Source: Tetradesmus obliquus (taxonomy: Eukaryota; Chlorophyta; Chlorophyceae; Sphaeropleales; Scenedesmaceae). From it: 64,000 nt of DNA. The DNA is taken from NCBI GenBank assembly GCA_030272155.1, contig CP126195.1, positions 3,083,001 through 3,147,000 of the forward strand, written 5' to 3'. Shown here piece after piece: positions 1-64,000 of this stretch. A model generated the notes under the pieces. It did no database searches and had not been told where the DNA came from. It was given only the letters and a program-made list of their open reading frames with translations. The position numbers and the translations under genes are program-made. The first letter of the stretch is position 1. Every line of letters begins with the position of its first letter.

Positions 1-795
1 AGCGGAACCTTGAAGCGATGATACGGTCGCTTGCTCTATGACATAGTATTGGTTAATGTGAGTCGACAAGGGCCTATGTCCACCTCGCACCTGAGGTGCC
101 AGCCCAAGCTAGGTGGTCTGCAGAGCTCTGATAGTTGATACCACTTCATTATGATGCTTGGTTGTTAAGACTGGTTGAGGATTGTATCGAGGCCCAAGTG
201 CAGCGGGCGCTGCATACTCGACGGATTCCCTGTCAGTGCAGCCGGAGCTAGTGATTTGACAGCAGGTGAGGCCGATTCGAGACGCGATCAGCCTGATAGA
301 ACACTGCTGCACGATCAGAGTGCACACTGTGCGCGGTCACCGGCTCTCCCACCTCGTGTTGTTGCGAGGCGCCCGCGTTAAGCAGCTGTTTTCCCTTGAC
401 TATAAAACCAATGAATCAAGGTGTTCGCAGTGCCTGCTGGATGAGAAGGGATTGAACTTTGCAGATGGCAGATACGCTCTCACTGCAGCTCCCACCCTGC
501 CAACAATTACCCCCCAGGCCACGCCCCTTTTGCATCCCTCCCGATCTCATACTAACCGTGATGTTGTTGAACATTATATGAGACTGCAAGAACGTCTGAG
601 CACAAGAAGCAAGGCACTGATCAGCTGCACCCCTACATTCCCGCTACACCACTGGCAGCAGCCACAGCGCAGCATCGCCTTGGGCGTGCTTCACTTGACC
701 TTCCAGACACAGACGTTGCTGATACCACCTGCTGGGTCCACTCATGGTCAAACACACTTCCACCCTTTGCCACCCTTGAAACCCACCGCAGGTGT
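1..795. other. Upstream intergenic / 5' region of the AP2 gene
   Basis: I see no convincing coding exon here. A TATA-like element (TATAAAACC) lies at about 401-409, roughly 395 bases upstream of the chosen AP2 start. It could mark the promoter if the 5' UTR is long. CAG tracts begin only near 865, inside the coding exon. Confidence 0.5.
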
Positions 796-941
796 ATGGC
801 AGAGCGCAGCTTGTTCCTGCAAGGCTTTGCAGACAGTGCCGGGGGCCAGGACCAAGTGCTCAAGCAGCAGCAGCAGCAGCAGCAGCCACATGACAGCAGC
901 ACCAAGCAGCTGCAGTCACAGCTCTATGATGCAGCACAGCT

Positions 942-973
<32 letters not shown>

Positions 974-1067
974 GCGCAGCAGCAGCAGCTGCTGCAGGGC
1001 AGCAGCTGCCACAGCACCTGCACTCAGACCAGTATCAGCCAGGCCTTCAACCGCAGCAGCTGCAGTT

Positions 1068-1099
<32 letters not shown>

Positions 1100-1902
1100 T
1101 GGCTGCGCAGGCGGCGCCTAGCAGCGTGCAGGCTTACCAACAGCAGCAGCAGCAGCAGCAGCAGCACTATCAGCTACAGCAGCAACACCCTCTAGGCTCA
1201 CAAGTCCTGCAAGGGGTGGCTTGGCCTGGGCTACCAGGCCAGCAGCAGCAGCAGCAGCAGCAGTTGCTGCAGCTGCTACAGCCATGCAACCTGGCACCGC
1301 CTACGCGTTTGTCTCCTCCTTACAGCCATGTGCAGCAGCAGCAGCAGCAGCAGCAGCAAGTTGATGCAACGCTGCAGCAGCTGCAGCCAGCCAGCGTGAG
1401 GCCTCCACTTGCAGGAGCTGCAGCACTGCCTAGCCAGTCACCAGCAGCAGCAGCAGTGTCAGCCCAACAGCAGGCTGCACTGCAGCAGCTGCTGCAGATC
1501 CAAACCCCTGCAAGCCTCACCCCAGCTTTGGCAGCCCACCAGCTTCCAATGCTGCACCAACTGCAGCAGCAGCAGCAGCCTGCAGCGACGCCAAGCCCAG
1601 CCGGACCTGCAGCAGCAGCAGCTGCACCGGCATCAGCCACGGCAGCCGCATATCAGCAGCTGCTGCAGCTGCACCAGCAGTCGCTGGCTGCACCAACAGC
1701 AAGCCAGCAGCAGGCGCTGCAGCAGGCGCTGCAACGGCCGGCAGTGGCCATGCCAGCAGGGGCAGCAGCACCACAGCAGCAGCAGCAGCAGCAGCAGCCA
1801 GTCACTCTCCTGCAAGTGGCACAGCCCCCTAGTACACCTGCAGTAACACCCGTGGCAGCAGCAGTGCCAGCACAACTGATGTTGGCACATACTCTCGGTC
1901 TT

Positions 1903-1933
<31 letters not shown>

Positions 1934-2119
1934 GACATGGTAGCATGCCTGGTCTCACACTTTCTGCAGCGCAGGGTGCTGCTGCAGGTGGCGGCCCTGC
2001 TGCTGCTGCTGGTGGTGGTGCCGTGCAGCCAGGTTTAGGCCTGCGAATCAGCGCGCTGCAGCAAAAGCAGCTGCCAGCCTCTCAGCTGTTTGACCAACTA
2101 GTGCAGGAAATGCAGCGCA

Positions 2120-2150
<31 letters not shown>

Positions 2151-4252
2151 ACAGCAGCAGCAGCAGCAGCAGGAACAGCAGCAATTGCAGCAAGTGGTGC
2201 AGCAGCAACTTGCGCAGGGCCAGCAGCAGCAGCAGCAGCTAGCTGTGCAGCAAGCGCAGGTCCTTGCTAGCACATCACCACAGCAGCCTCCAGCCCTTAT
2301 GGGCAGCCACTTGCAGCAGCAGCAGCAGCAGCAGCAAGCCCAGGTGTGTGACAGCTTGCAGCAGCACGTCGCCAGCATGCAATCAGGGCAGCAGCAGCAG
2401 CATCTGGCACAGCAGCAGCAGCAGCAGCAGCAAGAGGTGCTGCAGCAGTGTGCAGCTGGCAATGATGCCATGCAGATGGAGCTGCCCGGTGCCACCCTGC
2501 CTGAACAGCAGCAGCAGCAGCAGCAGCAGGATGAAGGCGCAGGTGCAGGACCTGCTGCATCCACTGAACCCCTGCTTTCTGCTGCCACAGCTGAAACCGC
2601 AGATGCTGAGCTGCAAATTCACGGTGCGGATGCAGCAGCAGCAGCAGCAGCAGCAGCTAGTATGGGGAGTCTCCAGGAAGAGCAGGATGCCAGTGCATTC
2701 CTGGATGCTGCAGCTGCTGCTGCTGCACCAGCAGTTGCTGTACCCGGCAGCAGCAGCAAGGCTGGCGGCAAGCGTGGCGCAGTTAAGAAGCAGGTGGCCG
2801 GCAGCAGCAGCAGCAACGGCCCGAACGGCAAGAGTAGCTTCAGGTGTGTGATAGCATGCCGCTGCTTTACTGCATGCCAGTACGGTGATACACGCATGCA
2901 CTGTGGCAAGGTTTTACCAAGCACCTAGTAAAATGTAACAGGTGGACGTAACAGACATGCCAGATGCGCCCTGCAGCACCTATCGAGTCCAGATGCAGGC
3001 ATAACTCAGCCTCTGTCAAGACTTCGCCTTCTCATGTTTGCGTTGGAGTGTGCTGAACTGGATGTGCTGAACTGGTGTCTGTCTTTTCTTTTGCTGCAGG
3101 GGCGTCTTCTGGGACCGCAAGAACAGCCGCTGGCGCGCACAGGTGCGGCTAGAGCCACGCTGCCCAGCCTTGCACAAAGCATCTTTTTATGATGTTATAT
3201 TTATATTTTACCAGGGGGAACGAAATCTTACTGGCTAGTCACACGCTACCCCGCCTTGCACAAGCTATATGAGATCAATCGTGCGACGCTTCCATCACTT
3301 GAGCAGGAGCTGCAGTGCACACAAGGCTCCTTCTCTCTCTTGTTAGCTGCTTGATTGTCATGTGACATGTGTTACTTTGTTACTTTGTCATGTTGTTATT
3401 TCCAGGTGGGGTTCAACAACCGCAAGATCTTCATGGGCTACTACGGCTCGCCCGGTGATGCGGCGCGCGCATACGACAGGAAGGTGGTGCAGCTGCACGG
3501 CGCGCTGGGTGAGGCCGGCTGGACTGTACTTTGTGCTTGTCACACAATCTGGTTCAAAAGTAACATGATCACAATGGAAGGTGGTGCAGCTGCACGGTGC
3601 GCTGGGTGAGGCTGGTTTCAGGTTGCATGCGTTGGCTCAAGCGCTGGTTATACATTTGAGCGTGGTAAGGTATTTAGTCAGCCCGACGTGTGGGTGGCAA
3701 CGTCTGTAATCATAATACTACTGGCTCTCACTCCTCACACTCTGCCCTCATGCGTGCAGCCAAGACCAACTTCCCCCTTGAGGACTACACGGCAGACCTG
3801 CACGCCTTCAACACACAGCTGCAGCTGCAGCACACCCCGCCAGCACCGGGCCTGCTGCCAGCGCCAGCACCCCGGCCCCGCAGCTGTCGCCGCAACACAG
3901 CAGCAGCAGCAGCAGCAGCGGGGTCTGGGGCGTTTTCTACTGCTAGTGAAGGCGAGGGCGGAGAGAGTGAGGCAGCAGCAAGTGGGTGGGGTGGCAGCAG
4001 CAGCTTGGCTGGTGCTGGCGGCTGGGCGGCAGCAGCAGCAGGGTATGACCCTGCGTATGCAGCAGCAGTGGCGGCAGCAGAGCCGGCAGCAGCACCAGCA
4101 GCAGCAGGTGTGGCTGGGGGTGATGTGGACCCAGCAGCAGCCGCAGCAGCCCTGGTGCGGCAGCTGCCTCATGAAGCTGCTGCTGCTGCTGCTGCTGCTG
4201 CTGCGGTACAAGGTGGTGTAGATATACCAGCAGCTGTAGCAGCAGCTGAAGA

Positions 4253-4288
<36 letters not shown>

Positions 4289-6761
4289 GGAGGGATCCGC
4301 AGGAGGTGCCAAGGAGCTCCTGCCACAGTCACTGCCAGCACTGCAGCAGCAGCAGCAGCAGACTGCAGCAGAGCAAGGCGCAGGTGTGCTTGGCCAGAAG
4401 CGGAAGCGGGCTGGCGAAGATGCAGCAGCAGATCCGGCAGAAGCAGAAGCAGTACATGCCGGCCAGCAGCAGCAGCAGCAGCAGCCTGAGGAAGCAGGCA
4501 AACCACAGGAGCACACGGACGGCCAGCCGCCGCTGCAGCAGCAGCAGCAGCTGTTGTCACGGCACGGCAGCCAGCAGCAGCTGCAGTGGCAGCGCAGCAG
4601 TACGCCGCCAGCCTACCCAGGGCAGTACAGTCACGGTGATGACCTGGCAGGCAGTACATTTGGCGGTACATTTGGCAGTACAGCTGGCGGCATGTCGCAG
4701 CTGCCGTGGATCCCAGCCCCACCTCCGCTGACGTGGCAGGATCACATGAAAGCCCTAGAGGCATCTCTTGCGAACGGCGGTTTAGCCGCAGTAAAACCAG
4801 AACCATGTTTTGCTGATGGCAGCGCAAGCGGGCACATATATTGCGGTAGCTGGGTTGCTGCAGGTGGAGCTGCTGCTGCTGCTGGTAGTGGGGGTTTAGT
4901 AGGTCCCTGGCAGCACATGCAGGCAGGTGAAGCATATGCGGCTCAGCAGCAGCAGCAGCAGTATGTGCTGCAGCAGCAGTACTACGGCCAGCAGCAGCTG
5001 CAGCAGCTCCCGCGGCGGCAGCAGCGCAGCGGCCGCAGCCAGCAGCAGCAGCAGCAGCAGCAGCAGCCGCCGCATGCGTCAGCAGAGCTGCAGGCCTTGC
5101 TGGCTGTAGCAGCAGCAGCCGAAGCAGATACAGCAGGGCAGGCAGATCAGCAGCTCTGTAGCCAGCCAGCAATGGACGGCGCAGCCACCCCTGTTGCTGC
5201 TGCCACCACTGCTGGAGATCCTCTAGCTGGCTTGCTGCACGCTGCACAGCAAGGGTCAGCAGCAGCAGCAGCAGCTGATCGTGATGGTGACGTCAGCATG
5301 GCAGATGCGCAGCAGCAGCAGCAGCATGGTGCGCTTGCCATGCTGAGCAAGGAGCAGGAGGAGCAGTACATGGCCCTGAGCAGGGCTGTGCTGGCCTGTG
5401 TGGGGGCACCAGGGCCGCCAGATGGTGATGTGCAAGGGAGTGAGGCTACAGCAGCACTGCTGGCGGCACTGGCTGCAAAGCAGCAGCAACAGCAGCAGGA
5501 CACTGGGCAGGGCTTGCAGCGGGAGGAGGCAGAGCAGCAGCAGCAGCAGAGCGAGGGACGTGACAAGGCATCAGCTGCAGTTGCAGCAGCAGGCGAGGAG
5601 GGTGTGGTGGGTGCAGCTGTAGCAGCAGCATCTAGGGGCGGCTTGCCTGCTGCAGTGCTGGATGCAGTAGAACCTTGGATGCAGCAGCAGCAGCAGCAAC
5701 CCAGCAAACTGGCAGCAGTCGTTGCTGGAGAAGGGGCAGCTGCACCTGCTGCTGCCAGCCCGCATGCTTGTGCTAATGTTGGTGACGTGCTGGCATGGGC
5801 TAGCCAGGACACCTTGCAGCTGGAGCTGCGGCAGGTGGCTCTGCTGGCACTGTTCCACACTGTGCGGCAGCAGCAGCAGCAGCTGCAGCGCCAGGTAGAG
5901 CAGCAGCAGCAGCACCTACAGCAGCAGCAGGAGCACCTGCAGCAGCAGGCAGCAGTTGCTCCTGCACAGGCAGTAGCGCAGCACGCAGCTGCTGAGCAGC
6001 TGCCAGTTCATCAGGCGGATCTCAAAGCAGCACCAGGGGCAGACGAGGCGGGGGCAGCAGCAACAGCAGCAGCAACAGTGCAAGCTGCCTCAGAGAAAGC
6101 AGCCGGCGGGACCGCAGACACTGAAGCAACAGCAACAGCAGCTCCAGTGGCAGCGGCAGCAGCAGCAGAGGTGCCTCCTGCTGCACCTGTTGCACAACCT
6201 GCAGCACCAGACCAGCTGCAGGGCAGCAGCAGTGCTGCAGCAGTAGCAGTGCCGCACCAGGCTGCAGTGCCTGCTGAACCCTCAGACCCTGCTGCTACAA
6301 CCCCGCAGGATGACAGCAGGGCTGTAGCAGGGGCTCAACATGGCGCTGCAGCAGCCGCTGACATCAGCACAACTGCCTGTCATGCTGCTGCACCAACAGT
6401 AGAAGCAGCAGCAGCTGGACTACCAGTGGCAGCAGCAGCAGCAGAGGAAGGAGACGGGGATCAGGAGTGCTGTGTTCCTGCAGGGCTGGCAGCAGCAGCA
6501 GCAGGCAGCAGCGGCGGTGGCCTGCAGGGGCGGCGCTCTGCCTCGTCATCAGCCACCATACTGACTGGCCATGTGATTGTGCCTGGCATGCAGTCTGCAG
6601 CAGCAGCTGCTGCTGCTGCAGCAGTAGGAGGTGCAGCTGCTGCTGGGTGCAATGGCAGTGCCGCTGCAGGCAGGCCTGCAGCGGTGTGCATGCAGGCAGG
6701 GCTTGCCGGAAATGGACAGATGTGCAGTGCTGGAGTGCTGTGTGGTGTTGAGGGTGTGCCT

Positions 6762-6795
<34 letters not shown>

Positions 6796-6890
6796 ATGGT
6801 GCGCAGGCTGTGGCGGCCTGCATGAAGCAGTGGGGCTCTGGTGCCGCTGCAGTGCTGGATGGGCAGTCAGCAGCAGATGCAGCCTTCTGA
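796..6890 (+). CDS. AP2/ERF-domain transcription factor with very long polyQ/polyA arms
   Basis: Four exons, 796-2843, 3100-3142, 3406-3508 and 3760-6890, join in frame to about 1774 aa. One AP2/ERF DNA-binding domain lies at about residues 680-742. It is assembled across all four exons and shows FRGVFW, WRAQV, AARAYDRK and TNFPLEDY, the usual strand and helix signature of plant AP2 domains. The rest is low complexity: residues 1-680 and 745-1774 are Gln, Ala and Ser runs with few other motifs (one KRKR basic patch after the domain). The start is the first ATG before the polyQ region (MAERSLF). AP2 domains bind GCC-like or related DNA elements, so a nuclear regulator is expected; its targets cannot be read from the sequence. 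Intron 3 carries an extra copy of the exon 3 end with its donor. The 3' end of this gene is duplicated at 13385-13850. Confidence 0.85.
3474..3622 (+). repeat. Donor-side exon-edge duplication in AP2 intron 3
   Basis: The last 30-odd bases of AP2 exon 3 plus its donor (donor GT at 3509) recur nearly identically at about 3573-3618, with a second GT at 3606, 97 bases downstream. Only the first donor keeps the frame into exon 4. The second would add 97 bases, which shifts the frame and runs into a stop. Confidence 0.8.
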
Positions 6891-7603
6891 GCAGTTTGAG
6901 CTTGGTGGGTTGTGTTGCAAAATTGTACTGCATGGGGCGTTGACAGGCACAGTTGCAGCATATGCATTGCGCGCAGTGTTGACAGTTGTGGCATGTGTGT
7001 TGTCTGCCAACTTGGCTGGTTTTTAAACTGCACTTCAGGTTGGTGGCTGTCACGGCTTTGACGGAATTTCCTGGCAGTTGTGGGTGTTTTTGTGTTGTTC
7101 ACGGCGTCCAGAGATGCTTGTGATTGCACAGCAGTCGTGTCATCCAGATCAGGCTGCCTGCAAGCTTCTGGTAAAGGCCTCATCCCTACTGCCGGTCCGT
7201 GATGGCATGTCGAGCACAGCTACAACATTTGGCATTATTGGTGTCTAAACAGGACGCTGTTGCAGCAGCTCTGGCTTCGCCGCGGCCATCCTGGTCGACT
7301 TGGATCACCCTGCCCGGGCCGGGGGCCTCGCCGGCGTGGCCAGGCTAAACCCCTTTCGCGTGCCCTTGAACTACACTGTCACGGTGCGTCTTTCTTGCAA
7401 CACATTGAGCTCAGTTTTATATTCTAAACTGCTAGCTACAGCTCAGCCCCGTGAGGCCACTGCTTGTTCCGCTCCCACCCCGCAGCAGAAGCACAGCTTA
7501 CCCTCCCTTGGACGCGCCTGCAAGACTGTGCTTCCACCAGATCAGTTAAAACTCAGCTGCATCCATCGTTTACTGCGCGTGTGTGAATCAAACTGTAGCA
7601 GAC
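6891..7603. other. Intergenic region between AP2 gene and first LRR copy
   Basis: This holds the AP2 3' flank and the upstream block of the first LRR copy. Most of it is repeated at about 13850-14560 ahead of the third LRR copy, so it belongs to a segmental duplication. No separate gene is visible. Confidence 0.6.
7190..7345 (+). repeat. Conserved block upstream of LRR copy A
   Basis: A block starting with a GATGGCATGTCGAGCA-like core and ending in a GC-rich CCCGGGCCGGGGGCCTC core precedes each of the three LRR copies (also about 10050-10208 and 14130-14305). It may be a shared promoter region or just duplicated flank. Confidence 0.6.
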
Positions 7604-9400
7604 ATGGCAGCAAGCAGCGGCAGTCCTGCAAGCGCCTGCTCACTGCTGCAAGTAGCTGAGCAGTTGTCAGAGGCTTGGTGGGAGCAAAACATGATGCCAC
7701 ACCTGCTGGAGGCCAATGCAGCTGCTAACATGGCCAGCACATGCAAGCAGCTGTGCCGCATGTGCCAACATGCTGCAACAGCGCTGCGATTGCCTGGCAC
7801 CCAGCTGCAGCGGGTGCAGGCGCACACACGCCAGCGCTTTCCATCCTGCAAGCAACTGACAGTGCAGCTGCACAGCAGGGAGCAGGCAGTGTTGGATCTG
7901 CCATTTGCTCTGGATGCGCTGGCAGGGTGAGCCGACAGAGAGCAGCAGAGGTACCACATCATGCAGCAGGCTGCTGGTGTGCCACACCTGGCGGCGCAGC
8001 ATACGCTTAACGTCGCTAGTGTGGCACCCTGACAGCAAGTGGTCCCAGCGTCACCTACATGCTGCCACAAGCCACAGCACCATGCACGCCCACGCTCCTG
8101 CCTACAGGCCTACAGGCAGGGAACCAGCCAGTTCAACACAGCAGTGCTAACATCCATGTCGCTGTGCTTGCAGGCTAACATCTCTGTCACAGCTAGTGCT
8201 GGGCATCGACGAAGCAATAGCCAGTGAGCCATATGCCATGGCAGCGACACTTGCGCCACTGCTGCTGTGGCAACGTCACCAGCAGGCAGCGCTGAAGGCA
8301 GTGCCCTGCACCCACAGCCTCACCCTCAACTTCAACTGCGGCTGGCGGGCGCACAAAGCAGCATGGCGGGTGCTTGGGCGGTTGACCCAGCTCAGCAGCC
8401 TAGCGATCCGCACACATGCAGGCGATGCGAGTTCGACAGCAGTCAAAGCGCGGCACTTGTGTGCGCTCTCGCCCCTTGGCAGCTGCCTGCAGTACCTGGA
8501 GTGCAGGATCGGCACCATCGAGGAGTCGCGGCAGCCGCAGGACTACGCCTTCCTCAGCAGCTTGACGCAGCTGACAGGTACGGGGCTGCAGGGCTGGTCA
8601 GCTGCTGCCTGCTGCTGCATGTGCAGGCCTGGCACATGTAAGGTTCCGTACATCGGCTGGCAGCTGCATTCTGCTGGGATCTTGCTTGCCAGTGCCTCAA
8701 TACAATGCCTGATGGGGATACAGCCATTTAGCGCGCACGCATTCTGCGTTTTTCCAAGGCTTGCCTTTGCTGTACGTCTAGCGTCAAGCTGCGGTCTGTT
8801 GATGTTACTTTACTGAGCAGCTGCTTAAACATGATGGTGCGCTGGTGATGCTAGGTGATGCAGCCGAGTCTGTTGTAGCAGCAGCTGCCAGCGCAGCTTG
8901 CAGGCTCTAGCCAGTCTTGGCTGCCGGTGGTGTTGAATGTTGCCCAGCTGTCGTAGCTGTAGGTGCTCAGGAGCATCAAGCATGCTTGCCGCGATGGCAG
9001 CAGTCCCCGTTCACCAAGCAACTATCACTCTGCCTGTGTGCGGACCTTGCAGGTGGCTGCCTGGACGGCGCTGCAGCAGCTGCGGGGCCTCATGCTGAGG
9101 ATTCCCACACGCAGCGCGCTGCGGCTCAGTGCATTTGATCAGCTGGGCGCCTTGCGCAGCCTCACCCAGCTGGCAATCGAGCTGCCTGGCTCTAGAGAGT
9201 TCTCCTGCAAGCAGCTGCAGCAGCTGCTGGCTAGCGTGCAGCAGGTGCGGTCTGTGCGGCTGTATGTGGATGCGGGCCGAGTGCCGGCGGCTGAGGTGGT
9301 GGTGCGGGAAGCAAGGCAGGCGAATGCAGCTGCGGGGGCTCGGGGGCCTGCTGACGTTCGGGTTGCAGATATGAATCCAGAGGTGGATTATGATGCTTGA
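7604..9400 (+). pseudogene. F-box-like/LRR paralogue A, middle exon missing
   Basis: Exons readable by comparison with copies B and C are 7604-7926, 8174-8577 and 9053-9400. Exon 1 (MAASSGS start) encodes an F-box-like stretch (HLLEANAAANMASTCKQL) ending in DALAG. Exon 2 carries leucine-rich repeats (LSQLVLG, LGRLTQLSSL, DYAFLSSLTQL). The last exon ends in the family tail (VRLYVDAGRVPAAE, VVREARQA). The roughly 225-codon LRR exon found in B and C between the last two is absent. Exon 2 ends in phase 1 and the last exon starts in phase 0, so a direct join breaks the frame. Copy A is therefore either a deletion pseudogene or a shorter protein ending soon after exon 2. The family role is not known to me; F-box/LRR proteins usually select substrates for SCF ubiquitin ligases. 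Confidence 0.6.
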
Positions 9401-10523
9401 CCGGCGCTAGGCCCTGTGCGTGCTGCTTTTGTGGCGCATGCAGCTGCTGGCAGCATCAACCAATGTGGCACCACTCGTTGTAGGAGCTGCTTGGGTGGGC
9501 TGCATGCAGCATGGGATGTGACCAGATGCTGGCATTGTTGCTTAGAGTCTGAGGCAGAGCACGTGTGTGCGATGATGCAGGGCCAGCAGCGGGCACGGAT
9601 GAGCACTGCTATTGCGGCTGACTCACTCGCTGCTGATCGCCGCTCTCCCCATGCTGTCATGAGCTGTACTGCTATCGGAGCCTGCGGTCCCGGATTGCCT
9701 TTGTTGCCCCGCTCGCGTTGCAGAAGTGTACTACATGATGTAATGTGTTGTTTACATGCATGCGCAGTGCAGCGGGGTGGTGGTGCCGCAAGAAAACATC
9801 GTTGGGATACACCCCCTGTAAATACGTGTGCCTGACCTTCAAGCTCAAGTTTTGTCGATTGCCAGGTCCTCCTAGAAAATTGCTTCGCAACTCGCACGTC
9901 GGACGGCTGTTGCAAACTGGGGTATGGCAGTTTATGAACAAGGTACAGGTGCAGGTTGACAGCCACTGTTGCGGTTGCTGCATGGCCCTGGGTCCACAAG
10001 CAGCCCGCATGCTGTTGGCTGTTGCTGGGCAGCCCTGATGCTCATACCATTGCTGTCGGTCTGTGGTGGCATGTCGAGCATAGCTGCACTTGTTGTGTAT
10101 CTGGCATCCATGTTGCCTAAGTTGGCAGCTATTGCAGCAGCCTTGCTTCTCGGCAGTCGAACTGGTAGACGTGAATAACCCTGCGCGGGCCGGGGGCCTC
10201 AACCGGCGTGTTGAACCCTTGAGTTGAACCCTGGATCTGAACCCTTAATTTAAAAACCCTTGTGTTGAACCCATTGCGTGCCTTGAACCATGCACTGTTA
10301 CAGCACTTCCTGGAAACAAAACGATTCCGTTCGCTGCTTTATTCTTAGAACGCTTGGTTGCAGGCGGGACGAGATCATCACTTGTTCGGCTACCATCCCA
10401 CAGCACAAGCGCAGCTGGCCCGCTGAAACACGCATATAAATAAACATTTCTTACAACTGAACAAACAACAGTCCAACCAGATCTCTCGGTTGCTGAGCCT
10501 GTGTGCTTCACACTGCAGCAGAC
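9401..10523. other. Spacer between LRR copies A and B
   Basis: No gene is recognised. From about 10050 it matches the upstream blocks of copies A and C. At about 10205-10275 it contains a degenerate tandem run of TTGAACCC-like units, absent from the other copies. A TATA-like element (TATAAATAAA, 10435-10444) sits about 80 bases upstream of the copy B ATG. Confidence 0.5.
10050..10208 (+). repeat. Conserved block upstream of LRR copy B
   Basis: This matches the blocks at 7190-7345 and 14130-14305: a GGCATGTCGAGCA core, then after a diverged middle a CGGGCCGGGGGCCTC core. It marks the left side of the B duplication unit. Confidence 0.55.
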
Positions 10524-11815
10524 ATGGCAGCAAGCAGCGGCAGTCCTGCAGGCGCCTGCTCACTGCTGCAAGTAGCTGAGCAGTTGTCAGAGGCCTGGTG
10601 GGAGCAAAACATGATGCTCCACCTGCTGAAGGCCAGGGCAGCAGGACCTCTGGCCAGCACTTGCAAGTAGCTGTGCCGCATGTCCAAACTGCTGCAACAG
10701 CGCTGCGAGTGCCTGGAGATCAACTGCAGCGGGTGCAGGCCCACACACGCGAGCGCTTCCCATCCTGCAAGCAACTGACAGTGCAGCTGCACAGCAGGGA
10801 GCAGGCGGTATTTGATCTGCCGGTTGCTCTTCTGGATGCGCTGGCAGGGTGAGCCAACAGACAGCAGTAGAACATCAGTGTTACAAGCACATGCTGTGAG
10901 AGGCTGCTGGTGTGCCACACCTGGTAGCACCAGCATACGTGGTTCTGTTGGCAGGCCCACACCCTCACTACAAGTGGTCCCAGCGTCACCTACATGCTGC
11001 CACGAGGCACAACATTGTGCATGCGTCCACGCCTGCAAAGTTCAACATAGCTGTGCTGCACTATGCTTGCAGGCTCACCACTCTGTCACAGCTGACGCTG
11101 GGCGTCAGCGGAGCAATTGTTGACAACCCTGTTGACATGGCAGCAACACTTGCGCCGCTGCTGTCATGGCAACTGCAGCAACAGTTAGCGCTGCAACCAA
11201 CACCCTTCATGTGGGGCCTACAGTTCAACTCCATTTGCGGCTGGCGAGCACACGAGGCAACATGGCAGGCGCTCGGGAGGCTGAGCCAGCTCAGCAGGCT
11301 GGTTATCCGCACCCCTGCAGGCGATGAGAATCAGACAGCAGTCAGCATGCGGCACCTGTCCGCGCTCGCGGCCCTCAGCAGCTGCCTGCAGTGCCTTGAG
11401 CTGAGGATCAGGCCTCTTGCAGAGCCACAGCAGCAGCAGGATTACGCCTTTCTCAGCAGCTTGACCACGCTTACAGGTGGGAGATGCAGTTTTGTAGAAA
11501 CCTCGCCTGCTGCCACAGTCTAGGTTTGGCACAGTGCTGATCTACCTATCATGCTGCATGTGCTGTCCTTCTGCTTGGCAGGTCGCGCAGAGACAGTGTC
11601 CTGCTGCAGAGACAGTGTCCGGATGGAGTTGCAGGCGCTACACACCATAGATACTTTCTTACCGGCCATGTATTAGGCTTTACCGTTCCTCTGGACATCA
11701 GCATGTGCATGAAAATGTCACTTCATGCCGGTCCTGAGCCCTGCCATCACCATGATCACGTGCCACCACCCCCGCTGCTGCTGCTGCTGCTGCCACTGCT
11801 GCTGCTGCTGCTGCC

Positions 11816-11869
<54 letters not shown>

Positions 11870-13312
11870 ATGTGGATGCATGCAGGGCTGCACCTGCCTG
11901 TGGCGCGCGGCCATGTGCATCTGGACAGCATCAGCTGCTTGACCAACCTGCGCAGGCTAGAGCTGCCCGGCGATGGCAGCACTGATGAATTCGATGGTGT
12001 TGATGTTGAGCTGGATGCAGCAACAAATGCAGCAATTGCACAGCACACGCAGCTTACCAGGCTGTCCCTGTTTGAGGTTGACGTCTCCAGGTTTGGCTGC
12101 GGCTTCCTGTCTGGCCTGCAGCAGCTGCAGGAGTTGAGCGCTACGCTGTCCCCTGCTGAACTCCCTGTCATTGCCGGCTTGACGCAGCTGACGTGGCTCG
12201 AGTGCGACTGGTGGCAGCCGGACGAGCTGCAGCTGCAGCAGATGATGTCTGCAGGCAGTGCAGGCGCTGTAACCTCATGCCCTGCAGTGCGAGCATTAGT
12301 GACAAAGGCTGATGCTCCCCCCTTTGAGGCATTTCCTGGCCTGGAGCAGCTGGTGCAGGGCTCGGGTTGGCAGCCGGCTGCTTTCACCAGCTTGGCGCAG
12401 CACTGCAAGGGCCTACAGAAGCTGCACATCAGCAGCCACGTTGATGTCAGCATGTCCAACTTATACGGAGATGCTGCAGCAGAGTGCGCGGCTGCTGTGC
12501 GCAGCCTGTCAGCGCTGCAGCAGCTCACGTGGCTGAGCTTCGTGCCTAATGACAGGGCTGAGGTGAGCGCGCTACCTTGCGCCTGAGCTGAGTTGCAATG
12601 CTGTTGTGTGTTGCATGGCGCTGCCATTGCATCCATGAGTCAGGAGCTAGCGCCTGCTTGCAAAGGCACCTGCCACAGCAGGCCAACTATTTAAATGAAA
12701 ACTCTCTGTCAACAGTATGATGCTGAAGCGAAGATGGTGGCTGTAGCAGCCAGGTCTGCTCAAGTAATGCAAGCGCCACACGTAGGCTGCATGGAGCTGT
12801 GGCTTATGATGCTGTGCTGATCTGTGTGCATGGGTGCTGGGGTTCTGTCAATCATGTGCACACGCGCGCTGTACTGGCAGTAGCTCCCAGGCAAAGCATG
12901 TAATGGACTCTCTTGTCCTGCCTGGCTGCTGACCTCACAGGTGGCAGCGCTGGCAGCGCTGGCAGCGCTGCAGCAGCTGCGCGGCCTCATGGTTCGGATC
13001 CCCGCACGGTGGAGTCAGCTACAGCTGAGTGACCTTGCAGCACTGAGCGCCCTGCAAGGCCTTAAGAAGCTGACCATTGAGCTGCCTAGCATCAAAGCGG
13101 GATCAAATTCACTGTCCTGCAAGCAGGTGCAGCAGGTACTGGCTAGCGTGCGGCATGTGCGGTCTGTGAGGCTGTATCTGGATGGGGGCCGAGTGCCGGC
13201 GGCTGAGGAGGTGGTGCGGGAAGCAAGGCAGGCGAATGCAGCTGCGGGGGTTGGGGGCCCTGCAAATTTGCTGGTTGCAGCACTAGACCCAGGGGGTGAC
13301 TATGGTGAATAA
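10524..13312 (+). pseudogene. F-box-like/LRR paralogue B, exon 1 broken
   Basis: The exons are 10524-10848, 11073-11476, 11886-12562 and 12941-13312. The last three are open and in matching phases (1, then 0) and give the fullest picture of the family: LRRs in exon 2, a long LRR exon 3 (HLDSISCLTNL, LQQLQELSA, LTWLECDW, LQKLHISSH) and the terminal exon. Exon 1 is damaged. The CAG codon of the STCKQL motif is TAG at 10668-10670, and a small deletion just after shifts the reading frame for the rest of the exon (TALRVPG through DALAG lies in another frame). Either it is a pseudogene, or translation starts later and lacks the F-box-like part. A long CTG tract (about 11775-11867) precedes the exon 3 acceptor. 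Confidence 0.6.
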
Positions 13313-13384
13313 GTGATGAAGCTTGATGCTGCCTTTTCACACACCATGATAGTGATAGGCACCATAGGACACGCGCCTGGCATT

Positions 13385-13850
13385 CATTGCGCAGCTGCAT
13401 CTGCTGCTGGTTGCAGTGGCTGTGCTGGCAGTGCTGCTGGCGGCACGCCTGCAGCCGTGTGCATGCAGGCAGGGCTTGCAGGAGACGGCCACACATGCAG
13501 TGCTGGTGTAAAAAGGTGCACCAAGGAGAGTCCCCATTTGTGTGTGCGTCCCCATTTCGTTGGCTCCTGATTGGGGTTCCCACTCCTCGTTGAGTGGAGC
13601 ATGTAATGTATTGTAATGTATGTGAGCTTTCGACCACAGTGGGCATTAAAATGGGCGTTGATGATGTACTGTGTGCTTTGAAGTATATTTCTTGCTGAGC
13701 AGCAGCAGCACGTGGCTCTCAGCCTGTGGCAGTCTGCACTGCACTGCATGCAGCGCTGGGGCTGTGCAGCTGCAGTGCTGGCCACTGGCAGCACATAGTC
13801 GGGCAGTCAGCAGCAGATGCAGCCTGTTGAAGACCTGTCCAGCTTTGTGT
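13385..13850 (+). pseudogene. Duplicated fragment of the AP2 gene 3' end
   Basis: Bases 13385-13510 translate to PAAVCMQAGLAGDGHTCSAG, against PAAVCMQAGLAGNGQMCSAG in the AP2 C-terminal tail (about 6680-6740). Bases 13755-13830 match the AP2 stop region (GGGCAGTCAGCAGCAGATGC followed by AGCCT). The two halves are separated by about 180-240 bases that are not in the AP2 gene. This is a copied gene end with an insertion, not a functional gene. Confidence 0.75.
13565..13606 (+). repeat. Dispersed 40-base element, copy 1
   Basis: The stretch from CCTGATTGGGGTTCCCACTC through TTGAGTGGAGCA recurs almost identically at 53636-53680. It contains a small hairpin (CCACTC/GAGTGG). It lies inside the segment that interrupts the AP2-derived fragment, which suggests it is part of an inserted mobile or SINE-like element. 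Confidence 0.6.
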
Positions 13851-14129
13851 TTCTGTTTAGAATGCAGCGCATGGTTCGTTGAAGGCACATTCGTAGCATG
13901 CGCGATGCGCGTGCTTTGTTGGCAGTTGTGGCATGTGTTATCTGCTCAATCAGCTGGTTGTTGGGTTGCACTGCATTTCTTGATGGCTGCACGTTACATA
14001 CGCGAAGTTCTGGTGTTCTGGCCGTATATGTGTTGTTATTGCAACGATAATTGCTTGTGATCGCGCAGCAGTCGTGTCATCAAGTCAGGCTGCCTGGAGC
14101 TTCAGCCGTCATCGCTGCTGCCCGCGACG

Positions 14130-14305
14130 CTGCTGCCGGTCCTTGATGGCATGTCGAGCACACTTCAACATATGGAAACCTTTTGGTTTATTACTGGAAG
14201 CTGTCGCAGCAGCTCTTGCTCAGCCGCAGCTGTCCTGGTCAACGCAGATCACCTGCCCGGGCCGGAAGCTTCGCCGGTGTGGCCGGGCTAATCCCCTTTG
14301 CGTAC
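14130..14305 (+). repeat. Conserved block upstream of LRR copy C
   Basis: It is most similar to the copy A block (CTGCCGGTCC, GATGGCATGTCGAGCACA, CCCGGGCCGG, then GCTAA and CCCCTTT). It places copy C as a duplication of the A-side flank. Confidence 0.55.
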
Positions 14306-14559
14306 CCTGAAGAACATTGTTAATTTGCATCCTTGTGAACACATAACGAACTTGGATCGATTGCTATGCTTATGCTTCAACACAAATTTTCGGTCACCAG
14401 CTGAGCCCTGTGACATATTGCTTGTTCCGCTGCCACCTCGCAGCACAAGTAATTCACCCTCTCCTCAACAGACATGCGATTTTCTTTTGTTCATCCGTAA
14501 TTAAGTAACGGTGCATTCGCATCGTTGTTTGCCGCGCGTGTGTGCCAACTGCAGCAGGC

Positions 14560-17176
14560 ATGGCAACAAGCAGCAGCAGCAGCCCTGCAAACGACTGCAT
14601 TTTGCTGCGACTAGCTGAGCACAGCTGGTGGGCACAATGAATAATGCCACACCTACTGAAGTTCAAGGCAGCTGCCAACCTGGCCAGCACATGCAAGCAG
14701 CTGTGCCGCATGTGCCAGCGTGCTGCAGCAGCGCTGCGGGTGCCTGGCGCCGATCTGCGGCTGGTGCAGGCATGCACACGCGAGCGCTTCCCATCCTGCA
14801 AGCAACTGACAGTGCAGCTACACAGCAGGGAGCAGGCGGTGTTTGATCTGCCCCTTGCTCTGGACGCGCTGGCAGGGTGAGTGACGGGCGAACAGCAGCA
14901 CATCATGTAGCGGGTTGCTAATGTGACCTGGTGGTACCAGCAACTGAGCTCTGCTGGCAGTTCTGCACCCAGAAGCTCACTAGATCTATGCATGGCACCC
15001 ACCGGATTTCATGCTGAATGGCGCAGCAGAGAACGCAAAGACGTCTACATGCATGCCGCACTGTGCTTGCAGGCTCACAACTCTGTCGCAGCTAGTGCTA
15101 GGCGTCGATGCAGCAGTTGCCAATGAGCCCCATACCATGGCAGCAGCACTCGCATCGCTACTGCGGTGGCAGATGCGCCAACAGTCAGCGCTGCAGCCGG
15201 CACCCTTCAACTGCAGCCTCACTCTATCCCTGGACTGCAGCTGGCAAGCAAACGAGGCAGTATGGCAAGCGCTTGGGAGGCTGAGCCAGCTCAGCAGCCT
15301 GTTGATTCAAACTGCTGCGGGCGATGCAAACGAGACAGCTGTCAACATGCAGCACCTGTCTGCACTCGCGCCGCTTGGCAGCTGCCTGAAGCAGCTTGAG
15401 CTCAGGATCACACCAGTTGGGGACCTGCAGCATCAAGATTACGCCTTCCTCAGCAGCTTGACCACGATTACAGGTGGGCTGGTGAGAGCATGCTTTGTTA
15501 TGGTAAGCGCCTGCTGGCACAGTGTGGGCCCAGTTTAGTGGTGAGATACCCACCCGCTAGCAGCCGTATGTTCTGTCGTTCTGCTCGGCAAGTCGTGTCG
15601 GGCAGCTGCAGTAGTGGTGATGACAGGCAGCCGGCACCCAACCCAGCCAAATCTGCGGCATGTGTGGCTTTGCCATGCCTCCCAGAAGATCAAGCACTTG
15701 TCTGATAAATGCACTTGAAATTGGTCTCAAGCGTCTGTCATTGCCTTGCTGGCGCTTCACATCTGCCTCCACTGCTGCTGCTGCTGCTGCTGCTTCTTCT
15801 GCTGCTGCTGCTGCTGCTGCTGTGGTTGTGGGATGCCTTCATGGCTGCACCTCCCTGTGGAGTGCGACCATGTGCGCCTTGACAGCATCAGCTGCTTGAC
15901 CAACCTGCGCAGCCTGGAGTTGCCCGCACATAGATTGCCGAACTTGTGCTGGACGCTGCAGTGTATGCAGCAATCGCACAGCTCACTCAGCTCACTAGGC
16001 TGTCTCTGTCTTTGATAGAGCTCGGCAGCCCTGGTTGCAAGTACCTGTCGCACCTGCAGCAGCTGCAGGAGCTGAGTGCAGCTCTCTGCGCCGCTGCCTT
16101 GCCTGTTGTTGCCAGCTTGACCCGGCTGACATGGCTCGAGTGTGACTGGCAGCAGCAGCAGCAGCAGCGGCCCGCAGGCGTGCCTTTCACGTGCCCTTCA
16201 GTGCAAGCACTAGTGACAGCACGTGACGCTGTCCCTTTTGAGTCTTTCCCAGGCCTGGTAGATCTAGTGCAAGGCGGCAGCTGGCAGCCCGCCGCATTTG
16301 CCAGCCTGGCACAGCACTGCAGCGGCCTCAGGCAGCTGCACATCAGCAGCCACTGCAGCCTGTCTGCCAGCTTGTCTGTCAATGACATGTTGATGCCAGG
16401 AGCAGCGGCAGCAGCAGAGTGCGCAGCTGCCGTGCGGAGCCTGTCAGCGCTGCGGCAGCTCACGTGGCTGAGCTTCGCGCCCAAATACAAAGCTGAGGTG
16501 AGCGCACTGCTGGATAGCCGCAGCTTGCCTGCAGTGCTGCTGTGTGCTGCATGCAAACTATCTCATGCATTTTCTGACATGGCCTGGCGTGCCTGCGCGC
16601 GTGTCAGCACGTGTTTCAGCGCCATCTCATTGGGCTGATTGACAAGCGCTGTGACATGATGTTCTGTATACAGAGTGGGTATGGAGCCTGCTGCCATTGC
16701 AAGCATCAGTCCGTGGGTTGCGCCTGCATGCATGTGAGCACGTGCCGCTGCATGCTACCGAAACTCGCTCCCATGACACAGCAAATACGGCTTGAATTTA
16801 GCCAAATCCCGCTCTGCCAGGCTGCTGGCCTCACAGGTGGCTGCACTGGCAGCGTTGCAGCAGCTGCGCGGCCTCATGGCCAGGATCACTCTGAGCAGCG
16901 AGCTGCGGCTGAACGACCTTGCTGCACTGGGCCCCCTGCGAGGCCTTACGACGCTGGCAATCGAGCTGCCTGATGTCATTGAACTTTCCTGCAAGCGGGC
17001 CAAGCGGGTATTGTCCAGCGTGCCACACGTGCAGGTGGTGACGCTGTATGTTGATGCACGCCACGTGGAGGCTGCAGCGCGGGTGGTGCGGGAAGCTAGG
17101 GAGGCGCATGCGGCTGCAGGTATTGAGTGGCCTGCTGTCGTGCTGGTTGCGGACTTAGAGCCAGGGTGGGATCATC

Positions 17177-17216
<40 letters not shown>

Positions 17217-17235
17217 GCCAGGGTGGGATGCATGA
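14560..17235 (+). pseudogene. F-box-like/LRR paralogue C, several lesions, poly-Asp tail
   Basis: The exons by homology are 14560-14876, 15073-15473, about 15852-16497 and 16837-17235. From the family ATG the frame meets TGA after WWAQ. An in-frame ATG at 14644 (MPHLLKFKAAANLASTCKQL) could rescue most of exon 1. Exon 3 has lost the CAG acceptor seen in copy B (B reads GCAG before GGCTGCACC, C reads TCAT). It also has a frameshift between LRSLELPAH and LVLDAAVYAAIAQ. Exon 4 is open and ends in EPGWD, His2, twelve Asp and a second EPGWDA, from a GAT microsatellite. Overall it is probably a pseudogene. The C-terminal exon could still be transcribed. Confidence 0.55.
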
Positions 17236-17859
17236 CGGCCCTCTGGCCTTGAGCACACAGCAGCGGCTGCAGCTGTCCCCATGCGCGCAGCCAGCTGGCT
17301 GCAGCCCCATATGGCAAGCCCTGTTGCCAGCTGCAGCGACAGCAACCATTCCGGAATGACAGACACCCTGTGTAGCATGGACAGGACATCTAAGTGCCTG
17401 AACTGCTGTGAGGCTCAACTCGCTGCCCCCTATAGTGCAAAGCTGTTGCACCACCGTACCGCCTGTACTGTACACACGCTGGTGCTGAGCTGCAGCTGCA
17501 TGACAGGCAGTCCGCAGTCCCCTGCGGTCACTCTGAGTCATCAGTGTGTTGATTGGATGCAGTCTTGCTGTCCAGTCGATGCAAAGATCACCTGCAAGCT
17601 GCTAGGGTTTCGCCAGCAGGGTGTGACAGGACAACTACTACCATCACGTGCATCCCTGGTGTGCAGGGATGTTGTAGTTGTGCTTAAACGAACTATTGTC
17701 TGCGTTGGATCACTTTTCCGCACCAAGGGGTTCGCAGTCGTGACGTTCCGACTGTTTTCCGTGAGTATCCGTGTTCTCAAGCGTATGGACCTGACATCAA
17801 CCAGTCCTCAAGTACTGTAGTGGAAGAGCTCGAGACGCTGCGATGAATCGTGGTGCTGG
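17236..17859. other. Intergenic region upstream of the NTT gene
   Basis: An open frame runs through 17281-17820, but it shows no family resemblance, no acceptable context and ordinary composition, so I do not call it. A small imperfect hairpin (CAACTAC and CATCCCTG pairing with CAGGGATG and GTAGTTG) lies at about 17632-17690. Confidence 0.5.
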
Positions 17860-20800
17860 TTGACAATGTCCTTGTCTTGGCCGAATGTGCCCGCCATCCG
17901 TGGATTGCTGGCAACAAACAGCTTTCATCAAGCGAAACAGTTCCCAAACCTAAGTTTGCGCTTTAGTACATGCTTCCTGCCGGTGGGCTCGGCTGCACGT
18001 CAGCTCAACAGCAGTAGCAGCAGCAGGTGCTGCTCTCGACATGATCCATGGCATCCGGCGCTCGGTCCAGCTCTGTTTGCACGGCTCAAAGGATCTGGCT
18101 GTGTTGCTGCCTCAGCTAGCAGGAGGTGGCATGGGGACTCGCAGCACAGTAGAAGCACGCAGCAGCAACCGCCAGCAGCAGTGCCAACTGCAAGCAGCAG
18201 CACAACAGAACTCAGCGCAGGCGGTAGACCAAAGAGTGCTTGGCGTAAACTCAACCCGCTGCGTATGCTGTTTGGCTCGGCATGGCGCAAGGCTATACCG
18301 CTGTCGGTGCTGTTCTTTTCAGCCACCTTCATCTTCACTATGGTGAGCAGGCACTGTTGCAGCATCGGTTCGTGCTAGCTCTGCAGCAAGCAGTTGCAAG
18401 CTGCAGCAGGTATTGGGAGGCAAAACTCACTTGCGGCTTTGACTAGCTGTGGTCACAGTGGATGAGCAACAGCAACTGCAGCGCATGTATCCTCCTGCAA
18501 GCAGCTGCCTCTGCACACCGACAGCCTGCCAGCACCTGCCAGCAATCTCCATCTCCGACCAACAAGCCAGCAGCTGCTGCTGCCCTTGCGTTGCACTGTT
18601 TCTGCTGGCCTTGCTGAATACTCAACCTTTCAACTGTCCTTGTATGCACCTGCAGCTGCAGAGCCTGAAGGATGGCATAGTGGTGATTGAGATGGGTGCT
18701 GATGCGCTGCCCTTCCTCACCACACTGGGCACACTGCCTGCCTCACTGGCTTACTTCAACTTCTACAGGTTCACTCTGGTGAGCGGCGTGCAGCGGCCAC
18801 TGCTTGCAGGAAAGCAGCGGGCTTGCATGACAGCAGCAAACAGCGCCAGAGCACGGAGATGGAGCAAGGTGGGGTTTACCAAGCCAAGTGCTTGAGCACA
18901 AGGCAACCTGCGGCTGCTTTTGTGGATCGGCCGGCTTAAGACTTGACACTCCTGCAGCACCATGGTGATGTGGCACTGTGCCATTCACACCACAGCTGTA
19001 GGCAGCAGCAGCGGCGGGTTCAACGCTGACTCCTTGTGCGACACATGGCCTGTAACATATGGTGTTGCTGCTCGCTTGTCTTGCAGGTGCCTCACGTGCC
19101 CCCGCAGCACCTGTACTTTGCCACAGCAGCGCCCTTCCTGGCCTTCTATGCACTGTTTGCCTTCGTGCTGTACCCGCTGGCCCCAGCGCTGCACAGCTGC
19201 ACTGGCCAGTGGCTGTCATGGCTGTCTGTGCTGCCCCAGGGGCTTGCAGGACTAGTGGCAGCGCTGCAGCAGTGGCTGTTCTCGCTGTTTTATGTGGCGG
19301 GTGACCTGTGGGGGCCTGTGATGATCACGCTTGCGTTCTGGTGAGCAAGCAGCTGCTGCAACAGGCGTAGTCCACTGAACATGACTGCACAGGTGGATTT
19401 GGAATACGATGTTGACATGCAAGGCAGCCAGAAGACAGCACAACTTATTACCCACAACAGACGGCCTGCTTGCAGGAGTCGTAGGCGCCTTGGCGATGCT
19501 GCTACTACTGCTGTTGGCGTGTGAAATCTACATGTGTTCCTGCTTGCAGGACTGTTGCTGATGAGGTGTGCACCAAGGCGGAAGCCAAGGTGCTGTACCC
19601 GCAGCTGGGGCTGCTGCCCTTGATGCTGCTGTTACTGCTGTTGACTTCACAAATTCTCAATCAATGCTGCTTGCAGGACTGTTGCTGATGAGGTGTGCAC
19701 CATGGAGGAAGCCAAGGTGCTGTACCCGCAGCTAGGGCTGCTGTCTTTGATGCTGCTGTTACTGCTGTTGGCATCACTCATTGCCAACTATTGCTGCTTG
19801 CAGGACTGTTGCTGATGAGGTGTGCACCATGGAGGAGGCCAAGGTGCTGTACCCGCAGCTAGGGCTGCTGGCCAATCTGGGGCTGGTGGGCAGCGGCAAG
19901 TTCATAAAGGCGGTGCACCGCGCAGTGGGCGGCAAGCCAGGGCCAGATGGCATGGGTGTGGTGCTGCAGGTGGGGTGGGGGGGGGGGGGGGTAAAAGTTT
20001 GACCGTGCTGACCGTGAAGAGGCGGTAGTGCACAAGAGCAGCCTGCGCGGAGTACAGGGAACATGCGGTTCTCGCGCGAAAGTATGCATGTTTTCTGGCT
20101 CACTCAAGGTGTGTGGCATCGGCAGGTTGATCAAAGCAGTACACCCGAGCAGTTGGCGGCAAACCAGGGCCGGATGGCATGGACGCGGTGCTGCAGGTGA
20201 CAGAAGGTGATGGTCGACCGATTGACCAAGTTCGACCGTAGATGGCAATGGTGTGACAGAGCTGCGTGACGAAGTGCCAGACGTGCGCGTGCTTGTGCCG
20301 CATGTTTGCCCTGTGTCCTGCGCTGCAGGTGCTGGTGCTGTGCATGCTGCTGATGGCTGGAGTCATGTTTGCCTGCAAGGCGCTCATCAACAGGCGCTAC
20401 CTGAAGCCAGGTAGGCTCAGCAGCGACCACAGCAGGGACAAGCAGAACAGCAGCGCGCCGCGCACAGAGCAGCAGCAACAGCAGCAGCAGCAGCAGCCAC
20501 ATGCTGGAGAGCTAGAGGCTGCTGTGGCTGAATCCGCAGCTGCTGCTGGTGCGCAGCCGCAGCAGAAGCCAGCCCTTGCAGCAGCACCTGCTTTCATTAC
20601 GAGTGCTGGTGGCGGCATTATGCATGCACACCACAGGCACAGTAGAGCGCAGCAGCCGCGGCGGCCACCGCCGCTGCAGCCTATCAGCAGTGCCAGCAGC
20701 AGCAGGAGCTCCAGTCCAGGCAGCCTGTTGGCCAGCAACAGCAACAGCAGCAGCAGCAGCTCGCCCCGCAGCGGCAGCCCAGCAGCAGAGGCAGCAGGGT

Positions 20801-23148
20801 CTCAGCCCAAACCCAAGGGCAGTAAACCCAAGGCGTCCTGGCAGGAGGCTTGGACAGTGCTTGGCAGGAACCCTAAAGCTGCTGAGCTCACCACCTGGGT
20901 CGTAAGCTTTGGCATTGCACTGCGGCTGTTTGAGTATGCTTTCAAGGCACAGGTGGGTTCCTGCACGGCACAGCAGGCTGTGACAGGTCATACATTGCAC
21001 TGTCTGCTGCTTGGCGCTTTTTTGGTGTCAAACCCACTGGTGTCCCAATTTCCTGCAAGTTGTGTGTGTGCACTTGTTGCAGGCAACTTGAGGAGTGCTG
21101 ACAGTCACTGGGTTGGCAGGTGTCAGCTGGACAAGCCAGCACGCCAGCACGCAACAACTGCATGGGATCAGGGCTCTGTATCTGCCAGCAAGAAGGGTGT
21201 CAATGGCACTGTTTTTTGTCCGCAGCTATCATCAGCCAGACAAGCTAGCACACCAGCATGCATCAATGCAACCAGGGCTGTTGCTTACTTTTGTGCTTTT
21301 GTGGTGCATGGTCCCTGCTCACTGCTTGTGGTGCGCTGCCCTGCGGTGTGTAATGCTCTGCCTGCGGTTGCAGCTGCGGCTGGCTGCTGCCGACTCAGCG
21401 GCCTACTGCTGCGCGCTGGCAGACCTGCAGAGCGCAGTGGGCATGGGCACACTGGCCCTGATGGCAACCTCAAAGCTCATATTCAAGGTGAGTTTGAAGC
21501 TGGTGAACAGCATCTGATTGGTGGGCATGGGCGCACTGGCGCTGATGACAGCCTCAAAGCTGATATTCAAGGTGCGTTGGGGAGTGTTGCAGTCCACATG
21601 TTCTGACCGTGCTGAGGTTGGGGTGATACACTATGGACCGTGGTGTACAGCTTGCAGCAACAGCTGGTTGCTTGGTTGATGTCAAAGGCAAGCACTACAC
21701 TCGGACGTTGCTGCAACACCAGGTGCTGACTGCTTGCCGGCAGTGCCTGACAACATGCTTGTATTGTGCTGTGTGTGCGTTCACTGTGTAATGCTGTGCA
21801 GCACCTGGGATGGTCGGGAGCTGCCCTGATCAGCCCCAGCGTCATGCTGCTGCTGGGCTCCTCCTTCTTCGGCTGCTGCCTGCTGGCACAAGCAGCAGCA
21901 GCAGCAGCGCCAGCAGCAGCTGCAGCAGCTGCCGGCATTGCAGCAGGGCCCGCAGCAGCAAGCAGCAGCAGCTGGAGTGCAGCTGCACTCGCTGCGGCCG
22001 CATCTGGTGGGCAAGCTGCATCGGAGTTGCTGTCAGGCCTGGGCTTGAGTGCAGGATTTGCCACATGTGTTGCTGCTGGAGCTTGCCGCAGTAGCTTGTT
22101 CCAGCCGACTAAGGAGATGGTGTACAAAACAATGCAGCCTGCTGAGAGCAAGGCGAGCAAGGCAGTAGTAGACTTGATAGGAGGGCAGGTGGCAAAGTCG
22201 GGTGCAGGATGGCTGGTGCAGGTGCTGCTGCTGGCTGCAGGCAGTATCAATGCAGCGCTCTCAGCTATGGCGCTGCTGTTCTTTTCAGCTTGTGTTGCAT
22301 GGCTCAAGTCTACGCTGCGGCTGTCAACACAGATGCAGCAGCACGCTGATCAGCAGGCACAGGCAGACGCCGCTGCTGCCGCACAGCAGCAGCAGCAGGC
22401 AGAGGCCGAGCAGCAGCAGCAGCAAGCGGCAGCAGCAGCAGCAGGTGCTGGGCAGGCTGGTGAGCAGAGTCAGCGGCAGCTGGAGTATTGGCAGCGCAAC
22501 TGGCAGCAGCAGCGCGAGGTGCGGCGGCTGCGGCGGCAGCAGCGGCAGCGGCAGCAGCAGCTGCTGCAGTACCAGGGGTGGCGGCTGCCGCTGCCGTGTG
22601 AGCTGGCTGCTGCTGCTGCCGCTGCCTCGCGCTGGTGTGGCAGCCATCCAGCAGGGCCGGCAGCAGCAGCAGCAGCAGACAGTGATGTGAATGAGCGCAG
22701 CAGCAGCAGCAGCTACAGCAGCAGTGATGGTGGTGGCTATGCTGGCTTGAGCGGAGGCCGTACGGCGCACCCGCTCCTGCTGCAGCCCCCTATGCTGCGT
22801 GATGCGGAGTACTGGGAGAGTGTGTACCTTGCCCTTGCTGCTGATCCAGAACTGTTGGAAGCAGCAGTAATAGGCAGGCGCAGCGGGGTCATTGAGCAGC
22901 AGGAGCAGCAACAGCGGCTGCAGCAGCAGCAGCAGCTGGGGCTTCCTGTGAGCGGAGGAAGTGCAAGCAGCGGCGTGAAGCAGCAGGAGCATGACGGCAG
23001 CGCTGCAGAGCGCAAGGACTGGCAGGCAATGCAGCAGCAGCAGCAGCAGGGTGCAGAGCAGAAGGGATTGGCAGGCCATGCGCTGCCTGATATGAAGGGC
23101 ATGGCGCTTGCAAAGGAAGCTCTGCACACTACTTTTGATGTGTATTGA
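17860..23148 (+). CDS. NTT: ATP/ADP translocase of the plastid NTT (TLC) family
   Basis: Seven exons, 17860-18342, 18662-18778, 19087-19340, 19804-19969, 20329-20952, 21374-21487 and 21802-23148, give about 1034 aa. The N-terminus is Ser/Arg-rich and transit-peptide-like. Family landmarks appear in order: KAIPLSVLFF (first helix), SLKDGIVV and ADALPFLTT (matching the TKDVLVV...IPFLK region), ALFAFVLYPL, LFYVAGDLWG, ADEVCTMEEAKVLYPQLG, then after a long Gln/Ser linker (about residues 370-510) the second half with FGIALRLFEYAFK, SLFQPTKEMVY and VAKSGAGWL. These proteins exchange ATP for ADP across the plastid inner envelope. The linker and a roughly 260-residue Gln-rich C-terminal tail are larger than usual for the family. 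Three exon-edge duplications occur in its introns. The assigned start is the first ATG of exon 1; ATGs further in are possible. Confidence 0.85.
19490..19869 (+). repeat. Three-copy acceptor-side array at NTT exon 4
   Basis: A 127-base unit holds the end of intron 3 (GATGCTGCTGTTACTGCTGTTG, diverged middle, TGCTTGCAG) and the first 20 or so codons of exon 4 (TVADEVCT..EAKVLYPQLGL). Copies have acceptors before 19550, 19677 and 19804. Only the third continues into the rest of the exon. Using copy 1 leads to a stop inside copy 2. Copy 1 differs by KAEA in place of MEEA. Confidence 0.9.
20109..20196 (+). repeat. Decayed copy of the end of NTT exon 4 with its donor
   Basis: This matches 19884-19969 (GGCAAGCCAGGGCCAGATGG region and CTGCAG before GT) and extends into the intron start (GTTTGACCGT against GTTCGACCGT). 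A one-base insertion breaks the frame (CACCCGAGCAGTTGG against CACCGCGCAGTGGG). The donor GT at 20197 is retained, 227 bases beyond the true donor. Confidence 0.8.
21095..21285 (+). repeat. Imperfect tandem repeat in NTT intron 5
   Basis: CAGCTGGACAAGCCAGCACG at about 21124 recurs as CAGCCAGACAAGCTAGCACA at about 21234. Each is followed by a related CCAGCA...CAGGGCT segment. The spacing is about 110 bases and the repeat is entirely intronic. Confidence 0.55.
21435..21577 (+). repeat. Donor-side exon-edge duplication at NTT exon 6
   Basis: The final 50 or so bases of exon 6 with its donor (GTGGGCATGGGCACACTGG through ATATTCAAG|GT, donor at 21488) are copied at 21519-21574, with the second donor at 21572, 84 bases on. 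The copy has several substitutions (ACACTGGCCCTG to GCACTGGCGCTG). Confidence 0.85.
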
Positions 23149-24060
23149 ACCTTTGCAGGTCTTGACATGTTGTCACAGGCAAGGGCCCTGCTTTTTATGC
23201 CAGTCTTGCCCCCATGCCTGTGTGTGACCACGTGATCCAGTGCTATTCACAGTCCCTCGAGAACTGAAGCCACAGGCAGTGTTTGATTTGGTTGCAGTGG
23301 CTAAGTGTGGTTGTGTGCCAGGGAGGCACAATGTGGTGAATGTATGTGCTGTTGTTGCCAGTGCCTGTCTCGCCACAGAAGATACATTCACGACTCTAGC
23401 AGTTGGACTGTAACCGTAATCAATGGTATCAACTGAGGGACTCGGAAGAAGCTGGCCAGCTTCGTCAGAGTCCCTTAGTTTGATACCTTTGATTACGATG
23501 ACAGTCCACCGGCAACTGTTAGAATCGTGAATTCATCTTTTGTAGCGAGACGGCGCTGCTACGCTTGCGCATGCCTCTTTGCCGCAACAAGGTAACAATA
23601 TCACCACAATGTGCTTCATTTACGTCGGATGAGAAGCTATGAGTGTTGTCAGGGGACTTTTCCCTGGTGAGCTCTTACTGGCCTGCAGCCTCAATGCCTG
23701 ACGCTGCCCGCTCAGCTGGCTAGTGAGCTTACTCTGACGTGCCAGCAACATTGGACTACGCCCTCACTGTTGCTGCTGGAAGCAAGCACGTTGACAGCTG
23801 GAATTGCTGCACTTGTTCATGCGCGTTGAGCAGCATCCAGGCTGGCATCTTGCCGTTGTGATCCTGTATGTGGTGAATGTTATCAGGGTTTGACTGAGGT
23901 GTAACCCCGGCGGTTCTAGTTGGACCCTGTGTGGTGCCAACAACATCCAAACCAGCATACTACAGGCAGATGTCCTCCCAAACTTGGTTGGTCAGTTCGG
24001 AAGACTTGAACGAGAGGCTGTATCACAGAGGCTGCAATGAGAGAACACAAGCACTGAACA
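23149..24060. other. Intergenic region between NTT and the DMXL gene
   Basis: No coding exon is recognised. The notable content is the long foldback at 23363-23554, listed separately. Confidence 0.5.
23363..23554. ncRNA. Long foldback hairpin; candidate miRNA precursor or foldback element
   Basis: Two arms pair around the centre GAAGCTGG/CCAGCTTC at 23455/23456. The inner roughly 51-base arms (23405-23455 and 23456-23507) agree at about 43 positions: GGACTGT, CGTAATCAA, GGTATCAA, AGGGACTC and GAAGCTGG all find their complements. The outer arms (GCCTGTCTCGCCACAGAAGA and CATTCACGACTCTAGCAGTT against TGAATTCATC..GAGACGGC) continue pairing with more mismatches. The total span is about 192 bases. 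The few mismatches and short loop suit a plant- or alga-type miRNA precursor. A young foldback MITE or an inverted duplication would look similar. Confidence 0.5.
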
Positions 24061-26160
24061 ATGATCACCAGCCAAGCAACCAATCAGGCGCAGCCGAGTT
24101 CCCTTTGCGTGCTGCAAAGATCAGATGCTCCCTGCACCAGCAACTTCTGCTGCTTTCACGTCGATGGCTTGGCCAACATCGTGTTCTGTGCATACGCTGT
24201 GGACGGAGGCACGATCGTCGTGCAACAGGCAAGTGAATGCACTAACGATAGTCGTATGTAGTGATTACTGTCGTGAGCGTATGGGAGTGGTCTGTAACCA
24301 ACATCAGCAGTTTGCCAGTGCAACAGCAGTGCCACTGCAAACCGGATTTGCCTGCTTCTGAGTAGCATGTGGCCCTCCCACCAAGAAACTCAGCTAGTAT
24401 AGTAGTGCACGACACCCGTTTTGCAGGCCATACTTATGCTGCTAAGGCGCAGCAACTCCTGCTTCACTGTGCTGGTTGACAACAGATGCAAGTGATGCTG
24501 TTGTTGCTCATATCGCTGCCACCTCATGTCATGCTATACACACATGCCACGCCATCTGCATACAGGCTGACAGCCGACTGCAGCCCTTTGAGCCGCCCAG
24601 CAGCAGCCATGCAGCAGCAGCACATGCGCCAGGCAGCCCCACACATGCTGGCCACAGCACAGCAAGCGGCGCAACAGCATCAGCCGCAGCAGCACCCGCA
24701 GACAGCAATGCTTTCACAACTGTGCTGCTGATCAACCAGTCGGAAAGCCACTGGGATGAGCCAATCCGGCAGCTGGTGTGGGGCGGTGGCCCGCACCACT
24801 TGCTTGCGGCAGCAAGCAGGCAGGACATCAGCATAATCAGCCTAGCTCCCTTCATGGCATCACTAGCAGCAGCGCATGCTGCTACAGCAGCTGTGTCAGC
24901 TGCAGCAGCACAGCAAAAGCAGCAGCAGGCAGTGCTGCACCAGCACTACCACCAGCAGCACCCGCAGCAGCATCACTTGCCTGGAATGGCAGTTCCTGCA
25001 AGCCCGAGGTCTCCTGCTACAGCTGCTGCCGCTGCAGCCGCAGCAGCTGCTGCTGCTGCTGCTGGTGATCCTCTAGCCATACAGCAGCAGCAGCAGCTGA
25101 TGCTGCACCACCCCAGCACAGCTGCTGTGGCGGTGCACAGCTACCGCGCTCCTGCAAGCGTACTAGGCATGCAGTGGACGTATGATGCGGCAGGGCTGCT
25201 GCTGAGCGATGCAGCTGCCAACATCATCATGTTACAAGTCAAACGCAAGCAACAACAGCAGCAGCAGCAGGTGAGAGGGATACGCAGCAGCTTTGTCAAA
25301 TTGTGCAGTAGAGGCCGGAAACAAAGTGGTGGGAAACATGGTGCAGCAGTTGAGGTGTGTGCCGCCTTGCAGATGACCTGCTGACTGCGGCTCAAAAGGC
25401 CAACCACGTGTGATAACGTTGACACTCACCAGAAAGCCATGCTGTGCCATATGTCATGCGCGTTGTGTTGCCCTTCTGCACTGCGCTGCAGGCGCAGCCA
25501 AACAGCAGCAGACTGCCCGGCACAGCAGCAGCAGCAGCAGGCGCCAGCGCAAGCAAACCTGACCAGCAGCAGCAGCACGGCAGCAGCAGCGGCTGGCTAG
25601 TGACAGAGCTCTGGCGTGCTCATGCAGAGGCGGCACACTTCTTGATTGCTGCTGGCAGCTCACCGCTGCGGCCTAGTGCCAGTGTCCAGCTAGATCATGC
25701 ACAGCGCATAATCATTTGGTGGCCCACAGCAGATGCAAAGGCGCCAGGGGGTTACCGGGTTGGTGCCGAAGTGATCCGGCACCCAGTGAAGGCGCTGCAT
25801 ATTCAGTGGAGCCCCCCGCTGGCCTTGCCTTGCGGTGCCAGCAGCAGCAGCGGCGGCAGCGATGCAGCAGCAGGTGCCGGCAGCAGCAGTGCTGCTGCAC
25901 CGCTGCGGTCGTCTGCAGCAGCAGCAGCAGATGCTGCTGCTGGTGAGGCAGCGGGTGGCAGCAGCACAGCGAGTAATGGTGTAGCAGGGGTGAGCAGCAG
26001 CAGCAGCGGCGGCGGTGTTAGTGACGGCAATGGTGTTGCTGATGTTGATGCTCAGTCGCGTGGCCAGCCAGCATTGATGACTGTCGGGGTGGATGGCATC
26101 ATCCGAATCTTTGTGGAAGTCGTAATGGCTGACATCGCTCCAAGCCTGCCACCACCACCT

Positions 26161-26191
<31 letters not shown>

Positions 26192-27431
26192 CAACTCCCG
26201 CCAGCAAAGCAGCAGCAGCAGCAGCAGCGCCCGGCTCGCCTGTCGCCAAGCCTCAAGCTGCAGCACCCGCCGCCGCTGCAGCAGCAGCGATGTCGCAGTT
26301 CTGCCTCACCCTTGTCATCGAGCCTCCTGGGCTGGGGCCTCAGGTTTCAGGGGTTAGGCCGGGGCTATTAGCCAGCTGGGCTAGGCCCCTGCAGCCGCAG
26401 CCTCCCGGAGATCCATCTGGCATGCTGTGGCTGTTAGGCAGCTTTGTAGGGCCTGATCTGCCTAGTCAGCCGCCGCTGGCAGCAGCACTGTCCGGCACTG
26501 AAGCAGCAGCAGCAGCAGCGGCGGCGGCTGGCAGCAGCAGTGGGGTGAGCTACCAGGATCAGGTGATTCTTTGGGGTATTGATGGGCTAGCAGGAGTCGT
26601 GCTGTCTGGCATAGCACAGAATGCCATCATGTCAAACAAGATGAGCCAGCCGAAGGTTTGGTGCTGGGGGCGCGAGGGTACGCAGCTGCGCTGGCAGCAG
26701 CCGCGCGCGCTGCTGCAGCAGGCAGCAGCAGCAGTCGGCACGGCGCCCGGCAGCCTTGCGGCCATCTCTGCTGCTGCGCTGGCGGGTGCGGGGGGTGCAG
26801 CAGCGCTGCGGCATAGCCTAGACGTGTGGGTGGTGGAGAGCAGCGCGGGGCCGCTGCTGTCAGCTTCGCAGCACTTCCGAGCACCGCACTACAACAGCCT
26901 GCCTGACAGCAGCAGCAGCAGCACTTCGCTTGATCCAGCAGCAGCAGCAGCAGCAGCAGGTGATGCTGCCGGGTTTGCTGCTGCTAACAGGCTGGGGTTG
27001 AGTGAGGCCCGCTGTTTTCAAGTGACGCCACTGACAGGTTATAACGAGGCTGGCGCACCAGCCTCGGCCATTTCGGTGGGCTTGAAGCACCGGCGGCTGC
27101 ATACGGGGCAGGCAGAGGAGTGGCTGCAGGTGAGCTATTTACTTAGAAAGCAGCGACATTTTTTGCTGTTCTTTGTGTTGTTGGACATGTATACATTGTT
27201 GGATTAGTGCACTAGCTGACCATGATTGTCAGGCAGGTGTTGACAGAGAGAGCAGTTCGCAGTGCACCAAGTTCCACCAGTAGCATGACGTGCATTATGT
27301 GATGCTGCCTGCGTCTGCTGCCTGTGCAGGTCAGCGTGCATACTGCTGCCAATGTAGCAGCAACAGTCAGCACCAGGGGCAGCGTGGCTCTGTGGGGCCT
27401 GGCACCAGTGCAGCAGCTGCCCATGTACCTG

Positions 27432-27472
<41 letters not shown>

Positions 27473-27848
27473 GCAGCTGCCGTCAAGCTGGCGGCAGTGT
27501 AGGAGCTGCTGCTGGGTTACGTTTGGCGGCGCAGCTGCAGCCGCTGCTGCTGCAGCAGCGCAGGCGCCAGGGCTGCCGCTGCTGCTGGCTGTGCATGGCA
27601 GGGAGGGCGTTGACGTGTGCTTGGTGACGCTCTCAGGCGGAAAATACGTGCAGCAGCAGCAGCAGCAGCAGAACGGCTACCACAGCCAGCAGGGCTTGGG
27701 GTCGAGCACTGCTGCTGCTGCTGCTGCCGCTGCCTCTGGGGTGTACATATCTGGCGTCCAGGTGCTGGTGCATCTGGACTTGCCAGCAGGCATCTCTTTG
27801 CTAAAGCAGCTGGTGGAGGTGTCTGCAGCACCTGTCCCAGCAGGTGCA

Positions 27849-27882
<34 letters not shown>

Positions 27883-27977
27883 CTGTTGCGCTGCAGGCAG
27901 TGCTGCTTGGTCTTTGCAGCTCAGGAGAGGCCAGCACAGAGGGCCAGCAGCAGCAGCAACAGAGTCGGCTGTCAGAT

Positions 27978-28010
<33 letters not shown>

Positions 28011-28522
28011 TCTGATGAGGGGGCTGGGGAGGCAGGTCAGGATGTATGGGTGAGCTGGTCGCTACAGCTCAGCCTGTCACCAGCCACAGATGCTGCTGCT
28101 GCTGCTGCCGCTGCTGCTGCAGCAGCAGCCAGCAAGGATGCTGCTGCATCTGCTGCGGTTGACGACTGGCAGCTGTCGGTGTCGCAGCCGCAGCAGACGG
28201 CTGCTGCAGATGTGATCGCCGCTGCTGTTGCTGCTGGCATTGGCAGCGACTGGCCCAGGCAGCAGCAGCAGCAGCAGCAGCAGCATGCGCTGTCCAGTGC
28301 TGAGTCAGCCGGTGCAGCAGATGCAGCAGCAGAGTCAGGGGATGTGGCTAGGCTAGAGCAGCTGTCAGCTGCTGTATCCTGCTTGCATTGCCCTAGTCCG
28401 GCTAGTCCTTTCCTTGTGACAGGCAATGCATCTGGCGTCCTTATGTTCTGGCAAGTTGTGGGCAGCATTGCTGCTGCTGCTGCTGATGATGATATGATCA
28501 GCAGTACAGGAGCTGGACCAGT

Positions 28523-28554
<32 letters not shown>

Positions 28555-28954
28555 TGCGTGGCATTGGCCCAGGGCTGCAGCTGGTGCAGGCCAGCTGCTG
28601 TGATGTTGGCGGGGTTGATTTCGGAGGCATAGTGGTGGCTGTGGCGCTGTGCACCAGCGCCGGCTATGCAGCAGCAGCCATCACATGCGGGCAGGTAAGC
28701 CGCATCACTGCTGCTATCGCATTTGCTGCTGCTGTGTGGCACAGCGACCTCATGCTGTTGACGCAGCGCTAGCACACCATGCAGCAGGATACAGATGCCT
28801 GTGTTGGACAAAACGCATGATATTGCCAGTCATTGCTGCTTCTGTGATACAACCAAGCAGCAGAATCGGCTGGCCAGTACAGCTTGGTCATGTGCCCTGG
28901 TTGAAACCAACCTGGCTGTTGGTCCAGAATCTTGCTGCGCCGTCTGCCGTTTGC

Positions 28955-28994
<40 letters not shown>

Positions 28995-29270
28995 AGACTG
29001 AGATGGAGGATGCCGTCTTCATCTGGTGTGCTGAGGGCTCCACGCGCAGCAGCAGCAGCAGCAATTCCACCAGCCACAGCCGCCAGCCGCTGCGCAGCAG
29101 CAGCGCCAGCAGTGCTGCTGCTCCAGTGTTTCTGCTGGACTGCCTGCTGCCACTGGAGGACACTGCTGCTAGTCTGGCATGGCTGGACACTGCAGGGCTG
29201 CCGCCGCTGCTGGCAGTGGGCTATGCCTCCGGCCTGCTGGAGATGTACAGTAGGGACCACAGGTGCGGCC

Positions 29271-29339
<69 letters not shown>

Positions 29340-30222
29340 AACGCTTTCCATCCTGTTGCATCACAGGATTAAAGAGTGGCGGGCTAGCTGTACGTAAGAA
29401 CATAAAAAGCAGTGTGGGTTGCTCGGGAGGGATGTGAGTGCTTTCAGCCAGACTGCTGCAGCGCATGCATTTGCACTGAAGGACAACACAAAGGACAACA
29501 CAGTACTTCCCAGGCAAGATGTGATATCTCCCGCACTGAGGGCTGCTACTTGCGGGTTGTATCTGTTTGCGCTGCAGTGGCCAGTGGAACACCATCGCCT
29601 GCTACCAGGCAGGCCTCAGTGTGAACTTCATAGCAGCAACACAGCTGGGCCTGCCGCTGCTCGTCACAGGCAGCCAGCTGCTGCTGCTGTCAAACCTGGC
29701 AGCAGCAGCACCAGCAGCAGCAGGCGCTGCAGCTGAACAGCCAGCAGCAGCGGCAGCAGCAAGGCCAGCAGGTGTAGATGCCAACGTTGTCAATAGCAGC
29801 ACCAGCAGCATGGTCCTGAGCAGCCAGCAGCCCTGGTCAAACCTCGGTCAAACATCAGCTGGTCAAACCTCAGTCGACAGCTGGCAGCCGCCAGGCTTGC
29901 TGCACATGCCTGGCGGGCCAGCTGCCGGTGCCCTGCTGTCGCACCCCCATCAGGCACTGGCCACACATGCAGCGCTGGCAGCAGCAGCAGGCAGCAGCAG
30001 CCTGCCTCTGTATCACCCAGAGGTTCTCAGCTTGCTGCTGGGCCAGGGCAGGAATGAGGCTGCTGCAGGTGTGCTGCGCTGCCTGCTGGCTGCCTTGCGA
30101 AGGGCTAAGGGAGAGGATATAGATGAGGACATTGCAGTGGTAGATACAGCAGCAGCAGCAGCAGCAGCAGCTGATGGTGGCACATCAGCCCTGGCGAACG
30201 TATCAGCAGCAGCAGTTGATGG

Positions 30223-30253
<31 letters not shown>

Positions 30254-30741
30254 GCTGGGTCAGTGTCTGCTGTAGTGCCCCTAGATGTGTTGCTAGCTGC
30301 TGGCGAGTGCGGCTTGGCTGTGTCTGCAGCAGTGCAGCGCTGCTGCGCATTCAGGGATGCAGTAGTGGCAGCAGCACTCGGCTACAGCCTCCCGGCCAAT
30401 GCATCAGCCGCTGCTGCTGCTGGCTGGCAGCAGCCGTCAGCAATGCCTGCACCTGATGGCCAGCAGCAGCAGCAGCAGCAGCAGGCTGCTGCTGGTGCAG
30501 GTGATGCTGGCGGCAGCAGCAGCAGCACCTTGGCGCCTGGCACACCCGAGCCAGGTGCTCAAGGGCGCAGCAAACTAGCAGCCCCTGCTGCTGCTGCTGC
30601 ATCATCATCATCATCGGCAGCAGCAGCAGCTGGTGGTGCTGGTGCTCTGGATACTGGCATGCTTGACATGGCTGCCTTTGGGGACTTTGCTGGGTTTGGT
30701 GGCGCTGCTGCTGATGATGATGATTGGGACGCAGCTCCAGC

Positions 30742-30777
<36 letters not shown>

Positions 30778-33048
30778 AACTGCACAGCCAGCAGCAGCAT
30801 CTCAGGCTCCCAGTGCTATGTCTGCCATGGACACTGGCATGCTGGATATGTCAGCTTTTGGCGGCTTCGGGTTTGGTGCTGGAGCTGGTGATGACAATGA
30901 TTGGGACACACCAGCAGCGAGCCAGCAGACCGAGCCGCAACAGCAGCCGCAACAACAGCAGCAGCAGCAGCAGCAGCTGCAGGTTACTGCAGCCGAGCCA
31001 ACAAGTACAGCAGCAGCAGTGGTACCTCCACCAGCAGCTGCTGCGGTGTCTGCAATGGACACTGGCATGCTGGATATGTCAGCATTTGGCGGCTTTGGGT
31101 TTGGTGCTGGAGCTGGTGACGATGATGATTGGGACACACCAGCAGCGAGCCAGCAGACGGAGCCGCAACAGGAGCCGCAACAGCAGCAGCAGCAGCAGGT
31201 TACTGCAGCAGAGCCAACAAGCACAGCAGCAGCAGCAGCAGCAGCAGGAGCAGCGGTACCTCCACCAGCAGCTGCAGTGTCTGCCATGGAAACAGGCATG
31301 CTTGACATGTCAGCCTTTGGTGGTTTTGGGTTTGGTGCCGGTGCTGACGATGATGACTGGGATACACCTGCTCCCGCAGCAGCAGCAGCAGTGCAGGATA
31401 TGCAGCATACCCAACAGCAGCAGCAGCAGCAGCAGGAGCCAGACCACCAGGCTCCGCAAGAGCCAACAGCAGCAGCAACAGCAGGGCCAGCAGGAGCTGC
31501 TGTTACAACAGCAGCAGCTGCACTGACATTCGATGCATCGCAAGTGCATAACTGCGACCCTCGCATGCTTGCAAAGGCCACTGCAGTCTTCCCAAAGCCA
31601 CCACCCCCAGCCAAAAAGCTGCCTGCAGCAGCAGCAGCAGCAGGGCAAGGCGGTGGAGTAGCAGCAGCAGCAGCAGCAGCCAAGAAGCAGCTGTTGAGCC
31701 GTGCAGAGGTCCGGGAGCTGCATCGGCTGCTAGGCATAGCTGCCACCAAGAGCAGCAGCAGCAGCAGCGATGCAACGAAGGATGCTGCCGCGTCTACTGC
31801 TTATTTTGCGAGGCTGCTGGGTGCAGCTGGAGCTGCTGAAGCAGACAAAGACGGCTACAGGGGCGGCAGCAGCAGCAGCAGATATGCCCGGCAGGACAGC
31901 AGCGCGAATGATGCGGCAGCAGCAGCAGCAGCGGAAGCGCAGGCAGGCCAAGCTGGGGATGTGCAATTGCTGAGTCAGTTGGGATTGAGTGTTCAGCAAG
32001 CACAGCGGCTCTGCCACATTGCTGCTGCACTGTGCACCCGCACCTTCATGGGTGAAGATGGAGAGGCAGCAGATGACGAGGATGGTGCCGGAAGTAACAG
32101 TTTTAACAGCTTTATAACAGGTGCCGGCGGCCCGGCCAGTGCAGCAGCCCTGGCAGCCACCTGGGCATCTGGCGGTGGTCTGGGGTCTGCAGAGAGTGGC
32201 GGGTTAGGTCTCAGCAGTAGACGCTTTTCTGCTGCTTCTAGCAGCGGTACTTTGGCTGGCACAGGCGGTACAAAGGCAGTACCGCTGTCATTGCTTGCGG
32301 CAAATGATCCTGCTTATGGTAGTGTGCTGTTTCAGCAGCTGGATGCAGCTGGCCGGCTTTTTGCAGTCAATGCGCGGCTAGCGCTGCTGCAGCTAGCAGC
32401 AGCAGCCGCAGCTGGCAGCAGCGGCGCAGCAACAGCTGCCGCAGGAGTGACAGCAAGGGACGAGCACGACAAGCGCTTTGCTGCTGCTGTGATACGGCTC
32501 TTCCAACCGGTCAGTGTTAGCCGCAGCGCAGCGGCAGGTAGCAGCAGGGGCGCGGCGCTGCTTGCACACTATCCTGCTGCTCCCGTTCCGCCATCATCTG
32601 CTGCTGCAGCTGCAGCAGCTGCTGCGGCAGATGGCCGGGGCAGCAGCAGCGGCAGCAGGGCCACGCCGCCGCTGTCGCCGGGCCGGCTGCAGCAGCTGCA
32701 GGCTGGTGGTGCAGCTGGGCTTCTGGTGTCTAGGGGCCTGAGCAGCAGCGCATTTGGCAGCCGCCGCAGCAGCAGCAGTAGGGGTCTCGCAACTGTGGCG
32801 ATGCGCAGCAGCATGTCGATTGCGTCGATGCTATCTTTCTCTTCGCTGAAAGACATCGGGGGTGCATCAGCTGCTTCTGAGGCTGCTGCTGCAGCGCGGG
32901 CTGCTAGCTGCAGCAGCTGGGCCACTTTTGTGGGGCTCCTGCCTGGAGTGACGCCGCTGCATTGCTTGTGGGCAGCAGCCAGCAGCAGCCAGGGAGCGCT
33001 GCTTGATACGCTGCTGCCTCTGGTGCCTGATGCAGTAGAGCAACACAT

Positions 33049-33083
<35 letters not shown>

Positions 33084-36000
33084 GGTCTGGCGGCAGCAGC
33101 AGTGGTGGTGCAGCAGGAGGGGCTGCTGCTGGCGGCAGCTTTGCAGCGCAGGGGCGTGCGCAGCAGCACGGTGAGTGCCGTGCTGAGGCAAGAGTGCCGC
33201 AGACACGTTGGTTGTATTACATCACATGCCCTGCATGTTTGCTGCCACGCTAATTGTGGATGCTGTGCATCGGTCTTCTGGTAACTTGCTGGTAGTGTGC
33301 TGCATCCCAACATGCATGTCTATCTCTTTGTCTATCTTGACCAGAACTTAGCTGAGTCAGGCCCTTGCCTCGCCTCGGCTGGACAGTCTGCAAGCCTATC
33401 ATGCACAAGGAACAACGCCACCTGCAGGGCTGACATGCCAGCCTGCCAGCCTGCCAGCGCACTCCACCACTTCTTCGGTCATATGCACTGCTGAGCTTCT
33501 GGCTGCATTATCGTGCCTCTCTTTCTGCACTCTGTTCTTTTTTTCACCGCCTGCAGCCCTCATCTGGCCCAAGCTGCGTGCCCTGGGCCCTAGCGTTGAC
33601 CGTATGGCCGCAACTCTGCTGCCGCTCTCTCACTCTCTTTTCTCATTCTCTCGATCGATCTGCCTGCAGCCCTCACCTGGCCCAAGCTGCGCGCTTTGGG
33701 CTCTAGCGTTGACCGTATGGCCGCACCTCTGCTGCCTCCCTCTCACTCTCTTTTCTCCCTCTCTGGATCTGCTTGCAGCCCTCACCTGGCCCAAGCTGCG
33801 CGCCCTGGGCGCGGGCTTCTGGCTCACGCAGCAGTCAGCGCTGCCGTGCTGACCTAGTGCCCACCCTAACATGCTCTTCCTGCCCTTCGTCCTCCTTTTT
33901 TCACCGCCTGCAGCGCTGACCTGGCCCAAGCTACACGCCCTGCCAAACTGTGTAGCGATGTGCTGTGCTGACTCATTATGCTCATCTTCCCCTTTCTTGT
34001 GTGTCTGCCTGCAGCCCTCACCTGGCCCAAGCTGCGCGCCCTGGGCGCGGGCTTCTGGCTCACGCAGCAGTCAGCGCTGCGAGCCACAGCTGATGCGCTG
34101 GCAACAGCACAGTTCGCAGCAACAAAGGACGCGCACGAGCCTGCGCTGCTGTATGCGGCGCTAGGGAAGAAGGCGGTGCTGCAGGGGCTGTTCAGGAGCA
34201 GCGGCAACAAGAAGGTGCGGCACTGCTGCTGCTGTTGCCGCTGCTGCTGCTGCTGGTAGAGATGGTGGTCTGGTGGTCCGTTTCAACAGAAGCGGTGTTG
34301 CTGATGTCAGATTCTGCTGAACCGATGGCGCCACAGGCGCCACCTGCTGCTCGCTCCCCGCGCTGCCCCACATATCAGCCTGCTGTGCCGTGCTGTTGTG
34401 AACTGCGCCGTGCTGCACTGTTGTGAACTGCGCCGTGCTGCACTATGCTCTGCTGGCTTGTACCCTGCTTTGCACCATCAAAGCTTCCAACACCAGTGAG
34501 CCTCTGCCATCCTTCAACGGCGTCTCTCTTGCTGTGCTGGCATGTGCCGTGATGTGATGTGCGGGCCTGTGCTGTGCTGGCCTGGCCCCTGCTGTGCTAC
34601 GCCGCATTTGGCAGACTTCCCGGTGAGCCTGTTTACACCAAGCCTGCTATGCTGTGCTGTGCTGTGCCGTGCTGTGCTGTGGCGCAGGTGGCGGACTTTT
34701 TGGCGCGTGACTTCAGCAGTGCTGAGGGCAGGGCGGCCGCCAGCAAAAACGCCTTCCACCTGCTGGGGCAGCACCGCTACAGCCTGGCGGCAGGTGCGCG
34801 CGCTGGCTGGTTTGTATTACCACGACTGCAGTGTGGCTGTGGTGTGATTCGTGCGTCTTGTACCTGCTGCTTCAGCACCGATACAGCCTGGTCGCATGTG
34901 TGCTAGCTGCGTGTGCTGCACGGCTGTGGTGTGGCTGTGGTGTGCTGTGCTGTGCTGCAGTGCGCGCCTTGCACCTGCTGGGCCAGCACCGCTACAGCCT
35001 GGCCGCAGGTGCGCTGAGGGCCTCGGAAATGATGTGCGGTGCGGCTGTGGTGTGGCTGTGCTGTGGTGTGCTGTGCTGCAGTGTGCGTCTTCTGCCTGCT
35101 GGGGCAGCGCCGTTACAGCCTGGCCGCAGGTGGGGTGGGGTGGAGGGGGTTGATGTGCTGCTGGTCGAGTGTGGTTGTGGTGTGGTGTGCTGTGCTGTGG
35201 CGTGTGATGCGTCACTGGTGCAGCACCGCTACAGAGAGAGGCCGGTTACAGGGGTGGGCAAGCCATCACCCTACCGCTACAGCCTGGCCGCAGGCACAGT
35301 TGTGCTGTGTGTCTGTTCGATCCCCAGTCGCAGATGCAGAACATCTGCAGCAGCAGCAGCAGCACCAGCACTCATGGTGTAGTTGGTCATCACATCTGTC
35401 CAACACACGGAAGGCCGTCAGTTCGAACCTGGCTGGGTGCAGATTGGAGTTGGCTCTATAGTGTAGTGGTGATCACACTGGACTCTGAATCCAGTAGCCC
35501 CAGTTCGAGCCTGGGTAGGGCCTGCTAGGACAGGGCACCTGCTCTCCTGTTGTGTGAATGCTGGTCTAGTTGTGCCAGCAACTGCACCTCTGCACATGTA
35601 GGCATACTGGAGTAATTCTGCCTGTTTTTTGTACTTGCATAGCTGACCTGTTTCCACTGCGCCCGTCACTGCTGCTGCTGCTGCTGCAGCCTTCTTCGTG
35701 CTTGCCGGCAGCGGCTGGGATGCTGTGTCAGTGCTGGCAAGGGAAGCAGCAGACCCCCAGCTGGCCCTTCTAGTGGCTCGCCTGCTGGACTCAGCAGCAG
35801 CAGCAGCAGCCACACCGGCAGCAGCAGCAGCGAGTGCTACTGGTGGTGTGCTGCAGCGGCGGCTAGTCGATGAGGAGTTGCTGCTGCTGGCAGAGGCAGA
35901 TGCAGACCCTGCTGCTGCTGCGCTGTGTGCGTGGGTGCGCGGCCGCGACGGCGGCGGTGCAGTGAGCGTGCTGCTGTCAAGATTGACAGCGGGAGCAGCA

Positions 36001-36165
36001 GGCTTCAGCATTGAGGAAGTTGGGGATGATGTGGCTCGACCCTTTGAGCAGCAGCAGCAGCTGCAGCAGCAAGGGCTGGCGGCAATTCCTTCCTCTACAA
36101 TGGATGCAGCAGCAGCAGCGGCAACAGCAGCAGCAGCCGAGGCATCTGCACAGCCAGCCACCTCC

Positions 36166-36197
<32 letters not shown>

Positions 36198-39100
36198 CCA
36201 TTCGCGGCCAGCGCACCACCAGCAGAGTCCTGCAGTGCTCGGGCAGCTGCCTCTGGCCCTGCACTGGGTCCTCACATGCGGCCTCACTCAAATTGAGGGC
36301 CGCGCTGTCACTGGGAGCCTTATCACAGCCCTCAGCAAGCTCTCACTGCATGTTGCGCGCTGCGCTGAGGTGGCAGGGCTGCCTTGGGCCGCTGCAGAGG
36401 CCTTATCTGTTGCAGATGTGCTGGGTGATCCCTGCGGGGCAGGGCCTGGGGTTTTAGGTGTACTGCTGGGGCTGATGTGGCATGCCAGGCTGGCGGCGGC
36501 GGTACTGGCACTACAACTGGCACCAGGCAGTACAACTACTACCCCTCCTCAGGCAGTACAACAGCAGCAGCAGCAGCAGGTGCTAGACGCACAGGATCCA
36601 GGGGGTGTTGGCAGCTGGAGAGGCGGTAGTTTAGTGAGGGCGATGGATGTGGCGTACTGGCAGGCAGCAGTAGCAGAGCACCTGCCGCTGCTGCAGCGGC
36701 TGGGCCTGCAAGTGGAGCCTGCAGCAGCAGCGGTAGCGCTGGCGCGACATGCTGCAGCGCAGCGGCCGCTGCTGTCACTACCAGCTGCCCCTCCTGGTGC
36801 AAGCTGGTGCTGCTTCCCAGATCAGGGTCAGCAGCACAGCAGTAGCAGCAGCAGCAGCAATAGGCCAGCTGGGGTCACTGTGGCAAGTGACGCAGCAGCA
36901 GCAGCAGCAGCAGGGCCGGATGCTGTACTTGCGATCTGTCTGTCGCGCACCAACAGCATCCGCAGCGGTGCGCTCAGCCCCAGCGAAGCAAGGAGCAGCA
37001 GCAGCAGCAGAGCAGCAAGCTTAGCACAAGCTCCGGCCCCTGCCAGCAAGCCGCAGCCTACAGCGGCAGCTGCTGCAGGGGTAGGAGCGTCAGCAGCAGC
37101 ACCACACGCAGTGGCACCAGGCAGCACACAGCACGCCAAACAGCCAGCAACAGCCAGCACTGCCGGCAGCAGCAAGCAACAGCAGCAGCAGCAGCACTGT
37201 GTGCTGGGTCTGTCTTGGGAGCTGGCCAGGCTAGAAGGAGATAAGCTGCGGGCAGTAGCACCCTGTGTGGGGACACAGTACTCCTGCATGGTGCTACATA
37301 CACACAAGGCGGCTGCTGCTGCTGCTACCAGCCCACGCCAGCAGCAGCAGCAGCAGCACCAGCCAGGAATGCACCAGCCTGGCAGCGCAGCAGCTGCCGG
37401 GCGGCCTCGCCCGCTAGTCTTCGCCTCCAAGCAGGCAGGCATCTTACCTGGGGAGTTGTGTGCGCCCGCAAACTTACTCAGCCACTTGAACGCCACCATC
37501 AGCTTATCCCCTCAGCGCCGGCGGCAGCAGCAGCAGGCGCCGCTGCCAGCTCAAACCAGCTCAAGCTCGCCAACAGGTCTGCAAGGCGCTGCAGCCGCAA
37601 ACCCTCTCGCCGCTGCATCTGGTGCTGCTGGGTCTTCGAGCCTCTCAGGTTTCATGTCTCAGATGCTTGAGCAGCTGCGATGGCCACAGGACCCGTGGGT
37701 AGTGGGGGAGTTCCCAAACCGACGCAGCCACAGCTTTGGCAGCGCAGGCATGGCTCATGTGCAGGCAGCAGCGCTGGCAGCGCACCCGACGCGGCCGCTG
37801 TATGCCAGCGGCAGCAGCACGGGGCGCATTTACCTGTGGCAGTTTGGCGAGGCGGTGTGCAAGGCGGCTTACGTGCCCAGCACAGCTACACAGGTGCGGC
37901 TGATGGCTGTGCAGCAGCAGCATGTTTGCGTGTGTGTATGTGCGTGGTGTGCAGGGCGGCCTATGTGCCCAGGTGTGCGGCTGCTGGGGCGCTGGGGCAG
38001 ACTGTGCGCGTGCATGGAACTATTGGGGGCGCAGTTTGTGTGTTTGCGTTCTGAGTATGATTGCACACATGGGGTTTGTGTAAGGCTACCAGACACGCTG
38101 AAATGTGCTGCTGTCTCTGTGCATGCAGCTGCAGGCCGCCCCGAAGCGCCTGGCCCTGCACGAAGCCGTGGCCACGCCCCACTGGGGCAGCCCCTCTCAG
38201 CTGCTCACCACCCAACCCTGTGCACTGCGCTGCTCCTTCAATGCATGTCATGTGTGCAGCTGCAGGCGGCCCCGAAGCACCTGGCATCACATGAAGCCAT
38301 GGCCACTGGGGCAGCCCCAATCATCCTCCCTCTACTGACCTCTGTGCACTGCATTGTTTCTGCATCCGCTTCCATGCATGCAGCTGCAGGTGGCCCCGAA
38401 GCGCCTTGCGTTACATGAAGCCGTGGCCACGCCGCACTGGGGCAGAGCCTCTCACCTTGCGTTATCACTAAACACCTGTCTGCAATGCACTGTTGTTTCC
38501 GCTTTTGCAGCTGCAGGCTGCCCCGAAGCGCCTGGCCCTGCACGAAGCCGTGGCCACGCCCCACTGGGGCAGCCCCTCTCACCATGGCGATACGACTAAA
38601 CACCTGTCTGCAACCGCTTTCATGCATGCAGCTGCAGGCGGCCCCAAAGCGCCTGGCCCTGCATGAGGCCGTGGCCACGCCGCACTGGGGCAGCTCCAAT
38701 CATCCCCCCCCCCCCCCCTGCTGACCTCTGTGCACTGCATTGTTTTTGCAACCGCTTCCACGCATGCAGCTGCAGGCCGCCCCCAAGCGCCTGGCGTTAC
38801 ACGAAGCCGTGGCCACGCCCCACTGGGGCAGCTCCTCTCACATTCTACTTACCTCTGCTGTTTCTGCAACCGCTTTCATGCATGCAGCTGCAGGCCGCCC
38901 CCAAGCGCCTGGCGTTATATGAAGCCGTGGCCACTGTGCATTGGATCAGCTTTTCGCATCCTTCCAACTTACCTCTGTGCTCTGTGCTGTCTCTGCATCC
39001 GCTTCCACGCATGCAGCTGCAGGCCGCCCCGAAGCGCCTGGCCCTGCACGAAGCCGTTGCCACACCCCACTGGGGCAGCCCCTCTCACCTTGGCGAAACG

Positions 39101-40549
39101 ACTCAACACCTGTCTGCAATGCACTGTTGTTTTCGTTTTTGCAGCTGCAGGCGGCCCCGAAGCGCCTGGCGTTACACGAAGCTGTAGCCACGCCGCACTG
39201 GGGCAGCCCGGCTGCGCTGCGCTTCAGCCGCAGCGGCGGCCGCTTTGGGGCGGTGGGCTGCGGCGGGCTGGTGGGCCTGTGGCGGCAAGATTTTATTAGT
39301 GCCGTGGACGGCCTGGGGCATGCTGAGTGGCTGGGGCACTGCCTGAGCAAGGCCGGCACTGCGCTGACGTTCCTGGGGGACACCGGCAGCCAGGTGGGTG
39401 GCTGTCTGGTGTGGATGCTGGTGGATGACGATGTGCCTTGAGAGAGTCGGGGTGGGGCGGGGTCCGCTGATTAAATGGCTGAAGTCGTTGGCATGGTGTG
39501 CCATGGCAGGCTTTCCTCAACTTGATCTGCTGTATATGAGATTTGCGCTGAATGTTCCTGGGTGGTGAGCGTTAGTTGAGCATGCGCTGTACCTGGCCTG
39601 AGGCAGCCTGCGTGCACCCATGCCCCTGCTCTCTGCTCATTGTTTGCACACAACCTTCCTACTGTGCATCACTTCTGGATCCTACTACTTACTGTCTTGC
39701 GCACAGCCCATTTCAATTGAAGGTGCTCAGGATGCTTACATGCTTACATGCCACATGCAAACTCTCTGTCTGCAGGTCATTGTCGGCGGCGTGAATGACA
39801 AGGGTGGCGCAGTGGTGCTCGTCGACACGCTCGCGCCCCCTTCTTCCGCCTGCGCCGCCATGCTGCTCAGCGCGCGCGGCGCCACGCCCGCCGCCCTCAC
39901 CCTGGTACCTGGCGCAGCTGGTGCCTCTGGGGCCGGCCCTGGTGCTGTGCTTGTGGTGGGAGATGATTTGGGGGAGCTAAGGGGCTTTGATGTGAGGCTG
40001 CTGTCTGATGCTCGGCCGCTGTGGTCAGTGAAGCCGCATACAGGATCTGGAGGTGGAACTAGTGGATCTAGTGCTGCTGGAGGTGTCACTTGTGTGACGT
40101 GCTGGGATCCAGGGATGGTGGGCAGCAGCAGCGGCATGTCGGCGAGTAATGGCGGCAGTGAGTGCGGCAGTAGTGTGAGTAGTGCATTCCGGCCGCCGAG
40201 CTGGCTGGGTGATTGTGTGGTGAGTGGTAGTAAAGATGGAAGTATTGCAGTGGTGAATGCGCACACAGGCAGTACGCTGCAGCTGCTGCAGCTGGCGCAT
40301 TACACGGAGCGGCGGGGGCTGCTGGAGCGGGTGGTGGGCTCTGGTGCCAGCAGGGCGGGCGGTGGTGGGCTGGGTGGCGAGGATGGTGGGCCGCTGCTGC
40401 GGGTGCGGCCGGCGGCTGCTGTTGCTGCTGCTGTTGCTGACGTGGCAGCGGTTGGTGAGGGCCTTGTGTCAGTTGGTGCTGATGGCGTGGCGCGGTTCCA
40501 ACCGCTTGCTGCGCTGCTGAATCATTGGGCTGGCGATGATTACTACTAG
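24061..40549 (+). CDS. DMXL: Rav1/DMXL (rabconnectin-3 alpha) V-ATPase assembly factor
   Basis: Eleven exons: 24061-24228, 24566-25270, 25492-27129, 27330-28694, 28997-29262, 29578-33170, 34015-34214, 34688-34793, 35690-37893, 39145-39393 and 39776-40549. All phases agree and give about 3755 aa; animal DMXL proteins have about 3000. N-terminal WD-type segments start with VFCAYAVDGGTIVV and ESHWDEPIRQLVWGG. The Rav1 core follows: LTWPKLRALGAGFWL, LLYAALGKKAVLQGLFR, KNAFHLLGQHRYSLAAAFFVLAGS, LALLVARLLDS. C-terminal WD repeats include LYASGSSTGRIYLWQF, GRFGAVGCGGLVGLW, VVSGSKDGSIAVV and LVSVGADGVARF. Rav1/DMXL in the RAVE complex reassembles V1 with Vo of the vacuolar/endosomal proton pump. Intron 1 has a GC donor (CAACAG|GCAAGT). 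Three introns carry exon-edge arrays, and intron 8 carries two tRNA genes. The start ATG is a best guess; exons upstream cannot be excluded. Confidence 0.88.
30640..31380 (+). repeat. Four tandem acidic FGGF protein repeats in DMXL exon 6
   Basis: Four repeats read (M/L)-D/E-TGMLDM-(A/S)AFG..F, then GFG.GA and DDDxDWD, separated by polyQ and VTAAEPTSTAA spacers. Repeats 2 and 3 are about 230 bases apart and nearly identical, including QQTEPQQ. The reading frame is kept throughout. The repeats look like recent in-frame duplications of an acidic aromatic motif. Confidence 0.85.
33557..34080 (+). repeat. Five-copy acceptor-side array at DMXL exon 7
   Basis: The 3' splice site and first codons of exon 7 (TGCAG|CCCTCACCTGGCCCAAG) occur five times, with acceptors before 33557, 33670, 33779, 33914 and 34015. 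Copies 1 and 2 also share an AGCGTTGACCGTATGGCCGC tail. Copy 3 extends through WLTQQSAL before diverging to a stop. Copy 4 is the most decayed. Only copy 5 continues into the full exon. Confidence 0.92.
34755..35293 (+). repeat. Five-copy donor-side array at DMXL exon 8
   Basis: The end of exon 8 (CACCTGCTGGGGCAGCACCG, CTACAGCCTGGCGGCAG) with its donor recurs four times in intron 8. Exon-like ends lie at 34793 (true), 34897, 35008, 35129 and 35293. The first four keep GT; the fifth reads GC. Copies are joined by a TGTGGCTGTGGTGTG-rich spacer. Confidence 0.92.
35368..35441 (+). tRNA. tRNA-Val (AAC)
   Basis: The acceptor stem GCACTCA/TGGGTGC pairs fully (one G-U), followed by discriminator A. 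The D arm GTGTAGTTGGTCATCAC is of the eukaryotic tRNA-Val type. The anticodon stem is TCTGT/ACGGA with loop CCAACAC, anticodon AAC. The T stem is GTCAG/CTGGC with loop TTCGAAC. There is no intron. It lies inside DMXL intron 8 on the same strand, directly after the donor-side array. Confidence 0.88.
35452..35523 (+). tRNA. tRNA-Gln (CUG)
   Basis: The acceptor stem is GGCTCTA/TAGGGCC (one G-U). The D arm is GTGTAGTGGTGATCAC, the anticodon stem CTGGA/TCCAG with loop CTCTGAA, anticodon CUG, and the T stem CCCAG/CTGGG with loop TTCGAGC. It starts about 10 bases after the tRNA-Val gene, in the same intron and strand. It reads CAG, the codon that dominates the polyQ tracts of this region. Confidence 0.92.
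38129..39210 (+). repeat. Nine-copy acceptor-side array at DMXL exon 10
   Basis: Nine units of 118-138 bases each contain a pyrimidine-rich stretch, CATGCAG or TTTGCAG, and the start of exon 10 (CTGCAGGCSGCCCCSAAGCG, then LALHEAVATPHWG). Acceptor-adjacent bases are 38129, 38260, 38384, 38511, 38632, 38770, 38888, 39017 and 39145. Only the ninth runs on into SPAALRFSRSGG and a donor. Copies 1-8 fade into CTCTCACC and spacer. Entry at copy 1 reaches a stop at about 38336. The array fills most of a 1251-base intron. Confidence 0.95.
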
Positions 40550-41789
40550 CTAGTTACTACTAGGTACTAGTAGTGTGATGCTAGCTCACAGGGTGGTGTC
40601 AAGCTGCTGGATGTGGTGTTGCTGTTGTCAGTGTGGTCAGCAGCAGATGGAGAGTGTTTGGCGGCTGCAGGTAGACGGACTTTTTTTTGTGCATGTGGTT
40701 GACGGTCCCTCGGCAGGCCGCTGTGTGCTCTGTGCACTGCCAGTGCATGTACGTACAGTGCGTTGGGGGATGATATCTAGTGTGAGGGTTTGCGCTGTTG
40801 ACTGGCGCACTTTCGTTTGTTGTCTGCGGCTGACAGCTTCAACCTTGTGTGTGAGGCAGCTGCCACCAGGCACCTTCCCCTCGGGGGGTTGCTGTAGCAC
40901 AGCCCAGTCAGAGACGTTGTATTGCCGGGCTGACGTCTCATGCAAGGGCCTGATTGCATGAGCTGTGTCAGGTTGGCGCGTGGTTCGTGGGCGAGAGATA
41001 GCAGTTCTTGAGACGCCTGGAGTAATGCTGCTGCTGTCATGAGAAGTGTGAGTGTGACGCTGTCTGGTGGCCTTCCACCTACGTGCAGCTGCTTTCAGTC
41101 GCGCCTCAGAAGGAGCTCTCGTGGCACGCTTCACCTACTGTTGAATACAATCCACAGCTCAATTCAGGGTATGTAGAACTCGTTCCTCTGCTTGTTGTGC
41201 TTTCGTAGATGGAAAGGGCGCTACAATTCACTCTCCCGAAACAGCAAGCAGCCTGTTTCTTTGTAATCAGGGTTGGCAAGTTATCTTAAAGTACACAAAA
41301 GTAAAGAATTTGTTTTCTACGGCTGGTTTTCATCGAGTACGCCAGTGAAATCGACCCTTACCCAAAGGATTGGGCTTGCAGCGGGCAAATCATGGCTTCA
41401 ATCGACAAGGTACAAAAACCGCAAATTGAAAGACTCAACAACAGCTATTGCATTTGAATTGCAGCACTCACGCACCACAGAGTATAGCAGCTGCAGCAGC
41501 AGCAGCACTACTGCTGCTGCTGCTGCTGCATGCATGCAACTACGGTAGTGCATGTCACATGATGTGATCAAACAGCCAGACTTGACTGCTTTATTCGATA
41601 GTGCTACCAGTTTGCGTTTCATGGCAAGGATGAGTTCAATCACAAATGCTAAGTGCCATCATACTTCGCAGCGCTGCATATTGTTGGCAGCTCACCATGA
41701 CACAGTCATCACACACAGTGCTGCCCTTCGCTGCCATGCTTCCTTCGCTCAATTGTCTATGGCTTGCATTGCAGAATCCTGCAGCTACA
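40550..41789. other. Intergenic region after the DMXL gene
   Basis: No gene is recognised. Directly at and after the DMXL stop there is a run of TACTAC/CTAGTAG words that forms a small palindrome (about 40541-40575). Bases 41270-41480 are clearly AT-richer than the surroundings, with no reading frame or RNA I can name. A short CTG tract lies near 41510. Confidence 0.5.
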
Positions 41790-42728
41790 ATGCGGGACAT
41801 CCGCGCAGCCGCACCGACATCAAGCAGCAGCAGCGGCAGCAGTAGCAGCAGGCACAGACATCCACACTCGCAGCTCGTACATGCTGTGCTGGCGCTGCTG
41901 CTGACATCAGCACATCTGGCGACACCAGCTGCAGCTGCAGTATGTGGCCAGGTGTCAGTCTATGTGGCAGAAACACCCCTCGGCAGCAGCAGCCGAGTAA
42001 AGAACTACACACTGGGCACTGAATGGGGAGTGTTTCCAAACGAACCCCTGACAGAGTCTCTGTGCATTCAGGAGGCTGTTGCACAGAGCGTAGAGCCTCA
42101 TAAGCAAGTTGTTACAAGTGTCAAGGAGGGCAGCTTTGGCGCATGCAGTGATGTGCGGGGCGCAGCAGATGTGAGTGCGGCAGTTGATGTCATGAGCAAG
42201 GGAGGCTGGCCAAGGCTGAGTGTGTCAGGTTCTAGCAAGTCCTGCTGGTGCTCTGAGGGCAGCTCGCAGCCGTTTGTGCGGCTGCGGGTGCGACAAGTCA
42301 CAAGCAACGGCGGCAGCAGCAGCAGCAGTGGAAGTGGCAGCACTGGAAGCAGCAGTGGCAGCGGTAGCGGCATCAGCAGCAATGTCAGCAGGAACGCTGC
42401 CGAGAGTGCAAGGAGAGGCAGCAGCAGCAGGTCCTTGATAGGAAGCAGCAGCAGCAGCGGGGGCAGCAGTAGCAGCAGGCGGCAAGGCAGGAAGGTGTTA
42501 GCAGCAATGATGCCTCTGTGGCCAGAGGAAGATGAGCAGCAGCAGCAGCAGCAGCAGCTTGCTGGTCCTGAGGGCTGCAAGGGAGGTGCGGCGCCAGGCA
42601 CTGCTGGCTCAGGGCACACAGTGCTACTTGATGGCTGGTACAAGGTGGTGCGGGATGAGACAATCTGCCAGGGCAGTGGCTTGGGCCACAGCTTTGCTAT
42701 TGTTTTCCGGCTATCTGACAAGTGCTGA
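41790..42728 (+). CDS. Predicted secreted protein of unknown family (intact copy)
   Basis: A single exon encodes about 312 aa from MRDIRAAAP; an in-frame ATG exists upstream at 41646. A hydrophobic stretch at about residues 32-50 (LVHAVLALLLTSAHLATPAAA) followed by VCGQVSVYV looks like a signal peptide behind a Ser-rich N-terminal extension. The mature part has a Cys/Gly region (SFGACSDVRGAADVSAAVDV, GWPRLSVSG, SCWCSEGSS, FVRLRVRQV), a Ser/Gly-rich spacer with short polyQ, and a conserved end (GWYKVVRDETICQGSG, HSFAIVFRLSDKC). I do not recognise the family. The conservation of both ends in the damaged copy at 48252 suggests these are the constrained parts. Confidence 0.6.
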   Translation: MRDIRAAAPTSSSSSGSSSSRHRHPHSQLVHAVLALLLTSAHLATPAAAAVCGQVSVYVAETPLGSSSRVKNYTLGTEWGVFPNEPLTESLCIQEAVAQSVEPHKQVVTSVKEGSFGACSDVRGAADVSAAVDVMSKGGWPRLSVSGSSKSCWCSEGSSQPFVRLRVRQVTSNGGSSSSSGSGSTGSSSGSGSGISSNVSRNAAESARRGSSSRSLIGSSSSSGGSSSSRRQGRKVLAAMMPLWPEEDEQQQQQQQLAGPEGCKGGAAPGTAGSGHTVLLDGWYKVVRDETICQGSGLGHSFAIVFRLSDKC

Positions 42729-43646
42729 TGGCGTTGTTGCATGGTTTCCTTGGCAAGGTCCGACCTTGAGTCATGACAAGTTCTGAGGCGTTGCGAGCAG
42801 GAGCGGCCAATGTGATGTCACTAGAACCACCAAAGGTGAACTGAGCTGCCTGCCTCAACAACAAAGGATGGTGTGCTGGGTATTTCAAAAATGCTCTTAT
42901 GGGTTAGCCCGTCGGCCCACCTTGGCGGACACCTCATTCACACCTCATTTGTGTGTGAGCGGTTTGTCCTTTGGTGGTGTTTCGCAGATAGATGGGCACA
43001 GATGCTGCCTGCCATCCAGCGAATGAAAGCACATGAACAGCTAACAATCAGCTTGCATTGTTAGTTGCCTGTGCGTTGCTGGTTCCTGCTGCAGTGCCAC
43101 CAAACAACTGCTCAGCAGCAAGTCCCACGTGGTCCTCACTGCTACCAACCGGGCGATCGACAGTGTCAAAAGACAGAACTGAGCGACATTTGAGCTAGAT
43201 ATGCACGGTTCACTGGCGACGACGAGGCTCCCCTTCACCCTTTGAGCCCTTCCTGGCCCCTTTTGGCGTTCCCACCTCTGGCTGGCTGAAACGTGCATAG
43301 TATAGTACGGAATCTATATTTGGTGAAGTTCTGATGGTTGCGTCCACTTTCACCATCGTGGGGAGAAGCTCAAGGGCAGCTTCACAGCAGCAGCGCGCAC
43401 GCCGCTAGCAGGCAGCCGAAGGTCATCCCAACTCAACCCTACATCAGCATGCTACTGGTATAGATAGCCCACTCCACAGTCGCTAGTCATCAGTGTTCAA
43501 TCAATCAGCTGCACCGTGCCCACAGTGCTTTTTGCCTGCATGCACAGTGGTTTGATTTGATCGCATCCTCGGTTGTGCCTGCTACGAGTGCACGCTTGCT
43601 TCAGAGATCAGCTCGTACACTTCAAGCCAGAGACTTCGAAGCTAAT
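42729..43646. other. Intergenic region before the Cys-rich gene
   Basis: No coding feature is supported. The first 30 or so bases after the stop (GATGGCGTTGTTGCATG) are shared with the 3' flank of the 48252 copy, so the duplication includes the 3' UTR. Confidence 0.5.
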
Positions 43647-46015
43647 ATGAAATCTAAATTGTTTATCGCCCTTGTGGCACTGCTGGCAGTGTTGGCATCG
43701 CCCGCTGCTGCCTCCACCGGTACCCGGGTGAGTGCTTTGTGGCTGTTTACAGCTACCAGGATGCGAGGTCGGCTTTGTGGGCAAGGCCTCATACCATCTA
43801 GCAGCCTAGGCTGTGCACGCTTCCTGCTGTATTGGTGTCACAGCCCTGCTTCGTGTCCATGGTTGTTCATTCATGGGGAGCCTGCAGCTGCAGCAATGAA
43901 GTAGTGCCATGACACTGCTTTTTGCTTTCCGCAACTCACCAGCACTGTTCTGCTGCCACTACAGGCAATGAGCCTGCAACGCCGGTCCCTTTTGCAAGAT
44001 GCCACTGCCAAGGCTCAAGATGCGGGTGCACCTGTCCCTGCAGGGGCAGCTGTAGCAGACACTCCTGCTGCTGCTGCTGCTGCAGCGTCTGCAGCATCGG
44101 CCGTAGCTACAGCTGCTGCTTCCTCCACTGCAACCCAGGCGCCTGGTGCCCCAGGAACGCCCTCTGCAGAGGCCGTTCTGCCTGTCACTGCCAGTGCTGC
44201 AGACCTGGAAAACGCCACAGCGCTCGCTCAGAGTGCTGCGGTGCTGCCCCAGGCTAGCGTGCCTGCAACTGCAGCTGGCGTGAATGTCAGCCGCAGGGCC
44301 AGACGCAGGGCTCGTGCACCAGCTCACAACACTACTGTTGGTTCCAACGCTGGGCCAGAAGGTAAGCACTGATTGTTGTATGCATGCCAGCAACAAGACT
44401 CGGGACAGATGGCAACCATGCAGACAGGCTCCACACAACCGACTAGAGTCTAGGCCATGCAAGCAGAGGATGTGTTGACAGCTGAATACGTGCCATGCAT
44501 ATGCTTGCTACGCTGTGGAAGCAGTTTGAACCTTTCAGCAGTCGATGCCCATTCAAGATGATCATTAGCCCTTGCCCAAGCACGCCACCAGCACCGCCCT
44601 GCCTTGCCACAGACACCAATCTTCCCTGTTTTGCTGGTGTGTTCTGTGCAGTTCAAGTGGCGCAAAGTGCATGCAACAAGTGCAACATTCCAATCGCCAA
44701 TGGTGGCTGCAAGTGTGACAGCAACTGCAACTGTCTTCCAGGTAAGCTTGCGGTTGCACCTTCGGGGCTGCTGCCTGGGACCAGTAAGGCACCGCAACTG
44801 GCGCAACACTGCGACTGACTCGATAAAAAGGGAGGGGCTGCTTAACATGTTACCTGTCTCCTACATATTCCATCTGCCATCTTCATGTGTGCGGCAGCAT
44901 AAACAGCAGATGGGGATGTCCCAACAGATGTGACGTTGTGACAAAAACGGACTGTGTATGTTGTTGTACGCTATGCAGGAGGAGGAAACGTGTGTGACAA
45001 GTGCAACCGCCCAGAGGCCAGTGGAGGTTGCAAATGTGATGCAAACTGCAACTGCCTGGGTGGCGGTGGCGGTGGTGGCGGTGGCGGCGGCGGTGAGTTT
45101 CCAACTTGGATGAAAGCCAGCAACTGCTCTCAGCATGTGCACACCGCGCGCTTGCATGCATGCTGGCATCACTCGCAGAGGGTAGTGGAGGTTGCAAGTG
45201 CGATGGAAACTGCAACTGCATGATGGTGATCTTCCTACTGCACTAAACAAAGACATGATGCAAGCCTACAATCCTGCATACTTGCTCATGAATGTCCAAA
45301 GAAGCCGTGTTACTGTGAAACGGTTGCCAAACCCAACCATGGTGAACCTTGCGCTGCCTCTGCCTGTTGTTATGCATGCTGAACAGCTCTTACATTTACA
45401 TATACAGTTGCCCCACATGAAACATGTTTAGTCCTTGGCTTGAGGCTGCTCTAAAATCACCATGTCATCCGCTGACAGCCGACTCACATCGTCTGCGCTC
45501 GCCGCTGTCCCCCTGTGCTGCGCTAGGTGCCAATCCTTGTGACAAGTGCAATGCACCCCTATCACAGGGTGGATGCAAGTGTGACAGCAACTGCAGGTGT
45601 TTGGCAGGTGAGTTGCTGTCTCCAGTGCCCTATTGGCCAGAGGTTCCATATCATCCATGTTGACCTGCTTGCATTTTTGAACGGCTTGGGGCTCAGCTGA
45701 CACTTGTTTGTATAATAACATTTCTAGACATCCGCCAAAGTCCTCACCTGCCTGTGTTCATCGTGCAGGCCCCACCAATGGTGTTGCCAGAGCAAACGGA
45801 CCATTGACGACGTCTAAGTGCGTCAAGTGCAGCCTCCCAGCTGCAGCTGGCGGCTGTGGTTGCAACCTCAACTGTGACTGCGTTGCAGCTGCACCACAAC
45901 GCCCCAGCGCGGCTGCTGTTGAGCAGACACGAGCGCCAGGTAAGGTCACTGGAGTGCACCGATGCATGTCCGCGTGTTTGATGCCTAAATTGGCCCATAG
46001 CAACGCAGCCAAACC

Positions 46016-46048
<33 letters not shown>

Positions 46049-47213
46049 AGAGCACAGCATGCCACCAGCAGCACATGCATACACGAAGCAGCTCATAAGG
46101 CAGCCGCAGACAGTGGCAACAGTCGCATGTCTTCTGTTCCAAAACCATCGCTGCCTTCGGTCTGATCCCTTGTCTGCGTGTGTGCTTGCAGGAGTGGGCT
46201 GCGGTGGATGGCCGTCCAACTACGCCAATTGTTTGTACTGCGACAGGGCGATCCCGCTGTGCGTGTGCAGAACAGGCTTCTGCAGCGCAACGCCGTCTGC
46301 CTCCTGGGCAGCGGGTGGTGCACCAATGTGTATAGCGATGTCAGGCCCTTGTCCCCCCAGGTGCCCTCCTGGCCAAACTGGGGTGTCGGCCAACGGCAAC
46401 ATCTTCTGCACACCATGCCCCAATGGCTGCGCATCCTGCAGCACAGCAACCACCTGCGATGTCTGCGCGCCCGGCTTCAACCAGCAGGGCACCGTCTGCC
46501 GTGAGTGCTCGCCGCAGCCACTGGCACAGCAGCCTTGCACAGCAGGACAACATGAACATCACTCTGCAATTGAATACGGCACACACATGTGGGGATAGGG
46601 ACCTGCGAGGCAGTGTATGCAGCACTAGCATTGACGCTGACCACGTCCTCAGCTCGTGCATGCGCATCTCAGCTTGGTATGTTTGCTGGTGAAAGGTGAA
46701 GGCCTTCTCACCACCGAGCCGTTTTGCTTGCCCATTGATCCCTCTGCAGGCGCGCCAACACCCGCACTGCCCCTTGGCGCAAACCCCATCGTCAACCAGT
46801 GGCCTTACCCCACTCAAAGAGAGGCCCTGGACGCACTTGTTGGCAGCCGCGAGGTCAGGCAAGCAGTTGAGGAAAAAGCTCTCATCATGGCAGGTTGCGC
46901 TGCTGTAAACATCGCAGGCGCTGGACTAGGTTGGTCATGTGGTGCACTGGTTGGGGGAAACCTGGCTCTTGCAAGGCAGAGGATCACAGACCCTGCTACT
47001 TTGCAAAACCTTGCTGCCTCAGCTGCTGCCGCTGCAACTTGCAGTGCATTGGCATTAGCAGGTCCTGTTGTCGGGTTGTGTGGCTTTGTAGTTTCAGTGG
47101 TCACCAGTGATCAGTTATGGTCGTGGTTTATAGATAACCCACAGGCGCTGATCAACATTCCCATTACGCAGAGCCTTGGAAATGCGCTGGGAATGGCTGG
47201 GTCAATGCTCTGA
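43647..47213 (+). CDS. Secreted modular Cys-rich protein with GGCxC modules
   Basis: Eight exons, 43647-43727, 43965-44361, 44652-44741, 44979-45092, 45527-45607, 45769-45939, 46192-46500 and 46750-47213, give about 568 aa. Exon 1 is a clean signal peptide (MKSKLFIALVALLAVLASPA). Exon 2 is an Ala/Pro-rich stalk with NVS and NTT sequons and an RRARRRAR patch. Exons 3-6 each encode one module C-x2-C-x8-C-x-C-x3-C-x-C (for example CDKCNRPEASGGCKCDANCN). All introns from exon 2 on are phase 1, so modules can be added or lost without frame change. Exon 7 has 18 or so Cys in EGF/furin-like spacing (CPNGCASC, CDVCAPGF). Exon 8 is hydrophobic (residues about 430-568). The module resembles metallothionein-like metal ligands, but I know no named family. 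It is likely extracellular or cell-wall. Confidence 0.7.
45176..45224 (+). pseudogene. Relic half-module exon in the Cys-rich gene
   Basis: GTAGTGGAGGTTGCAAGTGC and the following bases encode SGGCKCDGNCNCMM, the second half of the exon 4 module (SGGCKCDANCNC, about 45030). It follows a CGCAG that could act as acceptor, but it lacks the CDKC half and its donor-like GT is out of phase. It is about 157 bases downstream of its match, so it reads as another donor-side exon-edge copy. Confidence 0.65.
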
Positions 47214-48251
47214 TGCATGTCCTCCTCTTTTCAAGATCAAGGAAGAAGAACACATGGGAATGTACAGACCACGGGCGGCTCTGCAGGGTTCTGTTGCGCA
47301 GGGCACAGCTTCAAATATGCTGAGGCGCTGACAGCAGCGGTTTGCTTGCGTGCCATACCTTGGGAGCGTGCTGTAGCATGCGCCCAGTTTTAGCCGTGTC
47401 ACGGCCTTGAATCGCGCAGCAAAAACCTGCGCGGGGTTTGAACAACAACTACACAGCACGAGCTGAACATCAGCGCATGTGGTGCACATCATAAACAAGG
47501 TTGTTGCAGCATCCCTTCTTGTGCTTTTTATTTGTGTGGGCAGTGCTGAAACTCCAGCAGGGGGTGTTGAGCACAGTCTCTGAGCCACAGGAACTGCTGC
47601 TGCATCATCAATGCGGTGGAGCGAGGGCGGCGGCAACACACGCTGCTGCTGTCGGCAAGACTTTGTGCTCGTGTTGGCTGAAGTCAACACGTCAGGCTGT
47701 TGGGCATGATCGAAATCTGACAGTAGTTGGTTGTGCAGCTGGGTAATCACGATGACCGGGCTGAAATTACGTTTTCTTCTGTTTATAGGTTGCTGCAACA
47801 CACCGCCGCCGTGGCGTCTGACATGCACACTGTAGTACTTACTTGTAGTCTGTGAGCAAACTCGCAGTGAAACACTGTTGGGTGTTTGTTTGCGTTTCTG
47901 CTGTTTTAGTGGTGCTTGGTTACTGGCTCGTGTGAGTATGGATTGTCACCACCCTTTGTGCTGCACCTGCATCTGCATCTGCATCTGCATCACACAGCGC
48001 TGACTGATAGACTTAAATGTGAGCTTTGTGGTGTGATCTGCTGCAGCCACAGCATGCTGTGAGTTGTGAGTTCAAGATGGAGAGGTGTTACAGCTTCTGT
48101 GTGTACACCTGCTGTGGTCAAAGAGTCAGCCTGAGGCACTGCGCTTCTGGGTTCAGCTGTTATAACAGTGTTATGCTGAGTCAGCGTGACGGTTACAGCT
48201 ACAGGTTATAAAATGCCGTGAGTTGGCAGGTATGAAGAAGAGAAAGGAAGT
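47214..48251. other. Intergenic region with TATA-like element before the broken copy
   Basis: No gene is recognised. Short CATCTG repeats occur at about 47966-47990. TATAAAA at 48207-48213 lies about 40 bases upstream of the ATG of the damaged secreted-protein copy. Confidence 0.5.
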
Positions 48252-49070
48252 ATGTGTTGTTGCAACGCTGTCAAGTGTGTGCAGACGATGTCACATCGTA
48301 CGACGGCGGCCGTCTACTGTCACAAGGTAACAAATTCAGTGCTACATACTGTCTTGCTCCTGCGTGCTGTGCTGGCGCTGCTGCTTGCATTATCACAATC
48401 TGGTGTCAACAGCTGCAGCTGCCTTATTCGGCATGTCAGTGTACGTGGCGAAACGCCAGTTATCAGCAGCAGCCGTTTGAACTACACTGCAATCAGCGTC
48501 AAAAAGGGCAGCTATGGTGCATGCAGCAATGTGTGTGGTGCTGCAGATGTCAGTGCAGTTGTTGATGTTATGAGCAAGGATGGCTGGCCAAGGTTGAATG
48601 TGTCTTGTTTGAGAAGGTCCTGCTGGTGCTTTGAGGGAAGTTCCAGCCTTTTGTGCGGCTGCGGGTCCTGCAAGTGACCATCAGCAGAAGCAGCAGTGTT
48701 GATGGTGGCTCCAGCAGCTGGTAGCTCCTGCAGGAACCTCACAGAGAGTCTAAAGAAAGCCAACAGCAACAAGACTGTGATTGAAGAAGCAGCAGCAGCA
48801 TTAGCAGTAGTAGCAGCAGGCGGCAGGAAGGGAAGTTTCAGCAGCTTGATGCCTCTGCGACCAGATGATGATGGGCAGCAGCAGCAGCAGCAGCAGCAGC
48901 TCGCTGGTCCCGGGGGTTGCAAGGGAGGCGCAGCGCCAGGCACTGCTGGCTCGGAGCACACAGTGCTGCTAGATAGCTGGTACAGAGTGGTGCGGGATGA
49001 GACAATCCGTCAAGGCAGTGGCTTGGGCCACAGCTTTGCGGTTGATTTCCGGCTGTCTGACAAGTGCTGA
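48252..49070 (+). pseudogene. Damaged paralogue of the 41790 secreted protein
   Basis: The N-terminal half keeps the hydrophobic signal (VLHTVLLLRAVLALLLALS) and GSYGACSNVCGAADVSAVVD, GWPRLNVS, SCWCFEGSS. It lacks about 30 codons found in the intact copy after the signal (TEWGVFPNEPL region). A one-base deletion in the GGAAGTTCCAGCC stretch (intact copy GGCAGCTCGCAGCC) shifts the frame, giving a TGA at 48675. Downstream the family end is readable again (LAGPGGCKGGAAPGT, SWYRVVRDETIRQGSG, FAVDFRLSDKC). It has probably lost function. A short N-terminal product of about 141 aa could still be made. Confidence 0.7.
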
Positions 49071-49812
49071 TAGCGTTGTTGCATGCCATGATGGCTTGAC
49101 TGGTAACATGCACATGCGAAAGCGGCGAGCACTGCAGGGAGCTGTATTTGACAGCACGTTTGCAGCTCAACACGCAGTCTCATGAACTGCGGTGGCTCCG
49201 TTGCACAGTTGAGCATGCCACAGCTGGCAGTGAGCTGTCATCATGCTGGTTCAGGTCAAATCTCAATTTGTAACACCTGCATGGTTGCTGCCTGCTTTCT
49301 TAGATGTGTTTGCTGCAGCCTGCTCAAACTATTGAGTTGCAGTCGTTGTCAAACACACATCACGCTTGGCTCAAGCCAACCGCCCGAAACCCTTTAGTTC
49401 TGCGACTGCTGCCCTGGGCTTGATCAATCTTCCCCTCTGCACATGATATTTACTGCATGCTCGTACGCTATTTGACAGCCATCGGACAGCTGGGCAGCTC
49501 ACGCTTGTCGCTTCGGACTTCATCAGCAGCAAATACAGCAGCTGTAGGCTTTTCGGCAGCACGCGGCACCTGCAGCTGTGGCTTGCATGATAGTGAGCAG
49601 GAGCGGTGCTCTGAGCATCATTCACTGGCCCGGCGAGCCATGCATGCAAGCAGGGCTGCGAGTTGCTGTGGTGAGGGTTTGCAGCTACATCAGGCAGTTG
49701 AGGCCGCAACGCACACCAGCACCACAAGCTGCAGGAATTGTGAATGTTAATGCAATGCAATCACACAGATTGTATTGAAGCATGCTCTGTTCTGCATGCA
49801 GCAGTGTACGGT
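49071..49812. other. Intergenic region before MOC1
   Basis: I see no gene, RNA or clear repeat here. The first 40 or so bases continue the duplicated 3' flank of the secreted-protein copy. Confidence 0.45.
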
Positions 49813-50840
49813 ATGGCCGTGTCAGCTGTGGCTGAGCTGCGTTGCGCTGCACGCTGCAGCTGTTCAGCCGCATGCGGCTGTGTCGCTGCGCAGCCACTAC
49901 TTGGTGGCAAGAGTTGCAGCAATGTTGCGACAAACACCATCCTGCAAACACCACCCAGTTGCTTCCGTCTGACATACCGTAATGCTCCCAGCAAGCAACA
50001 CGCAGGTGACAGCAGGTGCTTGTGCTGTGTCCTGCAAACTTCTGCCGTCACAGGCACTGCCCCTGTGCCAATGAGCAGCCGCTGGCCCTCTGCAGCCAGG
50101 CAGTATGCCGGCCGCCAGCATGTCATCAACACACCTGGCTGGACCCTGCAGCAACACAGAGCAGCATTGCAGGAAGCAGGAGGTCACCCCACGTGCAAGC
50201 GCTCTCTGTCAACATGCAGCAGCAGCAGCAGCAGCAAGAAAGCAGTGGCCGCAGCTGCATTGCCAGCGCAGGCACAAACAGCACAGACAGCACAGACAGC
50301 CCGTGCGCTGCTGCGGCAGCTGCTGCCGCAGCCGCATCTTGTAACAGTACGACCCAGCAGTAGTGACATTCAGACCATTGACAGCGCAGGTAGCAGCAGC
50401 AGCAGTAGGCAGGAGGTAGCATACACCAGCAACCATGCAGACAGCAGCGATCCCTTGGCGCAGTGGACCGCCTCGGACAGTAGTGAGAGCAGCAGCAGCA
50501 GTGGCCGGCGCAGAAGGCGGCAGGCAGATGCTGCTGCTGAGTCAATCAGTGAGGCGCACACTGACGGGGACCAGAGTGAACAGGCGCAGGGCTGCAACAT
50601 GCAGACCATTGGCAGCGCAGGCAGCAGCAGCAGCCAGGGGTTGACAGACATCAGCAACCGCATAGACAGCAGTGATCTCTTGGCGCAGTGGACAGACGCC
50701 GACAGCATTGACATCAGCAGCAGCAGCAGTGGTCGGCGCAGAAGGCGGCGCGCAGCTGCTGCTGTCACATCAGTCAGTGAGACCCACACTGATTGCGACC
50801 AGACAGCGCAGGCGCAAGGGCGTAACATGGACAGCAGTGC

Positions 50841-50872
<32 letters not shown>

Positions 50873-52742
50873 CCAGTGGCCGGCGCAGAAGGCGGCGAGC
50901 AGATGCTGCAATCAGTGAGATGTTTTGCGACCAGAGTGAGCAGATGCAGGGGTGCAGCATAGACAGCAATGCAAGCAGCAGCAGCCAGCGCAATTTGCGG
51001 CGGCAGCTGCAGGCGGTTGAGGCAGCGGCTCCTGCTGATTCAGCCAGTGCAGCACTCATTGATGATGACCAGGACGAGCATTGGCTGCTGCAGCAGCAGC
51101 AGCTGAAGCAGTATCAAGGCAACCATCAGCAACAGCAGCAGGCCCACAAGGTGTTGCTCCTAGGCATTGATCCTGACACAAATGGCGCTATTGCTGTGGT
51201 AGCAGCAGACCTGCTGCCATATGCGCAGCTGCTCCCTGACAGCTGCAGCAGCAGCAGTGGCAGCAGCAGCAGCAGCACCAGCCAGCAGCAGCAGCAGCAG
51301 CAGCCACTGTTTGGGGTAGACCTGCAGTCTGCGTCTGTGTCAGTGTATGACATGCCTGTGGAGGTGATTCCACTGCAGAAGAAAAGCAAGTCGGCGCCGC
51401 AGCGCTACAGGCGGTGAGCAGCAGCGGGCAATGACGCCGGCTGTAGCAGGGTGGCGCTGACATGTCTGCTGTCCTCAGCAGTCCCGTCAAGCTGCTGTGT
51501 GGTGCTCCGATATGCACAGATTACAGTGAAGCAATGCTGTACGTCGCACACTGTCCTTGTACCTCAATCACCCACGCTGCTACTGAGCACCTGAAGTTGT
51601 TGTTGCGTGTGTTGTGCTACTTGCCAAGCAGGCGGCTGGATGTCCCTCGCGTCATCGCACTCATCAGGATGCTGCGGCTGCAGCAGTACCCGCAGCAGCA
51701 AGCAGCAGCACAAACAGACGGCAGCAGCAGCAGCATGCAGCCGCCGCTGCTGCGTGCCTTCCTGGAGGTCTCCAGCATCATGCCAACCAACGGCAGCCTA
51801 TCCACATTAGCGCAGGGTTACAGCATAGGGGCCTGGCAGGCGGTGCTGCTGGCGCTAGGGTTTGAGGTGTGCAGTGTGCATGCCAAGCACTGGAAGAAGG
51901 GCCTAGGGCTGCTGAAGGCTGACAAGGATGACAGCAGGGCGCTGGCTAGACGGCTGTTTGCTGGGGTGGGGCAGTGCCAGCAGCACATCATCAGGTGGGC
52001 TGGCTGGCGGCAAGCTGATGCGTGCGGTGATGCAAGCGGTGACCCTGGTGGTGCTGGTTGTGTGCTGCTTGTGTTGCTGTCGGTGTATGGGCATGCAGCA
52101 ATGGCAGCAGTGTAGTCAAGGAGGGATGCTTAATGTATGGTAGTGATGAAGCTCTTGTGAGGTGATGCTCATCAATGCACATCGCCTTCCATCCTCTCAT
52201 TGTGCAATCTGAGCCCAATCTGAGCACGTTGCACTGCTTGCACGCCGTTACCATGCAGCCGCAAGAAGGACCATGGCAGGGCAGAGGCGCTGCTGATAGC
52301 TGCCTGGGGCTGCGGCTGGGGCGCAGAGCAGGCGCCAGGGCCAGGCCGCGGCAAGGCAGGCCCTGCCAATCAGTCTGGCCCACTGCAGCAGGGTCCCCTG
52401 CGTGATGTTGTGCAGCTGGATGGCGGCATGCACATGCTCGCCAGCAGCAGCAGCAGCAGCACCAGCAGTGGTGCTGGCGCTGATGCGAATGCAGATGCAC
52501 AAGGGCCGCAAGGTGCAGCTGGTGCAGGCGCAGCACTAGCGCTTGTGCCTGCTGGTGCGGCAAAGACACGCGCAGCAAAGCCGGCGCAGCAGCGCGCCAA
52601 GGCAGCACCCAAGAGCAGGAAGAAAGGAGTGCAGCCAGCAGCGGAAGCAGCAGCAGCAGCAGCTGAGGATTGTGAGGCTGTGATTGCATCCAGCAAGGCA
52701 GGGAAGCAGCCGCAGGTGGAGTCTGGGGCAGATGGCAGCTGA
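49813..52742 (+). CDS. MOC1: MOC1-type chloroplast Holliday junction resolvase
   Basis: Three exons, 49813-51413, 51632-51994 and 52259-52742, join in matching phases to about 815 aa. A later ATG at 50071 would give about 729. The RuvC-like fold is split over the exons. LLLGIDPDTNGAIAVV holds the first catalytic Asp. RRRLDVPRVIALI follows. LEVSSIMPTNGSLS holds the Glu. YSIGAWQAVLLALGFEV, HWKKGLGLLKADKDDSRALA and KKDHGRAEALLIAAWG supply the further acidic residues. MOC1 cuts four-way junctions in chloroplast DNA so that nucleoids can separate. The N-terminus is Cys/Ala/Ser-rich and fits plastid targeting. Between it and the nuclease lie about 300 residues of Ser/Gln tandem repeats not present in land-plant MOC1 (about 280 aa). 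The C-terminal tail is Ala/Lys-rich, possibly DNA-binding. Confidence 0.88.
50350..50995 (+). repeat. In-frame tandem repeats in MOC1 exon 1
   Basis: Three to four degenerate units occur, each with a Ser run, GRRRRRR(Q/R)A, SxSExHTDxDQ, QAQGxNM, and in the first units DSSDxLAQWTxxDS. The reading frame is preserved. Each unit places a cluster of five or six Arg after polySer, which could act in DNA contact or as an RS-like or nuclear-targeting patch. Confidence 0.75.
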
Positions 52743-53771
52743 AGCCGCAAGGCCTCTCAGGGCACAGCCAGGAAACGCCCAGCAGCTGTGTAGCCCTCTA
52801 TTAGTTGTGCAGTGACGTATTTTGGCAGGGATTCTTTCGTGAGATTGGCTGAGGTCTTCCTGCAGCATGTGGTCAAAGCCAAGCAGGCCCTGAGAGATGG
52901 GCCTCAGCAACTCTGTGCACCAGCTTGCTCAAGACTTTGATCATGTTGCATGCAACTCCTTGTTGCTCGACGCCAGAATCATGTACACGCCGTCTCTTGA
53001 CTGGCAAGTGCAGTTGTACTGGGCGAACTTGGGGTCTATGGATTGTACTGTGCTTCAGAGGCTATCAGCTGCAGCTGACACAGTCTCCGATAGTGCAGCA
53101 AGCACCAACCTCTAGTGACAGCTTTGGACGCTGTGAGTTGTGTAACTGTGAGTTGAAGCTGTCATCTACTGGCAAGCAGCAGTGCCAGCAGTGGCCCGCA
53201 ACAGTGCCACCAGTACTAAAGCAGTTTGCTGTGAATAACGTTGGACTCGTATATGTTACACATGTGTGTACACCGCCGGGTAACCTTGGACGCGCCTGCA
53301 CTTTACACCAGCAGCCGTGCAACCAGCGATTTCTTCAACAGCTATGGCCCCTTATTCCTCATGTCAGCCGGACAGGGCTCTGTGCAAGCCAACTCTGCCT
53401 GTGCCGCTGATGTGAAAGTTGTCACCTTTACAAAACATTCATCATCATCATCATCATCATCATCATTATCATCATACAAAACATTCCACGCACTCCACGA
53501 TTGCGATCGCGCCGCAGCGCATTGGCAGTGCAGCCAGGCTCAGGCTCCACCAACCAAGCAGAACTCCAGGCTCAGCACTGTCTACTGCTGCAAGCACTGC
53601 TTGCTAACGTATCCTCATATAAGCCTCTCATTGCCTCCTGATTGGGGTTCCCACTCCTTGGTTGAGTGGAGCAATGTACCGCAACGTATCATCCTCAAGA
53701 CACAACCAGCTGCAAAGTGCAGCCTGGGAGCATCATAGAAGCTGCTGGTAGAATCCTTCCTGGGGTCACGC
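52743..53771. other. Convergent spacer between MOC1 and CFAP206
   Basis: No gene is recognised. It holds an ATC/CAT microsatellite (about 53439-53475) and the second copy of the dispersed 40-base element (53636-53680). Confidence 0.5.
53636..53680 (+). repeat. Dispersed 40-base element, copy 2
   Basis: It runs from CCTGATTGGGGTTCCCACTC to TTGAGTGGAGCAATGTA, matching 13565-13606 with two small indels in and after the hairpin loop. Flanks on both sides differ between the two copies. Confidence 0.6.
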
Positions 53772-54015
53772 TCAGAACTGGTGTGTCTGCCCGATGTCCA
53801 GCTCCAGCGCCACCACCTTCATCTTGGCCGTCTCCGGTGCGCCACGCAGCCCCGCTACGTAGCGCAGCTTGCGCGGCATGCTGCTGCCCTTGGTGACCTG
53901 CGGCCACAGCAGACGACACCAACACACAGGCAGCACTCAGCGGTGTTGTTGGCTGAGACGCGGCTGTGCATTGGCGTTCTTCAAGCACCGTCACTTGGTA
54001 GAGTCCACATGCCGC

Positions 54016-54051
<36 letters not shown>

Positions 54052-57000
54052 AGGGTCGCGACAGTGTACGCCTCACCTTTGTCTGTGCCGCCGCTGCCTT
54101 GGGCTGCCAGGTCTGGCTGTCGCCGTCGCGCCTGAAGTGGCTCAGCGCCGTCTGCGCGCTGTGCGTGGCCTTGGTGCGCAGGTTGGCCAGCGCAATGACC
54201 TGCACGGCACGACAGGCAGTTGTTCATCACTGTCCTAGTCGGATACATCCTTTGCCGACCATTTCGCTCGCACGCTTGCATGCAAAGGCAGATCGTCTGC
54301 CAACAACAGCAACAGCAGTCAGCGCAATGCCACAGCAAGGGCAACCAGTTGCCAAGTAGAGCGACAGCGCCTGATAAACATGTTGGAACACAGCAAATTA
54401 TGCGGCATGACGCCCAACCCCCAAAGCACATGCGCCAGCTGCAAACACATCGCACTAGACAGAAGGGCAGCACTATCCCCGACCCGACCCACCCTGGCCC
54501 TGGCCACTTACCCTCCTGCGCAGCGCCCACTCGTTCCACTCGTAGTTCACGTCGATGTGCCGCTCACTGAAGTGCGTGAGCGTCTGCGTCTCAGCGTCAA
54601 CCTTCACCGCCGCCGCCGACAGCAGCGCCATCAGCCGCCGCAGCGGCAGCACCGCACATGCGCCACCACTTGCACTGCCACCTGCACTCCCATCTGCCCG
54701 GCTGCTGGCTCTGCTGCCGCCTGAGCCTGCTGACCCCACCCTGCTAGCTGCACCTGGCCCTGCTGCGGCTTCTGCTGCTGCCATGCTGGTGAGGCCCAGC
54801 ATGTGTGCCAGCAGTGGCGCATTGCGCACTGCCACGCGCACTGCATCCAGCGTGGTGGCTGGCGCGTCTGCAAAGGCCTGCAGCGCTGCCGTGCTGCTGA
54901 AGCCATACAAGGACCCGCCATACCTGCGGCAGCATGAGGTTTGCAGCACAGCGGCTGAAAGTGAAAATAAATGAAAATTGCACCAGCAATCTTAACAATA
55001 TGCACTTGAGGCGCTGTGCGCCACTTGTGAACAAGCAGTTTCTGCATGGCGCGGCACATGGCAACCTGTTTAATTGCTGGACTAGCTGTCCATACACAGC
55101 TGAACTCACCTGACACATCCAACAGCTGGGTTGGCCAGCTGCGCCACCAGCACTGCGCTGCCATCGCCATTAGGCACACCACCAGCGCCAGCAGCCACAC
55201 TGCCTGCGATGCTGACTGGGCACATGCCTGCAAGCGCAAGCTGGCCCGCAGCCTCGCCCTCTGCTGCACCCTCTGCGCCATGCGCCTCGTCTGCTGCTGC
55301 TGCTGCTGCTGCGCCTGGTGGCACATACTGCATGGATGCTGGCAGGCTTGCTGCCTCTGCCTCACTCAGCGCGCTGCAGGCAGCTGCACCAACAGCAGCC
55401 ACCCCAGCTGCTGTTGCTACTTGGCCCGTGCATGAGAAGCCGCAGCTCTGCCGGCCTGCCCTGGGACCCTTGAAGCCCAGCACCCTGGGCACGCCTGCTG
55501 CAGAATCTGAGGCTGCTGTGCTGAGCGCAGCGCAGGCGTCCTCCCACAGGCGGGCGCGCACCAGCAGCAGCCGCAGCTCGCCTGCAGCAGTCAGAAATGT
55601 GACACACACGCATGCTATGCTGAGCAGGTGTGCCCATACGGCAAGCTGTGAAGCCCGGAAGCTGCAACATAGTCAACACTGCTAGTAGTGCAGCATCACT
55701 TAATGCAGTGCCAACGAGCGCACGGCGTGTTGGCGACAGGCAGACAAGCAGCGCGCCTCGTCTAACTTCAGCTGCTGCCCTGTCAGGTGCAAGTCATGCG
55801 CTACTCACCTGTCAGCGCAAGGTGCAGCCGCCCTGCCGACTCAAACAGCGGGAACACCGCAGCCTTGGCCACGCCAGACACGCTGTTGGAGACAACCTGG
55901 GACGCCTGCAAGACACAACATCACAGATCAGGTCAACAGCCACAGGCGCAGCGCATGCTGTTGCACGACCTGCCCTACCACCTGGTCCGCTTTCATGCAG
56001 CATGGACCCATCAGGTTCAACACCACAAGCTTGCAGTCAGCCGCATTCGCTTGCTGTCCAACACACGCAGGCATGCATGCAGGCACGAACGCACAAACAC
56101 ATTCACAAACGTACCTGTGCCAGTGCCGCAGCCACGCCCTCATCCAGCGCATGGCAGCAGCTGATGCCACCAGCCAAGTCAGCAGCCAGACGCCTCAACG
56201 ACACCGCAGCCTGGCAGCAGAACAGCGCAGCACCCAACACAGGCCTGCCACCACTGCCACTGCTGCTGCTTGATGCTGTGCTCGTGCTGTTGTAGTAGGC
56301 CATGGCTGCCTCTGCTTCTGCAGTTGCCCCTTGGATGGCCGCAAGCAGGTGCTGCGCTTGCGGCAGCTGCGTCGCTGCTGAGGGCGGCAGCAGCGGCGGG
56401 CCAGCGGCTGCTCCTGCTGCTGTGTTGTGCAGGCAGATGCCGCACGTCACATGTGCCAGCGCCTCCATCTGTACGAGTACACGGGAAGCAGCAGTTGCAG
56501 GAACGCAGGCAGAGCAGGACAGTCAATCAAACCTGCATGGAGAGCACTGCAGGAAAGATGCTGTCCTTTGCTGCTGTAGTGTGCGATGTACACCGGATGC
56601 AGCCAGTAACACACAAAACAACATAGCTTCCAGCAAGCAGCAGCACAATGCTACCTGCAGGCCACCCCACGCTGCTTCCTGCAAGCCGCTGCAAGCGGCT
56701 CCCACACCCATCCATGGCACCTCCAACTCTTCAGACTGCTGGCGCTATGTTGCAGCTGCAGCTGCAGCTGCAGTGCTGCCAGCTGTCAAGCACAAGCCAT
56801 GCTGCTGCCTCCATCTAGCCATGCACATGCACACGGGCCTGGACAACCCAAACATTCATGTTCCTGCAAGCACTCGCCCCACAGCAGCTCCCATGACTCC
56901 CACCTGCTGCAGCCTCTCCTGTGCAGGAAGCGTCAGGAAGTATGCAACTCCAGACAGCGGGAACGCGCTCTCAACAGCAGCTGACACCTGCGCACTAGCA

Positions 57001-58007
57001 GCAGGCTCAGCCTTTGCCCTTGCTGCCACCCCCATCACACAGCACACGTAGTCAACAACGCCTTCAAAGACCGACTGGTAGTCCTGCAGGCCGGCTATCT
57101 GCAGGTTGACTTTGCGGTATGCGACAGCTGCTGCGAGGCGGTTGGCGTCTGCTGCGTGCTGCGCCTGCTCTGCTTCCACCTTGTCTTGCTGCTGCTTGTA
57201 GCTGCGCTCCAGGGTTAGCTGCAGGGAATAGCACAGTCAGGTGAAGTGCAGCTGTTGTTGGCTTGCAGGACAGGTCACAGGACAGTGATGTAGCATCGGG
57301 TACAAAAGAGGTGCTGCATATGCAGGCGAGCAACGGCTGTTGACGGCTTCACATCAGCCTGTGATTCCTGTTTGCATATAACGCCACCCCATCAGTGAGC
57401 ATTGTTCAGCACTATGCCCGGCTTGCAGGAAGCAACTCACCTGCAGCTGTGCTGTTGCTGCTGCAGCAGGGTCTTGCGGTTGCAGCACCTGCTGTGCCAA
57501 CTTTTCAGCCATGACAGCCATAGCCTCATCTGGCAGCCTGCTGTTGCCGTGACTGCTAGCGCTGCTGCTGCTGATTCCGCAGCTGCTGCTTCTGACGCTA
57601 GGGTTGCTGGTGCGCAGGGATAGCTGCTGTGTGCTGCTGCTGGGCGCTGCTCCCCAGCTGCCCTGCTCTTCCAGTAAGCATGCTGCATAGGCCACCTTCA
57701 GGATATCAGCCTGGAGATGGTTTGAGGGCACACAACGAGAACAGGCTCTAAGCTATGGTGTAATGCTTGCATGCTGCTGTAGTACTGTGTACTTGATTCA
57801 TGCATTTCGCTACTGCACCCATGCCCGCTGGCTGGTGAGAATTGGGGTTTGCAGTTGCACATGCTGACGATGAGGTGCATGGCAGCTGCACTGCACCGTG
57901 CAGTGTGTGACGCTGTAACCGTGCGCTTACTAGAATCGTACCTGTGAGCCTTGCTGACGACATATGCGAAGCGCAGCAGTCGTGACGTCCTTCAAGTTTG
58001 ACTCCAT
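53772..58007 (-). CDS. CFAP206: CFAP206, axonemal radial-spoke protein (DUF3508 family)
   Basis: Minus-strand exons in coding order: 58007-57942, 57710-57441, 57218-56904, 56744-56655 (least certain), 56468-56115, 55905-55809, 55581-55110, 54923-54512, 54199-54077, 53897-53772. They total about 774 aa with all phases consistent. The start MESNLKDVTTAALRICRQQG aligns with the family N-terminus. Further landmarks are ADILKVAYAACLL, the coiled segment LTLERSYKQQQDKVEAEQ, FPLSGVAYFLTL, YGGSLYGFSSTAALQAFADAP, VDAETQTLTHFSERHIDVNY, EWNEWALRRR, ALANLRTKATHSAQTALSHF, QPKAAAAQTK and the ending RYVAGLRGAPETAKMKVVAL. In ciliates FAP206 anchors radial spoke 2 and dynein c to the doublet. The finding implies a flagellated stage. 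Ala/Gly/Ser insertions in exons 4 to 7 enlarge it over the animal protein (about 620 aa). Confidence 0.9.
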
Positions 58008-58911
58008 TGATGTGCTTTTCCTGGATGCAAGCAAGCTGCTGGCACTGGCACTGGCGCTCTCCTGCTGTGCACTCTCTGACAGTGCACAGGTCAGTCAGAT
58101 GACATGAGGAAGTGCAAATCGCTGCCTGTCTCTCTGGCTCTTCTTTAGGCTGCCGGAGCAAGCATGTAGTGCCAGTGTCAGGCTGACACTGTCAGCTGAT
58201 GCTGGTGACACCAGCACTGCTGGTGCTGAGCAGTACTGTACTGTCCCACTTTCGTGGCTCGGAAAGTGTCAGAAGGCTCAGGCTACTGCGTAAGAATGTT
58301 GAAAAATGTTTGAAGTAACGTTTCCGGACGCGAAGGCAGCTGATAAGCAGCGTGCACGTACTGCAGAGTGTTGGGAACTTTGTGTATGCTCGTCACCGTC
58401 CTTGACCATTATTGGTGTAACTGGTACGTAAGATAAGAATTGCAAAACGATATTATGCTGTTGTTGGCTGCTAAAGAACCCTGCTGGTGACATATGCTTG
58501 TCACTTTGAGACTCCTGCACAGCCAGCAACGCTTCACTATGCATCATTGAACGTGTTGCTACTTCTGGTGTTTTTTTTACGCATCGCACGCTCACGATTC
58601 TTGTGTGTTACCCAAACTGCATGCGTGCTGAGGAGCAGCAGGTTGATCACAACCTGAGCACGGCCGCCTTTACCTCGACCCGAACTACTTCTTAAACATA
58701 AACACGCACGTTTGCACGCTGCAGCAGGCCTGCAGCAGGGACAGCAGCAACAGCAGCAGCAGCAGCAGCAGCAGCACACCCTGTGCTTGCCCCTACCTTT
58801 ACAGACACCCAGATCCCACCACATTCAGCTCATAAACCAGCATCACACACATACCTTATCGCCCTGCAGTGAGAGGCTGCAGGGCGCAGGCTGCAGCAGC
58901 AGCACTACACA
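58008..58911. other. Divergent promoter region between CFAP206 and uS13m
   Basis: A 904-base spacer separates two divergent start codons and must hold both promoters. No TATA box or known motif stands out. A CAG tract lies at about 58746-58775, within probable 5' UTR of uS13m. Confidence 0.5.
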
Positions 58912-60151
58912 ATGCCGCTGGTCATAGCCAAGACAGTGCTGCCGGATGCATCGCGCTTCTACCTGGCAGTTGGCCGCATCTTTGGCATCGGCCGAGCACA
59001 GGGGCTAGCCATTGCAGAAGAGATTGGCATTAGCAAGGAGGCACGCGTGGCTGACTTGAAGGCACACCATGTGCAGCAGGTGAGAGAGCCACAGCAGCAG
59101 CAGCACCGCAGCCAGGCTAGCTGCAGGCCAGCAGGTGGCTGCTGAGGTACACTGCTGTAGCAACTGGTTGCTGCAGCAACAGCAGCAGCAGACGGAGATC
59201 CTGCACTCTGGTGTTGGGCCACAGCAGGACACACGGGGTGCAGTAAGCATGGCGGCAGCGGCCGGGTGCCATCCTTGCATACACAACCTGCATACAGCTG
59301 CTGCGTGAGTGCATCCCTAGCCCTGCAAGCATCCACTCAACACAAGTGTTGCTGCCGCAGCTGCACAGCGGGTAGTAGCAAGCTCACTGTCAGTTTTTCA
59401 AGCAGCAGGGCTTGCACAGCAGCTGCATCAGCAGCTGTGCTGTGGTATCCGGCACGCGCCCCACCTGCATTGCAGCAACCAGCCTGCTGTGCAGCAGACC
59501 CTACTCGCCACATCCTCCATAGCACAATAACCCACCTACTCTCAACCATAAAACCTGCATCATAACATTCCTTGTAACATGCTGTAACAACGTCCCGCTG
59601 CCTAGGTGGTGGCGCTCATCAACGAGCGCTACAAGGTAGGCGATGAGCTCAAGCGCTCCATCAGGGACGACATCGTGCGGCTCATAGACGCAAAGACCTA
59701 CAGGTGCGGCGCTGCTGCTGCTGGTGCTGCTGCTGCTACTTTTGGCAGTGCTTTACTGCACCACACCACGAACAGCAACAGCAGCCAACAGCAGCGCTTG
59801 CATGCAGCACTTTTCAACGAAGTGCCAACAGCGTGCTGTTGCGCAGCAGATGCCGTGGTTGTGCGCGCCAACCGATGCAGTGTGCAGCACCAGTGCAGGC
59901 TGCGGACGCTGCACAGCAACGCATGTCTGCTGTGTGGCTATGCCTGCATTGCCGGCTTGCTGCATGCACTTGCCGCTGTCTGCGACTGTTTTATGGTTCC
60001 ACAAGCAACAGCAATCCACCTGTGCTACTGCCTCATGTCCTGCAGGGGCAAGCGGCACAGCCTAGGCCTGCCAGTGCGCGGCCAGAAGACCGGCTGCAAT
60101 GCACAGACATCACGCAAGTTCAAGCGGCACATAATGTATGATGTCAAGTAA
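58912..60151 (+). CDS. RPS13: Mitochondrial small-subunit ribosomal protein uS13
   Basis: Three exons, 58912-59079, 59606-59703 and 60046-60151, give 123 aa, close to the usual 110-130. Family motifs are visible: RIFGIGRAQGLAIAEEIGI (helix-turn region), KEARVADLKAHHVQQ, DELKRSIRDDIVRLI, and the C-terminal signature GKRHSLGLPVRGQKTGCNAQ followed by TSRKFKR, which contacts tRNA and the head of the 30S. There is no N-terminal extension. The central part (short loop, HHVQQ, RSIRDDI) is closer to mitochondrial than to plastid or cytosolic uS13, so mitochondrial is preferred. It shares a divergent promoter region with CFAP206. Confidence 0.9.
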
Positions 60152-60976
60152 CTTCAGCACCCGATGGCTGCAGGGCAGTCAGACTGGATGCTCAGCGCTG
60201 CTCCAGCCTGTCACTTAAATGCTCAGCAACGGTGCTGGTGTCAGGCGTGGGATAGTTTAGTGACATGTCCTGCAATTGTTGCGCATGTGTGTGCTGCAGC
60301 CTGGTACTGTCGCTGTGCCACGGCAGTGTGCAGCGTGTGCATTGCGGCATGCAAGCAGGGTCTCTTTCGAAAGGGTTGACACAGGTACCCCCCGCTGCTG
60401 GTTGCAGTGCTGAACACAATACAATGCTGCAGAGTTGAATTTGTGAAGCTAGGGCAAGGTTGTAGGGATATCCCTATCGATATGCTGTCTGGTGACTGTC
60501 AGCCTGCTGGCGCTCACTGAAGGTTGTGCTGGTTTAAATTTAGCTGATGCCATGCCGCCTAGTGTGCGGCGCACGTATGCATCTTGATTGTCTGTTGCTT
60601 GCCTACTGTCAGCGTGCACAGGGCATGCACTGTCAGCGTGCACAGGGCATGCACTGTCAGCGTGCACAGGGCATGCACTGTCAGCGTGCACAGGGCATGC
60701 ACTGGCCAGGGGTTCAGGCATTTCAGATGCTTGCCGTCATGGCAGCTTATGACCAGCTGCGCCGCTTTGATTTGCAGCAGTCGCTTGTTTGATGTGGGTC
60801 ATTGAGGTATAGCCTGAACCAGCTTATTGTACGCCGGTTCACTCCTGCAGCTGCAACGGTTGCTGCGTTGGTATGTAACAAAGCGGACGTAGTATCACCG
60901 TCACCATGTTACGAATCAAGCCCTAACTGTACATAGCAACAATACCGTATTGTGGTGACCATCCGCAGACTTCCAG
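60152..60976. other. Convergent spacer between uS13m and the hydrolase
   Basis: It contains a four-copy 24-base tandem repeat (listed separately). No gene is recognised. Confidence 0.5.
60607..60702. repeat. 24-base tandem repeat, four identical copies
   Basis: The unit is TGTCAGCGTGCA followed by CAGGGCATGCAC. Four exact copies occur at 60607-60630, 60631-60654, 60655-60678 and 60679-60702. The unit length is a multiple of three, so it is open in several frames, but no flanking coding signal supports a protein. Confidence 0.95.
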
Positions 60977-61591
60977 CTAGTATGTGGTGTCTAGCCAGCC
61001 TCGCAGCGCATCTGCTGCTGCCTCCCAGCGCGTGTCCAGCATGACGTCATGTGCCATCTTGGGCAGCACCACAGCCTTGGTGCCATAGTAGCTGCAGAAC
61101 ACAGCAGCAGACAGCAGCAGCAACAGCAGCACAGTCAGCAACATTTGTGTCAGTGCGTCATCGCAATTGCCTGCTTACTGACTGCCAAGGTGCAGCCTCT
61201 GAGGAAGCAACAACATCATCTTGCCAAATGATTATTCTGTGTGGCGACTGCAGCAGCAATGCATTTGAAAGGCTACAGATCCAGCTGCTGGCATCTTGCA
61301 GAACGGCTGTGTGTACCTGCCAACATCATCAAACACAGCACGAGTACCTCATGATCATTGTACTGCACTGCTAGGCCGGGCAGATCACTATCAATTTTGT
61401 GTGCTGCACTGTCCACTCACTCTGCCAGCTCCTTGTATGACTGCACATCCAGCACCCTATCATCCTCCCCGCCCAGCACAAACACCGGAGGGCAGTCGGC
61501 AGGCGGCGCAGGCAGCGGCACCTGCTGCTGCATGTCCTTCAGGTCCAGCAGCCTGATAGGGCTGCAGGCGGCCAGCTGCTGCTGGTAGCTG

Positions 61592-61643
<52 letters not shown>

Positions 61644-62461
61644 GACGTCAGGACGATTGTTGCCAGGCTTCAGCACCAACTTGTTGAGGACACCTGCTGA
61701 GGACATGCATGTTGGACTGCAGAGGGGCGGGTGCGGCGCCCTTGGCAACATGCCAGCTAAGCCACATAGGTCTGATGGTGGAGTCGCTGGCTTACCCAGC
61801 TGTTGCATGAAGGCTGCAGACCGACATCAGGTTAATGAATGTCCAGTACGATTGCTGAGCAGCAGTTGCAGCCTGGTTGCAACAAGCTCTAGTGCTGGCT
61901 TGTCTCACCTGACTGCATCCTCTTGAGGCAGGTCATCTGAGAAGAAGGCATACTTGGCGTCATCCACGCTGTTGGCAAAAGACTTGCCCACAAACGCCCT
62001 GCGCAGCAAAGGCGATCGGCGGTATCAAGAAAGCGGTGAAGGTAAGCAGCATTGTAACTGGTGGAAGCACAAGAGCCAAAACTCAGTGCAGGGTGCTGTG
62101 TTGTCAGCATCTTCAGGGCCTGTCTGGGCAGCGTGAGTACCCAACAAACAAACATGAGTGTATAGGCGCCGTCGCTGACAATGAGCACACACGGCAAGAG
62201 CATCACACAGGCGCTGCTTTCAACACAGTGCCACGAACACAGAACACCTCAAAACCTGCACACACAGTGCGCAGTTGTGCATGTACCATGCCTTAAACTG
62301 TCATTTTACACAGCAGTTTTCATGGCTGCGCACCAAGTGACCTTCCATGAGAGCACCAGGTCGCGCTTGAGCCAGCGGATGATCAGGTCACGGTTGCCGC
62401 TGGGTGGCACGCTGGCCAGGAAAGCCACGCCCGCCAGGCGGGGGAAGGAGCCCGCAGCTGG

Positions 62462-62512
<51 letters not shown>

Positions 62513-63619
62513 TGCTGGCGCTGAGTCGAGGATGTACCTGGGTATGTGTGGCAGATGCAACAGCAGTATGGTCTGACAGGTGCGTGTTTAGATGCAGCAC
62601 ACTGTCAGGCACGACTCATGTATGCACTGGCAAGCTGCATGTGCCCATGCGAACCATGCACCAAGCACATGCTCCTGGTGCTTGCCCTCAAGCATGGTGT
62701 CTCAGACCCATTGCCATTACCACAACTGCATGCAAACTCATCCGCTGCTGCATTCAGTCAACTGAACCCCCCTAACCACCGCACCCGCTCACTTTTGTGC
62801 AATCAAGCCCCCAAATGAGTGCGGCACCATCACTGGCGCAGCACCCAGCTGCTGCACCACTTCTGCCAGGTCAGCTGCGTGGCTATCCAGTGTGCCTGCC
62901 ACTTTCACGCCTTGCTGGCGCTCACTGCCGCCTTGGCTGCGCAGGCTGACTGCCCAGCTGTCATATCCAGCCTCTGCAAAGTACGGCTGGAAACGCTCCT
63001 GCGGTGTTTTGTTGTGTTTGGTGGCGGCGGTTTTGTGGTTTTGAGTACGCAGGGTTTGACAGGACAGATGCAGCAGGCATGAGGTGGAGGCTGCAGGGAT
63101 GCAGACAGATGTGCGCTTGGTGTGCAGCTGTCGGATTGAGTGCTGCAAGCGTGTATGCACGGCTGATGCTTTGGGTTGCAGTTGGAGTGACTGACCAGCG
63201 TTGGCAAGGGCTATGACAGGCTAGAGTGTTGCACAATTGAAGCCAAATGGGTCCAAACTGTGGATTACCAGCAACACTGCTTGCTCACTCCATTCTGGTC
63301 GTGTTTGTCGGTGCCTCTTCCCTGCCTGTCCCAGGCAGTAGCAGCAGGAACTGCTGCAGTTGCTGCCGCTGCTACTGCTGCTGCTGCTCACCTGCCAGCA
63401 CCATGCTCCGTGGTATGAGCCATGGACAAGCAGAAGCGGTGGCTTGGTTGTGGGCTTCTGCGTTCACAGCCATTGGTTGGCATTTGAGATCAAGCTAATC
63501 AGATCAACGTGCCGAGTGACACTGCGGTGTCGTGCTCGCAGCACCTTTGCCGTGCTCTTCAACACTTCTAGCTTTAGCCCATTGCTAAGCTTTATTGATT
63601 GTGAGGATGTGGCAAGCAT
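60977..63619 (-). CDS. Alpha/beta hydrolase fold protein
   Basis: Minus-strand exons in coding order: 63619-63545, 63457-63392, 62998-62793, 62537-62334, 61998-61909, 61588-61421, 61091-60977. They join in phase to about 307 aa. Landmarks are LSNGLKLEVLK, the oxyanion strand PPLLLVHGSYHGAWCWQ, RFQPYFAEAGYDSWAVSLRS, the nucleophile elbow VPHSFGGLIAQK, the lid/helix SGNRDLIIRWL, the acid strand PPVFVLGGEDDRVLD and the catalytic His strand VVLPKMAHDVML. Ser, Asp and His are all present. The elbow reads P-H-S-F-G instead of the usual G-x-S-x-G. The substrate cannot be told. The first intron is only 87 bases, and the frame stays open upstream to about 63979, so the true start may lie further out (possible transit peptide). 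Confidence 0.8.
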
Positions 63620-64000
63620 TATCTCAAGCAACCAGTGCTGCTGCCTATGTTCCTGCAGTGCTTGAAGCAGCTTCAAGAGGCTCAGTCGACGGTTCACAGT
63701 CGACAGGATGACAGTGGAAATGCTTCTTGATGTTTCTCGGTATGTTCGCGCAGGTTGCTTGGACAGCAGCACCCTTGGGGTGTTGGCCAGGCTGTCCTGA
63801 CAAATGACTGACACATGGCATTTTGCTGAAACTGCCCCCACACATCCCTTGTCTGCACCATGTTTTGGTGCTGCGCCACACGGGACAGATGAAGAAATAC
63901 GTCCGTTACAAATACCAACAGGCAGAACCACAGGACGCCTGCTACCCCAGGGGACAACTGGCAGCAGCAGAACAGCCAAAGCAACACCTTTACCAGGCCC
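63620..64000. other. Window end, upstream of the hydrolase
   Basis: This is minus-strand 5' flank of the hydrolase. An open frame continues from its first exon to about 63979 (MAVLLLPVVPWGSRR start) and could be an N-terminal extension. Nothing else is recognised. Confidence 0.4.

Follow-up and report, generated by a model that had tools for sequence, protein, structure and literature searches.

Intron content can be altered at scale by introner elements, in which a similar sequence is inserted in many genes. In tandem (mutually exclusive) exon duplication, an intron contains exon sequence in tandem, each copy with both splice sites. Minisatellite-like arrays are head-to-tail and multi-copy, with units of tens to about 100 bp, and individuals differ in their copy number. 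In the potato RdRp case, an upstream intron-exon structure was duplicated including the branch site, the tract and the 3' splice site (PMC4974935).

The exon-edge arrays of Tetradesmus obliquus described here resemble each of these systems only in part. Judging by the passages on the potato case in its primary paper (PMC4974935) and in a review (PMC3443670), the common point is direct local duplication including splice motifs; unlike the case described there, the T. obliquus copies are spare edges inside the intron and occur at about 9% of edges. The copies lie within an intron, and no new intron or exon arising from them was seen. Head-to-tail, multi-copy units of about 100 bp are shared with minisatellites, but most of the T. 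obliquus arrays detected in a scan of 304 kb (44 of 55) straddle an exon edge, and the unit carries coding sequence. Unlike introner elements, the arrays have no visible spacer family in common: a search with 77 spacers against the 304 kb returned no shared family, and of the 75 spacers that gave a hit, 16 had one elsewhere, over short stretches. Tandem copies of exon sequence in an intron are also what tandem exon duplication produces; most T. obliquus copies, however, have one splice site and a partial exon.

The sample of 304 kb comprises the window (the whole analysed stretch of 64,000 nucleotides) and 12 sampled blocks of the genome. Its 653 exon edges are predictions of a purpose-built gene finder, made without RNA data. 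A local copy touching the junction was found at 57 of them (about 9%). At a local score of at least 38, matches in the edge's own intron number 71, compared with 5 inverted and 2 in an unrelated intron, so the edge copies are not due to chance. At a score of at least 36, the window (18 of 131 edges) and the sampled blocks (54 of 522) are alike. Thus, about one in ten exon edges has at least one extra copy of itself inside the adjoining intron. The 57 edges carry 116 copies; 44 edges with 79 copies were kept for the measurement of unit size, and 43 edges with 77 copies for the later counts (codons, AG/GT, flanks). Left out were predicted decoy exons, repeats that were complex or coding, matches that were distant or of low complexity, and copies matching the exon over fewer than 15 nt.

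The features in the window are the following.

3406 to 3508, + strand: AP2-gene exon, with the donor edge taken as spliced (GT at 3509); the AP2-like domain reads through splice 3508/3760.
3576 to 3615, + strand: copy of the AP2 exon tail (30 nt) with donor, one extra copy at +97, junction 3606; 95% identity to 3479-3518.
19495 to 19870, + strand: NTT exon 4 acceptor array from repeat matches, copy junctions 19550 and 19677 (-254 and -127), spliced junction 19804, unit 127.
20115 to 20199, + strand: copy of the NTT exon 4 tail with donor, junction 20197 (+227), spliced donor 19970; 82% identity to 19889-19972.
21521 to 21578, + strand: copy of the NTT exon 6 tail with donor, junction 21572 (+84), spliced donor 21488; 90% identity to 21437-21494.
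33519 to 34080, + strand: DMXL exon 7 acceptor array from repeat matches, four copies (33557, 33670, 33779, 33914), junction taken as spliced 34015.
34750 to 35296, + strand: DMXL exon 8 donor array from repeat matches, spliced junction 34794, four copies (34898, 35009, 35130, 35294).
38098 to 39220, + strand: DMXL exon 10 acceptor array from repeat matches, eight copies (38129, 38260, 38384, 38511, 38632, 38770, 38888, 39017).
45012 to 45222, + strand: coding repeat pair of the Cys-rich gene (45012-45058 and 45176-45222), a real repeat for which edge crossing is not established.

The original prediction listed eight such arrays in four genes. Seven places hold, in three genes (one in AP2, three each in NTT and DMXL), with from one extra copy (AP2, NTT exon 4 end and exon 6 end) to eight (DMXL exon 10). 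The place in the Cys-rich gene does not: the repeat aligns to positions -81 to -35 of the predicted exon and has no contact with its edge. For donor 44742 of the same gene an edge-crossing match lies 866 nt downstream; this match is a further exon-like, Cys-rich segment that has a donor of its own (around 45542-45607), and the gene is therefore read as coding repeats.

Where it could be judged, from homologues and Pfam domains, the outermost copy is supported as the working splice junction. This edge is backed by the public gene models P0001-P0003, by Rav1p_C and TLC, and by algal DMXL homologues at exon 8; in nine of ten chosen fragments of the sample a Pfam domain runs across the junction. 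P0001-P0003 cross NTT junction 19804 without additional residues and leave exon 4 at 19970; at exon 6, P0001 and P0002 join at 21488, and P0003 uses the same edge with a different continuation. P0001 and P0002 stand for two sets of gene models, presumably from two T. obliquus strains. The Pfam AP2 match (residues 41-82) scores 28.7 bits, under the cut-off of 33.3, and the intron-side similarity of the AP2 copy ends after 10 nt. The DMXL exon 7 edge lies where the conserved Rav1p_C stretch begins, and every aligned homologue lacks a second copy of the edge segment. At exon 8, where the outermost copy matches the exon over 21 nt only, the Rav1p_C match and the algal homologues span the join 34793/35690. 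The exon 10 junction taken as spliced, 39145, lies in a poorly conserved stretch where homologues do not settle the choice. None of the aligned DMXL homologues contains extra array segments, and the copies seem not to contribute to the protein.

Unit size, measured on 39 nearest copies, is 116 +/- 19 nt, made up of about 42 nt of exon and a further 74 nt. Copies are mostly one-sided, with a single splice site and part of the exon. Overall there is no excess of partner splice sites at the copies, and donors (score of at least 4) follow the 42 acceptor copies less often than in the background (0.05 vs 0.13); a reading as mini-exons or cassette exons is thus unsupported overall. An in-frame stop precedes the true junction in 26 of the 42 acceptor copies (median 22 nt past the match end, vs 34 in the other frames); we do not count this as evidence for poison exons. 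Intron phases 0, 1 and 2 at array edges (21, 9 and 13) resemble those of all introns (197, 96 and 113). Some donor copies have a good acceptor-like site upstream, including two of DMXL exon 8 (34961-35008 and 35082-35129, 48 nt each), and single exceptions of the tandem exon duplication type are possible among such copies.

Each edge copy adds about 116 bases to its intron. Introns at array edges have a median of 466 nt, vs 269 nt elsewhere; with the array span subtracted the median is 255 nt (p = 0.66 vs repeat-free introns). These lengths fit the tandem-duplication route of intron growth, one of the causes proposed at the outset, since the surplus at array edges is about equal to the array span. 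Of all predicted intron bases, 7.8% belong to some detected tandem array. At 200 nt inside long introns, repeat coverage (11 of 108) matches the level at the edge (54 of 633), since copies occur at that depth as well.

As predicted, repeats cross boundaries above random expectation: arrays crossing edges and intron-only arrays stand at 44:3, compared with 146:132 in a neutral simulation of random duplication (p = 1.3e-8). The 44 include complex arrays and at least three that run into the predicted end of a gene instead of a splice edge; a conservative 30:3 against the same simulation gives p = 1e-5. Crossing arrays are present in the window and in nine of the 12 sampled blocks. It is tempting to propose that splice junctions are themselves hotspots of tandem duplication, through R-loops, pausing or nucleosome edges. 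This crossing excess and the tight unit size speak for such targeting, as does the looser cut at 80% identity, where the excess is already seen (crossing, intron and intergenic 12:2:1, vs simulated 102:99:50, p = 0.005). Yet the youngest whole-unit duplications, nine arrays only, stand at 6:2:1 and fit random placement (simulated 74:56:38, p = 0.30), and older duplications number 38 crossing vs 2 others. Since the youngest fit random placement and the 80% set is already in excess, the excess accumulates with age; it looks like persistence rather than targeted birth. CAG/CTG triplets at unit joints (13 of 77, controls 6 in the exon part and 24 in the spacer) are not significantly enriched either, and the R-loop and slippage causes of the original prediction remain conjectural. 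We consider targeted birth unlikely.

What keeps the copies exon-like is a separate matter. Their exon-derived part diverges about threefold less than the flank, a ratio to be read with the caveat that detection by exon-side similarity favours low exon-side divergence. Exon-side differences amount to 5.5% at first and second codon positions and 16.3% at third positions; divergence in the flanks is fitted by 0.16-0.20 per lineage. An assembly artefact is unlikely, given that exon-side differences between copies reach about 9% and flank differences are larger. N/(N+S) is 0.45 (bootstrap 0.36-0.55) vs 0.57-0.61 for neutral copies, a modest synonymous bias; it leans partly on the DMXL exon 10 array (45 synonymous and 9 nonsynonymous codon differences in total), and over all copies without that array the value is 0.51. 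Synonymous and nonsynonymous codons number 156 to 123 in the larger set; an earlier count at 29 edges was stronger, 100 to 49. Such retention could mean that spare splice sites are kept by selection as they tune splicing or expression. Acceptor- and donor-side versions both occur and mostly keep AG or GT, as predicted: among the 77 curated copies AG is preserved in 41 of 42 acceptor copies, above the exon-side dinucleotide baseline of 368/462 = 0.80 (p = 8e-4), but GT in 30 of 35 donor copies is not above it (p = 0.26; combined, p = 0.002); on these counts the proposed selection for competing splice sites is no more than possible. In copies with little anchored flank similarity the pyrimidine fraction is 0.65 (true introns 0.62, background TGCAG 0.50) and donor positions +3 to +6 score 1.61 (true 1.62, background -1.35); their tract at -20 to -6, however, scores 0.23, below the 1.45 of true introns (p = 0.004), and their full acceptor score of 5.65 is below the true 7.09 and indistinguishable from the background 5.01 (p = 0.11). 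The stricter set with no similarity consists of six acceptor copies only (0.58 vs 0.50, p = 0.04), and 17 of the 77 copies contain indels. Selected decoys are in our opinion quite improbable.

If spliced mRNA or cDNA repeatedly overwrote the exon-derived part, the spacers alone would diverge. In agreement with this, five of 13 nearest pairs differing by at most 5% on the exon side have a flank no closer than unrelated ones, where simple duplication of that age predicts about none; anchored intron-side similarity is at most 13 nt in 45 of 77 copies (4.6 expected), and exon-side divergence is equal in the groups with short and longer flank similarity. Conversion of this kind should nevertheless leave no synonymous bias, and the third-position share is 0.60 (0.50-0.68) vs 0.45-0.50. 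With a sensitive search, a degree of flank similarity to one unit or another emerges for 36 of the 42 acceptor and 28 of the 35 donor copies, which weakens the impression that the flanks of many copies are unrelated; we regard such overwriting as very unlikely. Least credible, to the point that we would hardly expect it, is the copying of short exon-edge pieces into nearby intron breaks during end joining. Some copies are indeed sharp-ended with little flank similarity, but templated insertions during end joining come in both orientations and inverted copies are few (5 vs 71), and 21 of 43 flanks are more similar than the 95th percentile of unrelated flanks.

The explanation we prefer, with about even chances of being right, is that boundary-crossing duplications grow introns and stay exon-like either through exchange with the exon or because they have served for a time as the working edge. 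Tandem duplications of short segments, mostly about 85-160 bp, would arise genome-wide with no edge preference shown, to judge by the nine youngest. If such a duplication covers one splice junction only, it would be tolerated because splicing uses the outermost junction, which is still joined to the body of the exon; the other copy would become a spare edge within the intron, which, as the intron lengths show, gains one unit. Purely intronic duplicates presumably decay out of view; edge copies would persist, since what derives from the exon continues to resemble the working exon as the spacer drifts apart, a contrast that is seen statistically. We presume that by repeated unequal exchange within and between alleles a copied edge now and then takes over as the working edge and so comes under purifying selection; direct gene conversion or residual function of the copies could serve instead. 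In seven of 19 multi-copy arrays the second-nearest copy is closer to the exon than the nearest, as in mosaic arrays. Against the explanation, the young arrays are only nine and a moderate targeting of birth may exist; exchange should at first homogenise the spacers too, which it seemingly has not; and the indels mentioned above mean that retention is not strict.

A further proposal, which we offer tentatively and with more doubt than belief, is that exon edges are self-renewing seeds of intron growth, their spare copies being kept exon-like by an exon-restricted process (allelic recycling as working edges or RNA/cDNA-templated conversion). If this is true, introns of T. obliquus grow by whole units and form a reservoir of ready-made alternative edges. 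To our knowledge, intron lengthening by means other than transposon insertion is little documented; the slower divergence of the exon-derived part of copies that are not spliced, if upheld by RNA and strain data, would provide a direct way to study local exchange or a concealed use of the spare splice sites.

The original prediction placed copies of exon edges inside the adjoining introns at eight places of the window, which is part of a genome of 104.66 Mb in 17 contigs. Self-comparison, Tandem Repeats Finder (TRF) and direct reading of the sequence confirmed the repeats, and such a copy lies in the adjoining intron at seven places; the Cys-rich place proved to be a coding repeat off the predicted edge. 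Among the papers listed in literature searches, neither titles nor abstract beginnings describe exon-edge arrays (subscription journals are thinly covered). The window also contains the following features.

7179-17166: tandem duplicates of several kb (10490-12617 against 14529-16553, 69% identity); related genes seem to be repeated here
20329-20952: NTT exon 5, with a long Gln/Ser-rich stretch
30621-31525: DMXL coding repeat of AMDTGMLDMSAFGGFGFGAG-like units, unit 228 (TRF), wholly within one predicted exon
35368-35523: tRNA-Val(aac) and tRNA-Gln(ctg) in a DMXL intron, directly downstream of the exon 8 array
44652-45607: Cys-rich repeat exons in series (GGCKCDxNC-like); this coding repeat is separate from the edge arrays
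50366-50985: second coding repeat, unit 228 (TRF), wholly within a predicted exon
60605-60704: array of 24 bp, 4.2 copies, 100% matches

Twenty regularly spaced 10-kb stretches (two of them all N) and six more were fetched. They form 12 blocks of 20 kb, spread over five contigs, and together with the window a data set of 304 kb, about 0.3% of the genome. Exon edges are those predicted by a home-made two-strand gene finder trained on the same 304 kb (consensus donor CAG|GTGAG, acceptor TGCAG|G; median intron 271.5, median exon 141). For exons of at least 60 nt, a local copy touching the junction was found at 57 of 653 edges (E < 1e-8), 27 in the acceptor and 30 in the donor version, which is near parity. 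Local scores of 38 or more occur 71 times in the edge's own introns, five times in these introns inverted and twice in unrelated introns (653 edges), and in 17/635 cases on the exon's far side. With the threshold at 36, the window and the sample have similar rates (18/131 vs 54/522, p = 0.28) and all seven inverted matches come from the window; control segments then yield 14/285 within exons and 35/650 within introns, the latter count including array copies. Crossing arrays occur in nine of the 12 sampled blocks, and one P450 gene has curated arrays at six edges.

The 304 kb hold 55 arrays: 44 crossing predicted edges (at least three of which touch a gene end, not a splice edge), six exonic, three intronic and two intergenic. 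One array of 110 bp and 4.8 copies (joined sampled stretches L009 and L010, 14297-14822) lies over a predicted gene end. Random duplications of the observed unit lengths were simulated (2,600, of which the 1,875 in introns, across one edge or intergenic were then evolved), and the same detection gave crossing, intron and intergenic arrays at 146:132:80. The claim that repeats overlie exon boundaries beyond random expectation is thus upheld in the 304 kb (44:3 vs 146:132, p = 1.3e-8), and also in the sample alone (37:3, p = 5e-7). Repeat coverage peaks just inside the exon (60/633 at +10; 54/633 at the edge, 25/573 at -60) and climbs again at -200 in long introns (11/108), where the copies themselves sit.

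The crossing excess could reflect targeting of edges or survival of edge copies. Purely intronic duplications do occur, as very young arrays in two sampled stretches demonstrate (L023, 735-1221, 124-bp unit, ~99%; L021, 168-373, 51-bp unit, 100%). Among whole-unit duplications with 85% identity or more over 80 nt, the ratio is 6:2:1 vs a simulated 74:56:38 (p = 0.30); at an 80% cut it is 12:2:1 vs 102:99:50 (p = 0.005), and young arrays give 6:3 vs 38:2 for older ones (p = 0.04). These results suggest that the crossing excess increases with array age, although the test, with nine young arrays, is weak.

One copy is present at 24 of 43 curated edges and two to eight at the other 19. The unit measures 116 (sd 19), consisting of an exon part of 42 (sd 15) and a remainder of 74 (sd 23), for 39 nearest copies at most 200 nt away. 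Donors behind acceptor copies show no excess over background (score at least 4: 0.05 vs 0.13, n=42), nor do acceptors ahead of donor copies (score at least 5: 0.35 vs 0.24, n=34; distributions p = 0.17). At 42 curated array edges the median intron length is 466 nt (two introns enter from both sides), vs 269 in the 341 introns without repeats (p = 3e-10); with the array span subtracted the median is 255 (p = 0.66 vs introns without repeats). Arrays of any kind include 11,068 of 141,751 predicted intron bases.

The spliced copy appears to be the outermost one, joined to the exon body, where domains, gene models or homologues span the edge. AP2-like, TLC and Rav1p_C domains are continuous across the joined exons, the AP2 match (28.7 bits) being under the Pfam cut-off of 33.3. 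Over the aligned parts, two Tetradesmus obliquus proteins match the window NTT protein at 99-100% identity. In the public gene models P0001, P0002 and P0003, NTT exon 4 is bounded by its outermost edges; at the exon 6 end P0001 and P0002 likewise take the outermost edge, and P0003 exits at the same edge with a different continuation. The Gln/Ser-rich stretch of exon 5 is shared by P0001 and absent from P0002, perhaps an alternative gene model. For DMXL, eight of the 28 homologues found were aligned, and none has a duplicate of either the exon 7 or the exon 8 edge. The conserved stretch encloses the exon 8 join in all eight and has the exon 7 edge at its beginning, with one homologue aligning only from further inside; exon 10 starts in a poorly conserved stretch, where homologues do not settle the spliced copy. 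From 42 joined peptides of the sampled blocks ten fragments were picked as recognisable (three assembled by hand): a Pfam domain spans the array junction in nine, the kinase match being below Pfam's cut-off, and in the tenth the FDF match stops short of it.

In the nearest copies of 43 edges, codon positions 1 and 2 differ by 5.5% and position 3 by 16.3%, exon-side divergence appearing lowered since copies were ascertained by exon-side similarity; for the flanks, alignments are consistent with 0.16-0.20 changes per site per lineage. The third-position share of changes is 0.60 (bootstrap 0.50-0.68), where neutral simulations give 0.45-0.50. N/(N+S) of copies is 0.45 (0.36-0.55) vs 0.57-0.61, or 0.51 over all copies with the DMXL exon 10 array left out. 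Indels occur in 17/77 copies. AG is retained in 41/42 and GT in 30/35 (baseline 0.80). Copies with little anchored flank similarity still have pyrimidine-rich or donor-like flanks; their full acceptor score shows no gain over background. In 5 of the 13 nearest pairs whose exon sides differ by no more than 5%, the flanks are no more alike than unrelated ones, and simulation at T = 0.055 produced essentially no such pairs. The second-nearest copy is closer to the exon than the nearest in 7 of 19 arrays, and some spacers resemble a non-neighbouring unit. Because the arrays are mosaic in these two respects, their sequences point to exchange between units.
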